Shown here: positions 1 through 64,000 of the stretch, in pieces
Numbering within the stretch: position 1 is the stretch's first letter
How the letters are laid out: every line of letters begins with the position of its first letter
Assembly: GCF_014699075.1 (NCBI RefSeq)
Contig: NZ_JACXAB010000008.1
Coordinates: 124,001-188,000, forward strand
Direction: 5' to 3'
DNA length: 64,000 bases
From: Microvirga sp.
Lineage (GTDB): Bacteria > Pseudomonadota > Alphaproteobacteria > Rhizobiales > Beijerinckiaceae
Notes under the pieces: model-generated
Databases searched by the model: none
The model's input: only the letters and a program-made list of their open reading frames with translations
Told to the model about the DNA's origin: nothing
Made by a program: the position numbers and the translations under genes

Positions 1-2
1 AC

Positions 3-404
3 TCGCCTGCAAACGGCCTTACCCTCTGCAGCGGCTCCCTTGGAGCCAATCCCGTCAACGATGTTCCGGCCATCGCCAAGCGTTTCGCGGACCGCATCTG
101 GTTTGCCCATCTGCGCAACGTGGCCAAGGAACAGGATGGCTCCTTCATGGAAGCGGATCACCTCGGCGGTGATACGGACATGGTGGCTCTGGTGACGGTG
201 CTGCTGGAGGAGCAGAAGCGCCGCAAGGATGCCGGAGACGCGCATTGGCGCATCCCCATGCGTCCCGACCATGGTCATGAACTACTGGACGATGTGGGCA
301 AGCCGACCCATCCGGGCTATCCGGCGATCGGCCGCTTGCGCGGCCTCGCCGAGCTGCGCGGCGTGATGACAGCCATCTCAGCTCTGCGCAACCTGCCGCT
401 CTGA
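3..404 (+). CDS. uxuA: Mannonate dehydratase, C-terminal part (5' end outside window)
   Basis: The frame is open from the window edge and ends at TGA 402-404, giving the last 133 residues. UxuA converts D-mannonate to 2-keto-3-deoxygluconate in glucuronate catabolism. Recognisable UxuA segments are [34 protein letters not shown] and [12 protein letters not shown], the last being the conserved C-terminal active-site stretch. The N-terminal two thirds lie upstream of the window, so intactness cannot be judged. The next gene is on the opposite strand, 15 bp away (convergent), so this ends its own operon. Confidence 0.93.
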
Positions 405-419
405 GGATTGAGGGAAGCC

Positions 420-1568
420 CTATCCGAGCAGATTACGCAGCGTCCGCATGAACACGCGGGCACCGATGGGAATCAGGTCATCGGGGAAGTCGTAATCCGG
501 ATTGTGCAGGCTGGGGTGCTTCTCGCCGGCGCCGAGGAAGAACATGGCCGCAGGCGCCTTCTGACCGAAGCGGCCGAAATCTTCCGAGGCGCGGATCGGC
601 AGACCGCCCCGGTCATAGGGCACCCCCTCGGCTTCGAGCGCCTCACGTAGATGCGCAACCGCCTCCGGGGCATTCTCGCAATGGTGGAAGATGTCGTCAT
701 AGGACACTTCCACGCTCAGCCCCTGTTCACGGGCAGCGCTCAGCACCAGCTGCTCGGCGCTTGCGCAGAGTTCCTCCATTCCTGCATCGGTCAGGGTCCG
801 GAGAGTGACCCAGATCTCCCCATGGGCCGGCGCCACGCCGAAGGCCGGCTCGCCGATCCTAGCATGGGTCACCGTCACCATCGAGAAGCCTTCCTCCAGT
901 GGCCCACCTTTACCAAGAGCCGTGAGCTGGGGCATCAGCTGGGCAACCACGTTCACGGGTGAGAGTCCGGTCTCGGGCATGGAGGCGTGAGCGGTCTTGC
1001 CGGTGAGCACGATGCGTAAGCCGCGCGAGGCGCAGTTGACGGGACCCTCCGTGAGTGCCACGTGGCCAAAGGGCAAGCCCGGCACGTTGTGCAGGGCAAA
1101 GGCGAAGTCCGGGGCAATCTGGCGGAACCGCGGATCGGCCACGACGGCTGCCGCACCGGAACCATCCTCTTCCGCCGGCTGGAACATCAGGATGGCACGA
1201 CCACGCTGCGGCTGCTGGCGACTCAGCTCCCGCGCCAGTGCTGCGAGAATCGCCATGTGGCCGTCATGTCCGCACAGATGAGCTTTGCCGGGCGTAGCGG
1301 AGCGATGAGGCGCATCGGAGATCTCCTGGATCGGCAGCCCATCGAGTTCGGCGCGCACCATCACGGTCGGCCCCGGCTCCCGGCCTTCGTAGACCGCCGC
1401 AATGCCATGGCCTCCGAGGTCCGTCAGGGTCCAGTCGGGATGAGTCGCCTTGATAAAGGCCTGAACCTCACGGGCGGTCTGCTCCTCCTGTCTGGAGAGC
1501 TCCGGCATGCGGTGCAGCTTGCGCCGAAAGGCAACCAGCTCGACCATGTCTTGGTTTGTCAGGACCAT
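420..1568 (-). CDS. M20 family amidohydrolase (hippurate/N-acyl-amino-acid hydrolase type)
   Basis: 382 residues, full length for the M20D amidohydrolase group. It would hydrolyse an N-acyl or amide bond of an amino acid using a metal centre. Motifs seen are LCGHDGHMAIL (metal-binding Cys-Gly-His-Asp-Gly-His), FQPAEEDGSGA with the catalytic Glu pair, and LHNVPGLPFG. The C-terminal ASEDFGRF motif supplies a further metal ligand. The start at 1568 is supported by GGAGGTGAG seven bases upstream. There is no signal peptide, so it is cytoplasmic. The exact substrate (hippurate, indole-acetyl-amino acid, N-acetyl amino acid) cannot be told. It stands alone, convergent with uxuA. Confidence 0.88.
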   Translation of the reverse strand: MVLTNQDMVELVAFRRKLHRMPELSRQEEQTAREVQAFIKATHPDWTLTDLGGHGIAAVYEGREPGPTVMVRAELDGLPIQEISDAPHRSATPGKAHLCGHDGHMAILAALARELSRQQPQRGRAILMFQPAEEDGSGAAAVVADPRFRQIAPDFAFALHNVPGLPFGHVALTEGPVNCASRGLRIVLTGKTAHASMPETGLSPVNVVAQLMPQLTALGKGGPLEEGFSMVTVTHARIGEPAFGVAPAHGEIWVTLRTLTDAGMEELCASAEQLVLSAAREQGLSVEVSYDDIFHHCENAPEAVAHLREALEAEGVPYDRGGLPIRASEDFGRFGQKAPAAMFFLGAGEKHPSLHNPDYDFPDDLIPIGARVFMRTLRNLLG

Positions 1569-1777
1569 CGCTCACCTCCAGGGCCCGCAATTTAAGAACC
1601 AAGCTGCGGACCTCACGCTATCAAGCTTGCTTGTGCACAGGTTTATGGCGGGAGTCCGGAGCATGATCAACCGAAACGACAGCAACTCTGAAGGATGGGA
1701 GTTCAACTCGCCATTCATTGCCGCACCGCGTCTATGCCGCTAAGTTGCCCGCAACTGCTTAAAGGCTCCGCGATCTT

Positions 1778-2665
1778 ATGAACCTGTTCGTTTTCGGCCT
1801 CGGCTACACCGCTCTCCAGTTCATTCACCTTCACGGTCATCGTTTCACGAGTATCGCTGGCACGGTCCGTTCCGTGGAGAAAGCGAAGGCGCTGGAGGCA
1901 GAGGGAGTTCAAGCCTTCCGCTTCGATGGGAAGGATTTCGATCCCGCCATTCTCCAGCATCTTGACCAGACTGAAGCTCTCCTAATCTCCGCAGCGCCGG
2001 CAGAAGGGCAGGATCCGGTCCTGGAGCAGTGTTCCGATGCGATTGGCTCAGCCCCTCGCCTGCGCTGGGTCGGCTATCTCTCCACAGTCGGTGTCTATGG
2101 CGACGCCGGCGGCGGGTGGGTCGACGAGGGGACGCCACCCAATCCGGCATCAGCCCGCGCACGCCAGAGAATTGAGGCCGAACGGCAATGGCTCGAACTC
2201 GGCGCGAGCGCTCCGTTTGCGGTGCATATCTTCCGGCTCGCCGGCATTTACGGCCCCGGTCGGAACGCCCTGCTGAAGGTTGCGGATGGCACCGCCAAGC
2301 GCATCGTGAAGCCTGGACAAGTCTTCAATCGAATCCACACGGAGGATATCGCTCAGGTTCTCATGGCCTCCATCGAGAAGCCGAGCCGGAACGCCATCTA
2401 CAACGTGGCGGACGATGAGCCCGGTCCGCCTCAGGATGTGATTGCCTATGCGGCAGAGCTTCTTGGCAGGGAGCCTCCACCCGAGATCGCCTTCGAAGAA
2501 GCCGATCAGACGCCCATGGCACGCGCCTTCTACGAAGATAACAAGCGCGTTCGCAACACGCGGATCAAGTCAGAACTTGGCGTAAAGCTCCGGTACCCGA
2601 TGTATCGGGACGGTCTCCAGGAGCTGCTCCAGGCGGGTGCACCCGCATCGGTGAGGAAACCTTAG
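1778..2665 (+). CDS. NAD(P)-dependent epimerase/dehydratase-like protein (extended SDR)
   Basis: 295 residues. The N-terminus has a beta strand followed by GLGYTA, a Rossmann glycine motif of the YeeZ-like atypical SDR group. LSTVGVYGD occupies the position of the catalytic Ser/Tyr region, and FRLAGIYGPGRN is the usual extended-SDR sugar-nucleotide segment. The classical YxxxK is not evident, which fits the atypical YeeZ-like subgroup. It is monocistronic, with no obvious partner nearby. The substrate is unknown. Confidence 0.8.
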   Translation: MNLFVFGLGYTALQFIHLHGHRFTSIAGTVRSVEKAKALEAEGVQAFRFDGKDFDPAILQHLDQTEALLISAAPAEGQDPVLEQCSDAIGSAPRLRWVGYLSTVGVYGDAGGGWVDEGTPPNPASARARQRIEAERQWLELGASAPFAVHIFRLAGIYGPGRNALLKVADGTAKRIVKPGQVFNRIHTEDIAQVLMASIEKPSRNAIYNVADDEPGPPQDVIAYAAELLGREPPPEIAFEEADQTPMARAFYEDNKRVRNTRIKSELGVKLRYPMYRDGLQELLQAGAPASVRKP

Positions 2666-2744
2666 GCACAGCCCGAAGGCTTTGCCAGAGCGTAGCCTTG
2701 GGCTCGACCGGTTCTTTGATGATCAATGAAGCAGCTTCGACTAA

Positions 2745-2778
2745 CGAACCATCATCGAACCACTTGCAAATTGGTTCG
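2745..2778. promoter_or_regulatory. Candidate operator upstream of FadR-type regulator
   Basis: CGAACCA occurs at 2745-2751 and again at 2756-2762 (11-bp spacing, one helical turn). It is followed by its inverse TGGTTCG at 2772-2778 after a 9-bp spacer. It lies about 100 bp before the regulator start at 2880 and upstream of the whole importer operon. Such repeats are typical of GntR/FadR autoregulation. This is inference from symmetry only. Confidence 0.4.
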
Positions 2779-2879
2779 GTATCGGGATAGCCTTGTTTCG
2801 TTGAGACCCCAAAGGGCGCAACAAGACGTCGTGGCTGCTGATCCAGCAGCAAGATTGGTTCACAGGGAGCTGGATTTTC

Positions 2880-3656
2880 ATGTCCAACCCGGATCCTTCA
2901 GCAGACAGCTCCAACTTCGCTCTCGGGCGGTTGCGGGCTCTCCTGGACGACAGCTCCTTCGAGGGGGAGGAGCGGCTCCCGCCTGAGCGGGTGCTGGCGA
3001 CCCAGATCGGGATCGGACGCCGTGCCCTGCGGCGGGCCCTTGAGGTGCTCGAGGCGGAAGGCAGAATCTGGCGGCATCAGGGCAAAGGAACCTTCGTCGG
3101 TCCGCGCCCGGCCCATACTCCCACCAACCTTGAGGAATTATCGAAGCGCACGCATCCACTTGAAGTCATGGACGTGCGCCTGGAGATTGAGCCGGCCCTC
3201 GCCCGACTGGCGGCCATGCGTGCCACGAACGGCGACATCGAGCGCCTTCTGCGTTTAGCCGAGAAGACAGCCTCCTCCTCGGATGCGGACGGCCGGGAAC
3301 TCTGGGACAGCGCTCTCCATCGGACTATCGCAGAGGCGGCGGGCAACTCCCTGCTGCTTGCGATCTTCGACATGGTTGACCGAATCCGCCAGGACACCGC
3401 GTGGAGGCTCCTGCGGGAGCGGGCTCGCTCCGGTGATCGTCAGCAGATCTATGTCGAGCAGCACCGCCGGGTCATTGCTGCCATCGCTCAGCGTGAGGCG
3501 CATGCCGCCGAGCACGCCATGCGCGAGCATCTCGAACTTGTGCGCGAAGGCCTTCTCAAGGTGATGACCAGCCCCCTGCCCAATCGCATGGATGGACAGA
3601 TTCAGGAAACACCCGTGACAGCAAACACCAAAAAAGAGATACGCCATGGGACGTGA
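2880..3656 (+). CDS. FadR/GntR-family transcriptional regulator (FCD domain)
   Basis: 258 residues. A winged helix-turn-helix (about residues 10-75, with LPPERVLATQIGIGRRALRR and the wing WRHQGKGTFVG) precedes an all-helical FCD ligand domain (about 95-230). That domain has the usual metal/acid-binding pattern (LEIEPALARLAA, LHRTIAEAAGN, EQHRRVIAAI, AEHAMREHL). AGGGAG lies nine bases upstream of the chosen ATG. The end overlaps the first transporter gene by 11 nt, so it is co-transcribed and probably controls the importer operon in response to a carboxylate or amino-acid ligand. Confidence 0.9.
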   Translation: MSNPDPSADSSNFALGRLRALLDDSSFEGEERLPPERVLATQIGIGRRALRRALEVLEAEGRIWRHQGKGTFVGPRPAHTPTNLEELSKRTHPLEVMDVRLEIEPALARLAAMRATNGDIERLLRLAEKTASSSDADGRELWDSALHRTIAEAAGNSLLLAIFDMVDRIRQDTAWRLLRERARSGDRQQIYVEQHRRVIAAIAQREAHAAEHAMREHLELVREGLLKVMTSPLPNRMDGQIQETPVTANTKKEIRHGT

Positions 3657-4707
3657 GGCCCTCCGACAATCAGGTGCAGAGGTTCATCAGATCGGCAATG
3701 CCGCTGTCGCCTCGGAACCACCGCTACTCAACGTTCAAGGGCTGTCCGTCCGCTTTGATGGCGCCCCAAAGGGCGTGAACGTGGTTGATGACGTCAGCTT
3801 CTCGGTACGCAAGGGCAAAACCCTCTGCATCGTCGGCGAATCCGGCTGCGGCAAGAGCGTGACATCGCTGGCTCTCATGGGGCTGCTCCCAACCCCTCCG
3901 GCGAGGATCGTTGCAGGCTCCGCCACATTTGACGGGCAGAACCTGCTGACCCTGACCGAGCGTGAACGAGCGGATCTGCGCGGCGACCGCATGGCGATGA
4001 TCTTCCAGGAGCCGATGACCTCCCTGAACCCGGCCTTCACCATCGGTGACCAGATCGCCGAGGGAATCGTCAGACACCGCAAGGTCTCCAAAGCCGAGGC
4101 CATGGAGAAAGCCCTCGATATGCTCAGGAAGGTGCGCATCCCTGCACCTGAGAAGCGCTTGCGTGCCTATCCGCACGAGATGTCCGGCGGCATGCGCCAG
4201 CGCGTGATGATTGCGATGGCGCTCGCCAATGATCCGGAACTCCTGATTGCCGACGAGCCGACCACCGCGCTCGACGTGACGATCCAGGCGCAGATCCTCG
4301 CCCTGATCCAGCGCCTTCAGGAGGAGACCGGCACGGCCATGATCCTCATCACGCACGATCTCGGCGTCGTGGCTGAGGTCGCCGACGAGGTGGCCGTGAT
4401 GTATGCCGGGCATGTGGTCGAAAGCGGACCGGTCGAGGCCATTTTCGAGGACCCGCAACACCCCTATACCATCGGCCTTATGGGCTCGGTTCCGTCACTC
4501 GGGCGCCGCCAAGGGCGTCTCGCGACGATCCGCGGCACCGTGCCTCCTGCGGAGCTGATGCCGAAAGGCTGCCGCTTCACGCCGCGCTGTCCCTTCTCGG
4601 ACGCCCGTTGCGGCAATGAACTCCCACCTCTCGGTGAGATCCGGCCCGGCCACCTTGCCCGGTGCTGGTATGCACCTCTCGAACAAAAGCGTGGAGCAGC
4701 CGCATGA
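3646..4707 (+). CDS. Peptide ABC transporter ATP-binding protein (DppD/GsiA-N type)
   Basis: 353 residues, a normal DppD/OppD length. It shows Walker A GESGCGKS (64-71), ABC signature MSGGMRQRV, Walker [13 protein letters not shown], the H-loop His in LITHDLG, and the C-terminal oligopeptide-family extension with Cys residues ([14 protein letters not shown]). It energises import with the ATPase directly downstream. The start overlaps the regulator by 11 nt, and the stop overlaps the next start as ATGA. It belongs to the operon at 2880-12727. Confidence 0.93.
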
Positions 4708-5807
4708 GCGTGATGGCACCCACCGGCGACGTCATCCTCGAAGGCGTGGACCTCAAGAAGCATTTCGGCAGTGGAGGCTTGCTGTCCTCCCCGACGGTCG
4801 TCCGCGCAGTCGATGGCGTGTCCCTCGACATTCGGCGCGGTGAGACGTTCGCCATCGTCGGCGAGTCCGGCTGCGGCAAGTCCACCCTCGGCCGTCTCCT
4901 CCTCCGGCTGATCGAGCCAACCGATGGCGATGTGCGCTATGAAGGCCGCTCTATCCTGAAGTTGAGCAAGAGTGAGCTGCGCCGGTTACGTCGCGAGCTC
5001 CAGATCATCTTCCAGGATCCTTATGCCTCGCTCAACCCGCGCATGAATGTCGGTGACATCATCGCGGAGCCGATCTGGCTTCATAATCTGGCCAGCGGCT
5101 CTGCGAAGCGCGACCGCGTTGCGGATCTCATGCGCACGGTCGGCCTACTGCCCACACACTCGGATCGTTACCCGCACGAGTTTTCCGGCGGCCAGCGCCA
5201 ACGCATTGGGATTGCCCGGGCACTCGCGGGGGATCCGAAGCTGATCGTGGGCGATGAGCCGGTTTCAGCCCTCGACGTGTCGATCCAGGCGCAGATCATC
5301 AATCTGCTGGAGGATCTGAAGGATCGCTTCGGCCTCACGCTCGTCATCGTTGCGCATGATCTCGCCGTGATCCGGCACATGAGCGACCGGGTGGCGGTCA
5401 TGTATCTCGGCGAGATCATGGAGCTGTCGGAGACGGACGCACTCTTCGACAACCCGCTGCACCCCTACACACAGGCGTTGTTGTCCGCGATCCCAGTTCC
5501 GAGCCCGTCGAACAGGCAGCCGAAGGTCCTGCTCCAGGGCGATGTTCCGAGCCCGGCAGCACCGCCATCGGGATGCCGCTTTCATACCCGCTGCCCCCAT
5601 GCGCGGCCCGTGTGCAAGGAGCAGCACCCCGCCCTTGAGGCTGCGCCTGATGGACGGCGCGTAGCCTGCCATTTCTGGCGCGAAATCCAGGGAGCGGGCG
5701 CTGGCTCGATCAGCGCCCCGCCCCCGAGCGCGGCGCTCGCCAAGCGCTTGGCGCTCTACCAAACTTGGCGTGAACGGCAGGATAAGCCCGTCGCGACGAG
5801 CCCCTGA
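4704..5807 (+). CDS. Peptide ABC transporter ATP-binding protein (DppF type)
   Basis: 367 residues from the ATG at 4704, which overlaps the previous stop as ATGA. A longer in-frame start at 4662 is possible, but it would add a poorly conserved extension inside the neighbour. Walker [10 protein letters not shown], signature [15 protein letters not shown], Walker [13 protein letters not shown] and the C-terminal [13 protein letters not shown] segment identify the DppF/OppF partner ATPase. It forms a heterodimer with the preceding protein. Confidence 0.93.
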
Positions 5808-5846
5808 AAGAAGACTGATCCAGAGGATCATTGGAGGACGACACAA

Positions 5847-7346
5847 ATGAAGAAAAGACTGCTCATAGCCATGGCTGCCGGGCTCCTTGTGAGCACCGCC
5901 GCCTCCGCGCAGACCCTGCGCATCGGCCTCAACGAAGACCCGGACGTGCTCGATCCCCATCGCGCCCGCACTTTCGTCGGCCGCATCGTGTTCACATCCC
6001 TGTGCAACAAGCTGGTCGATATCACGCCGGACCTGAAGTTCACGCCTGAGCTCGCCACCGAATGGCAATGGGGTGATGACGGCAAGTCGCTGACCTTCAA
6101 GCTGCGCCCTGGCGTCAAGTTCCACGACGGCGAGCCACTGAACGCCGCCGCCGTGAAAGCCAACATTGAGCGCGCCCGCAGCCTCCCGGACTCGCTTCGC
6201 AAGAGCGAGCTCACGTCCGTCGACAATGTCGAGGCCGTCGACGACCTGACCGTGAAGGTCAACCTGTCCCGTGCCGATGCGACCCTGCTGTCGCAGCTTT
6301 CAGACCGCGCCGGGATGATGATGTCGCCGAAGGCACTGGCTTCCGCTGATTTCGGCCAGAAGCCGGTTTGCTCGGGTCCGTACAAGTTTGTTGAGCGGGT
6401 GCAGAACGACCGCATCGTGCTTGAGAAGTTCGCCGACCATTGGGACGCGAAGAACTTCAACTTCGAGCGCATCGTGTTCCAGCCCATTCCGGACACGACC
6501 GTGCGTCTCGCCAACCTGCGCTCCGGCAATCTCGATCTGATCGAGCGCCTTGCCCCCAGCGATGTTCCGGCAGCCAAGGGCGACTCCAACCTGGTCTTCG
6601 CGCCTGTCTCCGGCATCGGCTACCAGGGCCTGACCATCAACACCAACAACGGTGAGCGTGCCAAGTCCAAGCTTGGTCAGGATAAGCGTGTCCGACAGGC
6701 GCTCGAACTCTCCATTGATCGCAACGTGATCAACGAGGTGGTGGGTGCCGGCATCTATCCGCCGGCCGGCCAGCCTTTCCCTGAGGCGAGCCCGTACAAT
6801 AATCCGAAGTTCATGGCCACCCAGCGCGATGTCGCCAAGGCCAAGCAACTGCTGAAGGAAGCCGGTGTCGACCGTGTGAAGTTCGAGCTGACCTTCGGCA
6901 CCGGGACAACGGCTCAGCAGATCGCCGAGATCATCCAGGCCATGGCGGCCGAGACAGGCTTCGACATCACGCTGCGCCCGACTGAGTTCGCGGCCATGCA
7001 GAAGGAAGCCCAGGCGGGAAACTTTGACGTGAACGTGATCGGCTGGTCGGGCCGTGTGGATCCCGACGGGAACATCCATCCCTTCGTGACCTGCAAGGGT
7101 GCCCTGAACGACGGCAAGTACTGCAACGAGCAGGTCGACAAGCTCCTGAACGACGCCCGCATCATCAATGACGAGGCCAAGCGCAAGCAGCTTTACGATC
7201 AGGCTCAGGAAATCCTGAAGCAGGATCTGCCGATCATCTACACCTACTACCAGCCCTGGCCCTTCGTTCACACGAAGAAGGTGCAGAACTTCAAGCCGTA
7301 TCCGGACGGCATGATCCGTCTGAAGGGCGTCAAGTTCGCCTCCTGA
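5847..7346 (+). CDS. Peptide ABC transporter substrate-binding protein (SBP family 5)
   Basis: 499 residues. The Sec signal peptide MKKRLLIAMAAGLLVSTAASA (1-21) has an Ala-x-Ala cleavage site. The mature protein has family 5 features: early DPDVLDPHRA, a KLRPGVKFHDGEPLNA block, and a C-terminal YYQPWPFVH segment. It is the periplasmic receptor for a di/oligopeptide or glutathione-like ligand. TGGAGGA precedes the ATG. A terminator-like hairpin follows the stop (7360-7388), a usual way of producing more binding protein than permease. Confidence 0.92.
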   Translation: MKKRLLIAMAAGLLVSTAASAQTLRIGLNEDPDVLDPHRARTFVGRIVFTSLCNKLVDITPDLKFTPELATEWQWGDDGKSLTFKLRPGVKFHDGEPLNAAAVKANIERARSLPDSLRKSELTSVDNVEAVDDLTVKVNLSRADATLLSQLSDRAGMMMSPKALASADFGQKPVCSGPYKFVERVQNDRIVLEKFADHWDAKNFNFERIVFQPIPDTTVRLANLRSGNLDLIERLAPSDVPAAKGDSNLVFAPVSGIGYQGLTINTNNGERAKSKLGQDKRVRQALELSIDRNVINEVVGAGIYPPAGQPFPEASPYNNPKFMATQRDVAKAKQLLKEAGVDRVKFELTFGTGTTAQQIAEIIQAMAAETGFDITLRPTEFAAMQKEAQAGNFDVNVIGWSGRVDPDGNIHPFVTCKGALNDGKYCNEQVDKLLNDARIINDEAKRKQLYDQAQEILKQDLPIIYTYYQPWPFVHTKKVQNFKPYPDGMIRLKGVKFAS

Positions 7347-7359
7347 TCGATTGAAACCT

Positions 7360-7388
7360 GCGTGCCCGGTCTTCTTGATCGGGCACGC
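7360..7388 (+). terminator. Intercistronic hairpin after binding-protein gene
   Basis: GCGTGCCCG (7360-7368) pairs with CGGGCACGC (7380-7388) across an 11-nt loop, followed by a pyrimidine tract ending CCTTTT. It lies between the binding-protein stop and the first permease. It is probably a partial terminator or mRNA-stabilising hairpin. Confidence 0.6.
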
Positions 7389-7422
7389 CCCTTCCCTTTT
7401 CTGATGCGGGTTGCTTAGGCTG

Positions 7423-8370
7423 ATGCTGCGCTACATCGGACGACGAATACTGATTGCCATCCCGACGCTGATCATCGTGTCGCTGCTGGTCTTCGCCCTG
7501 CAAAAGCTCCTGCCCGGTGATCCGGTCCTCACCATGGCGGGAGAGGAGCGCGACCCGCAGGTCCTGGAATATCTGCGCCAGAAGTACCGGCTGGATGATC
7601 CGATCCCGGTTCAATACTTCGCCTGGATCGGCTCAGCCCTGACCGGCAATCTGGGCATATCGCTGCGCACCGACATCCCGGTCCTTGATCTCATCATGAG
7701 CAAGCTCCCAGTCACCCTTGAGCTCGCCATCCTGGCCATGATCGTGGCGCTGGCCATCGGCATCCCGGCCGGGATCATTTCGGCGGTGAAGAAGGGAACG
7801 ACCGTCGACTATGCCGCCAACGTGATCGCGCTCTCGGGCCTGTCGATCCCGAACTTCTGGCTCGGCATCATGCTTATCATGCTGATCTCGGTGCGTTGGC
7901 AACTCCTGCCCGCTTCCGGGTATGTGCCGCCAACAGAGGATTTGTGGCTCAATATCAAGACCATGATCATGCCGGCCTTCGTGCTCGGAACGGGCCTTGC
8001 CGCGAGCCTTATGCGGCATACCCGAAGCGCCATGCTCGGCGTCATGCGCTCCGACTATATCCGCACCGCCCGTGCCAAGGGCCTCCTGTCGCGGAAGGTC
8101 ATCCTGAAGCATGCCCTGCGCAATGCGCTCATTCCCATTGTGACGCTTTCCACCCTGCTCTTCGGCGAACTTCTCGCGGGTGCGGTGCTCACGGAACAGA
8201 TTTTCACCATCCCCGGCTTCGGCAAGCTCATCGTCGATGCAGTCTTCAACCGCGACTATGCCGTCGTACAGGGCGTGGTTCTCTGCACGGCCGTCGGGTT
8301 CATCTTCATGAATCTCGTGGCGGACGTCCTTTACGTTCTCGTCAATCCCCGCCTGAGGCACTCAGCATGA
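7423..8370 (+). CDS. Peptide ABC transporter permease (DppB type)
   Basis: 315 residues from the ATG at 7423. An in-frame TTG at 7411 is an alternative start. MLRYIGRRILIAIPTLII is the characteristic first membrane helix of DppB proteins, and about six helices follow. The cytoplasmic EAA loop TARAKGLLSRKVILKHALRN contacts the ATPases. The stop overlaps the next start by 4 nt (ATGA). Confidence 0.92.
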   Translation: MLRYIGRRILIAIPTLIIVSLLVFALQKLLPGDPVLTMAGEERDPQVLEYLRQKYRLDDPIPVQYFAWIGSALTGNLGISLRTDIPVLDLIMSKLPVTLELAILAMIVALAIGIPAGIISAVKKGTTVDYAANVIALSGLSIPNFWLGIMLIMLISVRWQLLPASGYVPPTEDLWLNIKTMIMPAFVLGTGLAASLMRHTRSAMLGVMRSDYIRTARAKGLLSRKVILKHALRNALIPIVTLSTLLFGELLAGAVLTEQIFTIPGFGKLIVDAVFNRDYAVVQGVVLCTAVGFIFMNLVADVLYVLVNPRLRHSA

Positions 8371-9242
8371 CCGCTACAGCCATCGTCGCCGATGAGGTCG
8401 CTCTGCCGAAGAAACGCAGCCGGGTGCTCTCGAAGTTCCTGAAGAACAAGAGTGCCGTTGTCGGCGGAGCCATCGTGTTGTTCTTCATTCTGGCTGCCAT
8501 CATTGGCCCGTATCTTGCCCCCTACGACCCGATCAAGCCGAGCTTCACGAGCATCCGCAAGGCACCATCGGCGCTATTCTGGTTCGGCACCGACGAACTC
8601 GGCCGTGACATGCTCTCCCGCATGCTCTGGGGCGCGCGAGCTTCCATCATGGCCGGCGTGGTCTCGGTCTTCATCGCCATCGTGCTCGGCGTACCCTTCG
8701 GCCTTATCGCCGGTTATTTCGGCGGCTGGATCGATGCCACCATCTCGCGCGCTACGGACGCCATGCTGGCAATCCCCTTCCTGATCTTCGCCATCGCGCT
8801 CGCGGCCTTCCTTGGGCCCAGCCTCACCAATGCGATGATCGCCATCGGTCTTTCCGCCATGCCGATCTTCATCCGCCTGACCCGCGGGCAGGTGCTGACG
8901 GTAAAAGCCGAGGATTATGTGGAGGGCGCACGAGCCATCGGTCTTCCCGACTTCTGGATCATGGTGCGCTACGTTCTTCCCAACGTGCTGCCGCCGATCC
9001 TGGTCCAAGGCACGCTGACCATCGCCACGGCCATCATTGCGGAGGCGAGCCTGTCCTTCCTCGGACTGGGCCAGCAGCCGCCGAATCCCTCCTGGGGTTC
9101 CATGCTCAACACGGCCAAGAACTTTATGGATCAAGCCCCTTGGATGTCGATATTCCCGGGCTCCGCAATCTTCCTGATCGTGCTCGGCTTCAATCTTCTC
9201 GGCGACGGCCTGCGCGACGCGCTCGATCCCCGCGAACAGTAA
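8367..9242 (+). CDS. Peptide ABC transporter permease (DppC type)
   Basis: 291 residues. The ATG at 8367 overlaps the upstream stop. The N-terminal OppC-type segment (FLKNKSAVVGGAIVLFF helix, then LAPYDPIKP) is followed by FGTDELGRDMLSRMLWGAR, a hallmark of DppC/OppC. The EAA loop is VEGARAIGLPDFWIMVRYVL. It completes the heteromeric channel with the DppB-like protein. Confidence 0.92.
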   Translation: MTATAIVADEVALPKKRSRVLSKFLKNKSAVVGGAIVLFFILAAIIGPYLAPYDPIKPSFTSIRKAPSALFWFGTDELGRDMLSRMLWGARASIMAGVVSVFIAIVLGVPFGLIAGYFGGWIDATISRATDAMLAIPFLIFAIALAAFLGPSLTNAMIAIGLSAMPIFIRLTRGQVLTVKAEDYVEGARAIGLPDFWIMVRYVLPNVLPPILVQGTLTIATAIIAEASLSFLGLGQQPPNPSWGSMLNTAKNFMDQAPWMSIFPGSAIFLIVLGFNLLGDGLRDALDPREQ

Positions 9243-9267
9243 AAACTCGAAACATCGGATAAAAGAC

Positions 9268-11061
9268 ATGTTTACGACACGGCCCGAGATCCTCGGCACC
9301 TTCGGCATCGTCACCTCGACCCATTGGCTGGCTTCCGCTGCCGGCATGGCGATGCTGGAAAAGGGCGGCAACTCCTTCGACGCCTGCGTCGCCTCCGCCT
9401 TCGTGCTGCAGGTGGTCGAACCGCATCTGGTCGGCCCGTCCGGCGAGGTGCCGGCCGTGTTCTACTCCGCCAAGACCAAGAAGGTCGAAGTGCTCTGCGG
9501 CCAAGGGACGGCGCCGAACGGCGCCACCATCGAGCATTACAAGCGCGAGGGCCTCAAGCTGATCCCCGGCAACGGCATGCTCGCCACCGTCGTGCCCGGC
9601 GCCTTCGACGCCTGGATGCTGCTGCTGCGCGATCATGGTCTTCTCTCGCTCCGGGAGGTGCTGGAGCCCGCCATCTATTATGCCGAGCAGGGACACCCGC
9701 TGCTGCCGCGCGTGGCCGACACCATCAAAGGCCTGAAGGAGTTCTTCGAGACTGAGTGGCCAACCTCGGCTGCCGTGTTCCTGCCGGGCGGTGAGGTTCC
9801 GAAACCCCGTCAGCTGTTCCGCAACCCGCAGCTCGCCGATACCTGGAAGCGCATTGTCCGCGAAGCGGAAGCCAAGGGAGGCGACCGCGAGGCGCAGATC
9901 GAAGGGGCACGCAGCGCCTTCTACAAGGGCTTCGTGGCCGAGGCCATCGATGCTTTCACGCGTAAGACGGAGGTCATGGACCAGAGCGGCTCACGCCATC
10001 GCGGCGTGCTCACCGCCGACGACATGGCCAAGTGGCAGGCGTCCTACGATGCGCCCCAGACCTACGAGTACCACAACTTCCGGGTCAACAAGATCAGGCC
10101 CTGGGGCCAAGGCCCCGTCTTCCTGCAGACGCTGGCGCTGCTGAAAGGCTTCGATCTGGCTGCCATGGGCCCGACCAGCGGACAATTCGTCCATACGGTG
10201 ACTGAGGCCATGAAGCTCGCCTTCGCCGACCGCGAGGCCTATTATGGCGATCCTGATTTCATCGATGTGCCGATCCAGGCGCTGCTGTCGGATGCCTATA
10301 ATGACCAACGCCGCAAGCTGATCACCGACAAGGCCTCTCTGGAGTTGCATCCTGGCCGCGTCGAAGGTTACGAAGCCCAGGTCGATCGCACCCTGAAGGC
10401 GTTGCGCGAACTCTCGACCACCGACAAGAAGGTTTCGGGCGGTGAGCCGACGCTGGCATCCATGCGCTCGGCCCGTCGCGGCGACACGGTGCATATCGAC
10501 GTAGTCGACCGTTTCGGCAACATGATCGCCGCCATGCCCTCCGGCGGCTGGCTGCAATCCTCGCCCGTCATTCCGGAACTCGGCTTCATGCTCAACTCCC
10601 GTGCCCAGATGTTCTGGCTGGAAGAGAACTTGCCCGCGAGCCTCGCGCCGGGCAAGCGCCCGCGCACGACCCTCACGCCAACCCTCGCGGAGAAGGACGG
10701 CGAACCCTACATGGTGTTCGGCTCCCCCGGCGGCGACCAGCAGGAGCAGTGGCAGATGCTCCTCTTCCTGCGCCATGCCCATCATGGGCTGAACCTGCAG
10801 GAAGCCATCGACCTGCCGATGTCGCACACGGCGCATTTCCCGTCATCCTTCTACCCGCGCGAGCAGAAGCCTGGTCACCTCATGGCCGAGGAGACCTATG
10901 GCCCAGAGGTTCTGGACGATCTCCGCTCCCGCGGTCACGAGGTGGAGGTGGCGCCTGCCTGGACGGTCGGACGCCTCGTGGCAGCGAGCCGCGACAAGGA
11001 CGGCCTGCTGCACGGTGCCGCCACGCCGCGCCTCATGCAGGCCTATGCGGTCGGACGCTAA
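9268..11061 (+). CDS. Gamma-glutamyltransferase family protein (Ntn hydrolase)
   Basis: 597 residues, normal GGT length. GGT enzymes cleave themselves and use the new N-terminal Thr to hydrolyse or transfer gamma-glutamyl groups, for example from glutathione. The candidate nucleophile is Thr407 in RRGDTVHIDVVD, preceded by the expected linker. MAMLEKGGNSFDACVA near the N-terminus is the usual GGT start, and the C-terminal PRTTLTPTLA and FGSPGGDQQ motifs are present. No signal peptide is seen, so it probably acts in the cytoplasm on imported substrate. It lies 25 bp after the permease, in the same operon. Confidence 0.9.
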   Translation: MFTTRPEILGTFGIVTSTHWLASAAGMAMLEKGGNSFDACVASAFVLQVVEPHLVGPSGEVPAVFYSAKTKKVEVLCGQGTAPNGATIEHYKREGLKLIPGNGMLATVVPGAFDAWMLLLRDHGLLSLREVLEPAIYYAEQGHPLLPRVADTIKGLKEFFETEWPTSAAVFLPGGEVPKPRQLFRNPQLADTWKRIVREAEAKGGDREAQIEGARSAFYKGFVAEAIDAFTRKTEVMDQSGSRHRGVLTADDMAKWQASYDAPQTYEYHNFRVNKIRPWGQGPVFLQTLALLKGFDLAAMGPTSGQFVHTVTEAMKLAFADREAYYGDPDFIDVPIQALLSDAYNDQRRKLITDKASLELHPGRVEGYEAQVDRTLKALRELSTTDKKVSGGEPTLASMRSARRGDTVHIDVVDRFGNMIAAMPSGGWLQSSPVIPELGFMLNSRAQMFWLEENLPASLAPGKRPRTTLTPTLAEKDGEPYMVFGSPGGDQQEQWQMLLFLRHAHHGLNLQEAIDLPMSHTAHFPSSFYPREQKPGHLMAEETYGPEVLDDLRSRGHEVEVAPAWTVGRLVAASRDKDGLLHGAATPRLMQAYAVGR

Positions 11062-11073
11062 GGAGCACGGATC

Positions 11074-11796
11074 ATGACCTGGTCGATCATCGCGAAGGAT
11101 CCCGAAACCGGCTCGTTCGGAATTGCCGTGACCACCAAGTTCTTCGCCGTGGGGGCGCTGTGCCCCCATGGCGCGGCGAAGATCGGGGCTCTTGCCACGC
11201 AGGCCTTGGTCAATCCGCTCTACGCCACAGATGGCATGCGATTTCTGGCAGAAGGTCGAAGCGCCGAGGAGATCGTGGCGGTTCTCACCGCACAAGACCC
11301 GGGGCGTGAATCCCGCCAGCTTCACGTGATCGACCGGGATGGCCGCACCGCGGCCCACACGGGCCGGGAATGCGTCGACTGGTGCGGGCATCTAACGGAC
11401 GAGGGTGTGTCGGTGGCCGGCAACATGCTGGCCGGACCCTCAGTGATCGAGGCAACCCTCGATACCTACAAGAACCGGATGGACCTTCCGTTCGCCGACC
11501 GGCTTCTGGCCGCTCTCGATGCAGGACAGGCCGAGGGCGGCGACAAGCGCGGCAAGCAATCGGCTGCGCTCAAAATCTGGCGCGATGAGCCCTACCCGAT
11601 GCTCGATCTGCGTGTCGACGATCATCCCGAACCGCTGGACGAGTTGCGCCGCCTCTATGGGGTCGCCCACGAGCGCTTCCTGGCCTTCATGGATGCCATG
11701 GCGACTCGCGCGAACCCCGGTGGCGTTACGGACCGGTCCTGGATCGACCAGAAGGCGCGTGAGTACCAGGAGCGGCTTGCCAGAACTGCGTCTTAG
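11074..11796 (+). CDS. DUF1028 family protein (putative Ntn-type hydrolase)
   Basis: 240 residues with the full DUF1028 pattern: N-terminal MTWSIIAKDPETGSFGIAV, GALATQALVNPLYA, VIDRDGRTAAHTG and GVSVAGNMLAG. The family resembles Ntn hydrolases and often travels with peptide transporters and GGT. Its reaction is not established. AAGGAG precedes the ATG, and it lies 12 bp after the GGT gene. The pairing suggests it processes the same imported substrate. Confidence 0.88.
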   Translation: MTWSIIAKDPETGSFGIAVTTKFFAVGALCPHGAAKIGALATQALVNPLYATDGMRFLAEGRSAEEIVAVLTAQDPGRESRQLHVIDRDGRTAAHTGRECVDWCGHLTDEGVSVAGNMLAGPSVIEATLDTYKNRMDLPFADRLLAALDAGQAEGGDKRGKQSAALKIWRDEPYPMLDLRVDDHPEPLDELRRLYGVAHERFLAFMDAMATRANPGGVTDRSWIDQKAREYQERLARTAS

Positions 11797-11875
11797 GACG
11801 CTTCTGCAACACTCTCACTTGCCGTGGGGTCAAAAAGACCCTACGGCCGTTCTGCTTCCTAACGTGGACCTTCCG

Positions 11876-12727
11876 ATGTTCGGCATACCTCTCTTCGACT
11901 TGGCTTGGCTCGTGGTGGCGCTCCTGGCGGCTGGAGCCATCACTGGCCTGCTGGCCGGTGTGTTCGGCGTCGGTGGCGGTGCGGTTGCCGTGCCGATCCT
12001 CTACGAACTGTTCCGCATCCTGGAAGTGCCGGAGGATGTGCGCATGCCGCTCTGCGTCGGCACGTCGCTTGCTATCATCATCCCGACTTCGATTCGATCG
12101 TTCAACGCTCACAAGGCCAAAGGCGCAGTCGACATGACGATCCTGCGCGTATGGGCTGTGCCTGTGGTGCTCGGCGTGGTCATCGGCAGCGTCATTGCCC
12201 GCTACGCTCCCGCAGACCTGTTCAAGGCGGTCTTCGTGGTTGTGGCCGGCATCTCGGCCATTCGTCTGCTCTTTGGCAAGGATACCTGGCGCTTCGGTCT
12301 CGACATGCCCGCAAAGCCCATCATGGTCGCGTATGGCTGGCTCATCGGCATCCTCTCGGCCCTGATGGGCATCGGCGGCGGTCAGCTCTCCAACCTATTC
12401 ATGACCTTCTACAACCGCCCGATCCATCAGGCCGTGGCGACCTCATCGGGTCTCGGCATTCTCATCTCGATTCCCGGCGCCATCGGATACATCTATGCCG
12501 GCTGGCCGCACATGGCCGACTATCCCGACGTCGTCGCTTTCCAGCTGCCGCTGGCGCTGGGCTATGTGTCGCTCCTAGGCTTCGTGCTGTTCATCCCCAC
12601 CAGCACCTGGATGGCCCCCGTGGGTGCACGCCTCGCGCACCGTCTTTCCAAGCGCCGGCTCGAAGTGGCTTTCGGCATCTTCCTGCTGCTCGTCTGCGCC
12701 CGCTTCGCCGCAAGCCTCCTCACTTGA
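11876..12727 (+). CDS. TSUP/TauE-SafE family membrane transporter
   Basis: 283 residues from the ATG at 11876 (GTG 11864 is an alternative). It is an integral membrane protein of about eight helices with two inverted TSUP half-repeats: GLLAGVFGVGGGAVAVPIL near the N-terminus and LSALMGIGGGQLSNLF in the second half. Family members export sulfite, sulfonates or organic acids. Next to GGT and a peptide importer, a role in disposing of sulfur from glutathione-like substrates is plausible but not shown. Confidence 0.87.
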   Translation: MFGIPLFDLAWLVVALLAAGAITGLLAGVFGVGGGAVAVPILYELFRILEVPEDVRMPLCVGTSLAIIIPTSIRSFNAHKAKGAVDMTILRVWAVPVVLGVVIGSVIARYAPADLFKAVFVVVAGISAIRLLFGKDTWRFGLDMPAKPIMVAYGWLIGILSALMGIGGGQLSNLFMTFYNRPIHQAVATSSGLGILISIPGAIGYIYAGWPHMADYPDVVAFQLPLALGYVSLLGFVLFIPTSTWMAPVGARLAHRLSKRRLEVAFGIFLLLVCARFAASLLT

Positions 12728-12773
12728 GCCATGAGCAGTCTTCAATCTGTCATGCCGGATAGGAGATTGTACA

Positions 12774-13253
12774 ATGACTGAAGCGACAGCAGGCCCCCTG
12801 CACGCCTTCCTTGCCGGCGTGGGCCGGGATGGTCGCGGGCGCCTTTCTGCCGATGTGCTCGGCTTCTCCGATCAGGAACTGGAGGCCGTTCACGACTACA
12901 TTCAGTGGCTGTTTCCTCTGCCCACCCGCTCTGCGGCGCAGCCGCACTCCCCCGTTCTGACGCCGGTCGAGATCGATGTGATCAGAGCCGACCCGCGTGC
13001 TGTCGAGACCCTTAAGACGGCAACTCAGCGTATGCTTCGTTTCTACCGCAAGACGCGTTGGTGGATGACCTCGCACGATCACAATCACCTACGGATCACG
13101 CGAATTCTGCACAGTCTGCGGCTGCTCGTCGGCCCTGATGAGGCCAAGGCCTTCTATGATGCAATTCTCACATTGAACGAGGCGGCTGGAGCCCCCGTTA
13201 ACACCCGCAGCCTGCATTATTGGGCAGAGGCTGCGGGCTGTGGCGGCTCTTGA
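12774..13253 (+). CDS. Opioid growth factor receptor (OGFr)-like conserved domain protein
   Basis: 159 residues. The segment LEAVHDYIQWLFPLPTRS, followed by a helical RMLRFYRKTRWW block and HNHLRITRILHSLRLL, matches the OGFr N-terminal domain. That domain was first known from animals and is scattered in bacteria. The protein is only this domain, with no signal peptide or membrane segment. AGGAG lies ten bases upstream of the ATG. It follows the transporter by 46 bp on the same strand and may be the last operon member. No biochemical role is known for the bacterial form. Confidence 0.82.
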   Translation: MTEATAGPLHAFLAGVGRDGRGRLSADVLGFSDQELEAVHDYIQWLFPLPTRSAAQPHSPVLTPVEIDVIRADPRAVETLKTATQRMLRFYRKTRWWMTSHDHNHLRITRILHSLRLLVGPDEAKAFYDAILTLNEAAGAPVNTRSLHYWAEAAGCGGS

Positions 13254-13266
13254 GCGGCGGATTGCC

Positions 13267-14790
13267 TTAAGAAGCGTACTTATTCCGCAGATAGGCGAGA
13301 TACGGTTCCGGATCGAGACGGCGGCCGGTTTCGCGCTCCAACAGCTCGTCGCGCATGAAGCGGCGCCCGTGCTGCCAGATCCTGGTGCGGAGTTCCTCAG
13401 CAAGAACACTGTAACCACCCGCCTCGATGGATGCATCGAGAGACCTGTTCTGCTTGCGCAGGGTCTCCATCACCTGGGCACCCATGACATTGCCGATGGT
13501 GTAGGTCGGGAACGAGCCGATATAGCCGGTCGACCAGTGGACGTCCTGCAGCACGCCCTTGGCATCGTTCGGCACCGTCAGATCCAGATCGCGCTTGATA
13601 GCGGCGTTCCAGGCTCCCGGGAGATCGGAGACCGGGAGTGATCCGTCCATCAGCGCACACTCGATATCGACACGCAGCATGATGTGAAAATCGTAAGTCA
13701 GCTCATCCGCCTCGACGCGGATGAAGCCCGGCTCCACACGCGTGACGGCGCGATAGAACTCCTCGGCGCTCACATCACCGAGTTGCTCCGGGAAGTGCCG
13801 CTGCAGATCCGGGAAGTGCCGCTCCCAGAACGTGCGGCTGCGGACGATGTGGTTCTCCCACAGGCGGGATTGGGACTCGTGAGCCCCGAAGCTGGTGCCG
13901 CCGACTGCATAAAGCCCCACGAGGTCCGTCGCCAGGGTTGTGCGGGTATAGGCCGGATCGACCCCCTGCTCATAGAGCCCGTGACCGACCTCATGTGCCG
14001 TGCCGAACATGGAGGCGGGGAGATAATTGCGGTTGTAGCGGGTGGTGATCCGCACGTCGTTGCGGGTGAACGAGACCTCGAAGGGATGTACCGTGGTGTC
14101 GAGACGCCCGCGTCGGAGATCGTAACCAAGCTTCTCGGCGAGGCTCAGGCCGAAGGCCCGCTGTCCTTCCTCGGGAAAGTCGCGGAACAGGAAATCGGAT
14201 CTCGGCTGCGGCCGAGAGCGGGCTGCATCGAGGATCGGCAGCAATCCTTCACGCAGCTTCGAGAAAAGCGCCTTGAGGGTCGCTGCCGTTTCGCCGGGCT
14301 CGTAGATCGACACCATGGCGTCATAAGGATGCTCGGACCAGCCGATGCAATCGGCATAGGCACGCGACAGTTCGACGGTCTTGGCGAGATGAGGCTCGTA
14401 GATCGAGAACTCGCTCTTCGACCGCGCCTCGATCCAGGCCGATTGCGCGACGGTGCGAAGAGCCGCCCGTTCCTGGATCAAGGATGCCGGAACCCTGCGA
14501 TGATGTTCGACCGCGTGGCGCGTCTGCTCGACCATGCGCCGCTCGGCCGCGTCCGCCGGCATTCCTTCGAGAGCCCGCTCAGCCTCCTCAAGCGCCCTTT
14601 CGGTTTCGGATGCGAGAAGAAGGTCGCGTGCAATGCGGGTCAGGGTCGCGATCTGATGGCCGCGGGTTTCCGCGCCGCCAGCCGGCATCATCGTCCGCGA
14701 GTCCCATGTCAGCAGGGAGGTGGCGTTCAGCACGTCGTTGACGGCGGCGATGCGCTCCTGGAGCGCCGCAAAGGAGGCTTGCTGGTTCAT
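13267..14790 (-). CDS. Carboxypeptidase Taq family metallopeptidase (M32)
   Basis: 507 residues from the ATG at 14790, the usual M32 size. An upstream in-frame start (14928) would run into the neighbour. The zinc motif is HEVGHGLYEQG (His266-Glu267-x-x-His270), and the family-typical ASEFLLTWD-like start appears here as NATSLLTWDSRTMMP. DIHWSxGxIGxFPTY appears here as VHWSTGYIGSFPTYT. It removes single residues from peptide C-termini in the cytoplasm. It sits 15 bp after the second importer operon and is probably its last gene. Confidence 0.92.
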   Translation of the reverse strand: MNQQASFAALQERIAAVNDVLNATSLLTWDSRTMMPAGGAETRGHQIATLTRIARDLLLASETERALEEAERALEGMPADAAERRMVEQTRHAVEHHRRVPASLIQERAALRTVAQSAWIEARSKSEFSIYEPHLAKTVELSRAYADCIGWSEHPYDAMVSIYEPGETAATLKALFSKLREGLLPILDAARSRPQPRSDFLFRDFPEEGQRAFGLSLAEKLGYDLRRGRLDTTVHPFEVSFTRNDVRITTRYNRNYLPASMFGTAHEVGHGLYEQGVDPAYTRTTLATDLVGLYAVGGTSFGAHESQSRLWENHIVRSRTFWERHFPDLQRHFPEQLGDVSAEEFYRAVTRVEPGFIRVEADELTYDFHIMLRVDIECALMDGSLPVSDLPGAWNAAIKRDLDLTVPNDAKGVLQDVHWSTGYIGSFPTYTIGNVMGAQVMETLRKQNRSLDASIEAGGYSVLAEELRTRIWQHGRRFMRDELLERETGRRLDPEPYLAYLRNKYAS

Positions 14791-14804
14791 TTCGCTCTCT
14801 GATG

Positions 14805-15809
14805 TTAGTCCGTGCCGCCGGTGTTGAGATGACAGGCGGAGAAGCGGCCCGGTCCGATGGCGGCCAGTGGCGGAGCCTCCCGCTTGCAGCGTGGACCGGC
14901 GAAGGGGCAGCGGGGGTGGAAGTGGCATCCGCTCGGCGGATTGAGTGGGGATGGAATTTCGCCCGCGATGGGACGGAAGTTCTTCCGGCCAACGCCCACC
15001 CTGGGAACGCTCTCGAACAGGGCTCGGGTGTAGGGGTGGTTCGGCTGAGCATAAAGCTCAGTCGTGGGAGCCAATTCGACGATGCGGCCGAGATACATGA
15101 TCGCGACCCGATCGGAGACGTGGCGCACCACGCCGAGATCATGGCTGATGAAGATGCCCGTCAAATCGAGATCCCGGCGAAGATCCATGAACAGATTGAG
15201 CACCTGAGCCTGGATCGAAACGTCCAGAGAGGCCACCGGCTCGTCGAGCACCAGGAGATCCGGCTTCATGGCGAGCGCACGCGCAATGGCAATGCGCTGC
15301 CGCTGACCGCCGGAGAACTGGTGCGGAAAACGACGGCGATAGCTCGGGTCGAGACCGACGCGCCCGAGCATGTCGGCCACGTAGGAATCCGCTTCGCGGC
15401 CTTTGACGATGTTATGGGCGACGGGCCCCTCGGCCACCGTGTCGCCGATCCGGATACGCGGGTTGAGGCTCGCAAAGGGATCCTGGTGGATCATCTGAAC
15501 GCGGGTCGTCAGCTTCTGCGTGCGCCGCCCCTGCTCTTTGGCCACGGGCGCATTGCCGAACAGAATCTTGCCGTCGCTCGGCGTATAGATTCCGGCGATC
15601 ATCCGCCCGAGCGTCGACTTCCCGCAGCCGGATTCACCGACAAGGCCCACAACTTCGCCTTTGTCAACACTGAGGCTGACATCCGTCACCGCACGCACAA
15701 TCTCGGTCGACCGGCCTGCGCCGAGAAGACCGGCGATCCGCTCCCCGATATTGGGGTGCTTTACGAAGCGCTTCGATACGTGGTCGATGTCAAGGAGAGC
15801 GGCTGGCAT
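14805..15809 (-). CDS. Peptide ABC transporter ATP-binding protein (OppF/DppF type), second importer
   Basis: 334 residues from the ATG at 15809, chosen because [15 protein letters not shown] is the normal start of the domain. It overlaps the preceding gene by 49 nt. Walker [14 protein letters not shown], signature [15 protein letters not shown], Walker [13 protein letters not shown], and the C-terminal oligopeptide extension [15 protein letters not shown] are present. It is the partner of the ATPase encoded just upstream. Confidence 0.92.
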
Positions 15810-16780
15810 GAAATGGGCTCGATCGGGTAATGACAGAGGGCGGTGCGTCCGTCCTCGAAATGCTGGACAGGCGGAGTTGTGGTGCAGGCAGGCCCTGCCT
15901 TGGCGCATCGAGGCGCGAAGGCGCACCCTTGCGGGAGATTGGCAAGCGACGGCGTCGACCCAGGAACCTGCGGCAGCTTTGTGCCGGGCTCGTGCTCAGC
16001 CGGAACGGAGGCCAGAAGCCCTGCCGTGTAGGGATGACGCGGCGATGCGATAACGGCGTCCGCCGGACCGCTCTCCACCACACGTCCCGCGTACATGACG
16101 CAGATATCATCGGCGAGGCTCGAGACGACGGCGAGATCGTGGGTGACCCAGACGAAAGCGGTGCCGGTCTCGTCCGCCAAGCGGCGAACCTCGGCGAGAA
16201 TCTGGCCCTGGATCGAGACATCGAGCGCCGTCGTCGGCTCATCGGCGATGATGACGGCCGGGCTGTGCAGGAGCGCAATCGCAATCGCCACGCGCTGCCG
16301 CATGCCACCTGAGAGTTGATGCGGATAAGCCTCAAGACGCTCATCCGGGCTTGGAATTCCGACCTTGGCCAAAGCATCGCGTGCCTTCGCGCGGGCAGCC
16401 TTGCGAGAAACCCTGGCGTGCGCCCGCACGGCCGCGATCATCTGCGTCCCGATCTTGAGAACCGGATTCAGCGTCATCATCGGGTCTTGGAAGACCATGG
16501 CGATCTGAGCGCCACGGACCTGACGCATGGCATCGCCTTTGAGACGGGTGATGTCCTTGCCGTTCAGGAGGACCTCGCCGCCTGCGATCTTGCCGGGCGG
16601 CTCGATCAAGCCGAGGATCGAATAGCCCGTGACGCTCTTGCCGGAACCGGATTCGCCGACAAGTCCCAGGATGCGGCCACGGCCGACCTCGAAGCTGACG
16701 CCATCGACCGCCTTCAGAACGCCGGCCCGCGTCTGGAACTGTGTCTGGAGATTATTGATGCGAAGAACAGTATCGCTCAT
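15761..16780 (-). CDS. Peptide ABC transporter ATP-binding protein (OppD/DppD type), second importer
   Basis: 339 residues. Walker [12 protein letters not shown], signature [15 protein letters not shown] and Walker [13 protein letters not shown] are present, with the Cys-rich C-terminal segment [12 protein letters not shown]. The start overlaps the permease stop by 4 nt, and the C-terminus overlaps the OppF-like gene by 49 nt, which suggests translational coupling. Confidence 0.92.
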
Positions 16781-17688
16781 CGGCTGTTCCTCGGGTTCAG
16801 AACGCTGCGGACCTGGTCGCCTACGAGGTTGATGGCAACGACCGTCAGCATCAAGGCGATGCCCGGGTAGATCGAGATCCAGTAACGGCCCGACAGCAAA
16901 AACTGGAAGCCATTGGAGATCAGGGAGCCCAGAGAAGGCTGGGTGATCGGCAGGCCAAGGCCCAGGAAGGACAGTGTCGCTTCGAGTGCAATCGAATTCG
17001 CCACCTGCACGGTCGCCACGACGATCAGGGGCGGCAGCGCGTTGGGAAGCAGATGGCGGAACAGCACGTGGCGCGCCGGAAGTGGCGTTGAAAGCGCAGC
17101 CTCGATGTAGTCCTTGCGCCGCTCGGCGCTCGCCGCACCGTGGGTGGTGCGGGCAAAGTAGGCATATTGCGCAGCGACCAGAGCGGCAACGAGCTGCATG
17201 AGTCCCTGCCCGAGCAATGCAACCAGGACCAGCGCCAGAAGAATTGCCGGAAGAGAGAGCTGAAGGTCGATGACACGCATGATGAGAGCCTCGACGCGGC
17301 CGCCATAATAGGCTGCGATGAGGCCCACTGTGGTGCCGAGGATCAGAGCCAGGGTGCCGGCCATGACGCCAACGATCAGGCTCGTGCGCAATCCGTAGAG
17401 AATGGCAGAGAAGATGTCGCGGCCGGCGGCATCGGTGCCGAGCCAGTGGACATAGCCGCCGGAGCCGGTCTCACCGGGCTCGAGCCGGGCGTCGAACAGG
17501 TCGAGGGCCTCCTGGTTATAGGGATCCTGCGGCGCCACGAACGGTGCCAGAACGGCCATGAGAACCACGACGACCACCACGATCAGGGCAGCAACGGCCA
17601 CAGGGCTTTGGCGGAAGTCGGACCAGAAGGTCGCGAACCGGCTCCAGGTCGTCTCGGCAGGCAGAGTAAGTGCGGGAGAACTGCTCAT
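16777..17688 (-). CDS. Peptide ABC transporter permease (DppC type), second importer
   Basis: 303 residues. A first helix of repeated valines (VAALIVVVVVVLMAVLAPF) leads into APQDPYN and LGTDAAGRDIFSAILYGLR, the DppC hallmark. The cytoplasmic coupling loop is IEAALSTPLPARHVLFRHLL, which departs from the usual EAA-G spacing (AALSTP in place of ARALG). Both ends overlap neighbours by 4 nt. Confidence 0.91.
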   Translation of the reverse strand: MSSSPALTLPAETTWSRFATFWSDFRQSPVAVAALIVVVVVVLMAVLAPFVAPQDPYNQEALDLFDARLEPGETGSGGYVHWLGTDAAGRDIFSAILYGLRTSLIVGVMAGTLALILGTTVGLIAAYYGGRVEALIMRVIDLQLSLPAILLALVLVALLGQGLMQLVAALVAAQYAYFARTTHGAASAERRKDYIEAALSTPLPARHVLFRHLLPNALPPLIVVATVQVANSIALEATLSFLGLGLPITQPSLGSLISNGFQFLLSGRYWISIYPGIALMLTVVAINLVGDQVRSVLNPRNSR

Positions 17689-18659
17689 GATGCGGCCTTT
17701 ACGCGAATGCGCGGATCGAGTTGGCCGTAAATCAGATCGACCACGAGATTGATCATGACGAAGAGGAACACCACGAGGATGAGATAGGCGACCATCACGG
17801 GACGGTCGAGCACTGTGATGGAATCGATGATCAGCTTGCCCATGCCAGGCCAGTTGAAGACCGTTTCCGTCACCACAGCAAAGGCAAGGGTCGAGCCGAG
17901 TTCAAGGCCAAAAACCGTCACAATCGGGATCGAGATGTTCTTCAGCACGTGGAGGCCGACCACCTTGCTCTCGGACAGGCCTTGAGCGCGGGCAAAGCGC
18001 ACGTAGTCGGAACTCATCACCTCGACCGTGCCTGCCCGCGTCAGGCGAATGAGGAGACCAAGCTTGAACAAGGCAAGGTTCAGCGCTGGCAGGAGGATGT
18101 GGCTCCACCCTTCCAGCGAAGTGATCGACAGGTTCATGCCGAGCACATCCGTCGTCGGCCCACGTCCACCAGAAGGGAACCAGCCGAGTTCGACGGCGAA
18201 CACCATGATCAGCAGCAGCCCGACCCAGAAGCTCGGCACGCTGAAGCCGAGGACCGAGAAGCCCATGATGGCCTTGGCGGAGAGCGAATCCGGCTTGTAG
18301 CCGGCCCACAGGCCGAGTGGGATGCCAAGGCAGGTGGCGATCAGCATCGCCGTCAGTGCGAGCTCCAGCGTCGCCGGTAACCGCGACAGGATCAGGTTGA
18401 GCACCGGCAGCCGGTAGATGAAGGACTCACCGAGATCCCCGTGGAGCATGTTGTTCATGAAAATGAAGTACTGCTCGAACAAGGGGCGATCGAAGCCGTA
18501 GCGCTGGATCAGCGCCTCGCGAAGCGCCTGATCGGATGCCGGATCGATCATCACGTCGATTGGATTGCCGATGGCATATACGCCCAGGAACACGATGATC
18601 GACATGGCGATCACGACCATGAGAGCCTGCAGGACGCGTTGAATAAGAAAACCGATCAT
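17685..18659 (-). CDS. Peptide ABC transporter permease (DppB type), second importer
   Basis: 324 residues from the ATG at 18659 (MIGFLIQRVLQALMVVIAMS, the typical first helix). An in-frame start at 18713 would add 18 unlikely residues. The EAA-type loop is FARAQGLSESKVVGLHVLKN. It forms the import channel with the DppC-like protein. It is separated from the binding-protein gene by 144 bp containing a strong hairpin, so its expression is probably lower than that of the binding protein. Confidence 0.92.
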   Translation of the reverse strand: MIGFLIQRVLQALMVVIAMSIIVFLGVYAIGNPIDVMIDPASDQALREALIQRYGFDRPLFEQYFIFMNNMLHGDLGESFIYRLPVLNLILSRLPATLELALTAMLIATCLGIPLGLWAGYKPDSLSAKAIMGFSVLGFSVPSFWVGLLLIMVFAVELGWFPSGGRGPTTDVLGMNLSITSLEGWSHILLPALNLALFKLGLLIRLTRAGTVEVMSSDYVRFARAQGLSESKVVGLHVLKNISIPIVTVFGLELGSTLAFAVVTETVFNWPGMGKLIIDSITVLDRPVMVAYLILVVFLFVMINLVVDLIYGQLDPRIRVKAAS

Positions 18660-18738
18660 GCTGTCTCGTAACTGGACTTGAACCTGGGAAGCCAGACGAT
18701 TGCCGCCCGGCACTCCACGAACGCCACCAATGAAAAAG

Positions 18739-18764
18739 CCGGAGGGAAAGCTCTTTCCCTCCGG
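18739..18764 (-). terminator. Strong intercistronic terminator/attenuator
   Basis: CCGGAGGGAAAG (18739-18750) and its exact complement (18753-18764) form a 12-bp stem. On the minus strand the hairpin is followed by CTTTTTCA, a typical rho-independent layout. It stands between the binding-protein gene and the permease genes. Confidence 0.8.
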
Positions 18765-18769
18765 AAGCG

Positions 18770-18793
18770 GTCAGCCGGATCGCTCCGGCTGAC
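18770..18793 (-). other. Second hairpin behind the binding-protein stop
   Basis: GTCAGCCGGA (18770-18779) pairs with TCCGGCTGAC (18784-18793), loop TCGC. It is the first hairpin met by transcription leaving the binding-protein gene. Without its own U-tract it more likely stabilises the mRNA 3' end next to the terminator. Confidence 0.55.
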
Positions 18794-18803
18794 AGTGTCA
18801 GGA

Positions 18804-20384
18804 TCAGTTCTTCGGCTTGATCTCGTAAGCCAAGGTTTCCTGATCGACCCGAGACGGGATGGTCAGCATCCCCTTCTTGGCGGCCCAGACCGTCTGAATC
18901 TGTACGGTCGGGATCAGGGCACGATCGTTCATGGAGACTTCCGTCACCTTCTCGAAGAGAGCGCGACGCTTCGTATCGTCCATGGTGCGCGCGCCTTCCT
19001 GCAGCAACTTGTCCACCTCAGGGTTGGAGTAGCCCTGCTTGTTGAAGGCCCCGAGACCAACCTGCGGGTCTGCCGTGTGAACGAGCGAGCCATAGGTGTA
19101 GCTTGCCTCGCCGGTCAGCGTGCCCCAGCCGCTCATCCAAAGGGAGAATTCACCCTTCTGCTGAGCCGGGAAGAACACGGTGCCATTGAGGGCATTGGCG
19201 TTCACCTTCAGGCCTGCGCGAGCCCACATCTGCGAAAGGGCCTCACACACAGCCGCATCGCCCGGGAGGCGGTTGTTGGTGCAGTGGAAGTCGATCTCGA
19301 AGCCCTTCGGATAGCCTGCATCGGCAAGAAGCTGTTTAGCCTTCGCCAGATCATACGGGCGCTCGGGCAGGTTCTTGTTGCCGCCGAAGAAGCTGGCGGG
19401 CATCAACTGGTTGGCAGGGCGCCCCAGCCCCTCCAGCACGACGCGCACGAGCGTCTTGCGGTCGATGGCGAGATCCATGGCCTCGCGGACCTTGGGATCG
19501 CGCAGCGGGTTGGCGTCGATCTCCTTGCCGTCGACCTTGACCTTCTTCGGCAGGGTTTCCTTCACGTTGGGCGTGAGGTTCAGGAAGTAGACCGAGTCGG
19601 CCACGAAGGTGTCGACCGACTTGTCCTTCTGCATCGCGGCGTAGTCGGTGGCCGGCACGTAGTTGACGAGGTCCACTTGGCCGGATTTCATCGCCGCCAT
19701 GCGGGCCGGATCGCTCGGGATCTCCTTGCGAACAACCTTCTGCCAGGGCTGCTTGCCGCCCCAATAGTTGTCGTTGCGCTCAAGGACGAGGTCACCCTTC
19801 GGCTCCCAGGACACGAACTTGTACGGACCGGTGCCAATGGCAGCCTTGCCCGAGTTGAACTGCTCGTTGCGGGCTTCCATGCCGACATTCTTCGACACCA
19901 CGAAGAGGCGGATGAAGTCGTTCGGCAGGGTCGGAGCCGGAGCCTTGGTCTTCACGTGCAGGGTGTACTTGTCGGCGACCTTCGTCTCCGCAACCTGCTT
20001 CGTGTAGATGGTCATGCTCATCGGGCCGGTCACGACCGGAATACGGTCGATCGAGAACTTCACGTCCTCGGCTGTGAGCTCCGATCCGTCATGAAATTTC
20101 ACGCCTTCACGGATCTTGAACTCCCAGGTCGTTTCGTCGATCGGCTTCCACGAGGTCGCAAGCCCGGGCTTCAGGCCCAGGTTCTCGTCGGACATGACGA
20201 CCGTATCAAAGATATGACGCAGCGCCTCTGCTTGGCTGCCCAGGGTCGACCAATGCGGGTCGATGGAGTCGGGACCGGCACGCAGGCCCATGGTGAGAGT
20301 CTGCGCCGATACACCGCCGCTGAGAACGGTGCCAAGGACGAGAGCCGCTGCGAGTGTTCCACCCAGCTTGAAGTTTTGTTTCAA
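18804..20384 (-). CDS. Peptide ABC transporter substrate-binding protein (SBP family 5), second importer
   Basis: 526 residues. The signal peptide (1-27, ending SGGVSA) is cleaved before QTLTMG. Family 5 blocks are present: DSIDPHWSTLGSQAE, KIREGVKFHDGSELTAEDV and AAIGTGPYKFVSWEPKGD. The only usable start is TTG at 20384, preceded by GGGGAAG. It is the periplasmic receptor of the second importer and the first gene of the minus-strand operon, transcribed divergently from the GntR regulator. Confidence 0.9.
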   Translation of the reverse strand: MKQNFKLGGTLAAALVLGTVLSGGVSAQTLTMGLRAGPDSIDPHWSTLGSQAEALRHIFDTVVMSDENLGLKPGLATSWKPIDETTWEFKIREGVKFHDGSELTAEDVKFSIDRIPVVTGPMSMTIYTKQVAETKVADKYTLHVKTKAPAPTLPNDFIRLFVVSKNVGMEARNEQFNSGKAAIGTGPYKFVSWEPKGDLVLERNDNYWGGKQPWQKVVRKEIPSDPARMAAMKSGQVDLVNYVPATDYAAMQKDKSVDTFVADSVYFLNLTPNVKETLPKKVKVDGKEIDANPLRDPKVREAMDLAIDRKTLVRVVLEGLGRPANQLMPASFFGGNKNLPERPYDLAKAKQLLADAGYPKGFEIDFHCTNNRLPGDAAVCEALSQMWARAGLKVNANALNGTVFFPAQQKGEFSLWMSGWGTLTGEASYTYGSLVHTADPQVGLGAFNKQGYSNPEVDKLLQEGARTMDDTKRRALFEKVTEVSMNDRALIPTVQIQTVWAAKKGMLTIPSRVDQETLAYEIKPKN

Positions 20385-20427
20385 TTCACTTCCCCTCTTG
20401 CTAAGACCCTGGCTTTTCGTCCAAGGT

Positions 20428-20445
20428 GTTCTTATCGATTAGAAC
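20428..20445. promoter_or_regulatory. Near-perfect 18-bp palindrome between divergent GntR and importer genes
   Basis: GTTCTTATCGATTAGAAC is symmetric except for one base pair. It lies 44 bp from the binding-protein start and 36 bp from the GntR start. This position suits an operator through which the GntR protein controls both divergent operons. Binding is inferred. Confidence 0.5.
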
Positions 20446-20480
20446 GGTAGGCCCTCCGAACAAGAAAAGTCAACAGCACC

Positions 20481-21557
20481 TTGCCTAAAGTCCAACCAGC
20501 ACCTGACGCTTATGAGGGCAGCCGTTATAGTGACACGGAACAGACCCCCGATGAGCGCATCCTCGCCAATCTCGCCGGGGCACTCGATCGCACGCTCCCG
20601 GTTCCGCTTGGCACGCAGTTGCGAGGGTTGATCGAGTTCGGAATCGCCCTGGGTGAACTGCCCACCGGCCAACGCCTGCCCTCGGTGCGCGAACTGGCAG
20701 AGCGGGCTGGGATCGCGCACATGACTGTGGCGACGGTCTACAGGGAGTTGCGCGAGTCAGGCCTCATCGAAGCGAAACCAGGGGCTGGCACCTATGTGGG
20801 AGACGGGCACAACAGTGACGGCCTGCGCTCCCATGCAATCCGCAAGATCCAACGCCGGGTCGAGATGCTCTTCAATGAGGCCGAACAGTTGGGTCTCGCC
20901 CCATCCGTCGTCTCGTCCCTGGTGAATGCCCGCGCCGCACGCGGCCCGACACCGACGCGCCCGCTACGGCTGGTTATGGTGGGCAACTTCATCGCAACGA
21001 CCCAGCAATATGCCAACCGTATTCAGGAGCATCTCGGCTCTGACGATACCATTGCCGTCACGACAGTGGATGCCCTGCATGCAGGGGAGGCCTTTCCCCT
21101 GCCCTGCGACATCTGTGTGACGCTGGCGCATCGCCGCGGCGAGGTCGAGCATCTCGTGCCGAGCGGCATCCCGGTCGTCGGCTTGAGCTTCATCCCCGCT
21201 GAGGAGACGCGGGCTCAACTTGCGATGCTGGATCCTATGGCGCGGGTTGGTCTCGTGTCGGTCTTTCCCGAATTCGCTGCCTTGATGAAGCCCGGCGTCC
21301 TGCGGTTTGCGCCCCATGTGTCGACGGTCGATGTCCGGTTGATCACGGCTCCCGATCTCGCAGCCTTTCTGACCCAAATTGACGTGGCGATCTACGCTAG
21401 CGGCGCCGAGGCGACCGTGAGGAGACTTCTTCCGTCCGGTCGGCAGGCTTTGGAATTCCGCTATGTGCCGGACCCGCATGCGATCCGCGCCACGCTGCTG
21501 CCCGTGATCGAGCGCCTGCGCTCGTCGATTGTGTCTCAAGAGGAAGTGCCTTCATGA
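20481..21557 (+). CDS. GntR-family regulator with Rossmann-like effector domain
   Basis: 358 residues. The winged helix-turn-helix lies at about 40-108 (QLRGLIEFGIALGELPTGQR, then LPSVRELAERAGIAHMTVAT and the wing EAKPGAGTYVG). The C-terminal half (from about 155, RPLRLVMVGNFIATTQQ) looks like a periplasmic-binding-protein-like alpha/beta domain rather than FCD or UTRA. The only in-frame start before the domain is TTG 20481, because a stop lies at 20448. It overlaps the creatininase-family gene by 4 nt and is likely the local regulator. Confidence 0.82.
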   Translation: MPKVQPAPDAYEGSRYSDTEQTPDERILANLAGALDRTLPVPLGTQLRGLIEFGIALGELPTGQRLPSVRELAERAGIAHMTVATVYRELRESGLIEAKPGAGTYVGDGHNSDGLRSHAIRKIQRRVEMLFNEAEQLGLAPSVVSSLVNARAARGPTPTRPLRLVMVGNFIATTQQYANRIQEHLGSDDTIAVTTVDALHAGEAFPLPCDICVTLAHRRGEVEHLVPSGIPVVGLSFIPAEETRAQLAMLDPMARVGLVSVFPEFAALMKPGVLRFAPHVSTVDVRLITAPDLAAFLTQIDVAIYASGAEATVRRLLPSGRQALEFRYVPDPHAIRATLLPVIERLRSSIVSQEEVPS

Positions 21558-22249
21558 AAATCAGTGAGATGAACTGGCTTCAGGTGGAAGAATACCTGAA
21601 GACGGATGATCGCGCCGTTGTCCCGCTGGGCTGCACCGAGCAGCACGCCTACCTGAGCCTTTCCGTCGACAGCATCCTGGCTGAGCGAGTCGCCTCTGAA
21701 GCCGCTGCACCAACAGGTGTTCCGGTGTTCCCGGTTCAGGCCTATGGCATCACACCCTATTTCATGGCCTATCCGGGAACGATATCGCTGAAGGCCGACA
21801 CCTACTTGCGGATCATTACGGATATCCTCGATTCTCTGAAGCGCACGGGCTTTCGCCGCGTTCTCTTCGTCAACGGTCATGGCGGCAATACGCCGGGCCA
21901 TACCGCAGCCATTGAATGGATGGGCGAGAATCCCGAGTGCCGTGTGAAGTTCCACAACTGGTGGAACGCTCCGCGCACATTCGAGAAGGTGAAGGAGATC
22001 GATCCGGTCGCCTCGCACGCCTCCTGGATGGAGAATTTCCCTTGGACGCGTCTGCCCGGCATTGAGCAGCCATCGCATCAGAAGCCCATGGTCGATCTGG
22101 AACGGATGCGGACCTTCGGCCCAGAAGGCGTGCGTGAGATCCTGCAGGACGGCAATTTCGGCGGATACTTCCAGCGGCCTGACGAGGATATGAACGCCAT
22201 CTGGTCGGTAGCCATCGACGAGACCCGCGCCCTGATCGAGAATTGGTGA
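21554..22249 (+). CDS. Creatininase-family amidohydrolase
   Basis: 231 residues. The creatininase fold motifs are present: PLGCTEQHAYLSLSVDS, with the Glu/His/Asp metal ligands, and FVNGHGGNTPGH. Family members open cyclic amides (creatinine) or act on formamides and mycofactocin or riboflavin precursors. The substrate here is unknown. It overlaps the regulator by 4 nt, and its stop overlaps the next ATG (TGATG). It begins the catabolic operon. Confidence 0.88.
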   Translation: MKISEMNWLQVEEYLKTDDRAVVPLGCTEQHAYLSLSVDSILAERVASEAAAPTGVPVFPVQAYGITPYFMAYPGTISLKADTYLRIITDILDSLKRTGFRRVLFVNGHGGNTPGHTAAIEWMGENPECRVKFHNWWNAPRTFEKVKEIDPVASHASWMENFPWTRLPGIEQPSHQKPMVDLERMRTFGPEGVREILQDGNFGGYFQRPDEDMNAIWSVAIDETRALIENW

Positions 22250-23265
22250 TGAACGAGAACACGATCCTGATCTGGGGCGCCGGTGCCATCGGCGGCACCC
22301 TCGGGGCCTATTTCGCCCGTGCCGGCGAGGATGTGCTGCTCGTCGACATTGTCGAGCCGCATGTGGAAACGATGAAGCGGGACGGCCTCTTGATTGAAGG
22401 TCCTGTGGAGACTTTCCGTCAGCCGGTGAGGGCCGCCATGCCCAGCGAGGTTAAGGGACAGTTCAATCGCATTATTCTCGCGGTCAAGGCTCATCACACC
22501 CGTGATGCGGTCCGCGCCCTGAAGCCGCATCTGGCGGAGAACGGCACCGTCCTCTCCGCCCAGAACGGGTTAAACGAGATCATCATTGCCGAAGAGATCG
22601 GCGTCGAGCGCACAATCGGATGCTTCGTCAACTTCGGAGCCGACTGGCTTGAGCCCGGCCGCATTCTCTTTGGCAACCGCGCGGCCGTTGCGGTCGGCGG
22701 GCTGGATGGGCAAGCGAACGAGCCAGTGCGCGACTATCACCGCCTGCTCTCGATCTTCGAACCCAAGGCCGTGCTTACCGACAACATCTGGGGCTATCTC
22801 TGGGGCAAGCTCGGTTACGGCTCCCTGCTCTTCGCAACCGCGCTGACGAATGCCTCCATGTCAGAAAATCTGGCGTCGGAACGTCACTTCCCGGTCTATT
22901 GCCGACTGGGCCAGGAAGTGATGGCGGTGGCGAAAGCCCGTGGCGTGGAGCCCCTGGGCTTTAACGGATTTAATCCCGATGCCTTCATGCCGGGAGCGGA
23001 CGAAGCTGCAGCAAGACGCTCCGTCGCCGATATGGCGGAGTTCAACCGGCACACGGCGAAGACCCATTCCGGCATCTGGCGCGATCTCGCGGTGCGCAAG
23101 CGCAAGACTGAGGTCGATGCGCAGATTGCCATCATCGGCACCCTCGGACAGGAGGCGGGCATCCCCACGCCTGCCATCGATAAGCTGGTCGCCCTGATCC
23201 ACGACATCGAGGATGGCCGCCGCGAACAGTCCTGGTCCACGCTCGACGAGATGCTCACCCTATGA
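22249..23265 (+). CDS. Ketopantoate reductase-like protein (ApbA/PanE family)
   Basis: 338 residues. The N-terminal Rossmann motif ILIWGAGAIGGTLGAYFARA binds NADP. VKAHHTRDAVRAL and SAQNGLNEI are the usual PanE blocks, and the C-terminal helical domain is complete. The start at 22249 follows TGATG coupling. The family reduces 2-dehydropantoate or similar 2-oxo acids. In a catabolic operon it may instead act on another 2-oxo or hydroxy acid, so I do not assign panE. Confidence 0.85.
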   Translation: MNENTILIWGAGAIGGTLGAYFARAGEDVLLVDIVEPHVETMKRDGLLIEGPVETFRQPVRAAMPSEVKGQFNRIILAVKAHHTRDAVRALKPHLAENGTVLSAQNGLNEIIIAEEIGVERTIGCFVNFGADWLEPGRILFGNRAAVAVGGLDGQANEPVRDYHRLLSIFEPKAVLTDNIWGYLWGKLGYGSLLFATALTNASMSENLASERHFPVYCRLGQEVMAVAKARGVEPLGFNGFNPDAFMPGADEAAARRSVADMAEFNRHTAKTHSGIWRDLAVRKRKTEVDAQIAIIGTLGQEAGIPTPAIDKLVALIHDIEDGRREQSWSTLDEMLTL

Positions 23266-24017
23266 AACTCGACTTCACCAACCGCCGCGTCGCCGTCACC
23301 GGAGCCGCACAGGGCATCGGGCGCAGCATCGTCCAGTCTCTTGCGGCCGAGGGCGCTCATGTGTGGGCACTTGATCTCGATGAAGCCGGTCTGCGCGTAG
23401 CCACTGAGGCTGGTGCCAAGGCAACCCGCACCCTCGACCTTGCGGATCGCGCCGCGGTTGCCGGGGTTTTCGCCGATATGGCGGCTTCGCTCGGTGGCAT
23501 CGACATCCTCGTCAACTGCGCCGGGGGCGTCCGGGGTCAGGTGGCGAGGCCCATTGAGGAGGTAAGCGAGCAGGACTGGCTGGTTTTATTCGAGGCCAAT
23601 GTGCATGGCGCCTTCTGGTGCTCGCAGGCGGCGGCTCCGCACATGAAACGGGGTAAATTCGGGCGCATCGTGAACATCTCGTCCGGCGCCGGACTGCGCC
23701 CAAGCCTCACCGGCATTCAGGCCTACACGGCCTCCAAGCATGCGCTGGTCGGTTTAACGAAACAGCTCAGCTTCGAGCTCGGCCCTTTTGGGATCACCGT
23801 GAACAGCGTGGCGCCTGGTTTCGTGCTCTCGAACCCTGCCACGCAACGTCAGTGGGAGAGCTATGGGCCGGAGGGTCAGGCGCGCCTCGTAGAGAGCATT
23901 CATACCCGCCGCCTGGGCTATCCGGAGGATATTGCCAACGCCGTGATGTTCCTGGCCTCCGATGCAGCAGCCTGGATCTCGGGCCAGATCATCTCGGTGG
24001 ACGGCGGACGTTCCTGA
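23262..24017 (+). CDS. Short-chain dehydrogenase/reductase
   Basis: 251 residues, classical SDR. TGAAQGIGRS is the cofactor motif, NCAGG the structural motif, Ser in NISSGAG, and YTASKHA the catalytic Tyr-x-x-x-Lys. The C-terminus ends with SGQIISVDGGRS. It overlaps the previous gene by 4 nt (ATGA). It probably interconverts an alcohol and a ketone in the same pathway. Confidence 0.9.
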   Translation: MKLDFTNRRVAVTGAAQGIGRSIVQSLAAEGAHVWALDLDEAGLRVATEAGAKATRTLDLADRAAVAGVFADMAASLGGIDILVNCAGGVRGQVARPIEEVSEQDWLVLFEANVHGAFWCSQAAAPHMKRGKFGRIVNISSGAGLRPSLTGIQAYTASKHALVGLTKQLSFELGPFGITVNSVAPGFVLSNPATQRQWESYGPEGQARLVESIHTRRLGYPEDIANAVMFLASDAAAWISGQIISVDGGRS

Positions 24018-24064
24018 ACTATTGCCGCCCCTCAGACTACGTCAGACAAGGAACTGAGAGCATC

Positions 24065-24961
24065 ATGGACGATATGAGCAACCAGCCCTGGACATGGGAT
24101 GAGCAGACCTGGCGCAACAAGGTGGACCATGTGCGCGCCGGCCGCTCGTTGAAGCCTGCCCGGTGGAAGAACGGCGCCCGCTGCGCCGTCGCTCTCTCCT
24201 TCGACTCCGATCATGAGACGAACGAGTTGCGTGATGGCGGAAAATCCATTGGTCGCATGTCCCAAGGCCAGTACGGCAACCGCCAGGGTGTGCCACGCAT
24301 CCTGAACGCCCTTGCCAAGCATGATGCCAAGGCGACGTTCTTCGTGCCGGCCGTCGCCGCGCTGCTTTATGAGGATGAACAGCGTCGGGTTGTGGCAGAG
24401 GGCCACGAGATCGGAATCCATGGCTGGATCCACGAACTCAACAGCCAGCTCCCATATGAGATCGAACGCGACTTGATGTTCCGGGCAGCGGATACCCTGG
24501 AAAAGATCACAGGCGTGCGCCCGGTTGGCCTGCGCACCCCCTCATGGGACTTCAGCCCCAGCACGTTGCGGATCGAGCGCGAACTCGGCCTGCTGTACGA
24601 TTCCTCGCTGATGGCCGACGATGACCCATATGAGTTGCTCGAACAAGGCGAGCCAACAGGAATCGTGGAGCTGCCGGTGGAATGGATTCGCGACGACGCG
24701 GTCTATTTCAACATGCACCGCTTCAACGGCCTTCGCCCACACACGCCGCCGACTGCGGTATACGACATCTTCTTTCGGGAGTTCGAGCGAGCCTATGAGG
24801 AAGGCGGCCTGTTCCTCTTGACCATGCATCCCCACGTGACCGGCTACCGCTCGCGCATCTGGATCCTGGAAAAGCTCCTGGAGGAAGTCACCCGGCGCTC
24901 TGACGTATGGGTGGCAACCCATGCGGAAATTGCTGCTTTCGTGAAGGAGCAGGGCCTCTGA
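24065..24961 (+). CDS. Polysaccharide deacetylase-family hydrolase (NodB/PuuE-like)
   Basis: 298 residues from the ATG at 24065. NodB motifs are ALSFDSDHET (metal Asp pair), HGWIHELNSQ (His-x3-His), LRTPSWDFSP and LTMHPHVTG. Cytoplasmic members without a signal peptide include the PuuE allantoinase, which opens a cyclic ureide. An amidase acting on a small cyclic or N-acyl substrate is therefore more likely than chitin deacetylation. It couples to the next gene by TGATG. Confidence 0.84.
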   Translation: MDDMSNQPWTWDEQTWRNKVDHVRAGRSLKPARWKNGARCAVALSFDSDHETNELRDGGKSIGRMSQGQYGNRQGVPRILNALAKHDAKATFFVPAVAALLYEDEQRRVVAEGHEIGIHGWIHELNSQLPYEIERDLMFRAADTLEKITGVRPVGLRTPSWDFSPSTLRIERELGLLYDSSLMADDDPYELLEQGEPTGIVELPVEWIRDDAVYFNMHRFNGLRPHTPPTAVYDIFFREFERAYEEGGLFLLTMHPHVTGYRSRIWILEKLLEEVTRRSDVWVATHAEIAAFVKEQGL

Positions 24962-26013
24962 TGCAGCATTCTGTCCGTGCCCGCGATGTCGGCTTGGCCT
25001 GCGGCACTCTGCCGACAGGCGAGTTGAACAGCATTGCGGACGTGCCGGGTGTTCGTGTCGGCCATCGAACCCTCGCGCATGGGGAGATCCGCACCGGGGT
25101 GACGGCCGTCGTTCCCCATGGCGGCAATCTCTACCGCGAGAAGCCGGTGGCGGCCGTTCATGTGCTTAACGGATTCGGGAAGAGCGCCGGTTTGGTGCAG
25201 GTGGAGGAGCTGGGCGCGATCGAGACCCCGATCCTTCTGACCAACACTCTCTCGGTCGGCACCTGCTGCACAGCCCTGGTGCGCCATGCGATTGAGCACA
25301 ACCCGGATATCGGCCGGGAGACCGCCACGGTGAATCCGGCCGTGTTCGAATGCAACGACGGCTATCTCAACGACATCCAGGCGCTCGCCGTCACCGAAGA
25401 CGATGCGCACGCCGCTCTGGCAAACGCCTCCTCTCGTTTCGATGTCGGCTCGGTGGGTGCCGGCTGCGGCATGAGCACCTTCGGCTTCAAGGGCGGCATC
25501 GGCACCTCGTCCCGGCGCCTTGACCTTGACGGGCATAGCTATCATTTGGGCGTGCTCGTTCTTTCCAATTTCGGACGATCTGGCGATCTGCGCCTTCCCG
25601 ACGACAGGGTCATCGCCCCACCTGAAATTCAGACGGAGCGACGTGACGCGGAGAAAGGTTCGATCATTATCATCGCGGCTACGGACATTCCGTTGAGCGA
25701 CCGGCAGCTCAAGCGCGTCATCCGCCGCTCCGGCGTCGGACTCGCACGTCTCGGATCCTTCTGGGGTCACGGCAGCGGCGACATCGCGCTCGGCTTCACG
25801 ACGGCTAATGTTCTCTCGCACGACGAGAAGGCGGCCCTGGTCGATATCCGCATCCTGAACGAGAATCGCATCGATCTGCTCTTCGAGGCGATGGCCGATG
25901 GCACGCAGGAGGCTGTTCTCGATGCTCTCATCGCCGCCGGCTCCATGACCGGTCGCGACGGACATCACCGCCCAGCTCTTATCAACACTCTTTCACTCTC
26001 ATCGGACGCCTGA
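24961..26013 (+). CDS. P1 family (S58) self-processing aminopeptidase, DmpA-like
   Basis: 350 residues from the ATG at 24961 (TGATG overlap). DmpA-type enzymes cut themselves before a Ser that becomes the nucleophile. The matching site is Gly233-Ser234 in EKGSIIIIAATD. Other family blocks are SIADVPGVRVGH, PILLTNTLSVGT, NPAVFECNDGYLND and GSVGAGCGMSTFGFKGG. These enzymes release D-Ala, L-Ala or beta-amino acids from peptide N-termini. It is cytoplasmic. Confidence 0.9.
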   Translation: MQHSVRARDVGLACGTLPTGELNSIADVPGVRVGHRTLAHGEIRTGVTAVVPHGGNLYREKPVAAVHVLNGFGKSAGLVQVEELGAIETPILLTNTLSVGTCCTALVRHAIEHNPDIGRETATVNPAVFECNDGYLNDIQALAVTEDDAHAALANASSRFDVGSVGAGCGMSTFGFKGGIGTSSRRLDLDGHSYHLGVLVLSNFGRSGDLRLPDDRVIAPPEIQTERRDAEKGSIIIIAATDIPLSDRQLKRVIRRSGVGLARLGSFWGHGSGDIALGFTTANVLSHDEKAALVDIRILNENRIDLLFEAMADGTQEAVLDALIAAGSMTGRDGHHRPALINTLSLSSDA

Positions 26014-26016
26014 CCC

Positions 26017-26985
26017 ATGACCAGCACCACATCCGAGGAATTCGCCCTCTCCATCCATGGCGGCGCAGGAACGATCCTGCGCAGCAAGATGACGCCGGAA
26101 CGGGAGGCGGCCTATCACGCCGGTTTACGCCGCGCGCTTGAAGCTGGGCGTGTCGTTCTCGCCTATGGCGGAACCGCGCTCGATGCAGCCACCGCCGCCG
26201 TAATGGCTCTCGAGGACGAGCCGCTCTTCAATGCCGGACGCGGCGCGGTCTATACGTCTGCCGGCAAGCAGGAGATGGATGCGGCCGTCATGGACGGGCG
26301 CGACCGCTCCGCCGGCGCCGTTGCCGGGATCTGCGGCCCGCGCAATCCGGTTCTTGCCGCCCGGGCCGTCATGGAGCATTCCGGCCACGTGCTGCTCATC
26401 GGCGAAAGCGCCCTGGAGTTCTGCCGCCGCCAGGGATTGGCCTTCGAGGAGGCGTCCTACTTCTTTACCGAGCAACGCTGGCAGGCCCTGCAGGAGACGC
26501 TTGCAATGCGCCAGAGCGGGGCGGACGACCAGGACGAATCGCGCAAGCACGGTACGGTGGGTGCGGTGGCTCGCGACCGACAGGGCAATCTCGCGGCGGC
26601 CACGTCCACCGGCGGGATGACGGCGAAGGCCCCTGGACGTGTTGGCGACAGTCCCGTGATCGGCGCCGGAACCTGGGCGGACAACGAGACCTGCGCCGTG
26701 TCGGCCACGGGTCATGGTGAGATCTTCATCCGCTATGCAGCGGCCCACGAGATCGCCTCCCGCCTGCGCTATGCTGGCCAGACCTTGGACCAAGCATCGC
26801 GTGCCGTCGTGGTTGATATGCTCGCTCCAGCAGGCGGCTCGGGCGGCATTATTGCTGTGGACCGCGCCGGCAACGTGTCCCTGCCCTTCAACTGCTCCGG
26901 GATGTATCGGGGTGTCGTCAGACAGGACGGCAGGCTCCTCACGGGCATCTACGACGAACCCCTTATCGAGTTCCAGAAGAACTAA
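26017..26985 (+). CDS. Isoaspartyl peptidase/L-asparaginase (Ntn hydrolase)
   Basis: 322 residues, the usual size of plant-type asparaginases. ALSIHGGAGTI is the N-terminal family motif and FNAGRGAVYT is a structural loop. Thr180 in KHGTVGAVARD is the autocatalytic nucleophile, and STGGMTAKAPGRVGDSP follows as expected. It hydrolyses beta-aspartyl dipeptides and asparagine in the cytoplasm. It is 3 bp from the P1 peptidase and ends the operon. Confidence 0.92.
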   Translation: MTSTTSEEFALSIHGGAGTILRSKMTPEREAAYHAGLRRALEAGRVVLAYGGTALDAATAAVMALEDEPLFNAGRGAVYTSAGKQEMDAAVMDGRDRSAGAVAGICGPRNPVLAARAVMEHSGHVLLIGESALEFCRRQGLAFEEASYFFTEQRWQALQETLAMRQSGADDQDESRKHGTVGAVARDRQGNLAAATSTGGMTAKAPGRVGDSPVIGAGTWADNETCAVSATGHGEIFIRYAAAHEIASRLRYAGQTLDQASRAVVVDMLAPAGGSGGIIAVDRAGNVSLPFNCSGMYRGVVRQDGRLLTGIYDEPLIEFQKN

Positions 26986-27078
26986 CTTCGCTGAAAATCG
27001 AACCTAAGAACCCGGTTCACGGCCGATGATACAGCCCTATATGCCCCTCCCAATCCGTCCGAGCAGAGGAGACCGCGC

Positions 27079-27627
27079 ATGACACTTAACGACAATCCTG
27101 TCTGGTTCATTACAGGTTGCTCTACCGGGTTCGGGAGGGAGCTCGCCCAGATTGTACTGCGCCGAGGCTGGCGCGCGGTGGTGACGGCTCGCGATGTCGG
27201 CAGGGTGCAGGATCTAACACAGGGACATGAGGATAACGCCCTCGCCTTGCCTCTTGACGTCAACAAAGCTGATCAGATCGCCTCTGCTTTGAAAGCGGCC
27301 GAGGACCGCTTCGGATCGATCGACGTGCTGGTGAACAATGCCGGTTACGGCTACCAGTCTTCCATCGAGGAAGGCGACGATGACGAGATCCGCGCCCAGT
27401 TCGACACCAACTCCGGCTACTACGCGGCAACCAAGCATGCGGTGACCCGTGCCGTGTTGCCCGGCATGCGGACCCGCCGTCGCGGGCACATCGTCAACAT
27501 CTCATCCCAGGCAGGCTTTATCGGCTTCGCGGGCCCGGCAGGATGGTGGCTATCATGGGGTCGTCCTTACCCCTATGAGGGACGCCTCCATATCCCAATC
27601 ATCCTGAAGGGAGCCCACTGGCCATGA
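27079..27627 (+). pseudogene. Scrambled and truncated SDR oxidoreductase
   Basis: 182 residues. The first 118 or so follow a classical SDR of about 280 residues: FITGCSTGFGREL and NNAGYGYQSS are normal. SGYYAATKHAV, carrying Tyr-x-x-x-Lys, then appears where the helix before TRAVLPGMR belongs, ahead of the catalytic NISSQAGFIG block. Right after FAGPAG, where that segment should stand, the sequence turns into unrelated residues. The order of the active-site motifs is therefore reversed and the C-terminal 100 residues are missing. It overlaps the next ATG by 4 nt. Most likely non-functional. Confidence 0.75.
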
Positions 27628-28082
27628 GCCTTGAATCCGTTCGCGCATTTCTCACTCAGAACGCACCGGATATCGAGATCATCGAAATGGAAACCAGCAC
27701 CGCCACCGTTGCTCAAGCGGCGGAAGCTCACGGCGTCGGGCCGGAGAAAATCGCCAAGACTCTGTCCTTGAGAGTCGGCGAGAGAAGCTTCCTCGTGGTC
27801 ACGAGCGGCACAGCGCGGCTCGACAACAAGAAGGTCAAGGCGGCCTTTGGCGGCAAGGCGTCGATGCTTGACGCCGAGCAGGTCCAGGCGCTGACTGGAC
27901 ATCCTGTTGGGGGCGTCTGCCCCTTCGGCCTAGCAACGCCCCTGCCCGTCTATTGCGACATCTCGCTGAAGGCTTTCGACGAGGTCGTGCCGGCTGCGGG
28001 CTCTATTCACACAGCCGTACGGATCCATCCGCAGCGCATGGCCGACCTTGTCGGCGCTGACTGGGTCGATGTTTGCCAGTAG
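27624..28082 (+). CDS. YbaK/EbsC-type aminoacyl-tRNA deacylase
   Basis: 152 residues, one YbaK/ProX domain. TVAQAAEAHGVGPEKIAKTL, the Lys-bearing DNKKVKAAFGGKASML, and GHPVGGVCPFGL, the conserved GxxxGxxxPFG loop, are present. Such proteins hydrolyse mischarged tRNA in trans. It is free-standing and complete, and a hairpin terminator follows 18 bp after the stop. Confidence 0.9.
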   Translation: MSLESVRAFLTQNAPDIEIIEMETSTATVAQAAEAHGVGPEKIAKTLSLRVGERSFLVVTSGTARLDNKKVKAAFGGKASMLDAEQVQALTGHPVGGVCPFGLATPLPVYCDISLKAFDEVVPAAGSIHTAVRIHPQRMADLVGADWVDVCQ

Positions 28083-28100
28083 CATCCTGCACATACAAAA

Positions 28101-28126
28101 AGCCCGGCATCATCCGATGCCGGGCT
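28101..28126. terminator. Bidirectional terminator between convergent genes
   Basis: AGCCCGGCATC (28101-28111) and GATGCCGGGCT (28116-28126) form an 11-bp stem with loop ATCC. On the minus strand TTTTTG follows, ideal for the glycerophosphodiesterase transcript coming the other way on some read-through. On the plus strand only TCTCG follows, so termination of ybaK is weaker. Confidence 0.75.
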
Positions 28127-28145
28127 TCTCGAAACGTCCTGACGA

Positions 28146-29294
28146 TCAGCGCGCCTTAAGGGCGGTATCGGGGAAATCGCTGAACAACCCGTCGATGCCG
28201 AGAGCATAGAATGCCTTGTACTCGGCCGCCGGGTCGCCCTTGAAAGTCGAGGCCAGGCGCTTGGGCTCGTTGCGGAAGGTCCAGGTGAAGACCTGGAGGC
28301 CAGCGGCGTGAGCATCCTTCACGACGCTGGATGGTTGGGCAAGAACACGGTCCTGCTCATCCGCCTTTCCGTCGCCGTTCAGGTCGTCCGCCTTGCCGTC
28401 GTTGTTCTGGTCAACTTGCTTGGTCGGGAGGATGTAGGGCTTCCACGGCGACAGAATGTCAGCGTAGGACTTCACCTCGGCCAAACCTTCCTTCGTCAGA
28501 AGGTCCTTGTAGGTGCGTTTGTCGCCGACAACGACGAAATCATAGGGTTGTGCATAGGGCGCGCTGAGAACGATGTTGCCGTCCTTGTCCACGTCCTCTG
28601 CGTCCAGCAGCTGCGCCAGCCTCACGTCGATCCGCGTGTTCAGGTACTTCAGGTTCGCCACCTCGAAACTCTGGATGACCACCGGGGCGGATGCGTCGGC
28701 CCAGCCCGCCTCCTTCAGAACATTCACCAGCCGATCTTCCATCGGCAGGCCGAGGGCCGCATGGAAAGTCGAATGCTTGGTCTCTGGAGCGATGCCGACG
28801 GCTTTCCCTCTTGCAGCACCTTCCTTCTTGGCGAGATCGATCACCTCCTGCAAGGTCGGAACCTGGAATTGGCCGTTCTTCGACTGATCGCGGTCGGTCA
28901 TGGCCTGCTTGGCGCGAAGTTGCTTGATCTCGGCAAGGGTGAAGTCGCTGGCGAACCAATCGTTCGTATCCACGCCATCGACCTTGCGGGTCGTCTTGCG
29001 GGACGCAAATTCAGGCCGGTTCGCCACATCGGTCGTGCCGCTCAGCATCGGCTCGTGGCGTGCAATCAGCACGCCGTCTTTCGTCACGACAAGATCGGGT
29101 TCGATGTAGTCGGCCCCCATATCGATGGCCATCTTATAGGCTTCGAGCGTATGCTCGGGCAGATAGCCGCTGGCGCCGCGATGGGCGACCACGATGGTCG
29201 GCGCGCCCGTCAATGTCTTTTCCTGAGCTTGAGATGATCCGATCATCGCAGGCAGAATGGCAGTCACGGATCCGAGCAGTGCAAGATAGTTCAT
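28146..29294 (-). CDS. Exported glycerophosphodiester phosphodiesterase
   Basis: 382 residues from the ATG at 29294 (GGAGGAGAG upstream). A signal peptide (about 1-23, ending SSQA) sends it to the periplasm. GDPD active-site residues are visible: His38-Arg39 in VAHRGASGY, Glu65 and Asp67 in YIEPDLVVT, and His80 in ARHEPML. It releases glycerol-3-phosphate from deacylated phospholipids. Unusual is an Asp/Asn/Gly-rich insertion at 295-315 resembling paired EF-hand or dockerin calcium loops. It is full length for the GlpQ type. Confidence 0.92.
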   Translation of the reverse strand: MNYLALLGSVTAILPAMIGSSQAQEKTLTGAPTIVVAHRGASGYLPEHTLEAYKMAIDMGADYIEPDLVVTKDGVLIARHEPMLSGTTDVANRPEFASRKTTRKVDGVDTNDWFASDFTLAEIKQLRAKQAMTDRDQSKNGQFQVPTLQEVIDLAKKEGAARGKAVGIAPETKHSTFHAALGLPMEDRLVNVLKEAGWADASAPVVIQSFEVANLKYLNTRIDVRLAQLLDAEDVDKDGNIVLSAPYAQPYDFVVVGDKRTYKDLLTKEGLAEVKSYADILSPWKPYILPTKQVDQNNDGKADDLNGDGKADEQDRVLAQPSSVVKDAHAAGLQVFTWTFRNEPKRLASTFKGDPAAEYKAFYALGIDGLFSDFPDTALKAR

Positions 29295-29399
29295 GGTCTC
29301 TCCTCCTGGACAGGTCTCTAGCGACGCTTCTGTGACGCCGTGATGACCATCCCATCGCTGCAACTATCGCAGCCGTCATCCGATGCAACAAGCGCTGGT

Positions 29400-30137
29400 T
29401 CAGCTATCAGATGGAAAGGTTGATCTCACGAATTCCCATGCTGCGACCAGATGGCGGCGCATGGCTTCCTCCGCGTTGTCGGGGTCGCGGGCTAGAATGG
29501 CTTCAAAGATGGCCTCGTGCCCGGCGCAGTTCATCTGATCGATTCCGGCACCGCGCTTCATCGAACGCCAATGCTGGGTCAGCCAATCCACATAGGCCTT
29601 GTGGATCGCCGGGTAGATCGGATTACCAGGGATTCGATAGAGCACCGCGTGAAAAGCAGCGTCGGTCTCATCGAACAGGGTCGAATTGCCGATTGCCTCC
29701 CGGTTGGCATCGAGAGCCACCCGGAGGTCTTCGAGGTCGTCGCGCCGCGCATGCTTCGCAGCCCAGCGCGCCAGCGCTGTCTCGATGAAAATCCGGGTCT
29801 CGAAGAGATTCCAAACACCCTTCCGATCGATCATGAGATGACCGACGAGATTACCGACCTTATCGACGGCTATCTCATAATCAGGCTTCCGGACGATAGG
29901 ACGATGCCCGAGGCGCGTTTCGACAAGGCCACGATTCGCGAGCGAAACGATCGCCTCTCGAATGGCTGCCCGGCTCACGCCATAGCGCTGCATCAGGTCG
30001 CGTTCGGCCGGAAGGCGTTCGCCCTCTTGCAGACCACCCGTTTCGATCATCCGCACCAGTTCGGCTGCCACTGCATCTGACCGCCGCGCTCCTGCCCCCA
30101 TCGCCGCGCGGCCATGCAGCTTCTCGCTCTGGTCCAT
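29400..30137 (-). CDS. FadR/GntR-family transcriptional regulator (FCD domain)
   Basis: 245 residues from the ATG at 30137, preceded by GAGGGGAGC. The HTH (about 18-85) has LPAERDLMQRYGVSRAAIRE and the wing LGHRPIVRKPD. The FCD domain (about 100-235) has the usual acidic/histidine pattern (FETRIFIETALARWA, TDAAFHAVLYRIPGN, AGHEAIFEAI, AMRRHLVAA). It is divergent from the sugar operon beginning at 30512 and probably represses it. The shared spacer holds FadR-type operator candidates. Confidence 0.9.
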   Translation of the reverse strand: MDQSEKLHGRAAMGAGARRSDAVAAELVRMIETGGLQEGERLPAERDLMQRYGVSRAAIREAIVSLANRGLVETRLGHRPIVRKPDYEIAVDKVGNLVGHLMIDRKGVWNLFETRIFIETALARWAAKHARRDDLEDLRVALDANREAIGNSTLFDETDAAFHAVLYRIPGNPIYPAIHKAYVDWLTQHWRSMKRGAGIDQMNCAGHEAIFEAILARDPDNAEEAMRRHLVAAWEFVRSTFPSDS

Positions 30138-30220
30138 GCTCCCCTCGTGCTTGTCCTTCAGCCCTTGGCGCGACGTCAGCGCCAGACAAAGCTGACCTAA
30201 AGACAGGTGAGCGTAGCATA

Positions 30221-30231
30221 TGGTCTGACCA
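30221..30231. promoter_or_regulatory. FadR-type operator candidate 1 (perfect)
   Basis: TGGTCTGACCA is a perfect palindrome that fully fits TnGTnnnACnA, the consensus known for FadR-subfamily GntR proteins. It lies 84 bp upstream of the regulator start. Confidence 0.6.
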
Positions 30232-30359
30232 AAATCCATCAACCCGCGACTGAAGCGCCCAACATCCGCCTGAATCAGCCAGCAAAACCGCAACATCGAA
30301 GCCGATGGGCAAGCGATGATGGGCCTTGACAGCTCACGACTGGCTGACCATCCTGATTT

Positions 30360-30370
30360 CGGTCGAACCA
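30360..30370. promoter_or_regulatory. FadR-type operator candidate 2 (one mismatch)
   Basis: CGGTCGAACCA fits TnGTnnnACnA except for the first base. Confidence 0.35.
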
Positions 30371-30391
30371 AATAGATCAGAAACTGACGTT

Positions 30392-30402
30392 TGGTTTGAC
30401 AC
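30392..30402. promoter_or_regulatory. FadR-type operator candidate 3 overlapping a TTGACA element
   Basis: TGGTTTGACAC fits the consensus except for the last base. It overlaps TTGACA at 30396-30401, so a bound repressor would cover a possible -35 box of the operon to the right. Confidence 0.4.
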
Positions 30403-30511
30403 TGCTCCGCTTGAGCAAACAGGGAGAGAGACTGGTGACGCCATTGCAAGGCACCCCGCTGTCGAACTCTAACCCGCAGCTCCTCATGAGGGGATCTGGT
30501 GAGGGTCGGCC

Positions 30512-31984
30512 ATGACCAGTTCGACTCAGGTTGGCCGCCCCGAGGCTGTGACCCACTACCGGATGTATATCGACGGAGCCTGGACCGAAGGCCGGTCGAC
30601 AGGACGATCCGAGGTCGAGAACCCAGCCAACGAAGTCGTCTTTGCCTCCGTGCCGGCGGGAACAGCCGAGGACGCGACCGATGCCTTGGAGGCCGCACGC
30701 CGCGCACAACCGGCGTGGGCTGCCCTTCCGCCCATCGTCCGTGCCGGCTACGTGTCTGATCTTGCGGCAGCGGTGAAACGCGACAAGGCACATCTCGCCC
30801 GCATCGTGGTGCTTGAGCAGGGCAAGCCCCTGAACCAGGCCGAAGGCGAGATCGATGCCGTCATTACCTTCCTGACCTTCGCAGCCGAGAGCGCGCGCCG
30901 TATCGAAGGCGATATTCTGCCGTCCGACTTCCAGAACGAGGAAGTCTGGATCCGGCGTGTGCCCTTTGGTGTGGTGGTCGGCTTGACAGCCTGGAACTAT
31001 CCGGCAGCCTTGGCGGCACGAAAGATCGGCCCGGCCCTCGTGGCCGGCAACACAATGGTGGTGAAGGGACACGAGTCCACGCCCCTCTCTGCGCTTGAGA
31101 TTGCACGCCTCGCGCATGAAGTCGGAATCCCGAAGGGCGTGCTTAATGTGGTGACAGGCGACGGACGCACGGTGGGTGATGCGCTGGTACGCTCCCCGAT
31201 CAGCGCCATGATCACCATGACGGGCAGCGTCCGCGCCGGGCGGGAGATCTATGCGGCCGGCGCGCATGAGCTGAAGGTCGTCCGTCTCGAACTCGGCGGC
31301 AAGGCACCCTTCATCGTGCTCGACGATGCGGATATCGAAGCGGCCGTGGATGCCGCTATCGTCTCCCGCTTCACCAATTGCGGGCAGATCTGCACCTGCA
31401 ACGAACGCATGTATCTGCACCGCGATATTGCGGAGCCCTTCCTCGACAAATTCGTGACTCGCGTGAAGCAGATGCGGCTCGCCGACCCAATGACCAACCC
31501 CGACATGGGGCCGAAGGTGAATCGGCCTGAGGTCGACAAGGTCGAGGAGATCGTGAACGACGCCATCGCGGCTGGCGCCGAGGTTCTCGCTGGCGGGCGC
31601 CGCCTGACGGAGGGAGACTTCTCTCGCGGTCATTGGTTCGAGCCGACAGTGCTGCGGGTCGATACCAACAAGGCTTCGGTCATGCAGCGGGAGATCTTCG
31701 GTCCGGTCGCGCCGGTCATGACGGTCGATAGTTTCGAACAGGCGCTCAGTTTCGCCAATGACAGCAGCTATGGCCTGTCTGCCTATATCTACACGAACGA
31801 TCTGCGCCGGGTGATGCGCCTCTCCCGGGAGCTCGCCTTCGGTGAGCTCTATGTCAACCGTCCCTGCGGAGAACTCGTCCAGGGCTTCCATAGCGGCTGG
31901 AAGCACTCGGGCCTCGGCGGCGAAGACGGCAAGTACGGTTTCGACGGATATCTGCGGAAGCAGACGACTTATGTCCGTTGGTGA
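30512..31984 (+). CDS. Aldehyde dehydrogenase, AldA-like (lactaldehyde/glycolaldehyde type)
   Basis: 490 residues, full-length ALDH. Catalytic Glu260 is in LELGGKAPF and Cys294 in NCGQICTCNERMY. The C-terminal run QGFHSGWKHSGLGGEDGKYG closely resembles E. coli AldA. It oxidises an aldehyde to an acid with NAD. As the first gene of an operon with a sugar importer, sugar-acid dehydratase and GMC oxidoreductase, it probably acts on a lactaldehyde- or semialdehyde-type intermediate. The ATG at 30512 is chosen; nothing better lies upstream. Confidence 0.9.
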   Translation: MTSSTQVGRPEAVTHYRMYIDGAWTEGRSTGRSEVENPANEVVFASVPAGTAEDATDALEAARRAQPAWAALPPIVRAGYVSDLAAAVKRDKAHLARIVVLEQGKPLNQAEGEIDAVITFLTFAAESARRIEGDILPSDFQNEEVWIRRVPFGVVVGLTAWNYPAALAARKIGPALVAGNTMVVKGHESTPLSALEIARLAHEVGIPKGVLNVVTGDGRTVGDALVRSPISAMITMTGSVRAGREIYAAGAHELKVVRLELGGKAPFIVLDDADIEAAVDAAIVSRFTNCGQICTCNERMYLHRDIAEPFLDKFVTRVKQMRLADPMTNPDMGPKVNRPEVDKVEEIVNDAIAAGAEVLAGGRRLTEGDFSRGHWFEPTVLRVDTNKASVMQREIFGPVAPVMTVDSFEQALSFANDSSYGLSAYIYTNDLRRVMRLSRELAFGELYVNRPCGELVQGFHSGWKHSGLGGEDGKYGFDGYLRKQTTYVRW

Positions 31985-32061
31985 CGACCCGTAGCCAGAA
32001 AGGGTTGCGGCAAAAGCTCAAGAACCCCGAAAAGGGGCATCAAAAAACCTGATGGAGGAAG

Positions 32062-33042
32062 ATGATGCTGAGAAGGACTTTCCTTACGCTCGCGACCGGT
32101 GTTGCTGCCATTGGTCTGGGACTTGGCGGCGTGTCCGCGCAGGAATTGCCCAAGCTGAAGCAGAAAGAGAAGTACAAGGTCGGCTTCGCCCAGACCGAGT
32201 CGAACAACCCGTGGCGCATCGCGCAGACGGAGAGCATGAAGGCTGAAGCCGCCAAGCTAGGGCACCAGCTTGTCTACACCGACGCAGCCGGTTCCGCGGC
32301 CAAGCAGGTGGCCGACGTCAACTCGATGATCGCTCAAGGCGTCGATCTGATCTTCCTCGCCCCCCGCGAGGAGAAGCCCCTGATCCCGGCCGTCATGGCG
32401 GCCAAGCGCGCTGGCATTCCGGTCGTCCTGCTTGACCGCAACGTGGACCAGAGCCTCGCAAAAGCGGGCCGGGATTACGTGACCTTCATCGGCTCGGACT
32501 TTGTGGACGAAGGCAAGCGCGCGGCTGAGGCACTGACCAAGGCTATGAACGGAAATGCCAAGATCATTCAGCTCGAGGGCACCACGGGCTCCTCGCCGGC
32601 CAACGATCGCCGCAAGGGTTTTGAAGACTACATCAAGGCCCATTCAGGCATGAAGGTGGTCGCATCGCAATCCGGCGACTTCGCCCGCGACAAGGGCCGT
32701 CAGGTGGCGGAGACGCTGCTGCAGGCTCACCCTGATGCAACGGCCATCTACGCCCACAACGACGAAATGGCCATCGGTGCGATTGCAGCCCTTGAAGCGG
32801 CCGGCAAGAAGCCCGGCAAAGACGTGATCGTCGTCTCGATCGATGGCACCCGCGATGCGTTGCAGGCTATTATCGACGGCAAGATGCTCGCCACCGTGGA
32901 GTGCAATCCGAAGTTCGGACCGAAGGCCTTCGAGACCCTTGCCCGCTACGCCAAGGGCGAGCAGATCGAGCCGTGGGTGGTCAACACCGACCGGTTCTTC
33001 GACAAGTCGAACGCGACCCAGCTCATCGCAGACGCTTACTAA
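32062..33042 (+). CDS. Sugar ABC transporter substrate-binding protein (YtfQ-like)
   Basis: 326 residues with an N-terminal signal peptide (about 1-26, ending GVSA). The mature part is a type I periplasmic-binding protein: VGFAQTESNNPWRIAQTESM, LDRNVDQSL, and QLEGTTGSSPANDRRKGF match YtfQ, the galactofuranose receptor of E. coli. GGAGGA precedes the ATG. A hairpin follows the stop. The ligand is probably a furanose or pentose sugar. Confidence 0.9.
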   Translation: MMLRRTFLTLATGVAAIGLGLGGVSAQELPKLKQKEKYKVGFAQTESNNPWRIAQTESMKAEAAKLGHQLVYTDAAGSAAKQVADVNSMIAQGVDLIFLAPREEKPLIPAVMAAKRAGIPVVLLDRNVDQSLAKAGRDYVTFIGSDFVDEGKRAAEALTKAMNGNAKIIQLEGTTGSSPANDRRKGFEDYIKAHSGMKVVASQSGDFARDKGRQVAETLLQAHPDATAIYAHNDEMAIGAIAALEAAGKKPGKDVIVVSIDGTRDALQAIIDGKMLATVECNPKFGPKAFETLARYAKGEQIEPWVVNTDRFFDKSNATQLIADAY

Positions 33043-33049
33043 AACCCGA

Positions 33050-33081
33050 AAGGCGCTGCCCGTGACATGCGGCAGCGCCTT
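33050..33081 (+). terminator. Intercistronic hairpin after YtfQ-like gene
   Basis: AAGGCGCTGCC (33050-33060) pairs with GGCAGCGCCTT (33071-33081) across a 10-nt loop, followed by TCTTGT. It probably attenuates transcription into the ATPase and permease genes. Confidence 0.65.
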
Positions 33082-33113
33082 TCTTGTATGAATAAACCAT
33101 GAACGGAGCTTCC

Positions 33114-34640
33114 ATGGCGCCGCTTCTTTCCATGCAGGGCATCGACAAGCGCTTCGCCGGCATACCGGCTCTGCGCTCGGCTGAGCTCGTGGTGGAGAAG
33201 GGCGAGGTTCATGCACTGATCGGCCAGAACGGCGCCGGCAAATCCACCATGATCAAGATACTAACCGGCTACTACAGGAAGGATGCCGGTGAGATCCTGT
33301 TCGACGGTAAGCCGGTGGAGTTCTCCTCTCCACAGGATGCGCAGCGCTCCGGCATCAGCACGATCTACCAGGAGATCAACCTCGTACCCTATCGGTCCGT
33401 GACGGAGAACATCTGCCTCGGTCGTGAGAAGCGCCGCTTCGGTCTTCTCGACTGGTCCGCCATGCACGAGGAGGCGCGCACCCTCCTCGCCCGGTTCAAG
33501 ATCGACATCGACGTGCGCCGCCCGCTCATGGTTTATCCCACTGCCGTGCAGCAGATGGTCGCCATCGCCCGCGCCATCGGTTTTGAGGCCAAGCTGGTCA
33601 TCATGGACGAGCCCACCTCCTCCCTCGACGAGCGCGAGGTCGAGGTACTGTTCGGAGTGATCCGTCAGCTCAGGGAAACCGGCGTTTCGGTGATCTTCGT
33701 GAGCCATAAGCTCGACGAACTCTATGCCGTGTGCGACCGGGTCACCATCATGCGTGATGGCCGCACCGTGCAAGTCGCCCCGATGGACCAACTCTCCCGG
33801 CTCGATCTCGTCACCTCCATGCTCGGGCGCGAGCTGTCGCAGGTTCTGCACGAGGGCCACGACACGGCCGATGCAGATGGGGTGGGTGAGCCTGTGCTGA
33901 AGGTCCGGAATCTTGCGGTCGGCCGCAAGGTCCGTGATGTCAGATTCGAAGTCCTGCCTGGGGAGATCGTCGGTCTCGCCGGGCTTCTGGGCGCGGGACG
34001 AACGGAATCCGTTCGTGCCGTGTTCGGAGCCGACAAACCGGGCGCTGGCACCATCGGCTTCGCAGGGCGCGAGAATGCCATCGCGGCACCTTCGGATGCC
34101 ATCCGGGCAGGCATGGGCTTCTGCTCTGAAGATCGCAAGCTCGAGGGTATCATTCCCGATATGTCCGTGCGCGAGAATCTGACGCTTGCCCTCATGCCGC
34201 AGCTGGCCCGGCGCGGTATCGTGGATGAGGCTCGTAGCCGAGAGATCGTCGACCGTTTCATCAAGCGTCTCGGCATCCGTTGCGCCGGTCCGGAACAGCG
34301 GATCCGTGAACTCTCCGGCGGTAACCAGCAGAAGGTCCTGCTGGCTCGCTGGCTCTGCATGAATCCCAAACTCCTCATTCTGGACGAACCGACCAGAGGC
34401 ATCGATGTCGGCGCGAAAGCCGAAATCCTCAGCCTGATCCGGGAGCTGGCCGGACAGGGTCTTGGCGTCCTGATGATCTCCTCGGAACTAGAGGAGGTCG
34501 TGGAGGCGGCCAGCCGAATTTTCGTGCTCCGCGACGGCCGCACTGCAGCCGAGCTGAAGGGCGATGCCGTGAACGAGCAGAGTGTGATGGCCGCCATGGC
34601 CCATGGGCACGAGAGCACCCAGGGAGGTGTTCATGGCTGA
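33114..34640 (+). CDS. Sugar ABC transporter ATP-binding protein (YtfR-like, two ATPase domains)
   Basis: 508 residues from the ATG at 33114, which has GGAG seven bases upstream. The ATG at 33099 lacks a ribosome site. Domain 1 has Walker A GQNGAGKST and Walker B LVIMDEPTSSLD. Domain 2 has a degenerate Walker A (GLLGAGRTES) but an intact signature LSGGNQQKVLLARWL and LLILDEPTRGID. This is the standard RbsA/MglA/YtfR layout. It overlaps the next gene by 8 nt. Confidence 0.93.
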   Translation: MAPLLSMQGIDKRFAGIPALRSAELVVEKGEVHALIGQNGAGKSTMIKILTGYYRKDAGEILFDGKPVEFSSPQDAQRSGISTIYQEINLVPYRSVTENICLGREKRRFGLLDWSAMHEEARTLLARFKIDIDVRRPLMVYPTAVQQMVAIARAIGFEAKLVIMDEPTSSLDEREVEVLFGVIRQLRETGVSVIFVSHKLDELYAVCDRVTIMRDGRTVQVAPMDQLSRLDLVTSMLGRELSQVLHEGHDTADADGVGEPVLKVRNLAVGRKVRDVRFEVLPGEIVGLAGLLGAGRTESVRAVFGADKPGAGTIGFAGRENAIAAPSDAIRAGMGFCSEDRKLEGIIPDMSVRENLTLALMPQLARRGIVDEARSREIVDRFIKRLGIRCAGPEQRIRELSGGNQQKVLLARWLCMNPKLLILDEPTRGIDVGAKAEILSLIRELAGQGLGVLMISSELEEVVEAASRIFVLRDGRTAAELKGDAVNEQSVMAAMAHGHESTQGGVHG

Positions 34641-35634
34641 CACCGCTACCACCCTGCCTCCGGCACATGGAGCACCTCGCTTTGATGTCAGAAACATCCT
34701 GACCCGCTACGGTGCCTGGATTGCCCTGGCGCTCCTGATTTTGGTGAACCTCGCCATCACCCCGAACTTTGCCACGTGGCAGACGCTCAACGTCAACCTC
34801 ACACAGGTCTGCGCGATCGTGATCGTCGGGGTTGGGATGACCCTTGTCATCGCCACGGGCGGCATTGATCTCTCGGTCGGTGCTCTTATGGCCATTGCTG
34901 GGGCGCTGGCACCGCTGATCTTCCTCGGCAAGCTCTTCCCCCTGCCCCACCCGGCCGTCGGCATCGCGCTGGCCTTCGTCGTGCCGGTTCTCGTCGCGGC
35001 AGCACTCGGGTGGTTCAATGGCTGGCTGGTGACGCGCCTGCGCATCCAGCCGATCATCGCCACCCTCGTGCTCTTCATCGCCGGGCGCGGCATCGCCCAA
35101 GTTTTTACCAACGGCAATCTGCAGGTCTTCAACCTGCCGAGCTTCCAGTTCATCGGTCTTGGGCGCGTCTTCGGCATCCCGTTTCAAGCCATCCTGATGA
35201 TCATCATCGTGGCAGCAGCAGCCTGGATGCTCAGGCGGACAGTCTTCGGCCGACAGATCCTCGCCATCGGCGGCAATGAGAAGGCCGCCCGCTTGTCCGG
35301 CATTCACGTAGCGTCCGTGAAGCAGCGGGTCTATCTGATCAGCGGCCTTCTCTCCGGCATCGCGGGTCTGATCGTTATCGCCCGCAACTCAGCCGCAGAT
35401 GCCAATCTCGTCGGTCTCGGCATGGAGCTCGATGCCATCGCGGCAGTAGCAGTGGGCGGTACGCTCCTCACCGGCGGGCGGGCCACGGTCATCGGCACTT
35501 TGGTCGGCGCGCTGATCATCCAGCTCGTCCGGTATACGCTCTTGGCGAACGGCGTTCCCGACGCGGCCGCACTTGTGGCGAAAGCCGCCATCATTGTGCT
35601 GGCCGTGTGGTTGCAGCGGCAGAGCCATCGCTGA
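34633..35634 (+). CDS. Sugar ABC transporter permease (YtfT-like)
   Basis: 333 residues from the ATG at 34633 (GGAGGTG upstream). About eight to ten membrane helices are present. VIATGGIDLSVGALMAI and GRQILAIGGNEKAARLSGI are the BPD_transp_2 signature blocks. It is the first of two permeases, an arrangement characteristic of ytfQRT-yjfF. Confidence 0.91.
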   Translation: MADTATTLPPAHGAPRFDVRNILTRYGAWIALALLILVNLAITPNFATWQTLNVNLTQVCAIVIVGVGMTLVIATGGIDLSVGALMAIAGALAPLIFLGKLFPLPHPAVGIALAFVVPVLVAAALGWFNGWLVTRLRIQPIIATLVLFIAGRGIAQVFTNGNLQVFNLPSFQFIGLGRVFGIPFQAILMIIIVAAAAWMLRRTVFGRQILAIGGNEKAARLSGIHVASVKQRVYLISGLLSGIAGLIVIARNSAADANLVGLGMELDAIAAVAVGGTLLTGGRATVIGTLVGALIIQLVRYTLLANGVPDAAALVAKAAIIVLAVWLQRQSHR

Positions 35635-35642
35635 GGTCGCCG

Positions 35643-36617
35643 ATGAGCACATTTCCACTCAAACTCTTCCAAGGGATCGGACGCTACGGCGTGCTCCTCG
35701 CCCTCATCGCCTTGATCCTTTTCGGATGGCTGCGCTACGAGAATTTCCTAGGCGCCTTCAACGTGCTCTCGGTGCTGCGCTACAATAGCATGTTCGCCCT
35801 GGTGGCGCTCGGGATGTGCTTCGTCATCATCACCGGGGGGATCGATCTCTCGGTGGGATCGACGGCAGCCCTCGGCAGCGTCGTTGCCGCCCTGCTTTCC
35901 TCCTATGGCGTTATGCCCGGACTGCTCGGAGGACTGGCAGCCGGACTGGCGGTCGGCGCCTGCAACGCCTTCATCATCACGCGGCTCAATATACTGCCCT
36001 TCATCGCCACCCTTGCCACCATGCTGGCCGCAAGCGGCTGCGCGCTGCTATTGGCCGGCAACCAGTCGGTCTCTGTCTCCTACGAGACGGGCTTCGTCGA
36101 ACTCGGCCAGGGCGATTTCCTCGGCTTTCCCATTCCAGCCTGGATTGCAATAATCGCGTATCTTCTCGGCTCCCTCATTCTCAATTTCACCTCCTTTGGA
36201 CGCACCGTGCTTGCGATCGGCGGCAACGAGGATGCGGCGCGTCTCATGGGGCTGCCGGCCCAGCGGGCGAAGGCGCTCGTGTATCTGGCGAGCGGCGGCC
36301 TTGCAGGCCTTGCAGGCGTGATCCTCGCGGCACAATTTGGTGCCGGCCAACCCATCGAAGGCGTCGGCTGGGAGCTGTTCGCCATTGCGGCCGTGGTCGT
36401 CGGCGGCACGCTGCTGACTGGCGGCGTCGGCTCCGTCGGCTCGACGCTGGCCGGCGTGCTCCTGCTAGGCCTGATCTTCAACATCCTGAATTTCGAGAAC
36501 GGCCTCGGCTGGATCAGCCTCTCGGCCTACTGGCAATCAGTCATCCGTGGCGCGTTCCTGCTGCTCGTCGTCGCCATCCAAGCCCGGCTGAGCATGCGCA
36601 CGGAAGAGGCTGCCTGA
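35643..36617 (+). CDS. Sugar ABC transporter permease (YjfF-like)
   Basis: 324 residues from the ATG at 35643. Signature blocks are VIITGGIDLSVGSTAAL and GRTVLAIGGNEDAARLMGL. It pairs with the preceding permease to form the channel. It lies 8 bp after the preceding gene. Confidence 0.91.
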   Translation: MSTFPLKLFQGIGRYGVLLALIALILFGWLRYENFLGAFNVLSVLRYNSMFALVALGMCFVIITGGIDLSVGSTAALGSVVAALLSSYGVMPGLLGGLAAGLAVGACNAFIITRLNILPFIATLATMLAASGCALLLAGNQSVSVSYETGFVELGQGDFLGFPIPAWIAIIAYLLGSLILNFTSFGRTVLAIGGNEDAARLMGLPAQRAKALVYLASGGLAGLAGVILAAQFGAGQPIEGVGWELFAIAAVVVGGTLLTGGVGSVGSTLAGVLLLGLIFNILNFENGLGWISLSAYWQSVIRGAFLLLVVAIQARLSMRTEEAA

Positions 36618-36650
36618 CGGCGACACATTCAATTATCGAGAAGGACAATC

Positions 36651-37739
36651 ATGCCCCGGATCACCTCCATCGAACCCGGCTTTTACCGCATCCCGCTGCC
36701 GACCGTACTGACCGATTCCATGCATGGCGAGATGCGTGCCTTCGAGCTCAACACGGTGCGCATCCGCGATTCCGACGGCGCCGAGGGCGTCGGCTACACC
36801 TTCACGGTCGGGCGCAACGGTGCTGCCATCGACACGATCCTCGCTCGAGAGCTGCCCGAGATCATGGATGGCGAAGAGGCAGATGAGATCGAGCGCCTCT
36901 GGCACAAGGCCTGGTGGGCCCTCCATTACGGCGGCCGCGGCGGCCCGACGGTCCTGGCGATCTCGGCTTTCGACATGGCCCTGTGGGACCTCAAGGCCAA
37001 ACGTGCGAACCTCCCGCTCTGGAAGGCACTTGGGGGCTTTGACCCCAAAGTGCCCTGCTATGCCGGCGGCATCGATCTAGACCTGCCTCTCGACAAGCTC
37101 CTGCGCCAGACGGACGACAACCTCGGGAAAGGATTTCGCGCCATCAAGATGAAGGTCGGGCGCGCTAACCTGTTTGAGGATGTGGAGCGGGTGAAGGCGA
37201 TGCGCGAGCATCTTGGCGCCGGTTTCCCGCTCATGGTGGATGCGAACATGAAGTGGAGCGTCGACGGCGCCATCCGTGCGGCGCGCGCGCTCCAGCCCTT
37301 TGACCTCACCTGGCTCGAAGAGCCGACCATTCCCGACGATCCGGCGGGCCACGCCCGCATCGTGCGCGAGGGCGGGCTGCCGATTGCAGCCGGCGAGAAC
37401 CTGCGCACGCTCTGGGAGTTCAAGCTCTACGTGGCCGGCGGCGCGGTCACATATCCTGAGCCGGACGTTACCAATTGCGGCGGCGTGACCCCGTTCATGA
37501 AGATCGCCCATCTGGCCGAGGCCTTCAACCTCCCGGTGACCAGCCACGGCGCCCATGACGTGACCGTGCACCTCCTCGCTGCCTGCCCCAACCGCTCCTA
37601 TCTCGAAGCCCACGGCTTCGGACTTGAGCGCTATATCGCCGAACCCTTGCAGATTCAGGATGGCTTCGCCCTGGCGCCCGATCGCCCTGGCCATGGCATT
37701 GCCTTCGATTGGAGCGGTCTCGACAAGATTAGGGCCTGA
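36651..37739 (+). CDS. Enolase-superfamily sugar-acid dehydratase (mandelate racemase group)
   Basis: 362 residues, with an N-terminal capping domain and a (beta/alpha)7-beta barrel. Active-site residues are all visible: Lys166-x-Lys168 (IKMKVG), metal ligands Asp197 (VDANMKW), Glu223 (WLEEP) and Glu249 (AAGEN), Asp272, and His299 (SHGAHD). This is the mandelate-racemase pattern with two opposing bases. The operon context favours dehydration of an aldonic or uronic acid. The exact sugar acid is not assignable by eye. Confidence 0.88.
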   Translation: MPRITSIEPGFYRIPLPTVLTDSMHGEMRAFELNTVRIRDSDGAEGVGYTFTVGRNGAAIDTILARELPEIMDGEEADEIERLWHKAWWALHYGGRGGPTVLAISAFDMALWDLKAKRANLPLWKALGGFDPKVPCYAGGIDLDLPLDKLLRQTDDNLGKGFRAIKMKVGRANLFEDVERVKAMREHLGAGFPLMVDANMKWSVDGAIRAARALQPFDLTWLEEPTIPDDPAGHARIVREGGLPIAAGENLRTLWEFKLYVAGGAVTYPEPDVTNCGGVTPFMKIAHLAEAFNLPVTSHGAHDVTVHLLAACPNRSYLEAHGFGLERYIAEPLQIQDGFALAPDRPGHGIAFDWSGLDKIRA

Positions 37740-37781
37740 GGCATCGAAGATCCTCCGGCGCACGTGAAGCAGGATGCAGAA

Positions 37782-39470
37782 ATGAAAGAGCGTTTCGACT
37801 ACATCGTCGTGGGCGGCGGATCATCCGGTTCCGTGGCCGCCGCTCGCCTCGTCAATGAAGGCAGGCGCGTGCTGCTGCTCGAGGGCGGCTATTCCCACCG
37901 CCATCCGCTTCTCGACATGCCGCCGGGCATCTTCAAGATGATCAACGGCAGCAAATACATGCGCTATCACCAGACGGTTCCCCAGGAGCATCTGGACGGG
38001 CGCGTGCACGACATCCCTCAAGCCAACGTTCTCGGCGGAGGCTCCTCTGTCAACGCACAGGTTTATATGCGCGGCCGCCCATCCGATTACGACGAATGGC
38101 ACGAGGCGCTGCATGGGGAGAACGATTATCCCGGCTGGAGTTGGGCCGACGTTCTGCCCCACTTCCGCACCATGGAAGGCAACAACAGGTTCTATAACGA
38201 TCTGCATGGCGCCGACGGGCCATTGCTGGTATCGGATCCCGGCCACATCAACGACATGTCGCGCTGGTTCGTGCAGGCCGTGCAGGCCCTGGGCGAGCCC
38301 TTCAACCCCGACTTCAATGGCCCCAAGCAGCGCGGCGTCGGCTTCTATCAGTTCATGAACCGGCGCGGCCGGCGCAGCAGCGCGGCCTACGCCTTCCTGG
38401 CGCCACTCGCCGACAATCCGAACCTCGTTATCCGTTTGCAGTCGCGGGTGAGAAAGATCGAGATCCAGAACGGGCGCGCCGTCGGCGTTACCTATCGCGA
38501 TGCCAAAGGTTTGGACCACCAAGTCTATGCGGACGGCGAGGTGATTCTGGCATCCGGCGCCCTCGTCACGCCCCAGCTTCTCATGCTCTCAGGCATCGGC
38601 CCAGCCGATCAACTGCGGGAGAACGGCATTTCCTGCATCGCCGATCTTCCCGGCATCGGCGCGAACCTCATCGACCACCCGGAGGTGCCACTGATCGCAA
38701 AAGCCAACGGACCCTATGGCTATTACAAGCAGGGCGTCGGCTGGCGCATGCTGCTCAACGGGATTCACTTCCGGCTGTTCGGCTCCGGCCCGATCCTCTC
38801 GGCAGGCGTCGAGGCCGGCGCCTTCGTGAACCCGGCCGATCCCGACGCCGAGCCGACGATCCAGGCCTTCTGCGTCCCGATCGTCTATTTGGATCGGGAC
38901 ACTCTCAATCTTGTCGAGGACACCTATGGACTGACAATCACCACCGTCGTGGTGAAGCCCAAATCCCGTGGTTATGTCCGCCTGCGCTCAGCAAACCCGG
39001 ATGATATGCCCCTCGTCTCGCCCAATCTGCTGAGCCATCCTGACGATGCTCGGGCAATGATTGATGGGCAGCGATTCTTCCTCCGTGCCTTCCAGACCAC
39101 GCCGCTCGCCGATCGGATCGAGCGCATCTCCATCCCGGACCCGAACGATCTCAGCGACGAGACGATCATGAAGCACTGCCGCCGCTTCGTGAAAACGAAT
39201 TACCACCCGAGCGGGACCTGCCGCATGGGGAGAGCCAGTGATGAAATGGCCGTTCTCGATTCCAGGCTGCGGGTCCGCGGAATCGAGAACCTGCGGGTTT
39301 GCGACCTTTCGGCGATGCCCAACATCAATGCGGGCAACACGAATGCGCCCGCAATGATGCTTGGGAGCCGTTGCGCAGAACTCATCACCGGCCGTCCAAC
39401 CATCAGCACCTCCCAGTTCGGCCCTCGTCTGTCCGAACAGGGGGACATGAGCGTCGCGACGTTAAGCTGA
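37782..39470 (+). CDS. GMC oxidoreductase (choline dehydrogenase-like flavoprotein)
   Basis: 562 residues from the ATG at 37782 (AGGA upstream; GTG 37764 is possible). FAD-binding YIVVGGGSSGSVAAARL is at the N-terminus, then GGGSSVNAQVYMRG. The catalytic His is in YHPSGTCRMG, and NTNAPAMMLGSRCAELI closes the FAD domain. It oxidises an alcohol or sugar hydroxyl and may start the pathway of the imported sugar. The last 186 bp belong to a 4.7-kb repeat, and a second, headless copy lies at 54342-54527. Confidence 0.9.
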   Translation: MKERFDYIVVGGGSSGSVAAARLVNEGRRVLLLEGGYSHRHPLLDMPPGIFKMINGSKYMRYHQTVPQEHLDGRVHDIPQANVLGGGSSVNAQVYMRGRPSDYDEWHEALHGENDYPGWSWADVLPHFRTMEGNNRFYNDLHGADGPLLVSDPGHINDMSRWFVQAVQALGEPFNPDFNGPKQRGVGFYQFMNRRGRRSSAAYAFLAPLADNPNLVIRLQSRVRKIEIQNGRAVGVTYRDAKGLDHQVYADGEVILASGALVTPQLLMLSGIGPADQLRENGISCIADLPGIGANLIDHPEVPLIAKANGPYGYYKQGVGWRMLLNGIHFRLFGSGPILSAGVEAGAFVNPADPDAEPTIQAFCVPIVYLDRDTLNLVEDTYGLTITTVVVKPKSRGYVRLRSANPDDMPLVSPNLLSHPDDARAMIDGQRFFLRAFQTTPLADRIERISIPDPNDLSDETIMKHCRRFVKTNYHPSGTCRMGRASDEMAVLDSRLRVRGIENLRVCDLSAMPNINAGNTNAPAMMLGSRCAELITGRPTISTSQFGPRLSEQGDMSVATLS

Positions 39471-39474
39471 GACA

Positions 39475-39508
39475 ACAAGGACCGGGGCTGAGGCACCCCG
39501 GTCCTTGT
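39475..39508. terminator. Bidirectional terminator between GMC and hlyD-type genes, copy 1
   Basis: ACAAGGACCGGGG (39475-39487) pairs with CCCCGGTCCTTGT (39496-39508), a 13-bp perfect stem with an 8-nt loop, in the 43 bp between convergent genes. U-tracts are short on both sides. Confidence 0.75.
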
Positions 39509-39513
39509 AGCGT

Positions 39514-40824
39514 TCACTCCTCGCGGAAAGCCTTGGCCATGTTGTCGGCGACCGGCTTCGTCAGGTACGAGAACACTGTGCGGTAGCCGGTCTGGATCAG
39601 CCCCTCCACGGGCATGCCCGGAACCAGCTTGAGATCACCCAGACGCTCCCGCTCACCGTCCGCGAAGGCCACGCGCACCGGGTAATACTGCATGCCTGTG
39701 CGCTGATCCGTCACCAGATCGGCCGCGATCATGCTCACTTTGCCTTTGAGTTCAGGCGTTGTTCGCTGGTTGAACGCCGACAGGCGCAGCACCGTGTCGA
39801 GACCGGGGCGGAGCTGGTCGATGTCCTGCGGGGAAACCTTCACCTCGATGGACAACTCGTCCGCCTCGGGAACGACAAGCATCAGGGATTCGCCGGCATT
39901 GATCACGCCGCCAACCGTATGCACGATTGACTGGTGCACGACGCCGTCCTGTGGGGCTCGAATGTCGATGCGCTTGAGCTGATCCTCGGCCGTGGTCTTG
40001 CGCTCGACGAGCTCCGCCGCCTTGGCCTGCACCTCGCGCAGTTCCTTGGACACCTCGCTCCTGAGATCCTGATCGATCTGGAGGATCTGAAGCGACGTTT
40101 CGCTGATGCGCCCCTTGGCCTGAGCGATGCTCGAGATCAGCTGTCCGCGCTCGCCCCGCAGCCTCGTTTCCTCACGCTTGAGAGATGTGACGCGCGTAAT
40201 CGGCACGAGGTTCTTCTTCCAGAGCTGCTCGACGCCAGTCAGCTCGTCCTGGATCAGCTGGATCTCGTCTCCCTTCGCTGAGGCCTGCAGCTTGAGGCCG
40301 TCGATCTGCTCCTGCAATTGCGAGATGCGCTCCTGCAGCTGGGCCTTCTGGCCGGCCCGGGCCTCGCGACGATCCTGGAACACGTTAGTCTCGCCCTGGA
40401 TCAGGCTGGCAAGCTCGGCATCCTGCAGACGGCTCTTGAAAGCAGCCGGGAAAGCAATCTTTTGCGATCCATCGCGCTCGGCTTCGAGGCGGCTCTGGCG
40501 GGCGGCCAGCTCATCCAGGCTCTTGGACACCATCGACAGACTCGCCCGTGCAACGGTCTCGTCGAGCCGGACCACCACGTCGCCTGCCCTGACCCGGTCG
40601 CCGTCACGGGCGAGGATCTCACCGACAACACCGCCGGTAGGATGCTGGACCTTCTTCACATAGGTGTCGACCACGATGGCGCCCGGTGCCACCACGGCTC
40701 CGGACAGCTCGGTCACGGCTGCCCAGCCTCCAAGACCGCCGACGAGGAAGAAGGCGGAAGAGAGCCCCACCAGCGAGTAGCGGCGGATCGCGGCACGGGC
40801 ACTTGGTTTGCGTTCGGACTTCAT
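39514..40824 (-). CDS. Type I secretion membrane-fusion protein (HlyD/PrtE type), copy 1
   Basis: 436 residues. One N-terminal transmembrane helix (about 16-38, YSLVGLSSAFFLVGGLGGWA) is followed by a periplasmic barrel and a long coiled-coil hairpin (about 95-290, rich in Glu/Gln/Leu). The HlyD barrel closes with IRAPQDGVVHQ and VKVSPQDIDQLRPG. It bridges the inner-membrane exporter to a TolC-type outer-membrane channel, not encoded here. GGGGGAA precedes the ATG. It lies 31 bp downstream of the exporter gene. Confidence 0.93.
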   Translation of the reverse strand: MKSERKPSARAAIRRYSLVGLSSAFFLVGGLGGWAAVTELSGAVVAPGAIVVDTYVKKVQHPTGGVVGEILARDGDRVRAGDVVVRLDETVARASLSMVSKSLDELAARQSRLEAERDGSQKIAFPAAFKSRLQDAELASLIQGETNVFQDRREARAGQKAQLQERISQLQEQIDGLKLQASAKGDEIQLIQDELTGVEQLWKKNLVPITRVTSLKREETRLRGERGQLISSIAQAKGRISETSLQILQIDQDLRSEVSKELREVQAKAAELVERKTTAEDQLKRIDIRAPQDGVVHQSIVHTVGGVINAGESLMLVVPEADELSIEVKVSPQDIDQLRPGLDTVLRLSAFNQRTTPELKGKVSMIAADLVTDQRTGMQYYPVRVAFADGERERLGDLKLVPGMPVEGLIQTGYRTVFSYLTKPVADNMAKAFREE

Positions 40825-40855
40825 GACATTCCCCCAGATCCTTGATGACTCAATC

Positions 40856-42595
40856 CTAGACGGCTTTCAGCGCAGTAGCGGTCGCCACCCGTGGCTCGGC
40901 GACTTGCGGGGCCGGAACCGGGCGCAGCACCTTGCTCAGGACTTCGTCCTTCGGGCCGAAGCTCTGCATCCGCCCCTCGCCCATCACCAGCACCAGATCG
41001 ACACCCGCAAGCGCACTCGGCCGGTGGGCGATGACCACCACGACCCCTCCCCGCGCCCTGATGCCCATGATCGCAGCCGTCAGGGCCTGCTCGCCCTCGT
41101 TGTCGAGGTTGGAGTTCGGCTCGTCGAGCACCACCAGGAAGGGATCACCATACAGGGCGCGGGCGAGAGCCAGGCGCTGGCGCTGCCCGCCCGACAGGGC
41201 CGCTCCCGCCTCGCCGACCTGCGTCTCATAGCCGTCCGGCAGTTGCAGGATCATCTCGTGGACATTGGCGGCCCTGGCGGCGGCGATGATGGCTTCCGCC
41301 TTCGGCTCGGGATCGAACCGCGCGATGTTCTGCGCCACGGTTCCGGCGAACAACTCCACGTCCTGCGGGAGATAGCCGATGTGTTGCCCGAGATCCTCCG
41401 GCAGCCATTGCTCGACGGCAGCGCCGTCGAAGCGAACCTTGCCGCGCCAGGTCGGCCACACGCCGACGATCATGCGAGCGAGCGAGGACTTGCCTGAGGC
41501 GCTGGGGCCGATGATGCCCAGACCGCTCCCGGCCTTCAGCTCGAAGGACACGTCCTGCACCGAGAACCTCTGCCCACCCGGAGCTCCGGAGCCGGCATTC
41601 TCGATCGACAGGATGGACCGGGGTGCTGGGAGCTTCAGGGGCTCGTCAGTCTGGGCATTCGCCTCAAGGAGCGTCTTAAGTCGGCGCCAGCCCTGGCGAG
41701 CACTGACGAAGCCCTTCCAGTTGCCGATGGCGAGCTCGACCGGCGCCATGGCGCGCGAGGTGAGGATCGAGCTGGCGATCATGATGCCGCCGGTCGCCTG
41801 GCCGTCGATGACCAGATAGGCACCGATCGCGAGCACCATGGATTGCAGCAGCATCCGCAGCACCTTCGACATGGCGCCGAAGCCACCCGCCACGTCGGAG
41901 GTCCGCTGCTGATGAGACAGGTAGCTGGCATTGGCATCGCCCCAGCGCACGCCGATGCGCCTGGCCATGCCCATGGCCTGGACGACCTCGGCGTTGCGGC
42001 GCGCGCCCTCAGAAATCCCGTTGCGCACGAGGGCCGCGCCCACGGCTGCCTTTGATGCTTCCTTGGTCATCACTTCTGTCAACAGCGTGATCACCACGAG
42101 AAGGCATGCACCGCCCAGGGCCGCAAGGCCGATCCAGGGGTGGAAGGCGAAGCAGATGAACAGATACAGAGGCATCCAGGGCAGATCGAAGAGTGCCGAC
42201 GGCCCGCCACCAGCCAGAAATGCGCGCAGTTGATCGAGATCGCGCAGGGGCTGCTGCCCGTCGCCGTCGACCTTGCCCTTGAGAGGCGCCTTGAGCTGCC
42301 CCTGGAAGATCTGCTGGCTCAGGTCCTCGTCGATGGCTGCGCCGACGCGCGCCATGATCCGACCACGGAGCGCATCGAAGAGGCCCTGGAAGAGGTAGAG
42401 CACCACGATAATGACGGAGAGACCCACGAGCGTCGGGATGCTCTGGCTCGGAAGAACCCGGTCGTAGACCTCCATCATGAAGATGGAGCCCGAGAGGTAA
42501 AGCAGGTTGATCAGGCCGCTCAACACTGCGACGCCCAGGAAGGCACCGCGACAGGAGGCCATGAGGCTGAGACGCTTCTTGAGGGGGCTGGTCAT
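40856..42595 (-). CDS. Type I secretion ABC exporter (PrtD type, permease-ATPase), copy 1
   Basis: 579 residues. A six-helix exporter domain (to about 310) is fused to an ATPase. Walker A is GPSASGKSSLARM, signature LSGGQRQRLALARAL, Walker B FLVVLDEPNSNLD, and the H-loop VIAHRPSAL. There is no N-terminal C39-like domain, as in PrtD/AprD exporters of RTX proteins. It transports the peroxidase encoded directly upstream. The operon order is substrate, exporter, fusion protein. Confidence 0.93.
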   Translation of the reverse strand: MTSPLKKRLSLMASCRGAFLGVAVLSGLINLLYLSGSIFMMEVYDRVLPSQSIPTLVGLSVIIVVLYLFQGLFDALRGRIMARVGAAIDEDLSQQIFQGQLKAPLKGKVDGDGQQPLRDLDQLRAFLAGGGPSALFDLPWMPLYLFICFAFHPWIGLAALGGACLLVVITLLTEVMTKEASKAAVGAALVRNGISEGARRNAEVVQAMGMARRIGVRWGDANASYLSHQQRTSDVAGGFGAMSKVLRMLLQSMVLAIGAYLVIDGQATGGIMIASSILTSRAMAPVELAIGNWKGFVSARQGWRRLKTLLEANAQTDEPLKLPAPRSILSIENAGSGAPGGQRFSVQDVSFELKAGSGLGIIGPSASGKSSLARMIVGVWPTWRGKVRFDGAAVEQWLPEDLGQHIGYLPQDVELFAGTVAQNIARFDPEPKAEAIIAAARAANVHEMILQLPDGYETQVGEAGAALSGGQRQRLALARALYGDPFLVVLDEPNSNLDNEGEQALTAAIMGIRARGGVVVVIAHRPSALAGVDLVLVMGEGRMQSFGPKDEVLSKVLRPVPAPQVAEPRVATATALKAV

Positions 42596-42665
42596 CGACT
42601 TGTACCTTGGGAAGTGTGCGTCACGTGAAGTGCCTTTGGCGGCACCGAACTTGTTTGAGTAACCC

Positions 42666-42698
42666 CGCCGGGAGCTTTGGGGGGCATAGCTCCCGGCG
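42666..42698 (-). other. Hairpin between RTX substrate and exporter genes, copy 1
   Basis: CGCCGGGAGCT (42666-42676) pairs with AGCTCCCGGCG (42688-42698), an 11-bp stem, 26 bp behind the peroxidase stop. It lacks a U-tract. It could limit read-through or protect the 3' end of the substrate mRNA, so that substrate exceeds exporter. Confidence 0.6.
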
Positions 42699-42723
42699 AG
42701 GTCACACCGATGTCGAACCAGCG

Positions 42724-45700
42724 TCAGAAGATGAAGCCGCTGCTGTCGAGATCGGATTCCTTAACGCCCTGAAGGACCGGGATGTCGTCTTCAGGAGCGA
42801 TGCGACCCTCGAAGATGCCAAAGTTGAGGAAATGGTCGAGAGCGTTGACCTCAGCCGCGGCCACGTCCGGATTGGCCTCCAGGTAGGCGGTGGTATCGAA
42901 CCCGGCCGCGGGATCACGGCCCTCCTTCGCGCCGAACTGGAAGTAGTGCTCGAGCGGGTTCACGCCGGCGGCTGCTACATCCGGGTTGGTCTCCAGATAG
43001 TAGCTGGTGTCGAACACCGCATTGGGATTACGGCCCTCCTTCCAACCATAGGTGTTGAAGTGCACGAGAGGATTTATTCCAGCCGCGCCGACATCCGGGT
43101 TGGCCAGCAGGTAATACTCCCGGTCGAAGCCGCCGACGATGTCCCGGCCGACCGCCGCGAAGGTCGCCCGACCCTCGAACTGACCCCAGGTGACGTAGTG
43201 GGCGAGCGGGTTCACGCCGGCTGCTGCCACATCCGGATTGGCCTGCAGGTACTGCTGCGTATCGAAGGACGCGGAGGCATCACGCCCCTCTCCCGCACCG
43301 TAGCGGGCATAGTGGTCGAGAGCACTCAGGCCGGCGGCCTTCACGTCCGGGTTGGCGGAGAGGTAAGCCGCCGCATCGAAGACCGCGTTGGCATCGCGTC
43401 CTTCCGCCTCGCCGAAGGCGAAGTAGTGCGCCTCGGCGTCCTGGCCGGCCTGCCAGACATCCTTGTTGTTGGCATAGTAGAACAGGTCGTCCACCAGCAG
43501 GTTGTTGTCGGTGCGCTCGATAGTGCCATCAGTAAAGGTGAGGCGCTGAGCCTTCGTGACATCGGCCGTTTCTCCGTTGGGCCCGGTGATGACGATATGG
43601 CCGCCGGCATAGCTCACGCTGGCCTGGCTGAAGGCGAAGCTGAAGCTGGAACCGGTCTCGATCACATTCTCGACTGGAACGGGATCGGGATCGGACGGGG
43701 TAACCGGCGCAGGATTGGCAGGCGTACCCGGAGCAGGCTTCTCGACGGTGATGGTTACCGTGCCTTCACTTGAGCCCCCCTGGCCGTCCGCCACCGTGTA
43801 GGTGAAGGAGGCCTCGCCGGTGAAGCCGGCTTTGGGCGTGAAGGTGATGGTGCCATCCTCATTGAGAACTGCTGTCCCATGCTCGTCCTCGTCGAGGTCG
43901 ACGAGGGAGAGCGTGCCGCCGTCAAGGTCGAGGTCGTTGGCCAGCAGCTGCGCTGCCGTCAGCTGGAGAACCTCCCCCTTCTGGACCGTGAAACGCTCCC
44001 CGATGACAACGGGACCCTCGTTGTCGGGAGTCTCCTCGTCGCCGTCATCCTCCTTTTCATGCTTCTTGAGACTGGGATTCCCGTCGCTCGCGTAGGTGAC
44101 GGAATGTGTGGCGCTCTTCCAAGTCACCGTGCCATTGGCGTTGACGATCTTGGCGTAGTCGTCGACATCCAGCCCCGGGGCCAGCTCGATCACGTCCTGA
44201 TCCCTCAGCGTTCCGACGATAGTGTCGTTGCCGCCGTTGGACTTGAACACGATCCGGTGCGCCGACTGCAGCGACGTGATGTCCACCGTGTCATTCCCGG
44301 CATTGCCGTCGACCGTGATGGTGCTGAAGTTCAGGCTCGTCCCGTTGAAGCTGCCGATAACCTGGATCGTGTCGCCATTGCTGCTGCCACCGTCAGGTTG
44401 GTTGGGGTTGTTGCCGTTGTTTGCGGTAGTATTCAGAAAGTTGACGCTGATCTCCTCGATGTTGTCGAGCTCGGCGATGATGTTAGCATTGGTAACGGCG
44501 CCGCCAGGTCCGTTGGTGTTTCGGGTCACGACGATTTCGGTCGCCGCGCCCAACCCCGTCATGCCGGCAGTGGCCGCCGCCTCTCTCGTATAGATCCGGA
44601 AGACCTCCCCACCTGCCACACCAGAAAGCCGGTAAGTGTCGACGCCGGCACCGCCATCGATGAAGTCACGACCTTCATTGCTGACCTGGTCGATGAAGTC
44701 GTTGCCGTCGCCGCCGTTGACAGTGTCGTTACCTGCCCCGCCGTTGAGTGTATCGATGCCATCGCCGCCGTTGACAGTGTCGTTACCTCCCCCGCCGTTG
44801 AGGCTGTTGCCAATGGCGTCGCCCGTCAGGTTATCGGCGCCCGATCCGCCCGTGACGTTCTCGATGCTGGTGATCGAGCCGAAGCCGGAGGCCGCTGCAG
44901 TCCCGAGGTTGACCGTGACACTGCTTGTTGAGCCGGCATACGACAGGGTATCAGCGCCTACCCCGAGATTGGCATTTACCGCCTCGACGTCGACAGCGAT
45001 GGAGCCGCTGCCTTCGATTTGAGTGATGCGGGTGCCATCAAACGCCACCGTGAGGGTTTCACCGTCAGCGCCCGTATCGATAATCGACAGCATATCGGTG
45101 TCGGCGCCACCGGAGATAACGTCATTTTCGTTGGGATCACCGTTAATATCGACCACGATGGTGTCGTTGCCGGAACCGCCGTTGATGTTATCGTTGCCGC
45201 CTCCGCCGGCCAGGTTATCATTGCCGGACCCGCCGTTCAGGGTATCATTGCCGGATTGCCCGAACAGGTTGTCGTTACCGTTGCCGCCGGTGACCGTATC
45301 GTTGCCTCCCGATCCATAGACGACACTGTCCGTGCCCCCTGCCGTGAGGTTGTTGGCACCGTTTGTACCGAAGACGACGGAGTTCGTTCCGGTCGTGATA
45401 GTGAACGTCTCCGTACGGGTTGCGCCGGTCGTGTCCGTCGTACTGATGTTGAGCGTGTAGGTCGCACTCGACGCCATGGGCGAACCGATCCGCGTGACGA
45501 CACCTGCCGGGCTCACTGCGAAGCCGGGGCTGCTTCCTGCTGCGAGAGCGTAAATAAATCCCGAGTTGGTGTCGGCATCAGTTGTGGCCAGATTAGCGAT
45601 GACGGTCCCTGCCGAGGGAAGTCCGTTCGCAAGGTTGCCGGTCAAGGCAACTCCATCATCCGGCGTCACACCGTTCCACTGGATATCGGTGGGCGGTATG

Positions 45701-48700
45701 GGTACGACGATCTCCATGTCGGAGAACCGGAGCCGCTCGATATTGCGAAGCGTGTCCGTGCCATCGGCTTGGGTGCCGCGGGCATGAACCACCGAGACGG
45801 TGCCGTTCGCATTGAGGGTGACATCGTATTCGGCCCTCGCACCGGAGAAAGCTGCGATATCAACGTCGCCGGCAGTCGTGTCCGTCCTGATCGTACGGAC
45901 GATCGAGAGCTGGCCTGGATTGATGGCGCCGCTAAACATGCTGGCCGCCAGCGTCGTCATGCTGTTATGGAGTGCGATTGGCGTCCCGGTATGGTTGACA
46001 TCACCAGGGGCGAAGACCCCAATCTGCACATCGAGCCACTTGTCGCCATCGATGATGTCGTCGCCGCCATTTCCTCTGATGACATCGTTGCCGTCGCCGC
46101 CGAGGATGATGTCACCTGCGCTGAAGGAGGTGACCCCAGCACCGAGGACTTCCTGCAGACCCTTGATCAGGGCGATACCCGCCGCGTCGAGGGCGCTGCC
46201 GGCATACCCTTCCGTGCCGCCTTGCGAGGCCGGAAGACGATCGGCTGCCACCGCGTCCGAGCCTGCCAGAGTGTCGCTGAAGCGCGAGCCCGACAGGCCT
46301 TCCATCGACGCATACTCGTCGAGTGCCGCATTCTGTGGAAGAGTGGGGCTTTCATCGAATACGATCGGGATGGACAGGTCGGCGTTCACCCCCAAGGTGT
46401 TGTCCTTGTAGGTCGCCCAGTCGAAGCCCGACATGCCGGCCATCTTGCCGCGGCCGGTGCTGCCCACCATGATGTCGTCGCCGCCTTCGCCGATGAACTC
46501 GTCGAAGCCGCCGTCACCCAGGAACACGTCGTGCCCGTCAACATCGTCATGCGCGAATATTTCGTCGAAGTTGTCGCCGGGGGCGCCGTCGAATGTGCCG
46601 GTTTCGATCCAGTCATTGCCCTCGTTGCCGAGGATGCGCTCCGCGTTGCGGTTGCCATAGATGAAGTCGTCGCCGGTGCCGGCAAACACTTCCGAGCCCA
46701 TGTCGGTGCCGAGGAAGATGAAGTCCTGGCCGTCATTGCCCATGACGAGGTCGAGGCCAGGGCCGGCGTGAACTACGTCATTACCCTTGCCGGCCTTGAT
46801 ATTGTCGTCGCCGCCCATGTCCTTAATGATGTCGTCGCCGTCGCCACCGTTGAGGATGTCGTTGCCGAAGCCACCTTCGATGATGTCGTTGCCGCCATCG
46901 CCATAGACGGTGTCGTCGCCGATCCCGGCAATCAGAATATCATTCCCCGAAGGATTGACGGTGCTGCCGGGGTCGGTGCCGCCGAGCACGACGTGGTCAC
47001 CGCCATTGTACTTGAGGTAGTTGGTGTCCGTGCCGGCGGTCGCAGGATTGTTGCGGATGACCAACTGGGTCAGGATGCCAGAACCGGTCGGGTCATTGCC
47101 CAGATTGTCGGCGCTCTCGTCGACTGCCGTTAGCGGATCATCGTCGAGAATACCGTCGGCGCCCGCAGTTTCGCCTAGACCTGGGTTGTACTGCTTGGAG
47201 CGGTCGACCTCGAGGAAGAGGCCCGGCGTCGAGAACACGTCGGACGGAAGATGCGTCGCGTCGGTGTTGCGCATCATCATAGCGGCGAAGGAATTGTTCT
47301 CCATCTCGCCGAACAGATGCAGGCCGTCGAGGCGCTGCAGGTAGTAGAAGCGATCCCCGCTCTGCAGTAGCTCCATCTGCGCTTCGAAGACGAAGTTGAA
47401 GGTGGCACCGAGCATGCCGCCAAACGGCATGATTTTTTCTGCAAGGCCTCCAATCCAGAGATCGACGTTCTCGAGACCTCCGAGATTGGACGCATAGATG
47501 CCGGTGCCGTTGAGGAAGGCCTCCGCATCGGTCGGCATGACAAAGTTCGGATCAGCGGCGAACTTGCCGAAGGGCATGCCAAAGATCAGCGTCATGGCCG
47601 CGTCGCGCTTGCCTTCCGCCGTCGTCTCGGTCGTGATCAGGCTGTGTGTGCCATAGGACGCGACGAAGTTGATGATCGAGGCTTCATGCTTGAGGTTGCC
47701 CGCGAAGTCGACCCAGCTCGTATAAGGGGTCAGTAGCGCATCCTGATTGGTCATTTCGAAGAAGGTGCGGCGCGCTTCGTTGAGCGAGGGTACACCGACG
47801 TCACGGCCGCGCGCCAGGTTAATGGTCGCAAGGTCGAGGGGCAGGCCGAGCAGGTTGTTGCGTAGCGCGCTGGTGATGAACTCGTCGATCTCGTTACCAA
47901 CTTGGCGTGTCATGCCACGGATGATGGCCCCTGCGGCAATGCCGTCATCAACGCCATTGGGGCTGGTAAATGCCGTGGGGTTAAGGAAGCCTTGGATCAG
48001 GCTGATGTGGTTGGGGTTGAAGTTCGGGTCGAACTGGTCGATTGACTCGGTCAACATGGAGTGGCCGAAGCGATAGACCACATGCGCGAACTCAGCAAAG
48101 ATCGTCGGGTCCATCATCGTATCGAAGCCATCGGGCACGAGGAACACGTTGATGTTCGGCTGGACCTTGCGGGCGAACTCTTCGAACACGAGGTGCTGGT
48201 ACTGCATCTCGGTGCCGAATTTGGCGGCCTGGAACAGGCGTTCGCCATCCCAGGTAAAGCTGTCGAGCAGCGTCTTGAGAGCAGCGGCATCCGTTGGCAG
48301 TGTCGCGGGCAGGGCGTCGAGCTGGCTCTGGGTGATGTCGACCGCAAGCCATTCGTTGATGAAGGCGAGGTCTCGGGTTTCGAGAACGGTCACCTTGGTG
48401 TGCTCGGCGAGACGGTTGTGCTCGGCATGGAAGACGTGGTGGACGGCGGTCAGGCCGATATTTTCATTGGCGCGGCCATCGCCAGCCACGAAGTGGGCGT
48501 CGAGCAGTTCGTTGTCGTAGACGCCCGGCTCGTTGCCCGGGTTTTCGAGCCCGATGGTGATGTCACCGTCAGCCAAGCCGGTTGGCACCGCATTGTGAGC
48601 GATATCCGCCAGGAAGGCATGGTTGGTACGGATGGCGCCTACTGCGAGCAGCGGGTCGGTTGCACCGAAGAGGTTGGAAGGATCGACCGGATCGAGGGGA

Positions 48701-50052
48701 TTGCCCTCGACGACGAGGTCGTCGGCCGTGTTCGGTATGAGGTCCGCGCCAATCCCGTAGATGATCTGCGGATAGCCATTCGGACCGGGAATGAAATTGC
48801 CATAAGGGTCAGTCCGTAGCAGCGGTACCTTGCCGACATCCTTGTCGGTTAGTTCGATGCCGAGCAGGTCCCTGGCCTGGGCCTTGACCTCGCCCCAGGT
48901 TGCCATGCCGCCATTGGCTCCCTCGATCAGGTTGCCAGTCGATGCGGGGCCGTCCGTGGTCGCTGCATACTGGCGCAGGAAGACCTGATGTGAGGGATGG
49001 GAGGTATAGGTCTGGTTCTGGTCGACATAAGACGTCGTGGTGTTGACCGGGCGCACGTCATCGCTTGTGCCGAGCTGTCCATCCGGGCCCGCCCCGACGG
49101 TGGCGCGGGTCAGCACCATGAAATTCGTGCTGCTGCCCGGGACATAGAGGGGGTCATCGGGGCTCAGCGGGATCATGACGGTGCCGCTGCCACCCTTGTT
49201 CACGAGGTCGAGGCCGTGATCGAAGAACTGGCCGAACAGGGTGAACCAGGAATTGAACGGGGCGGACAGGCCTTCGTCCGGCGCGAAATTTGGAATATGG
49301 ACGTTGATCCCGTCCAGGGCGATGCCGTTCGCGGTGAGCAGGGCGAAGAGGCCATTGCCATCCGGAGCCGGCCCGCCGGCGACGTCGATGGCCGCCTTGG
49401 CGGCGTCGAGAGCAACTCTGGCTGCCGTGGCAGCCTCCTGGAGGGCCTGATTACCGGGGCTCGCTGCTGCCGCTGCTGCTGCGGAGGCTTCGTCGCGCGC
49501 GGCCTCTTCCAGTTCCTTGAACAATGGCTTAAGCGGCGTGTAGAGTGCGGCGATCTGACCTGTGATCACCATTCCGGGATCATCGACCCCGGCGTTCTGC
49601 AGCGCCGTCAGGATGGCGGCCGGATTGGCAAGCGTCTGGTCTACGAGCAGGTTGCTGATCACACGGACGTAAGGATCAATGACATCACCCGGACCAGCAC
49701 GATTGCCGATAACAGTGCCGTTTGGCAGCGTCGTAGTCGGACCATCATTGTCGACGCCTGGCCGGTATTGCATCGGTATCGCAGGCGAGGGGCCGGCCCC
49801 GTCGGGATCCACCATGATCGTGCGGAACGTCGGGTTCATGAGCTCGTTGAACGGCGTGTCGGATGCACCCCACTTTTCCTGGCCGGGCAGGAGGTGGTTG
49901 TAGGAACCATCTACGGTGCGCAGGCCCCAGGAGAGGTTATAGGTCGGGATCAGGCCGCCCTCCCCGTAGAGCGGCTGGCCGGCAGCGTGCGCCTCGGCGA
50001 TTTTGATCTGCTTGAGAATGAATTCCAGATCGGAGCGAATATAGGCAACCAT
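42724..50052 (-). CDS. Giant secreted animal-type heme peroxidase with RTX repeats
   Basis: 2442 residues, no N-terminal signal. Layout: Ala-rich helical leader (to about 235); animal heme peroxidase domain (about 240-970) with distal His279 (FGQFFDHGLDL), catalytic Arg527 (GDGRANENIGL), an EHNRLAEH block and proximal His664 (YRFGHSML); RTX calcium repeats (about 1035-1155, 1570-1645, 1745-1785); a cadherin-like stretch (about 1465-1570); a second cadherin-like domain (about 2015-2110); seven repeats of about 35 residues (about 2185-2420); and a C-terminal tail DLDSSGFIF typical of type I secretion. It is probably exported by the PrtD/HlyD pair and uses peroxide outside the cell. The last 429 codons are identical in the second peroxidase. 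Confidence 0.92.
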   Translation of the reverse strand: MVAYIRSDLEFILKQIKIAEAHAAGQPLYGEGGLIPTYNLSWGLRTVDGSYNHLLPGQEKWGASDTPFNELMNPTFRTIMVDPDGAGPSPAIPMQYRPGVDNDGPTTTLPNGTVIGNRAGPGDVIDPYVRVISNLLVDQTLANPAAILTALQNAGVDDPGMVITGQIAALYTPLKPLFKELEEAARDEASAAAAAAASPGNQALQEAATAARVALDAAKAAIDVAGGPAPDGNGLFALLTANGIALDGINVHIPNFAPDEGLSAPFNSWFTLFGQFFDHGLDLVNKGGSGTVMIPLSPDDPLYVPGSSTNFMVLTRATVGAGPDGQLGTSDDVRPVNTTTSYVDQNQTYTSHPSHQVFLRQYAATTDGPASTGNLIEGANGGMATWGEVKAQARDLLGIELTDKDVGKVPLLRTDPYGNFIPGPNGYPQIIYGIGADLIPNTADDLVVEGNPLDPVDPSNLFGATDPLLAVGAIRTNHAFLADIAHNAVPTGLADGDITIGLENPGNEPGVYDNELLDAHFVAGDGRANENIGLTAVHHVFHAEHNRLAEHTKVTVLETRDLAFINEWLAVDITQSQLDALPATLPTDAAALKTLLDSFTWDGERLFQAAKFGTEMQYQHLVFEEFARKVQPNINVFLVPDGFDTMMDPTIFAEFAHVVYRFGHSMLTESIDQFDPNFNPNHISLIQGFLNPTAFTSPNGVDDGIAAGAIIRGMTRQVGNEIDEFITSALRNNLLGLPLDLATINLARGRDVGVPSLNEARRTFFEMTNQDALLTPYTSWVDFAGNLKHEASIINFVASYGTHSLITTETTAEGKRDAAMTLIFGMPFGKFAADPNFVMPTDAEAFLNGTGIYASNLGGLENVDLWIGGLAEKIMPFGGMLGATFNFVFEAQMELLQSGDRFYYLQRLDGLHLFGEMENNSFAAMMMRNTDATHLPSDVFSTPGLFLEVDRSKQYNPGLGETAGADGILDDDPLTAVDESADNLGNDPTGSGILTQLVIRNNPATAGTDTNYLKYNGGDHVVLGGTDPGSTVNPSGNDILIAGIGDDTVYGDGGNDIIEGGFGNDILNGGDGDDIIKDMGGDDNIKAGKGNDVVHAGPGLDLVMGNDGQDFIFLGTDMGSEVFAGTGDDFIYGNRNAERILGNEGNDWIETGTFDGAPGDNFDEIFAHDDVDGHDVFLGDGGFDEFIGEGGDDIMVGSTGRGKMAGMSGFDWATYKDNTLGVNADLSIPIVFDESPTLPQNAALDEYASMEGLSGSRFSDTLAGSDAVAADRLPASQGGTEGYAGSALDAAGIALIKGLQEVLGAGVTSFSAGDIILGGDGNDVIRGNGGDDIIDGDKWLDVQIGVFAPGDVNHTGTPIALHNSMTTLAASMFSGAINPGQLSIVRTIRTDTTAGDVDIAAFSGARAEYDVTLNANGTVSVVHARGTQADGTDTLRNIERLRFSDMEIVVPIPPTDIQWNGVTPDDGVALTGNLANGLPSAGTVIANLATTDADTNSGFIYALAAGSSPGFAVSPAGVVTRIGSPMASSATYTLNISTTDTTGATRTETFTITTGTNSVVFGTNGANNLTAGGTDSVVYGSGGNDTVTGGNGNDNLFGQSGNDTLNGGSGNDNLAGGGGNDNINGGSGNDTIVVDINGDPNENDVISGGADTDMLSIIDTGADGETLTVAFDGTRITQIEGSGSIAVDVEAVNANLGVGADTLSYAGSTSSVTVNLGTAAASGFGSITSIENVTGGSGADNLTGDAIGNSLNGGGGNDTVNGGDGIDTLNGGAGNDTVNGGDGNDFIDQVSNEGRDFIDGGAGVDTYRLSGVAGGEVFRIYTREAAATAGMTGLGAATEIVVTRNTNGPGGAVTNANIIAELDNIEEISVNFLNTTANNGNNPNQPDGGSSNGDTIQVIGSFNGTSLNFSTITVDGNAGNDTVDITSLQSAHRIVFKSNGGNDTIVGTLRDQDVIELAPGLDVDDYAKIVNANGTVTWKSATHSVTYASDGNPSLKKHEKEDDGDEETPDNEGPVVIGERFTVQKGEVLQLTAAQLLANDLDLDGGTLSLVDLDEDEHGTAVLNEDGTITFTPKAGFTGEASFTYTVADGQGGSSEGTVTITVEKPAPGTPANPAPVTPSDPDPVPVENVIETGSSFSFAFSQASVSYAGGHIVITGPNGETADVTKAQRLTFTDGTIERTDNNLLVDDLFYYANNKDVWQAGQDAEAHYFAFGEAEGRDANAVFDAAAYLSANPDVKAAGLSALDHYARYGAGEGRDASASFDTQQYLQANPDVAAAGVNPLAHYVTWGQFEGRATFAAVGRDIVGGFDREYYLLANPDVGAAGINPLVHFNTYGWKEGRNPNAVFDTSYYLETNPDVAAAGVNPLEHYFQFGAKEGRDPAAGFDTTAYLEANPDVAAAEVNALDHFLNFGIFEGRIAPEDDIPVLQGVKESDLDSSGFIF
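42785..43480 (-). repeat. Seven tandem coding repeats of about 35 residues, copy 1
   Basis: Each unit reads roughly FDxxxYLxANPDVxAAG, then xNPLxHYxxFGxxEGR. The first unit is divergent and one carries a short insertion. They precede the secretion signal of the peroxidase. Confidence 0.85.
46600..46955 (-). repeat. RTX (hemolysin-type calcium-binding) nonapeptide repeats
   Basis: More than ten consecutive GGxGxDxxx units (for example YGDGGNDII, EGGFGNDIL, NGGDGDDII). These parallel beta-roll repeats bind calcium and fold after secretion. Confidence 0.9.
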
Positions 50053-50569
50053 GATAAAACCCTCACCCTTGTGTTCTTGAGAAGGACACCATCATCATGG
50101 GCTGGAAGGCAGGGGCTTTACTATCTGGGCTGAGGTCTAGGCCAAGTGTTTCGAAGGTCTCTACTGGTTAGGACCAAAGTTAAATTTCAAGGTCAGACTT
50201 TAGTTAACTGCGCCTTAGGATCTCCTGGCACGGTCGAGCTGGATCGAAGTCGTAGAATGACTAATCAAAAGAAAGCAGCCGTAGATCCAGCTTTCGAACA
50301 GAGACAATTGTCGTTCTGAAATCACAAGTGACTCATCACAATCTGGTTTATACCTCATTGGAGGTACCACCTTGTAGGCGGCAATGTGGTTTTCAACCCC
50401 TCCTTATTCGTATTGATATTTCACATGAATGGGAACATCCTCTTTCGAAGAGCTCTAAAAATATAAATGGGTTTAGCGTTTATGACTGGGCCAATACTTC
50501 AGCACCCAACAATAGCGCTATTTCAAGACTATGGGGCCTCACAAGAGGATCAACGGGACTAGTCGCGCG

Positions 50570-50583
50570 GTGACTGAGGTCAC
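50570..50583. promoter_or_regulatory. Inverted repeat GTGAC-N4-GTCAC
   Basis: GTGACTGAGGTCAC, 58 bp before the regulator start. A possible binding site for one of the local response regulators, or chance. Confidence 0.3.
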
Positions 50584-50603
50584 TGTGCCAAGAGAAGATT
50601 ATT

Positions 50604-50618
50604 TGCGTGACACACGCA
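50604..50618. promoter_or_regulatory. Inverted repeat TGCGTG-ACA-CACGCA
   Basis: Six-base arms with a 3-bp spacer, 22 bp before the LuxR-type gene. The position suits autoregulation by a LuxR/NarL HTH. Inferred only. Confidence 0.35.
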
Positions 50619-50640
50619 TGTTCTGCAACGGGGGGCGCTT

Positions 50641-51408
50641 ATGTCGAAGACGATCCGAATAGGTATTATCGAGGATCAACCTCTTTTTCTGGATGGCATG
50701 ATTGATGCCTTTACAACGCAGCCGGACATAGCAATCGTAGCTCACGCGGCGCGGATAGGAGACACGATCCAACTGATTCAGGAAAATCAACCGGACGTGG
50801 TCATCGTCGGCGTGAGCCTACCGGTCGATCGCTTCGAGGCTCTTGATGTGATTGTATCAAAGTATCCGTCGGTCAGAATTTTGGTTCTTTCGGACAGTGC
50901 GGACGAAGAGCGGATTTGTAATGCCATAGCGGAGGGTTTATCTGGTTACCTTCCAAGAAGCAGCAGCGGCCCTGAACTGATTGATGCCGTGCGGACACTT
51001 GACCAAGGCATTGGCTGTGTTTCACCGACGCTGGCGAGCAGGCTCTTGATGCGCGCGAACAACGACAGCTCCAGCATGATGAAGCCCAAAGATCGCCTCA
51101 AGGGCCTTGCCCCGCGAGAGAGGCAAATCGTATCAATGCTGGCGGTCGGGCTTAGCAACCGAGAGATTGGCATTGAGCTCGACATCAACGAAGGTACCGT
51201 CAAATACTACGTAACTAGCATTCTAGGTAAGCTGCAAGTTCGCAATCGTGTCGAAGCCGCCCTCCTTGCTAGCTCCCAAGGCGTAGTGTGGCGGGCTGGA
51301 GATGAAATGCCCCCGCAGCTCGATGCTGCCCCCCCCGGGAAACTTACAAGGAGCGTGTCTGCAGGAGACCTCAGCTGGCTGCAGCGCAGTGACTCAAGGA
51401 AAAATTAG
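50641..51408 (+). CDS. LuxR/NarL-type regulator with degenerate receiver domain
   Basis: 255 residues. The receiver-like domain (1-120) keeps acidic Glu11-Asp12 and Ser84, but the phospho-accepting Asp is Gly57 (DVVIVGVSLP) and the conserved Lys is Arg106 (GYLPRSS). The neighbouring regulator at 52956 has Asp57 and Lys106 at exactly these positions. The C-terminal LuxR HTH is intact (LAPRERQIVSMLAVGLSNRE, then EGTVKYYVTSILGKLQVRNR). It is probably not controlled by aspartyl phosphorylation. GGGGGGCGC lies just upstream of the ATG. It is divergent from the peroxidase gene. Confidence 0.9.
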   Translation: MSKTIRIGIIEDQPLFLDGMIDAFTTQPDIAIVAHAARIGDTIQLIQENQPDVVIVGVSLPVDRFEALDVIVSKYPSVRILVLSDSADEERICNAIAEGLSGYLPRSSSGPELIDAVRTLDQGIGCVSPTLASRLLMRANNDSSSMMKPKDRLKGLAPRERQIVSMLAVGLSNREIGIELDINEGTVKYYVTSILGKLQVRNRVEAALLASSQGVVWRAGDEMPPQLDAAPPGKLTRSVSAGDLSWLQRSDSRKN

Positions 51409-51544
51409 CAAAGCAGCAGGAAGGTACTGCCAACTTGACGTTGATGGGACGCTATGGCTGTAAAATCGACAGACCAAAGTCGATTGTAGGAACCTTCACT
51501 GCTGTCTACCTGCACAATTCATAGTACTGCATACGGGGCGTGGG

Positions 51545-52963
51545 ATGTCAGAGTTGGCGCCATCGACATGGCTGGACCGTCAGAGCGCAATTCCGGTAAC
51601 CGTGAGTCTGACCCGCCAGTTCGCACTGACAGGCAGCGCAATCATGGTCGTTGCGATGATCGCCGCCGGCCTGTTCACTGCCGAGATGGTATCGAAAGCA
51701 ACGGTCGAGAACACTGCCTCGTCGACGGCTCTCCTGATCGATAGCTTCCTCGAGCCTTTGGTCCAAGGCTTGACGAGAGAGGACCTCCTGTCTGCCAACG
51801 AAACCACCGAGTTGAACCGGCTACTGGGAACAGATCACTTCAGGGAGAGATTTCCCCACTTGGAAATCTGGAAGGAAGGCGGACTCATTGTCTATTCAAC
51901 AACACCGAGCCTCATCGGCCGGAGATTTAACCCTCCTCCCGGACTGGTCACCGCTTTGGCCGGGGATATTTCTGCGCAATACGCTGACCTGAAGGCTCTC
52001 GAGCATCGGGTCAGTGGCCGCAGCCAAAAGTATCTTGAGATCTACATCCCCATCCGGGAGGAACGATCCGGCCGCGTCGTTGCCGTTGCAGAGATCCATG
52101 AGAGCACCGCACCGCTCGAAGTGAGGCTCTGGTGGGTGCGGTTGAAAAGCTGGCTTGCAGTCGTGTGTGCGACCTCGCTCATTATGCTCGGCCTGTTCGG
52201 GATCGTTTACCGGGGTAACAAACTCATACTTCTCCAGCGGCGCCAGCTTAATGAACGGTTGGTAGAAATAGAGCATACATCCCGACACAATCACATCCTT
52301 AAGGAGCGTGCTCAGCGCGCCTCCGGCCGAGTCGCGGAATTGACCGAGAATTATCTCCGGAGGATCGGCGCTGACTTACACGACGGCCCCGCGCAGCTCA
52401 TCGGCTTAGCTGCTCTAAGCGTGGAGCACGTCCGGCGTGCCCAGACACCCACGAAAAGGGATGAGGAGCTGCAGTTACTGAATTCCGTGCTTTCGGAGGC
52501 CCTCCGCGATATCCGAACCATGTCGAAGGGACTGATGCTGCCCGAGGTAGAAGATTTGCCGCTCCCCGAAGTTATCAAACGAATGGCTCTCAATCATGAG
52601 CGGCGGACTGGAACCAAGGTTACAGTTCATTGCGGTACCATTTCGCATACCCTCACGCACGGGATTAAAATTTGTGTGTACCGCTTTGTTCAGGAAGGAC
52701 TCAACAATGCCTTCCGCCATGCCGATGGCAATGGTCAGGTGGTAATGTGCAGGATCGATGACTCTGTTCTGTACTTAGCGGTACAGGATGATGGAGGAAC
52801 AGGCGTCAGTGGCCCTGCTCCCCCAGACTCGGGTTTAGGATTGGTGGGGATGCGGGAAAGAGTAGAAAGCCTGGGTGGCGTGTTTCGGGTGAGCCATCTT
52901 CCGAACGGGGGTAGCAGATTTGAAATGAGTGTCGTTATTTCGGAGGAGCCTCAAGATGGCTGA
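51545..52963 (+). CDS. Sensor histidine kinase, NarX/DegS type (HisKA_3)
   Basis: 472 residues. Two membrane helices (about 27-47 and 203-221) flank a periplasmic sensor of about 155 residues. A coiled-coil linker follows, then the phospho-acceptor His279 in ADLHDGPAQLIGL, typical of HisKA_3. The ATPase domain has an N-box QEGLNNAFRHADG (Asn386), DDGGTG and GLGLVGMRERV. It overlaps the following response regulator by 8 nt, which is clearly its partner. Confidence 0.92.
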   Translation: MSELAPSTWLDRQSAIPVTVSLTRQFALTGSAIMVVAMIAAGLFTAEMVSKATVENTASSTALLIDSFLEPLVQGLTREDLLSANETTELNRLLGTDHFRERFPHLEIWKEGGLIVYSTTPSLIGRRFNPPPGLVTALAGDISAQYADLKALEHRVSGRSQKYLEIYIPIREERSGRVVAVAEIHESTAPLEVRLWWVRLKSWLAVVCATSLIMLGLFGIVYRGNKLILLQRRQLNERLVEIEHTSRHNHILKERAQRASGRVAELTENYLRRIGADLHDGPAQLIGLAALSVEHVRRAQTPTKRDEELQLLNSVLSEALRDIRTMSKGLMLPEVEDLPLPEVIKRMALNHERRTGTKVTVHCGTISHTLTHGIKICVYRFVQEGLNNAFRHADGNGQVVMCRIDDSVLYLAVQDDGGTGVSGPAPPDSGLGLVGMRERVESLGGVFRVSHLPNGGSRFEMSVVISEEPQDG

Positions 52964-53612
52964 AAAGATTCGTGTTGTTGTGGTTGATGACCATGCGCTC
53001 CTGCGTAGAGGAGTTATTCGGGCGCTTGAACTCGATGACATGATTGAAGTCGTGGGGGAAGGCGCTTCGGCAGCGGATGCAATCAAGCTTGCAGGAGCGC
53101 ATGCGCCAGATCTCATCATGCTCGATATATCGATGCCTGGGAATGGAATCGAAGCCGCGCGCGTAATCCACAATCTTCCGGCCCCTACTCGCATCGTGAT
53201 GCTGACAGTATCAGGGGACGAAGACGACGTAATGCATGCACTTGAGGCTGGTGCTGTCGGCTATCTCCTCAAGGGGACCGACGCAAATGACCTAATCGCC
53301 GCCGTAAAATGTATAAGAGCTGGTGAGTCATTCATTGCTCCAGATCTTGCAGTACAGATACTGTCGAGCAAGGCTCGGGCAGAGGGCAGCTCGCTGACAT
53401 CGCTTTCTGAGCACGAGAAACGCACTTTGTGCCTGATCTCCGAGGGGCTGACCAACCGCGAGGTTGGTGAGCAACTCGCAGTATCGGAAAGGACAGTAAG
53501 ATATAATGTAATCAACATTTTCAGGAAACTTAAGGTGACGAACTGCGCCAAAGCGACGATTGTCGCGAAACAGTCATGGCGTGAACTTCAAAGTAGAATG
53601 AAATTGCACTGA
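52956..53612 (+). CDS. NarL/FixJ-type response regulator
   Basis: 218 residues from the ATG at 52956, with GGAGGAG upstream. The receiver has Asp11-Asp12, phospho-acceptor Asp57 (LIMLDISMP), Thr84 and Lys106 (GYLLKGTD). The LuxR HTH is LSEHEKRTLCLISEGLTNRE with SERTVRYNVINIFRKLKV. It is the phosphorylation partner of the overlapping kinase. Targets are unknown, and the nearby secreted peroxidases are candidates. Confidence 0.92.
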   Translation: MAEKIRVVVVDDHALLRRGVIRALELDDMIEVVGEGASAADAIKLAGAHAPDLIMLDISMPGNGIEAARVIHNLPAPTRIVMLTVSGDEDDVMHALEAGAVGYLLKGTDANDLIAAVKCIRAGESFIAPDLAVQILSSKARAEGSSLTSLSEHEKRTLCLISEGLTNREVGEQLAVSERTVRYNVINIFRKLKVTNCAKATIVAKQSWRELQSRMKLH

Positions 53613-53625
53613 CATGTGGTCAGTG
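53607..53625 (+). terminator. Weak hairpin at the end of the response-regulator gene
   Basis: CACTGAC (53607-53613) pairs with GTCAGTG (53619-53625), overlapping the stop codon. The stem is only 7 bp and no U-tract follows, so its role in termination is uncertain. Confidence 0.3.
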
Positions 53626-53834
53626 AAGCTGCCCTTCCGTTGGATCAGAGATACGAGATCAGCTCTGTTAATGAGGACGCGATGTTCGGCTCGGGGTGAG
53701 CAGCGAGACTATGGAGCTGGCATGAAGAGTGGCCGTACCCATGGTGGCAGTGCCGTGGCTCTCGACCACGTCCTCTAACAGCACGGCGACAAGGGGTTTG
53801 TGTCCTCTACAGTCACCGCACGCATGGATTCCTC

Positions 53835-54341
53835 CTACAGGGCAGTTCGTTCTGCGCGAGCACGGCTACCGACCGAGATGGCGGCCGCGACGATAACCAG
53901 AACCACCGCGGTCGCGAATGTGACCCGCGTGCTAACGGCGTCGGCGTGCGGCGCTCTCATGTCGATCGCTCCCGACGCAACGTGAACCACCCCCCGTGAC
54001 AGATGCGCCGGTGATAAGCCCGAGAACGCACGACAGGTTCAGCATGCCGGACATGACGCCACTATAGTCATGACCCACATCCGTCACGAAGGCGGTATTG
54101 TTGGCGACCTGAAACTGCGTATAGCCAGCCGTGACAACGATGAGCGGAGCCGACGTAGCTAGGGAAACCGAACGTCGCTGGCACCACCGAGAGGTCGAAC
54201 GAACTGGCCGCTGCTGTAACAAGTCCGACATTGGTTATGCGCCCTGGGCCGAACCGGTCGGCGACATGGTTGGCCGGGACGCCAGTCAGTGCAACAATCA
54301 GCCGACCCGTGGACATGACGAGCCCAGGGAGAGATAGCATT
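53835..54341 (-). pseudogene. MFS transporter remnant, C-terminal part, frameshifted
   Basis: Read on the minus strand from the repeat junction, three pieces in different frames resemble consecutive MFS segments. They are LSLPGLVMSTGRLIVALTGV with ADRFGPGRI (about 54340-54150), APLIVVTAGYTQFQVANNTA with GVMSGMLNLS (about 54150-54000), and RVTFATAVVLVIVAAAISVG ending at a stop at 53835. At least two frameshifts separate them. The N-terminal half is missing, cut off exactly where the 4.7-kb repeat begins. The 222 bp between it and the response regulator show nothing recognisable. Confidence 0.75.
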
Positions 54342-54527
54342 GAGAACCTGCGGGTTTGCGACCTTTCGGCGATGCCCAACATCAATGCGGGCAACACGAA
54401 TGCGCCCGCAATGATGCTTGGGAGCCGTTGCGCAGAACTCATCACCGGCCGTCCAACCATCAGCACCTCCCAGTTCGGCCCTCGTCTGTCCGAACAGGGG
54501 GACATGAGCGTCGCGACGTTAAGCTGA
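54342..54527 (+). pseudogene. Headless 3' end of GMC oxidoreductase (repeat copy 2)
   Basis: Identical to the last 61 codons plus stop of the GMC gene at 37782-39470. It begins abruptly beside the MFS remnant, with no FAD domain, start or promoter. It is a passenger of the duplication. Confidence 0.92.
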
Positions 54528-54531
54528 GACA

Positions 54532-54565
54532 ACAAGGACCGGGGCTGAGGCACCCCGGTCCTTGT
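54532..54565. terminator. Terminator behind hlyD-type gene, copy 2
   Basis: Same 13-bp stem as at 39475-39508. Here it only serves the minus-strand exporter operon, since the GMC piece is not expressed. Confidence 0.72.
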
Positions 54566-54570
54566 AGCGT

Positions 54571-55881
54571 TCACTCCTCGCGGAAAGCCTTGGCCATGTT
54601 GTCGGCGACCGGCTTCGTCAGGTACGAGAACACTGTGCGGTAGCCGGTCTGGATCAGCCCCTCCACGGGCATGCCCGGAACCAGCTTGAGATCACCCAGA
54701 CGCTCCCGCTCACCGTCCGCGAAGGCCACGCGCACCGGGTAATACTGCATGCCTGTGCGCTGATCCGTCACCAGATCGGCCGCGATCATGCTCACTTTGC
54801 CTTTGAGTTCAGGCGTTGTTCGCTGGTTGAACGCCGACAGGCGCAGCACCGTGTCGAGACCGGGGCGGAGCTGGTCGATGTCCTGCGGGGAAACCTTCAC
54901 CTCGATGGACAACTCGTCCGCCTCGGGAACGACAAGCATCAGGGATTCGCCGGCATTGATCACGCCGCCAACCGTATGCACGATTGACTGGTGCACGACG
55001 CCGTCCTGTGGGGCTCGAATGTCGATGCGCTTGAGCTGATCCTCGGCCGTGGTCTTGCGCTCGACGAGCTCCGCCGCCTTGGCCTGCACCTCGCGCAGTT
55101 CCTTGGACACCTCGCTCCTGAGATCCTGATCGATCTGGAGGATCTGAAGCGACGTTTCGCTGATGCGCCCCTTGGCCTGAGCGATGCTCGAGATCAGCTG
55201 TCCGCGCTCGCCCCGCAGCCTCGTTTCCTCACGCTTGAGAGATGTGACGCGCGTAATCGGCACGAGGTTCTTCTTCCAGAGCTGCTCGACGCCAGTCAGC
55301 TCGTCCTGGATCAGCTGGATCTCGTCTCCCTTCGCTGAGGCCTGCAGCTTGAGGCCGTCGATCTGCTCCTGCAATTGCGAGATGCGCTCCTGCAGCTGGG
55401 CCTTCTGGCCGGCCCGGGCCTCGCGACGATCCTGGAACACGTTAGTCTCGCCCTGGATCAGGCTGGCAAGCTCGGCATCCTGCAGACGGCTCTTGAAAGC
55501 AGCCGGGAAAGCAATCTTTTGCGATCCATCGCGCTCGGCTTCGAGGCGGCTCTGGCGGGCGGCCAGCTCATCCAGGCTCTTGGACACCATCGACAGACTC
55601 GCCCGTGCAACGGTCTCGTCGAGCCGGACCACCACGTCGCCTGCCCTGACCCGGTCGCCGTCACGGGCGAGGATCTCACCGACAACACCGCCGGTAGGAT
55701 GCTGGACCTTCTTCACATAGGTGTCGACCACGATGGCGCCCGGTGCCACCACGGCTCCGGACAGCTCGGTCACGGCTGCCCAGCCTCCAAGACCGCCGAC
55801 GAGGAAGAAGGCGGAAGAGAGCCCCACCAGCGAGTAGCGGCGGATCGCGGCACGGGCACTTGGTTTGCGTTCGGACTTCAT
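54571..55881 (-). CDS. Type I secretion membrane-fusion protein (HlyD/PrtE type), copy 2
   Basis: 436 residues, identical to the protein at 39514-40824: single N-terminal helix, coiled-coil hairpin, barrel. Its ribosome site and the 31-bp spacing to the exporter gene are duplicated too. With no sequence difference it is functionally redundant. The copies can differ only in the promoter and substrate upstream. Confidence 0.93.
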   Translation of the reverse strand: MKSERKPSARAAIRRYSLVGLSSAFFLVGGLGGWAAVTELSGAVVAPGAIVVDTYVKKVQHPTGGVVGEILARDGDRVRAGDVVVRLDETVARASLSMVSKSLDELAARQSRLEAERDGSQKIAFPAAFKSRLQDAELASLIQGETNVFQDRREARAGQKAQLQERISQLQEQIDGLKLQASAKGDEIQLIQDELTGVEQLWKKNLVPITRVTSLKREETRLRGERGQLISSIAQAKGRISETSLQILQIDQDLRSEVSKELREVQAKAAELVERKTTAEDQLKRIDIRAPQDGVVHQSIVHTVGGVINAGESLMLVVPEADELSIEVKVSPQDIDQLRPGLDTVLRLSAFNQRTTPELKGKVSMIAADLVTDQRTGMQYYPVRVAFADGERERLGDLKLVPGMPVEGLIQTGYRTVFSYLTKPVADNMAKAFREE

Positions 55882-55912
55882 GACATTCCCCCAGATCCTT
55901 GATGACTCAATC

Positions 55913-57652
55913 CTAGACGGCTTTCAGCGCAGTAGCGGTCGCCACCCGTGGCTCGGCGACTTGCGGGGCCGGAACCGGGCGCAGCACCTTGCTCAGGACT
56001 TCGTCCTTCGGGCCGAAGCTCTGCATCCGCCCCTCGCCCATCACCAGCACCAGATCGACACCCGCAAGCGCACTCGGCCGGTGGGCGATGACCACCACGA
56101 CCCCTCCCCGCGCCCTGATGCCCATGATCGCAGCCGTCAGGGCCTGCTCGCCCTCGTTGTCGAGGTTGGAGTTCGGCTCGTCGAGCACCACCAGGAAGGG
56201 ATCACCATACAGGGCGCGGGCGAGAGCCAGGCGCTGGCGCTGCCCGCCCGACAGGGCCGCTCCCGCCTCGCCGACCTGCGTCTCATAGCCGTCCGGCAGT
56301 TGCAGGATCATCTCGTGGACATTGGCGGCCCTGGCGGCGGCGATGATGGCTTCCGCCTTCGGCTCGGGATCGAACCGCGCGATGTTCTGCGCCACGGTTC
56401 CGGCGAACAACTCCACGTCCTGCGGGAGATAGCCGATGTGTTGCCCGAGATCCTCCGGCAGCCATTGCTCGACGGCAGCGCCGTCGAAGCGAACCTTGCC
56501 GCGCCAGGTCGGCCACACGCCGACGATCATGCGAGCGAGCGAGGACTTGCCTGAGGCGCTGGGGCCGATGATGCCCAGACCGCTCCCGGCCTTCAGCTCG
56601 AAGGACACGTCCTGCACCGAGAACCTCTGCCCACCCGGAGCTCCGGAGCCGGCATTCTCGATCGACAGGATGGACCGGGGTGCTGGGAGCTTCAGGGGCT
56701 CGTCAGTCTGGGCATTCGCCTCAAGGAGCGTCTTAAGTCGGCGCCAGCCCTGGCGAGCACTGACGAAGCCCTTCCAGTTGCCGATGGCGAGCTCGACCGG
56801 CGCCATGGCGCGCGAGGTGAGGATCGAGCTGGCGATCATGATGCCGCCGGTCGCCTGGCCGTCGATGACCAGATAGGCACCGATCGCGAGCACCATGGAT
56901 TGCAGCAGCATCCGCAGCACCTTCGACATGGCGCCGAAGCCACCCGCCACGTCGGAGGTCCGCTGCTGATGAGACAGGTAGCTGGCATTGGCATCGCCCC
57001 AGCGCACGCCGATGCGCCTGGCCATGCCCATGGCCTGGACGACCTCGGCGTTGCGGCGCGCGCCCTCAGAAATCCCGTTGCGCACGAGGGCCGCGCCCAC
57101 GGCTGCCTTTGATGCTTCCTTGGTCATCACTTCTGTCAACAGCGTGATCACCACGAGAAGGCATGCACCGCCCAGGGCCGCAAGGCCGATCCAGGGGTGG
57201 AAGGCGAAGCAGATGAACAGATACAGAGGCATCCAGGGCAGATCGAAGAGTGCCGACGGCCCGCCACCAGCCAGAAATGCGCGCAGTTGATCGAGATCGC
57301 GCAGGGGCTGCTGCCCGTCGCCGTCGACCTTGCCCTTGAGAGGCGCCTTGAGCTGCCCCTGGAAGATCTGCTGGCTCAGGTCCTCGTCGATGGCTGCGCC
57401 GACGCGCGCCATGATCCGACCACGGAGCGCATCGAAGAGGCCCTGGAAGAGGTAGAGCACCACGATAATGACGGAGAGACCCACGAGCGTCGGGATGCTC
57501 TGGCTCGGAAGAACCCGGTCGTAGACCTCCATCATGAAGATGGAGCCCGAGAGGTAAAGCAGGTTGATCAGGCCGCTCAACACTGCGACGCCCAGGAAGG
57601 CACCGCGACAGGAGGCCATGAGGCTGAGACGCTTCTTGAGGGGGCTGGTCAT
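55913..57652 (-). CDS. Type I secretion ABC exporter (PrtD type), copy 2
   Basis: 579 residues, identical to the exporter at 40856-42595, with the same Walker A, signature and Walker B. It stands behind the second RTX peroxidase gene in the same order. Because the substrate C-termini are also identical, each exporter should accept both peroxidases. Confidence 0.93.
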   Translation of the reverse strand: MTSPLKKRLSLMASCRGAFLGVAVLSGLINLLYLSGSIFMMEVYDRVLPSQSIPTLVGLSVIIVVLYLFQGLFDALRGRIMARVGAAIDEDLSQQIFQGQLKAPLKGKVDGDGQQPLRDLDQLRAFLAGGGPSALFDLPWMPLYLFICFAFHPWIGLAALGGACLLVVITLLTEVMTKEASKAAVGAALVRNGISEGARRNAEVVQAMGMARRIGVRWGDANASYLSHQQRTSDVAGGFGAMSKVLRMLLQSMVLAIGAYLVIDGQATGGIMIASSILTSRAMAPVELAIGNWKGFVSARQGWRRLKTLLEANAQTDEPLKLPAPRSILSIENAGSGAPGGQRFSVQDVSFELKAGSGLGIIGPSASGKSSLARMIVGVWPTWRGKVRFDGAAVEQWLPEDLGQHIGYLPQDVELFAGTVAQNIARFDPEPKAEAIIAAARAANVHEMILQLPDGYETQVGEAGAALSGGQRQRLALARALYGDPFLVVLDEPNSNLDNEGEQALTAAIMGIRARGGVVVVIAHRPSALAGVDLVLVMGEGRMQSFGPKDEVLSKVLRPVPAPQVAEPRVATATALKAV

Positions 57653-57722
57653 CGACTTGTACCTTGGGAAGTGTGCGTCACGTGAAGTGCCTTTGGCGGC
57701 ACCGAACTTGTTTGAGTAACCC

Positions 57723-57755
57723 CGCCGGGAGCTTTGGGGGGCATAGCTCCCGGCG
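57723..57755 (-). other. Hairpin between RTX substrate and exporter genes, copy 2
   Basis: Duplicate of the 11-bp stem at 42666-42698, 25 bp behind the second peroxidase stop. Confidence 0.6.
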
Positions 57756-57780
57756 AGGTCACACCGATGTCGAACCAGCG

Positions 57781-60700
57781 TCAGAAGATGAAGCCGCTGC
57801 TGTCGAGATCGGATTCCTTAACGCCCTGAAGGACCGGGATGTCGTCTTCAGGAGCGATGCGACCCTCGAAGATGCCAAAGTTGAGGAAATGGTCGAGAGC
57901 GTTGACCTCAGCCGCGGCCACGTCCGGATTGGCCTCCAGGTAGGCGGTGGTATCGAACCCGGCCGCGGGATCACGGCCCTCCTTCGCGCCGAACTGGAAG
58001 TAGTGCTCGAGCGGGTTCACGCCGGCGGCTGCTACATCCGGGTTGGTCTCCAGATAGTAGCTGGTGTCGAACACCGCATTGGGATTACGGCCCTCCTTCC
58101 AACCATAGGTGTTGAAGTGCACGAGAGGATTTATTCCAGCCGCGCCGACATCCGGGTTGGCCAGCAGGTAATACTCCCGGTCGAAGCCGCCGACGATGTC
58201 CCGGCCGACCGCCGCGAAGGTCGCCCGACCCTCGAACTGACCCCAGGTGACGTAGTGGGCGAGCGGGTTCACGCCGGCTGCTGCCACATCCGGATTGGCC
58301 TGCAGGTACTGCTGCGTATCGAAGGACGCGGAGGCATCACGCCCCTCTCCCGCACCGTAGCGGGCATAGTGGTCGAGAGCACTCAGGCCGGCGGCCTTCA
58401 CGTCCGGGTTGGCGGAGAGGTAAGCCGCCGCATCGAAGACCGCGTTGGCATCGCGTCCTTCCGCCTCGCCGAAGGCGAAGTAGTGCGCCTCGGCGTCCTG
58501 GCCGGCCTGCCAGACATCCTTGTTGTTGGCATAGTAGAACAGGTCGTCCACCAGCAGGTTGTTGTCGGTGCGCTCGATAGTGCCATCAGTAAAGGTGAGG
58601 CGCTGAGCCTTCGTGACATCGGCCGTTTCTCCGTTGGGCCCGGTGATGACGATATGGCCGCCGGCATAGCTCACGCTGGCCTGGCTGAAGGCGAAGCTGA
58701 AGCTGGAACCGGTCTCGATCACATTCTCGACTGGAACGGGATCGGGATCGGACGGGGTAACCGGCGCAGGATTGGCAGGCGTACCCGGAGCAGGCTTCTC
58801 GACGGTGATGGTTACCGTGCCTTCACTTGAGCCCCCCTGGCCGTCCGCCACCGTGTAGGTGAAGGAGGCCTCGCCGGTGAAGCCGGCTTTGGGCGTGAAG
58901 GTGATGGTGCCATCCTCATTGAGAACTGCTGTCCCATGCTCGTCCTCGTCGAGGTCGACGAGGGAGAGCGTGCCGCCGTCAAGGTCGAGGTCGTTGGCCA
59001 GCAGCTGCGCTGCCGTCAGCTGGAGAACCTCCCCCTTCTGGACCGTGAAACGCTCCCCGATGACAACGGGCTTTTGATTGTCGGTCGGCTCCTCATTGTC
59101 ATGGTCATCATGTTCCCCAAGAATGGGATCCCCATCGCTCACATAGGTGATCGAGTGCGTGCCGCTCGTCAGGGTGACCGAGCCGTTCTCGTTGACAACC
59201 TTGGTGTAGTTGGCAGCGGTGAGGCCCGGCGCCAGCTCAATCACGTCCTGGGCCCGCAGCGTCCCGACAATGGTGTCGTTGCCGCCGTTGGAGCGGAACA
59301 CGATACGGTGCGCCGAAGTCAGGCCCGAGATGTCCACGATGTCGGCCCCTTCGTCACCATCGATGGTGATGGTGTTCGGGCGCAGGCTCGTGGCCGAGAA
59401 GTCGCCGATGATCTGGAAGGTGTCGCTCCCGGCATTTCCGGCTTCCCCGGCAGGATCGAAGCCGTTGATCCTGATCTCCTCGATCTCCGCCAGTTCGGCG
59501 ATGACCGAGGCATACGTGGCTCCGTCGCGGGTGATCACGATCTCAGTGCCGGCACTCAGGCTTCCAGGTCCTTTATCCGCAAGCGCATTCCAGGCGTCTC
59601 GCGTATAGATCCTGTAGACCTCAGCGGAAGCATTGCCGTTGATCACGAATGTGTCCCCAGTCGTGCCTTCAGTTCCACCATTGACCAGATCGCGACCATC
59701 CGTTGTTCCCACGGAATTGGCATTCCAGATGATAGTGTCATCCCCTGCGTCGCCGTTGATGGTATCAACGCCAGCGTTCAGGGCGGGCATGGTGAAGTTC
59801 ACCGCTAGGTTGTCGATATAGAAGTTTTCCGCGCCCAAGAAGGACAAGGTGCTCCCAAGAGCGCCCGTATCAAAGCTGCCTTCAGCTCGGAGTTGGATGG
59901 CGGTGTGGGAAGCGGACAGTGCCGTCGTGAAGGTTCCGGTACCATTGCCGCCAAGAGTGCCCAGCACCTGCCAGGCGCTGCCGTTGAAGGCTTCGACTAC
60001 AACATTCTCCCCGCTGTCGAGATTAACGCCCTCGTAGTTAAACGACAGTGTCGCTGAAGTGGCACCAGCCAGGTTGATAGAGCGCTGGATAGTTTCGCCC
60101 CCGTCAATGCCGACGGCGAACCGCAGGCGTCCATCGCTGACCAGGATGTCCCCAGCTGTAGCCCCTCCGGCCTCGTCACCACCTTCTGTCCAAGCACCGG
60201 TCCAGCCCACCGTACCAGTGCTGTTGGTATAGTCCTGCAAGCTGAAGTTATCGGCATAGGTGCCGGTATTGGAGCCGGTACCACCGGACAGGGTGTCGTT
60301 GCCGTCACCACCGTTGAGGGTATCAGCACCTTCGTTGCCGTTTAGGACGTCGTTGCCGCCACCGCCGAACAGCACATCGTTGCCACCGAGCCCGTTGATG
60401 GTGTTAGCAGTGTTGGTGCCCGTAATAGTGTTCGGACCTTCGGTGGGGGCTCCGAACTCCGGCGGTGCGGCCGGAGCCAGAGTGAAGTCATTTATGTCGA
60501 TCTGGGTATCGGTGACATTGTTGATGCGGATCCTGCCCAGCTCGTTTCCTGCGCCGTCATTGACGATGAGCAAGCGGCCGGCCGGACCCGTCACGGCGGT
60601 TTCCATCACACGTGTCGCAAAGTTTGCAGCCGTGACACCCAGGGCACTTAGGTCGATCTTGTCCTGGTTGGTGGCAAGGCCGCCATCGGCATCGAAGCTG

Positions 60701-63700
60701 TCGATGGTGTCATTGCCGAAACCGGCAGCGTTGTAGACGATGGTGTTGACCCCGCCGCCGACATCAATGGTGTCATTACCCGCGCCGCCGATGAGGATGT
60801 CGTTTTCATTGCCGCCGTTGAGGATGTCGTTGCCGGTGCCGCCATCGAGCAGATCGTTGCCGTCGTTGCCGTTGAGGACGTCGTTGCCGCCACCGCCGAA
60901 CAGCTGGTTGTTGCCGCTGTTGCCGAAGATGAGATTGGCTGCATCGTTGCCTCTGCCGTTGACGGCGGCATTGCCGGTCAGCGTCAGGTTCTCGAAATTG
61001 GCCCCGAGGGCGTAGGTTGCGGACGATTGGACCGTATCCGTTCCTTCATTCGCAACCTCGACGACCACATCCCCGGCCGTGACCACATAGGTGTCGTTGC
61101 CCGCTCCACCAGTCAGGGTATCGACACCGTTACCGCCAGTGATGACGTTGTTGAGCGCGTTGCCGGTGCCGGCGAAGGTGCCCACTCCGGTATAGGTGAG
61201 GTCTTCGACATTAGCCCCGAGGGTATAGGCCGCGAGGTCGGTCTGGACTTCATCGGTGCCGCCGTTGGTGGTCTCGACGACCACGTCCCCGGCATCGTCG
61301 ACCACGTAGGTGTCGCCCCCTGAGCCGCCGACCATGACGTCGGCTCCTGTACCGCCATCCAACCTATCGTCGTCGCCTGTTCCGGATCCGCCGACCAGGA
61401 GATCGTCGCCAGCGCCGCCGGAGAGGTCGTTATCACCGGTGCCGCCGAAGATCAGATCGTCGCCCCCGCCGCCGACGATCTCGTCGTTAACGCCCTGCTC
61501 GCCGACGATGAAGTTATTGACGGTCGAGCTTGAGAGGTCGATCTCACGGCCGCCGAAGAAGCCTCCGCTCGGATCGGCTCGACTGATGGCATAGTCGTCC
61601 GCACCCAGTTCATATCCCTCATAGGTGCCGTTATCGAAGTTGATCAACTCAACACCGGTTTGGCTGTTGGTTCCGGTGAAGTGATTGGTAACCGTGATCT
61701 GCTGGCCATTAAAGTTGATCACCAGACTACCGTTGCTGGTTCCCGTGTTGTTGTCGGAGGCGTTCAGCCCGGTCAGGGCAGCGCCCGCCGCTTGGATCAC
61801 AATCCGATCCGCGGAGCCACTGCTCGTGGCGGAGACCCCCTCGTTGATTGTGTCGCTGCCGTCAGCAAGACCGAAGATGTAGGTGTCGTTTCCGAGTCCA
61901 CCATTCAGAACATCGCTGCCGGCGCCACCGATCAGAATGTCGTTGCCGCCAAGACCGTTCAGCGTGTCGTTTCCTCCCTTGCCGACGATGAGGTCAGCCT
62001 CGTTGTTACCATTCAGTGTTTCACCCGCATTGGTGCCCTCGATGACGTTGAGAGTGCTCCCATTGAACTCCAGCTTCTCGATGCCACGGATGGTGTCGCG
62101 GCCATCGGAGACCGGATTGGCAACTCCTTCCCCCTCTTCGACATCGTCATTTCCGGGAACTTGTACGAAACCCGAGTGATTGACGAAGACACTGCCGTCG
62201 GAATTGGTGCCGAAGCTGTAGTTGGCGACCACGTCCGTATAAACTGCCGTGTCGACGTCGCCGGCTTTGTTGCCGTTGACCATCTCACGGACAATGCTGA
62301 GCTGGCCCGGATTGAGGGCCGCGGTGAACATCAGGGCATCGAGGCCCTTGCCACCATATAGGGGGGTCGCCCCGTCCTTCGGCGCGCCGTTCACATAATC
62401 GGCCACGGCATAGACCTTGCCGGTCATACCATCGGCAGTTCCAATCACCGGGCCGGTGCCATCCTTGTTTGCATGGATCGCGATGCGGACGTTGAGCCAC
62501 TTGTCGCCATCGATGATGTCGTTCCCGGCCAAGCCTTTGATCCGGTCACTACCACCACCGCCGAGCAGAATGTCGGAGGCGTCCGCCGTGCTGAAGATGA
62601 TCCGTTCCTGTACACCGTTCTCATCGAGCACCGGAACCGCCTGGCCATTCACCACCTTTGTCACCGGAACGCCGGCGCCGAGATGGGCGACGAGCCCGGA
62701 CAGGCCGTTGATAAGGCCGACGTTCTTCGCCAGAAGATCGTTGGAGTAGGAGTCCAGCGGCGAGTTGGGACCGGGGATCGCCGCCGTACCGGTTGCTTCA
62801 GCCCGAGTGTTCACCGACACGATGCGCCCAGTGAGTGTATCGTTCAGGTTCCACCCCGACAGACCCTCCACCAGATCGAAGCGATCGCGCAGGATGAAGG
62901 CTTCCTGGGTATCGAAGATGGGAATACCAAGATCGGAGTTTGCGGCAATCACGTCGCCCTTGTGGATGGCCCAGTCGAACCCGGCCATGCCGTTCGAGCG
63001 CTGAATGCCCTCGTTCTGGAACGTGATATCGTCGCCTGACTCACCGTCGTAGTCAGTGTCGCCGCTGCCGCCGTTCAGAACGTCGTGGCCGATGATGGTC
63101 GAGTTGAAGAACAGCTCCGAGTTCTCGCCTGCTAGGGTGTCGAAGCGCTGGCCGCCCTCAAGCCAGTCATCACCTTCGTTGCCCAGCAGGAAGTCACCGC
63201 CGCTACCACCGAGAATGAAGTCGTTGCCGGTGCCGCCGAAAGCTTCCTTGCCGTCAGGTCCAGTGGAGATGAAGTCGTTGCCCTGGTTACCGAAGAGCAG
63301 CGACAGGCCCGATCCGCCATGGATGACGTCGTTGCCTTCGTTGCCGTGCAGGAAGTCAGCCTCGCCGATGTCGGTGCCGGCATTGGTGATGATGTCGTCA
63401 CCCTCGCCACCGAACACCTTGTCGACGCCGTAGCCGGCTTCGATGGTGTCGTTGCCGCCCTTGCCCCAGATGGCATCGTCACCGCCGCCGGAGACGATCT
63501 GGTCGTTGTTCTCTGTGCCACCGATGACGAAGTGCTCGTTGCTGTTGACACGGATGTACGAGGCGACAGTGGTCTTGTCAGTGTCGGCGATCAGGTTACC
63601 GGCAGCATCCCGGCGTTCCACCAGCTCCGCGAAGGGCAGGAAGGGATTGTCCGAATTTGGGTCCGCATCCAGCTGCTTGCTCGGGTCCATTTCCAGGATC

Positions 63701-64000
63701 GGCATCTCGAACCCGGAGAACACATTGCCGGGTATCACGGTCGATTCCTCATGCCCCAGGTCGGTGTTGCGCATCACCAGCTCAGCGAAGGTGTTGTTCT
63801 CGAGCTCGTTGAGCAGGTTGAGGCCCTGGGTCCGCGACAGGTAGTAGAACCGGTCGGCATCCTGCAGGTTCTCCATCGTCATCTGAAAGACGAAGGCGAA
63901 GGTCGAGCCGAGCATGCCGCCGAACGCCATCTTCTTCTCGGCGAGACCGCCAATCCAGAAATCGACGTTGTTGAGGCCGCCAAGTGAGTCGTCCTTCGGG
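57781..64000 (-). CDS. Second giant RTX heme-peroxidase protein (5' end outside window)
   Basis: At least 2072 residues; the frame runs open to the window edge. The visible start (LGGLNNVDFWIGGLAEKKM, then FGGMLGSTFAFVF and DRFYYLSRTQGLN) is the end of the animal heme peroxidase domain, so the active-site residues lie outside. RTX clusters follow (near 63140-63500, 61860-62000, 61310-61480, 60770-60960, 60280-60400). A beta-sandwich-like segment is coded at about 59800-60250. The cadherin-like domain, seven 35-residue repeats and secretion tail are identical to the first peroxidase. The bodies of the two proteins are clearly diverged, so they are paralogues sharing one exchanged end. Confidence 0.9.
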   Translation of the reverse strand, partial: PKDDSLGGLNNVDFWIGGLAEKKMAFGGMLGSTFAFVFQMTMENLQDADRFYYLSRTQGLNLLNELENNTFAELVMRNTDLGHEESTVIPGNVFSGFEMPILEMDPSKQLDADPNSDNPFLPFAELVERRDAAGNLIADTDKTTVASYIRVNSNEHFVIGGTENNDQIVSGGGDDAIWGKGGNDTIEAGYGVDKVFGGEGDDIITNAGTDIGEADFLHGNEGNDVIHGGSGLSLLFGNQGNDFISTGPDGKEAFGGTGNDFILGGSGGDFLLGNEGDDWLEGGQRFDTLAGENSELFFNSTIIGHDVLNGGSGDTDYDGESGDDITFQNEGIQRSNGMAGFDWAIHKGDVIAANSDLGIPIFDTQEAFILRDRFDLVEGLSGWNLNDTLTGRIVSVNTRAEATGTAAIPGPNSPLDSYSNDLLAKNVGLINGLSGLVAHLGAGVPVTKVVNGQAVPVLDENGVQERIIFSTADASDILLGGGGSDRIKGLAGNDIIDGDKWLNVRIAIHANKDGTGPVIGTADGMTGKVYAVADYVNGAPKDGATPLYGGKGLDALMFTAALNPGQLSIVREMVNGNKAGDVDTAVYTDVVANYSFGTNSDGSVFVNHSGFVQVPGNDDVEEGEGVANPVSDGRDTIRGIEKLEFNGSTLNVIEGTNAGETLNGNNEADLIVGKGGNDTLNGLGGNDILIGGAGSDVLNGGLGNDTYIFGLADGSDTINEGVSATSSGSADRIVIQAAGAALTGLNASDNNTGTSNGSLVINFNGQQITVTNHFTGTNSQTGVELINFDNGTYEGYELGADDYAISRADPSGGFFGGREIDLSSSTVNNFIVGEQGVNDEIVGGGGDDLIFGGTGDNDLSGGAGDDLLVGGSGTGDDDRLDGGTGADVMVGGSGGDTYVVDDAGDVVVETTNGGTDEVQTDLAAYTLGANVEDLTYTGVGTFAGTGNALNNVITGGNGVDTLTGGAGNDTYVVTAGDVVVEVANEGTDTVQSSATYALGANFENLTLTGNAAVNGRGNDAANLIFGNSGNNQLFGGGGNDVLNGNDGNDLLDGGTGNDILNGGNENDILIGGAGNDTIDVGGGVNTIVYNAAGFGNDTIDSFDADGGLATNQDKIDLSALGVTAANFATRVMETAVTGPAGRLLIVNDGAGNELGRIRINNVTDTQIDINDFTLAPAAPPEFGAPTEGPNTITGTNTANTINGLGGNDVLFGGGGNDVLNGNEGADTLNGGDGNDTLSGGTGSNTGTYADNFSLQDYTNSTGTVGWTGAWTEGGDEAGGATAGDILVSDGRLRFAVGIDGGETIQRSINLAGATSATLSFNYEGVNLDSGENVVVEAFNGSAWQVLGTLGGNGTGTFTTALSASHTAIQLRAEGSFDTGALGSTLSFLGAENFYIDNLAVNFTMPALNAGVDTINGDAGDDTIIWNANSVGTTDGRDLVNGGTEGTTGDTFVINGNASAEVYRIYTRDAWNALADKGPGSLSAGTEIVITRDGATYASVIAELAEIEEIRINGFDPAGEAGNAGSDTFQIIGDFSATSLRPNTITIDGDEGADIVDISGLTSAHRIVFRSNGGNDTIVGTLRAQDVIELAPGLTAANYTKVVNENGSVTLTSGTHSITYVSDGDPILGEHDDHDNEEPTDNQKPVVIGERFTVQKGEVLQLTAAQLLANDLDLDGGTLSLVDLDEDEHGTAVLNEDGTITFTPKAGFTGEASFTYTVADGQGGSSEGTVTITVEKPAPGTPANPAPVTPSDPDPVPVENVIETGSSFSFAFSQASVSYAGGHIVITGPNGETADVTKAQRLTFTDGTIERTDNNLLVDDLFYYANNKDVWQAGQDAEAHYFAFGEAEGRDANAVFDAAAYLSANPDVKAAGLSALDHYARYGAGEGRDASASFDTQQYLQANPDVAAAGVNPLAHYVTWGQFEGRATFAAVGRDIVGGFDREYYLLANPDVGAAGINPLVHFNTYGWKEGRNPNAVFDTSYYLETNPDVAAAGVNPLEHYFQFGAKEGRDPAAGFDTTAYLEANPDVAAAEVNALDHFLNFGIFEGRIAPEDDIPVLQGVKESDLDSSGFIF
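57842..58537 (-). repeat. Seven tandem coding repeats of about 35 residues, copy 2
   Basis: Identical to those at 42785-43480, inside the long repeat. Confidence 0.85.
63140..63500 (-). repeat. RTX calcium-binding repeats of the second peroxidase, first cluster
   Basis: Consecutive GGxGxDxxx-type units such as VSGGGDDAI, WGKGGNDTI, EAGYGVDKV and FGGEGDDII, directly after the peroxidase domain, at the same place as in the first protein but with different sequence. Confidence 0.87.

What the first reader, a model, noticed from the sequence alone, without database searches (positions are those of the whole stretch)
39285..59070. Identical 4.7-kb direct repeat duplicating a whole type I exporter
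Positions 39285-44013 and 54342-59070 match at a constant offset of 15,057 bp. The two HlyD-type and two PrtD-type proteins are identical, and I saw no base difference in any compared stretch. Ordinary paralogues would have drifted at silent sites, so the event is very recent or conversion is ongoing. A simple tandem duplication is excluded because sequence right of 59070 does not continue as right of 44013. The intact GMC gene makes copy 1 the donor.
Basis: partly seen in the sequence, partly recalled or inferred. Interest (0 to 1): 0.85.

Follow-up and report, generated by a model that had tools for sequence, protein, structure and literature searches.

The report
Duplicated exporter cassette between peroxidase operons
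In a soil bacterium (Microvirga), two neighbouring operons for different secreted peroxidases end in the same exact 4.7-kb stretch, the tail of the secreted protein plus its export pump, most likely because one operon was inserted beside the other through this shared stretch.

Summary
The repeat is real: 39285-44013 and 54342-59070 are identical over 4729 bp, and maximal. The anatomy needs correcting. The repeat holds the 3' 430 codons (stop included) of an RTX animal-haem-peroxidase gene, prtD, hlyD, a hairpin and 186 bp of the GMC gene's 3' end. Right of it homology does continue: two diverged RTX-peroxidase paralogues (2442 and 3061 aa), each followed by two-component regulators. Three relatives keep GMC beside the exporter; in the two with long enough contigs, RTX2-side genes follow at the same locus. 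So the RTX1 unit looks like a 15,057-bp insertion made through the exporter. In M. soli the order GMC-tail/hlyD/prtD/RTX1/RR1a/HK1/RR1b lies elsewhere, as an excised circle would predict. M. subterranea independently has two different RTX-peroxidase genes running into one collapsed 3,843-bp RTX-tail/prtD/hlyD contig. Caveat: contig tips sharing 77 bp mark a k=77 short-read assembly, so copy number and linkage of the unit, even a separate 15-kb circle, need long reads. Best reading: recent recombinational insertion (0.5); main rival: older duplication kept identical by gene conversion (0.33).

The parts
39285..44013 (.). repeat copy 1 (4729 bp)
   Evidence: identical base for base to 54342-59070
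54342..59070 (.). repeat copy 2 (4729 bp)
37764..39470 (+). GMC oxidoreductase gene, intact; its last 186 bp are in repeat copy 1
   Evidence: Pfam PF00732/PF05199
54342..54527 (+). 186-bp 3' end of the GMC gene, without the rest, at the left edge of copy 2
39475..39508. 13-bp-stem hairpin between GMC and hlyD (possible terminator; the simple terminator scan did not list it), duplicated in copy 2
   Evidence: fold z -3.45 for 39460-39530
39514..40824 (-). hlyD, type I secretion adaptor, copy 1 (copy 2: 54571-55881)
   Evidence: TIGR01843 385.9 bits, cut-off 208.65
40856..42595 (-). prtD, type I secretion permease/ATPase, copy 1 (copy 2: 55913-57652)
   Evidence: TIGR01842 746.3 bits, cut-off 510.15
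42724..50052 (-). RTX1: RTX-repeat animal-type haem peroxidase, 2442 aa; last 429 aa inside the repeat
   Evidence: Pfam PF03098, PF00353
57781..64000 (-). RTX2: paralogous RTX haem peroxidase, 3061 aa, intact, runs out of the window (to contig C90:190966); last 429 aa identical to RTX1
50641..51408 (+). RR1a, LuxR-type response regulator of the RTX1 unit
51545..52963 (+). HK1, histidine kinase of the RTX1 unit
52929..53612 (+). RR1b, LuxR-type response regulator of the RTX1 unit
53870..54341 (-). decayed fragment of an MFS transporter gene, cut at 54341|54342 where the GMC tail begins
   Evidence: 74% to G000:C81:2946-3409, which lies in a 521-aa MFS_1 protein
44014..54341 (.). 10,328-bp unique part of the 15,057-bp unit (rest of RTX1, RR1a, HK1, RR1b, MFS fragment)
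   Evidence: in BSC39 and M. splendida the GMC locus has one RTX gene, only paralogous to this part (63-67% DNA), and no RR1a/HK1/RR1b orthologue

Best explanation
Two RTX-type haem-peroxidase secretion units stand in tandem. One, with the GMC gene on its hlyD side and HK2/RR2b/RR2c/FdhD beyond RTX2, is the older locus of this group of species. The other (RTX1, RR1a, HK1, RR1b, MFS fragment) was recently inserted between the exporter and RTX2 by recombination at the shared export cassette. Either a circle carrying GMC-tail/hlyD/prtD/RTX1/HK1/MFS recombined by a single crossover with the resident exporter, or incoming RTX1-unit DNA joined by homology at the RTX 3' end and by a very short microhomology at the MFS/GMC joint. 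Both give what is seen: a 15,057-bp unit flanked by exact direct repeats of the export cassette. The two peroxidases then share an identical C-terminal secretion region and identical inner-membrane exporters. Shown: sequence identity, edges, synteny, paralogy. Inferred: recombination route, direction, function.
For: Exact identity with abrupt ends, one inside continuing homology and one at an edge of homology. Single-copy locus GMC-hlyD-prtD-RTX in BSC39 (then HK2-RR2b-RR2c) and M. splendida (then RR2c and FdhD); GMC-hlyD-prtD in G034, where the contig ends. RTX1-type genes with HK1/RR1-type regulators occur elsewhere in VF16, M. lupini, 3-52 and M. soli. In M. soli, contigs C150 and C171 overlap end to start by 155 bp at 99.4%, giving GMC-tail(57 bp)-hlyD-prtD-RTX1-RR1a-HK1-RR1b away from GMC, the permutation expected of an excised or donor circle. 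The MFS paralogue carries GAG where the joint falls, so GAG may be shared microhomology. 0 changes in about 1090 synonymous sites. The MFS stretch matched 6 of the 47 other genus genomes; none of these 6 loci (nor the own paralogue) has the GMC tail within the fetched 1.5-kb flanks, beyond chance 18-base matches, while a GMC-bearing control locus gave the full 186 bp.
Against: No integrase or replication gene was seen among the proteins of the unit that were scanned (not every ORF was scanned), and in the plasmid collection the best record covers 28% of the unique part. At the RTX 3' side the two paralogues are only 71% alike next to the joint, poor ground for homologous crossover, so the crossover would have to lie in the exporter and the incoming exporter be already near-identical. 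The M. soli tail is 57 bp, not 186, its exporter groups with G034 rather than G000 (100% support), and its right flank does not resemble the MFS fragment, so it is not simply the same event. RTX type and regulator type are not strictly paired in the genus: HK1/RR1b also stand by RTX2-type genes (L156, L158, L162, L163; RR1b alone L160) and HK2/RR2 by an RTX1-type gene (L159). The M. subterranea case shows identity can also arise between separate operons, which favours conversion.
Confidence: 0.5

Rival explanations
1. The tandem arrangement is older, and recurrent gene conversion between the two direct repeats keeps the export cassette identical while the peroxidase parts and regulators diverge (concerted evolution).
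For: RTX1/RTX2 N-terminal parts are saturated at silent sites (dS 1.3) while the adjoining cassette is identical. M. subterranea: one 3,843-bp contig (RTX tail, prtD, hlyD) is entered by two different RTX-peroxidase genes (95-bp exact overlaps with C1 and C9; both peroxidases by Pfam) and left by two different flanks (95-bp exact matches at the very ends of C15 and C4), and the identity ends exactly at the hlyD stop codon, as conversion up to an edge of homology would leave it. In M. soli the ectopic exporter and the GMC-side remnant are 91.0% alike over 446 aligned bases, against 85.2% and 84.5% to G000; but the ectopic copy is almost as close to G034 (89.7%).
Against: Neither BSC39 nor M. 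splendida, the two close relatives with contigs long enough to show it, has the tandem arrangement, and no MFS/GMC-tail joint was found. In G000 conversion would have to reach the last base of the 186-bp GMC tail. In the 47 other genus genomes, prtD matches of 74% identity or more occur at most twice per genome, and in the 6 genomes with two they differ clearly in identity to the query (exact pairs collapsed by an assembler, as in M. subterranea, count once there).
Confidence: 0.33
2. The assembled linkage is a graph choice: the chromosome is GMC-exporter-RTX2 (the order in relatives) and the RTX1 unit is a separate 15,057-bp circle, or is present in several tandem copies, or varies in the culture.
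For: k=77 short-read assembly signature; the assembly graph of a loop A-E-C-E-B is the same as that of A-E-B plus circle E-C. RecA-dependent excision between 4.7-kb direct repeats is expected from established knowledge.
Against: No replication gene among the unit's proteins that were scanned, so a stable circle is unlikely; tandem copies in the chromosome are not excluded.
Confidence: 0.13
3. Simple recent tandem duplication of a 15-kb unit.
For: Constant offset, direct orientation, both units of the same kind.
Against: Outside the 4.7 kb the units are far diverged: 67-71% DNA identity in the RTX genes, and in the regulator regions only two short DNA matches, 160 bases at 66% and 42 bases at 81%.
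Confidence: 0.02

Closest known systems
PrtD/HlyD type I secretion exporters with linked RTX substrate
   Same: ABC permease/ATPase and adaptor beside an RTX protein; both above NCBIfam cut-offs
   Different: two different substrates share a byte-identical exporter and C-terminal region in tandem; no outer-membrane partner identified in the repeat
PepA-type bacterial animal haem peroxidases (PERCAL motif; PMC3396595, passages seen) and MopA Mn oxidases (PMC6247904, listing and start of abstract seen)
   Same: animal-peroxidase domain, PERCAL motifs (1 in RTX1, 3 in RTX2), RTX repeats, distal and proximal His-like motifs (the His motifs are recalled)
   Different: C-terminal array of five NPDV-containing repeats instead of the terminal RTX repeats seen in relatives; substrate unknown
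Campbell-type single-crossover insertion / merodiploid direct repeats (recalled)
   Same: insert flanked by long exact direct repeats at a site that is single-copy in relatives
   Different: no vector or mobile-element genes found among the proteins scanned; the homology arm is the exporter itself
Concerted evolution of bacterial duplicate genes, e.g. tuf pairs, rRNA operons (recalled)
   Same: copies identical within a genome while species differ
   Different: the identical tract stops inside a gene, so only the secretion end and exporter are shared while the enzyme part diverges

Membership tests
PrtD/HlyD type I secretion system | ABC permease/ATPase of the PrtD subfamily | tested here: met
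   TIGR01842 746.3 bits over cut-off 510.15
PrtD/HlyD type I secretion system | HlyD-type periplasmic adaptor | tested here: met
   TIGR01843 385.9 bits over 208.65
PrtD/HlyD type I secretion system | outer-membrane TolC-type partner | not tested
   none among the proteins scanned around the repeat; the rest of the genome was not searched for one
PrtD/HlyD type I secretion system | substrate with RTX repeats | tested here: met
   PF00353 in both RTX1 and RTX2
PrtD/HlyD type I secretion system | export of the substrate | not testable with these tools
   needs an assay
PepA-type animal haem peroxidase | An_peroxidase domain | tested here: met
   RTX1 202.3 bits; RTX2 N-terminal 900 aa 141.8 bits; cut-off 25. 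The window part of RTX2 alone gives 22.6, under the cut-off
PepA-type animal haem peroxidase | PERCAL motif G-x-D-G-x-x-[GN]-[TN]-x-D-D | tested here: met
   1 in RTX1, 3 in RTX2
PepA-type animal haem peroxidase | haem binding and peroxidase activity | not testable with these tools
   needs an assay
RTX family haemolysin (toxin) | whole-protein score over NCBIfam NF033943 cut-off | tested here: not met
   RTX1 91.7 bits against 1000; RTX2's N-terminal 900 aa had no NCBIfam hit, the rest of RTX2 was not scanned there
Campbell-type insertion | long exact direct repeats flanking an insert | tested here: met
Campbell-type insertion | single-copy pre-insertion locus in relatives | tested here: met
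   L154 and L155; G034 is a 4-kb contig that shows only the GMC side
Campbell-type insertion | circular or permuted donor form | tested here: inconclusive
   M. soli has the permuted order at another locus, with a different tail length and other flanks
Concerted evolution by gene conversion | duplication older than the species split while copies are identical within each species | tested here: inconclusive
   no relative with the same tandem arrangement was seen in the searches of 48 genus genomes (the match list is cut); M. subterranea shows a parallel case
Simple tandem duplication | homologous sequence of equal age along the whole unit | tested here: not met
   100% in 4.7 kb, 67-71% beyond

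The most novel reading that the evidence does not exclude
In Microvirga the export cassette (C-terminal secretion region of the RTX protein + prtD + hlyD) acts as a portable homology arm: RTX-peroxidase units excise and insert as circles by recombination in the cassette, and the cassette is homogenised between units, so that new enzyme cargo is always coupled to a matching secretion signal and exporter. G000 shows the inserted state, M. soli the permuted unit at another locus, M. subterranea a homogenised pair in two operons.
Probability: 0.22. Interest if true: 0.65.

Novelty: new variant of a known kind. Interest (0 to 1): 0.45.

Why it matters
It is a clean natural case where two paralogous secreted enzymes diverge in the enzyme part but keep one identical secretion end and pump. 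It makes it testable whether substrate signal and exporter are held together by recombination, and whether such units can excise and amplify between 4.7-kb repeats. It also warns that short-read assemblies collapse or loop through such cassettes, so their copy number across the genus may be undercounted.

Tried and rejected
16S search to judge the assembly type: no hit in G000, but also none in 3 of 7 other genomes, two of them single-contig, so worthless as a test. Plasmid collection with the unique part: 15 records, best coverage 28%, no donor. MFS fragment across 48 genomes: own genome plus 6 others, 68-90% identity, none with the GMC tail beside it. M. soli right flank against the MFS fragment: nothing convincing. 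Flank tree: star-like, 85.6-88.9% between species, cannot order the splits. M. aerophila contig tip: one other contig shares 77 bp, uninformative. M. solisilvae contig tip: a repeated hlyD tail, but no branching on the RTX side, so not counted as a third case. My first idea that RTX2 was broken was wrong: it only runs out of the window. My first idea that a 630-aa ORF in M. soli C95 is an RTX2 remnant was dropped: it is an animal peroxidase, more likely the separate short peroxidase that also lies beside FdhD in M. splendida. My note gives M. splendida an HK2 and RR2b; one search shows only RR2c there. Literature searches: no listed title or abstract start describes this arrangement; only listings, abstract starts and passages of PMC3396595 were seen. 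Assembler loop behaviour, homology-facilitated illegitimate recombination, Campbell integration and tuf conversion are recalled.
Full report
OBSERVATION. The two blocks are identical base for base over 4729 positions and the match is maximal. The repeat holds, left to right: the last 186 bp of a GMC oxidoreductase gene, a 13-bp-stem hairpin, hlyD, prtD and the last 430 codons (stop included) of an RTX gene. HlyD and PrtD score over the NCBIfam cut-offs of the type I secretion adaptor and the PrtD permease/ATPase.

ANATOMY. Both RTX genes are intact. RTX1 has 2442 aa; RTX2 has 3061 aa and runs out of the window to contig position 190966. Both are animal-type haem peroxidases with RTX repeats and PERCAL motifs as described in PMC3396595 (passages seen; motif count). 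They are identical in their last 429 aa and about 40-69% alike elsewhere in 200-column steps; N-terminal dS is 1.3. RTX1 is followed by RR1a-HK1-RR1b, RTX2 by HK2-RR2b-RR2c. So homology does continue to the right of 44013/59070: 71.4% over the next 357 aligned bases and 67-69% in later stretches, against the finding. In the regulator regions only two short DNA matches remain.

SYNTENY. The genome is a Microvirga: its window was found in G000, whose genus mates share contigs with Microvirga records. In BSC39 the order is GMC-hlyD-prtD-RTX-HK2-RR2b-RR2c, single copy; in M. splendida GMC-hlyD-prtD-RTX-RR2c-FdhD (no HK2 or RR2b match there); G034 shows GMC-hlyD-prtD on a 4-kb contig. G000 has the same outer flanks, but between them an extra 15,057 bp: RTX1, RR1a, HK1, RR1b, an MFS fragment and a second cassette with only the GMC tail. 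RTX1-type genes with HK1/RR1-type regulators occur in M. soli, VF16, M. lupini and 3-52, but the pairing is not strict: HK1/RR1b also stand by RTX2-type genes (L156, L158, L162, L163; RR1b alone L160) and HK2/RR2 by an RTX1-type gene (L159). In M. soli, contigs C150 and C171 overlap by 155 bp at 99.4% exactly at their ends, giving GMC-tail(57 bp)-hlyD-prtD-RTX1-RR1a-HK1-RR1b at a locus with an IS1595-type transposase, while its GMC locus keeps an hlyD remnant interrupted by another transposase gene. That order is the one a circle excised from a G000-like arrangement would have. Against a shared event: the tail lengths differ, the flanks are unrelated, and the soli exporter groups with G034 (100% support).

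AGE. No difference in about 777 (hlyD+prtD) plus 313 (RTX end) synonymous sites; the same hlyD and prtD differ from M. soli, BSC39 and M. splendida by dS 0.41-0.63. A 95% upper limit of 3 changes gives dS below 0.003, under 1% of that distance (inference). If the assembler merged two copies despite rare differences, this limit would be looser.

A SECOND CASE. The two RTX genes are 82% alike next to the joint and 66-74% in later matches. So two operons there share an exact RTX-tail/prtD/hlyD cassette, by the logic of the assembly graph. Of 48 genus genomes searched with PrtD, two therefore show an identical pair (G000, G040). Others could be missed: exporter-contig tips were examined only in G040, G028 and G002, besides M. 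soli.

ASSEMBLY. Of 81 contig tips of G000 compared (of 202), 7 pairs share exactly 77 bp, one pair 74, and one contig's ends overlap by 65, so it is most likely a k=77 de Bruijn short-read assembly. The four joints (GMC-cassette, MFS fragment-cassette, cassette-RTX1, cassette-RTX2) should each be supported by reads, but their pairing and the number of RTX1 units are a graph solution. A chromosome in the relatives' order plus a 15,057-bp circle has the same graph. No replication gene was seen among the unit's scanned proteins, so I hold a stable circle unlikely.

MECHANISM. Two accounts fit. (1) Recent insertion of the RTX1 unit by recombination at the cassette: it explains position, joint (possible GAG microhomology, judged from the MFS paralogue), identity up to both edges and the absence from two relatives. 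(2) Older tandem plus gene conversion: it explains the M. subterranea pair, where identity ends exactly at the end of homology. I put 0.5 and 0.33. In either case the outcome is that two different secreted peroxidases carry one secretion end and one inner-membrane exporter; that either exporter serves both is inference.

VERDICT. It is a new variant of known recombination behaviour, with a recurrence in a second species that raises its interest.

Noticed in passing
window 42778-43730 (and 57835-58787): Both RTX proteins end in five NPDV-containing repeats. The twelve RTX proteins printed (eleven from relatives' RTX loci or fragments plus a second M. soli one) have 0-2 NPD and no such array; about 70% similar DNA lies at own C101:145229-145794 and in G009:C39.
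   Followed up: partly
G028 (M. solisilvae) C5:35748-35881, C21:1-134, C3:1-134: The last part of hlyD plus a hairpin is repeated exactly (134 bp) at the tips of two other contigs, both preceded by the same CAGCGTCCTGTTTG; looks like a captured hlyD tail in a small repeated element.
   Followed up: partly
L189 (M. soli C95) 13634-15140: hlyD remnant next to GMC interrupted by a transposase gene (DDE_Tnp_1, DUF772) with a 4-base overlap at the edges, possibly a target-site duplication.
   Followed up: no
L155 about 2095-3594, L154 40-1452, L189 about 11627-13546: A further short peroxidase gene lies between RR2c (or the exporter remnant) and FdhD in M. splendida and M. soli, and next to RR2c in BSC39; G000 has none between RR2c and FdhD.
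   Followed up: no
window 4154-4494, 5165-5411, 15087-15333, 16001-16341: About 70% similar direct and inverted repeats in the left part of the window, probably paralogous genes.
   Followed up: no
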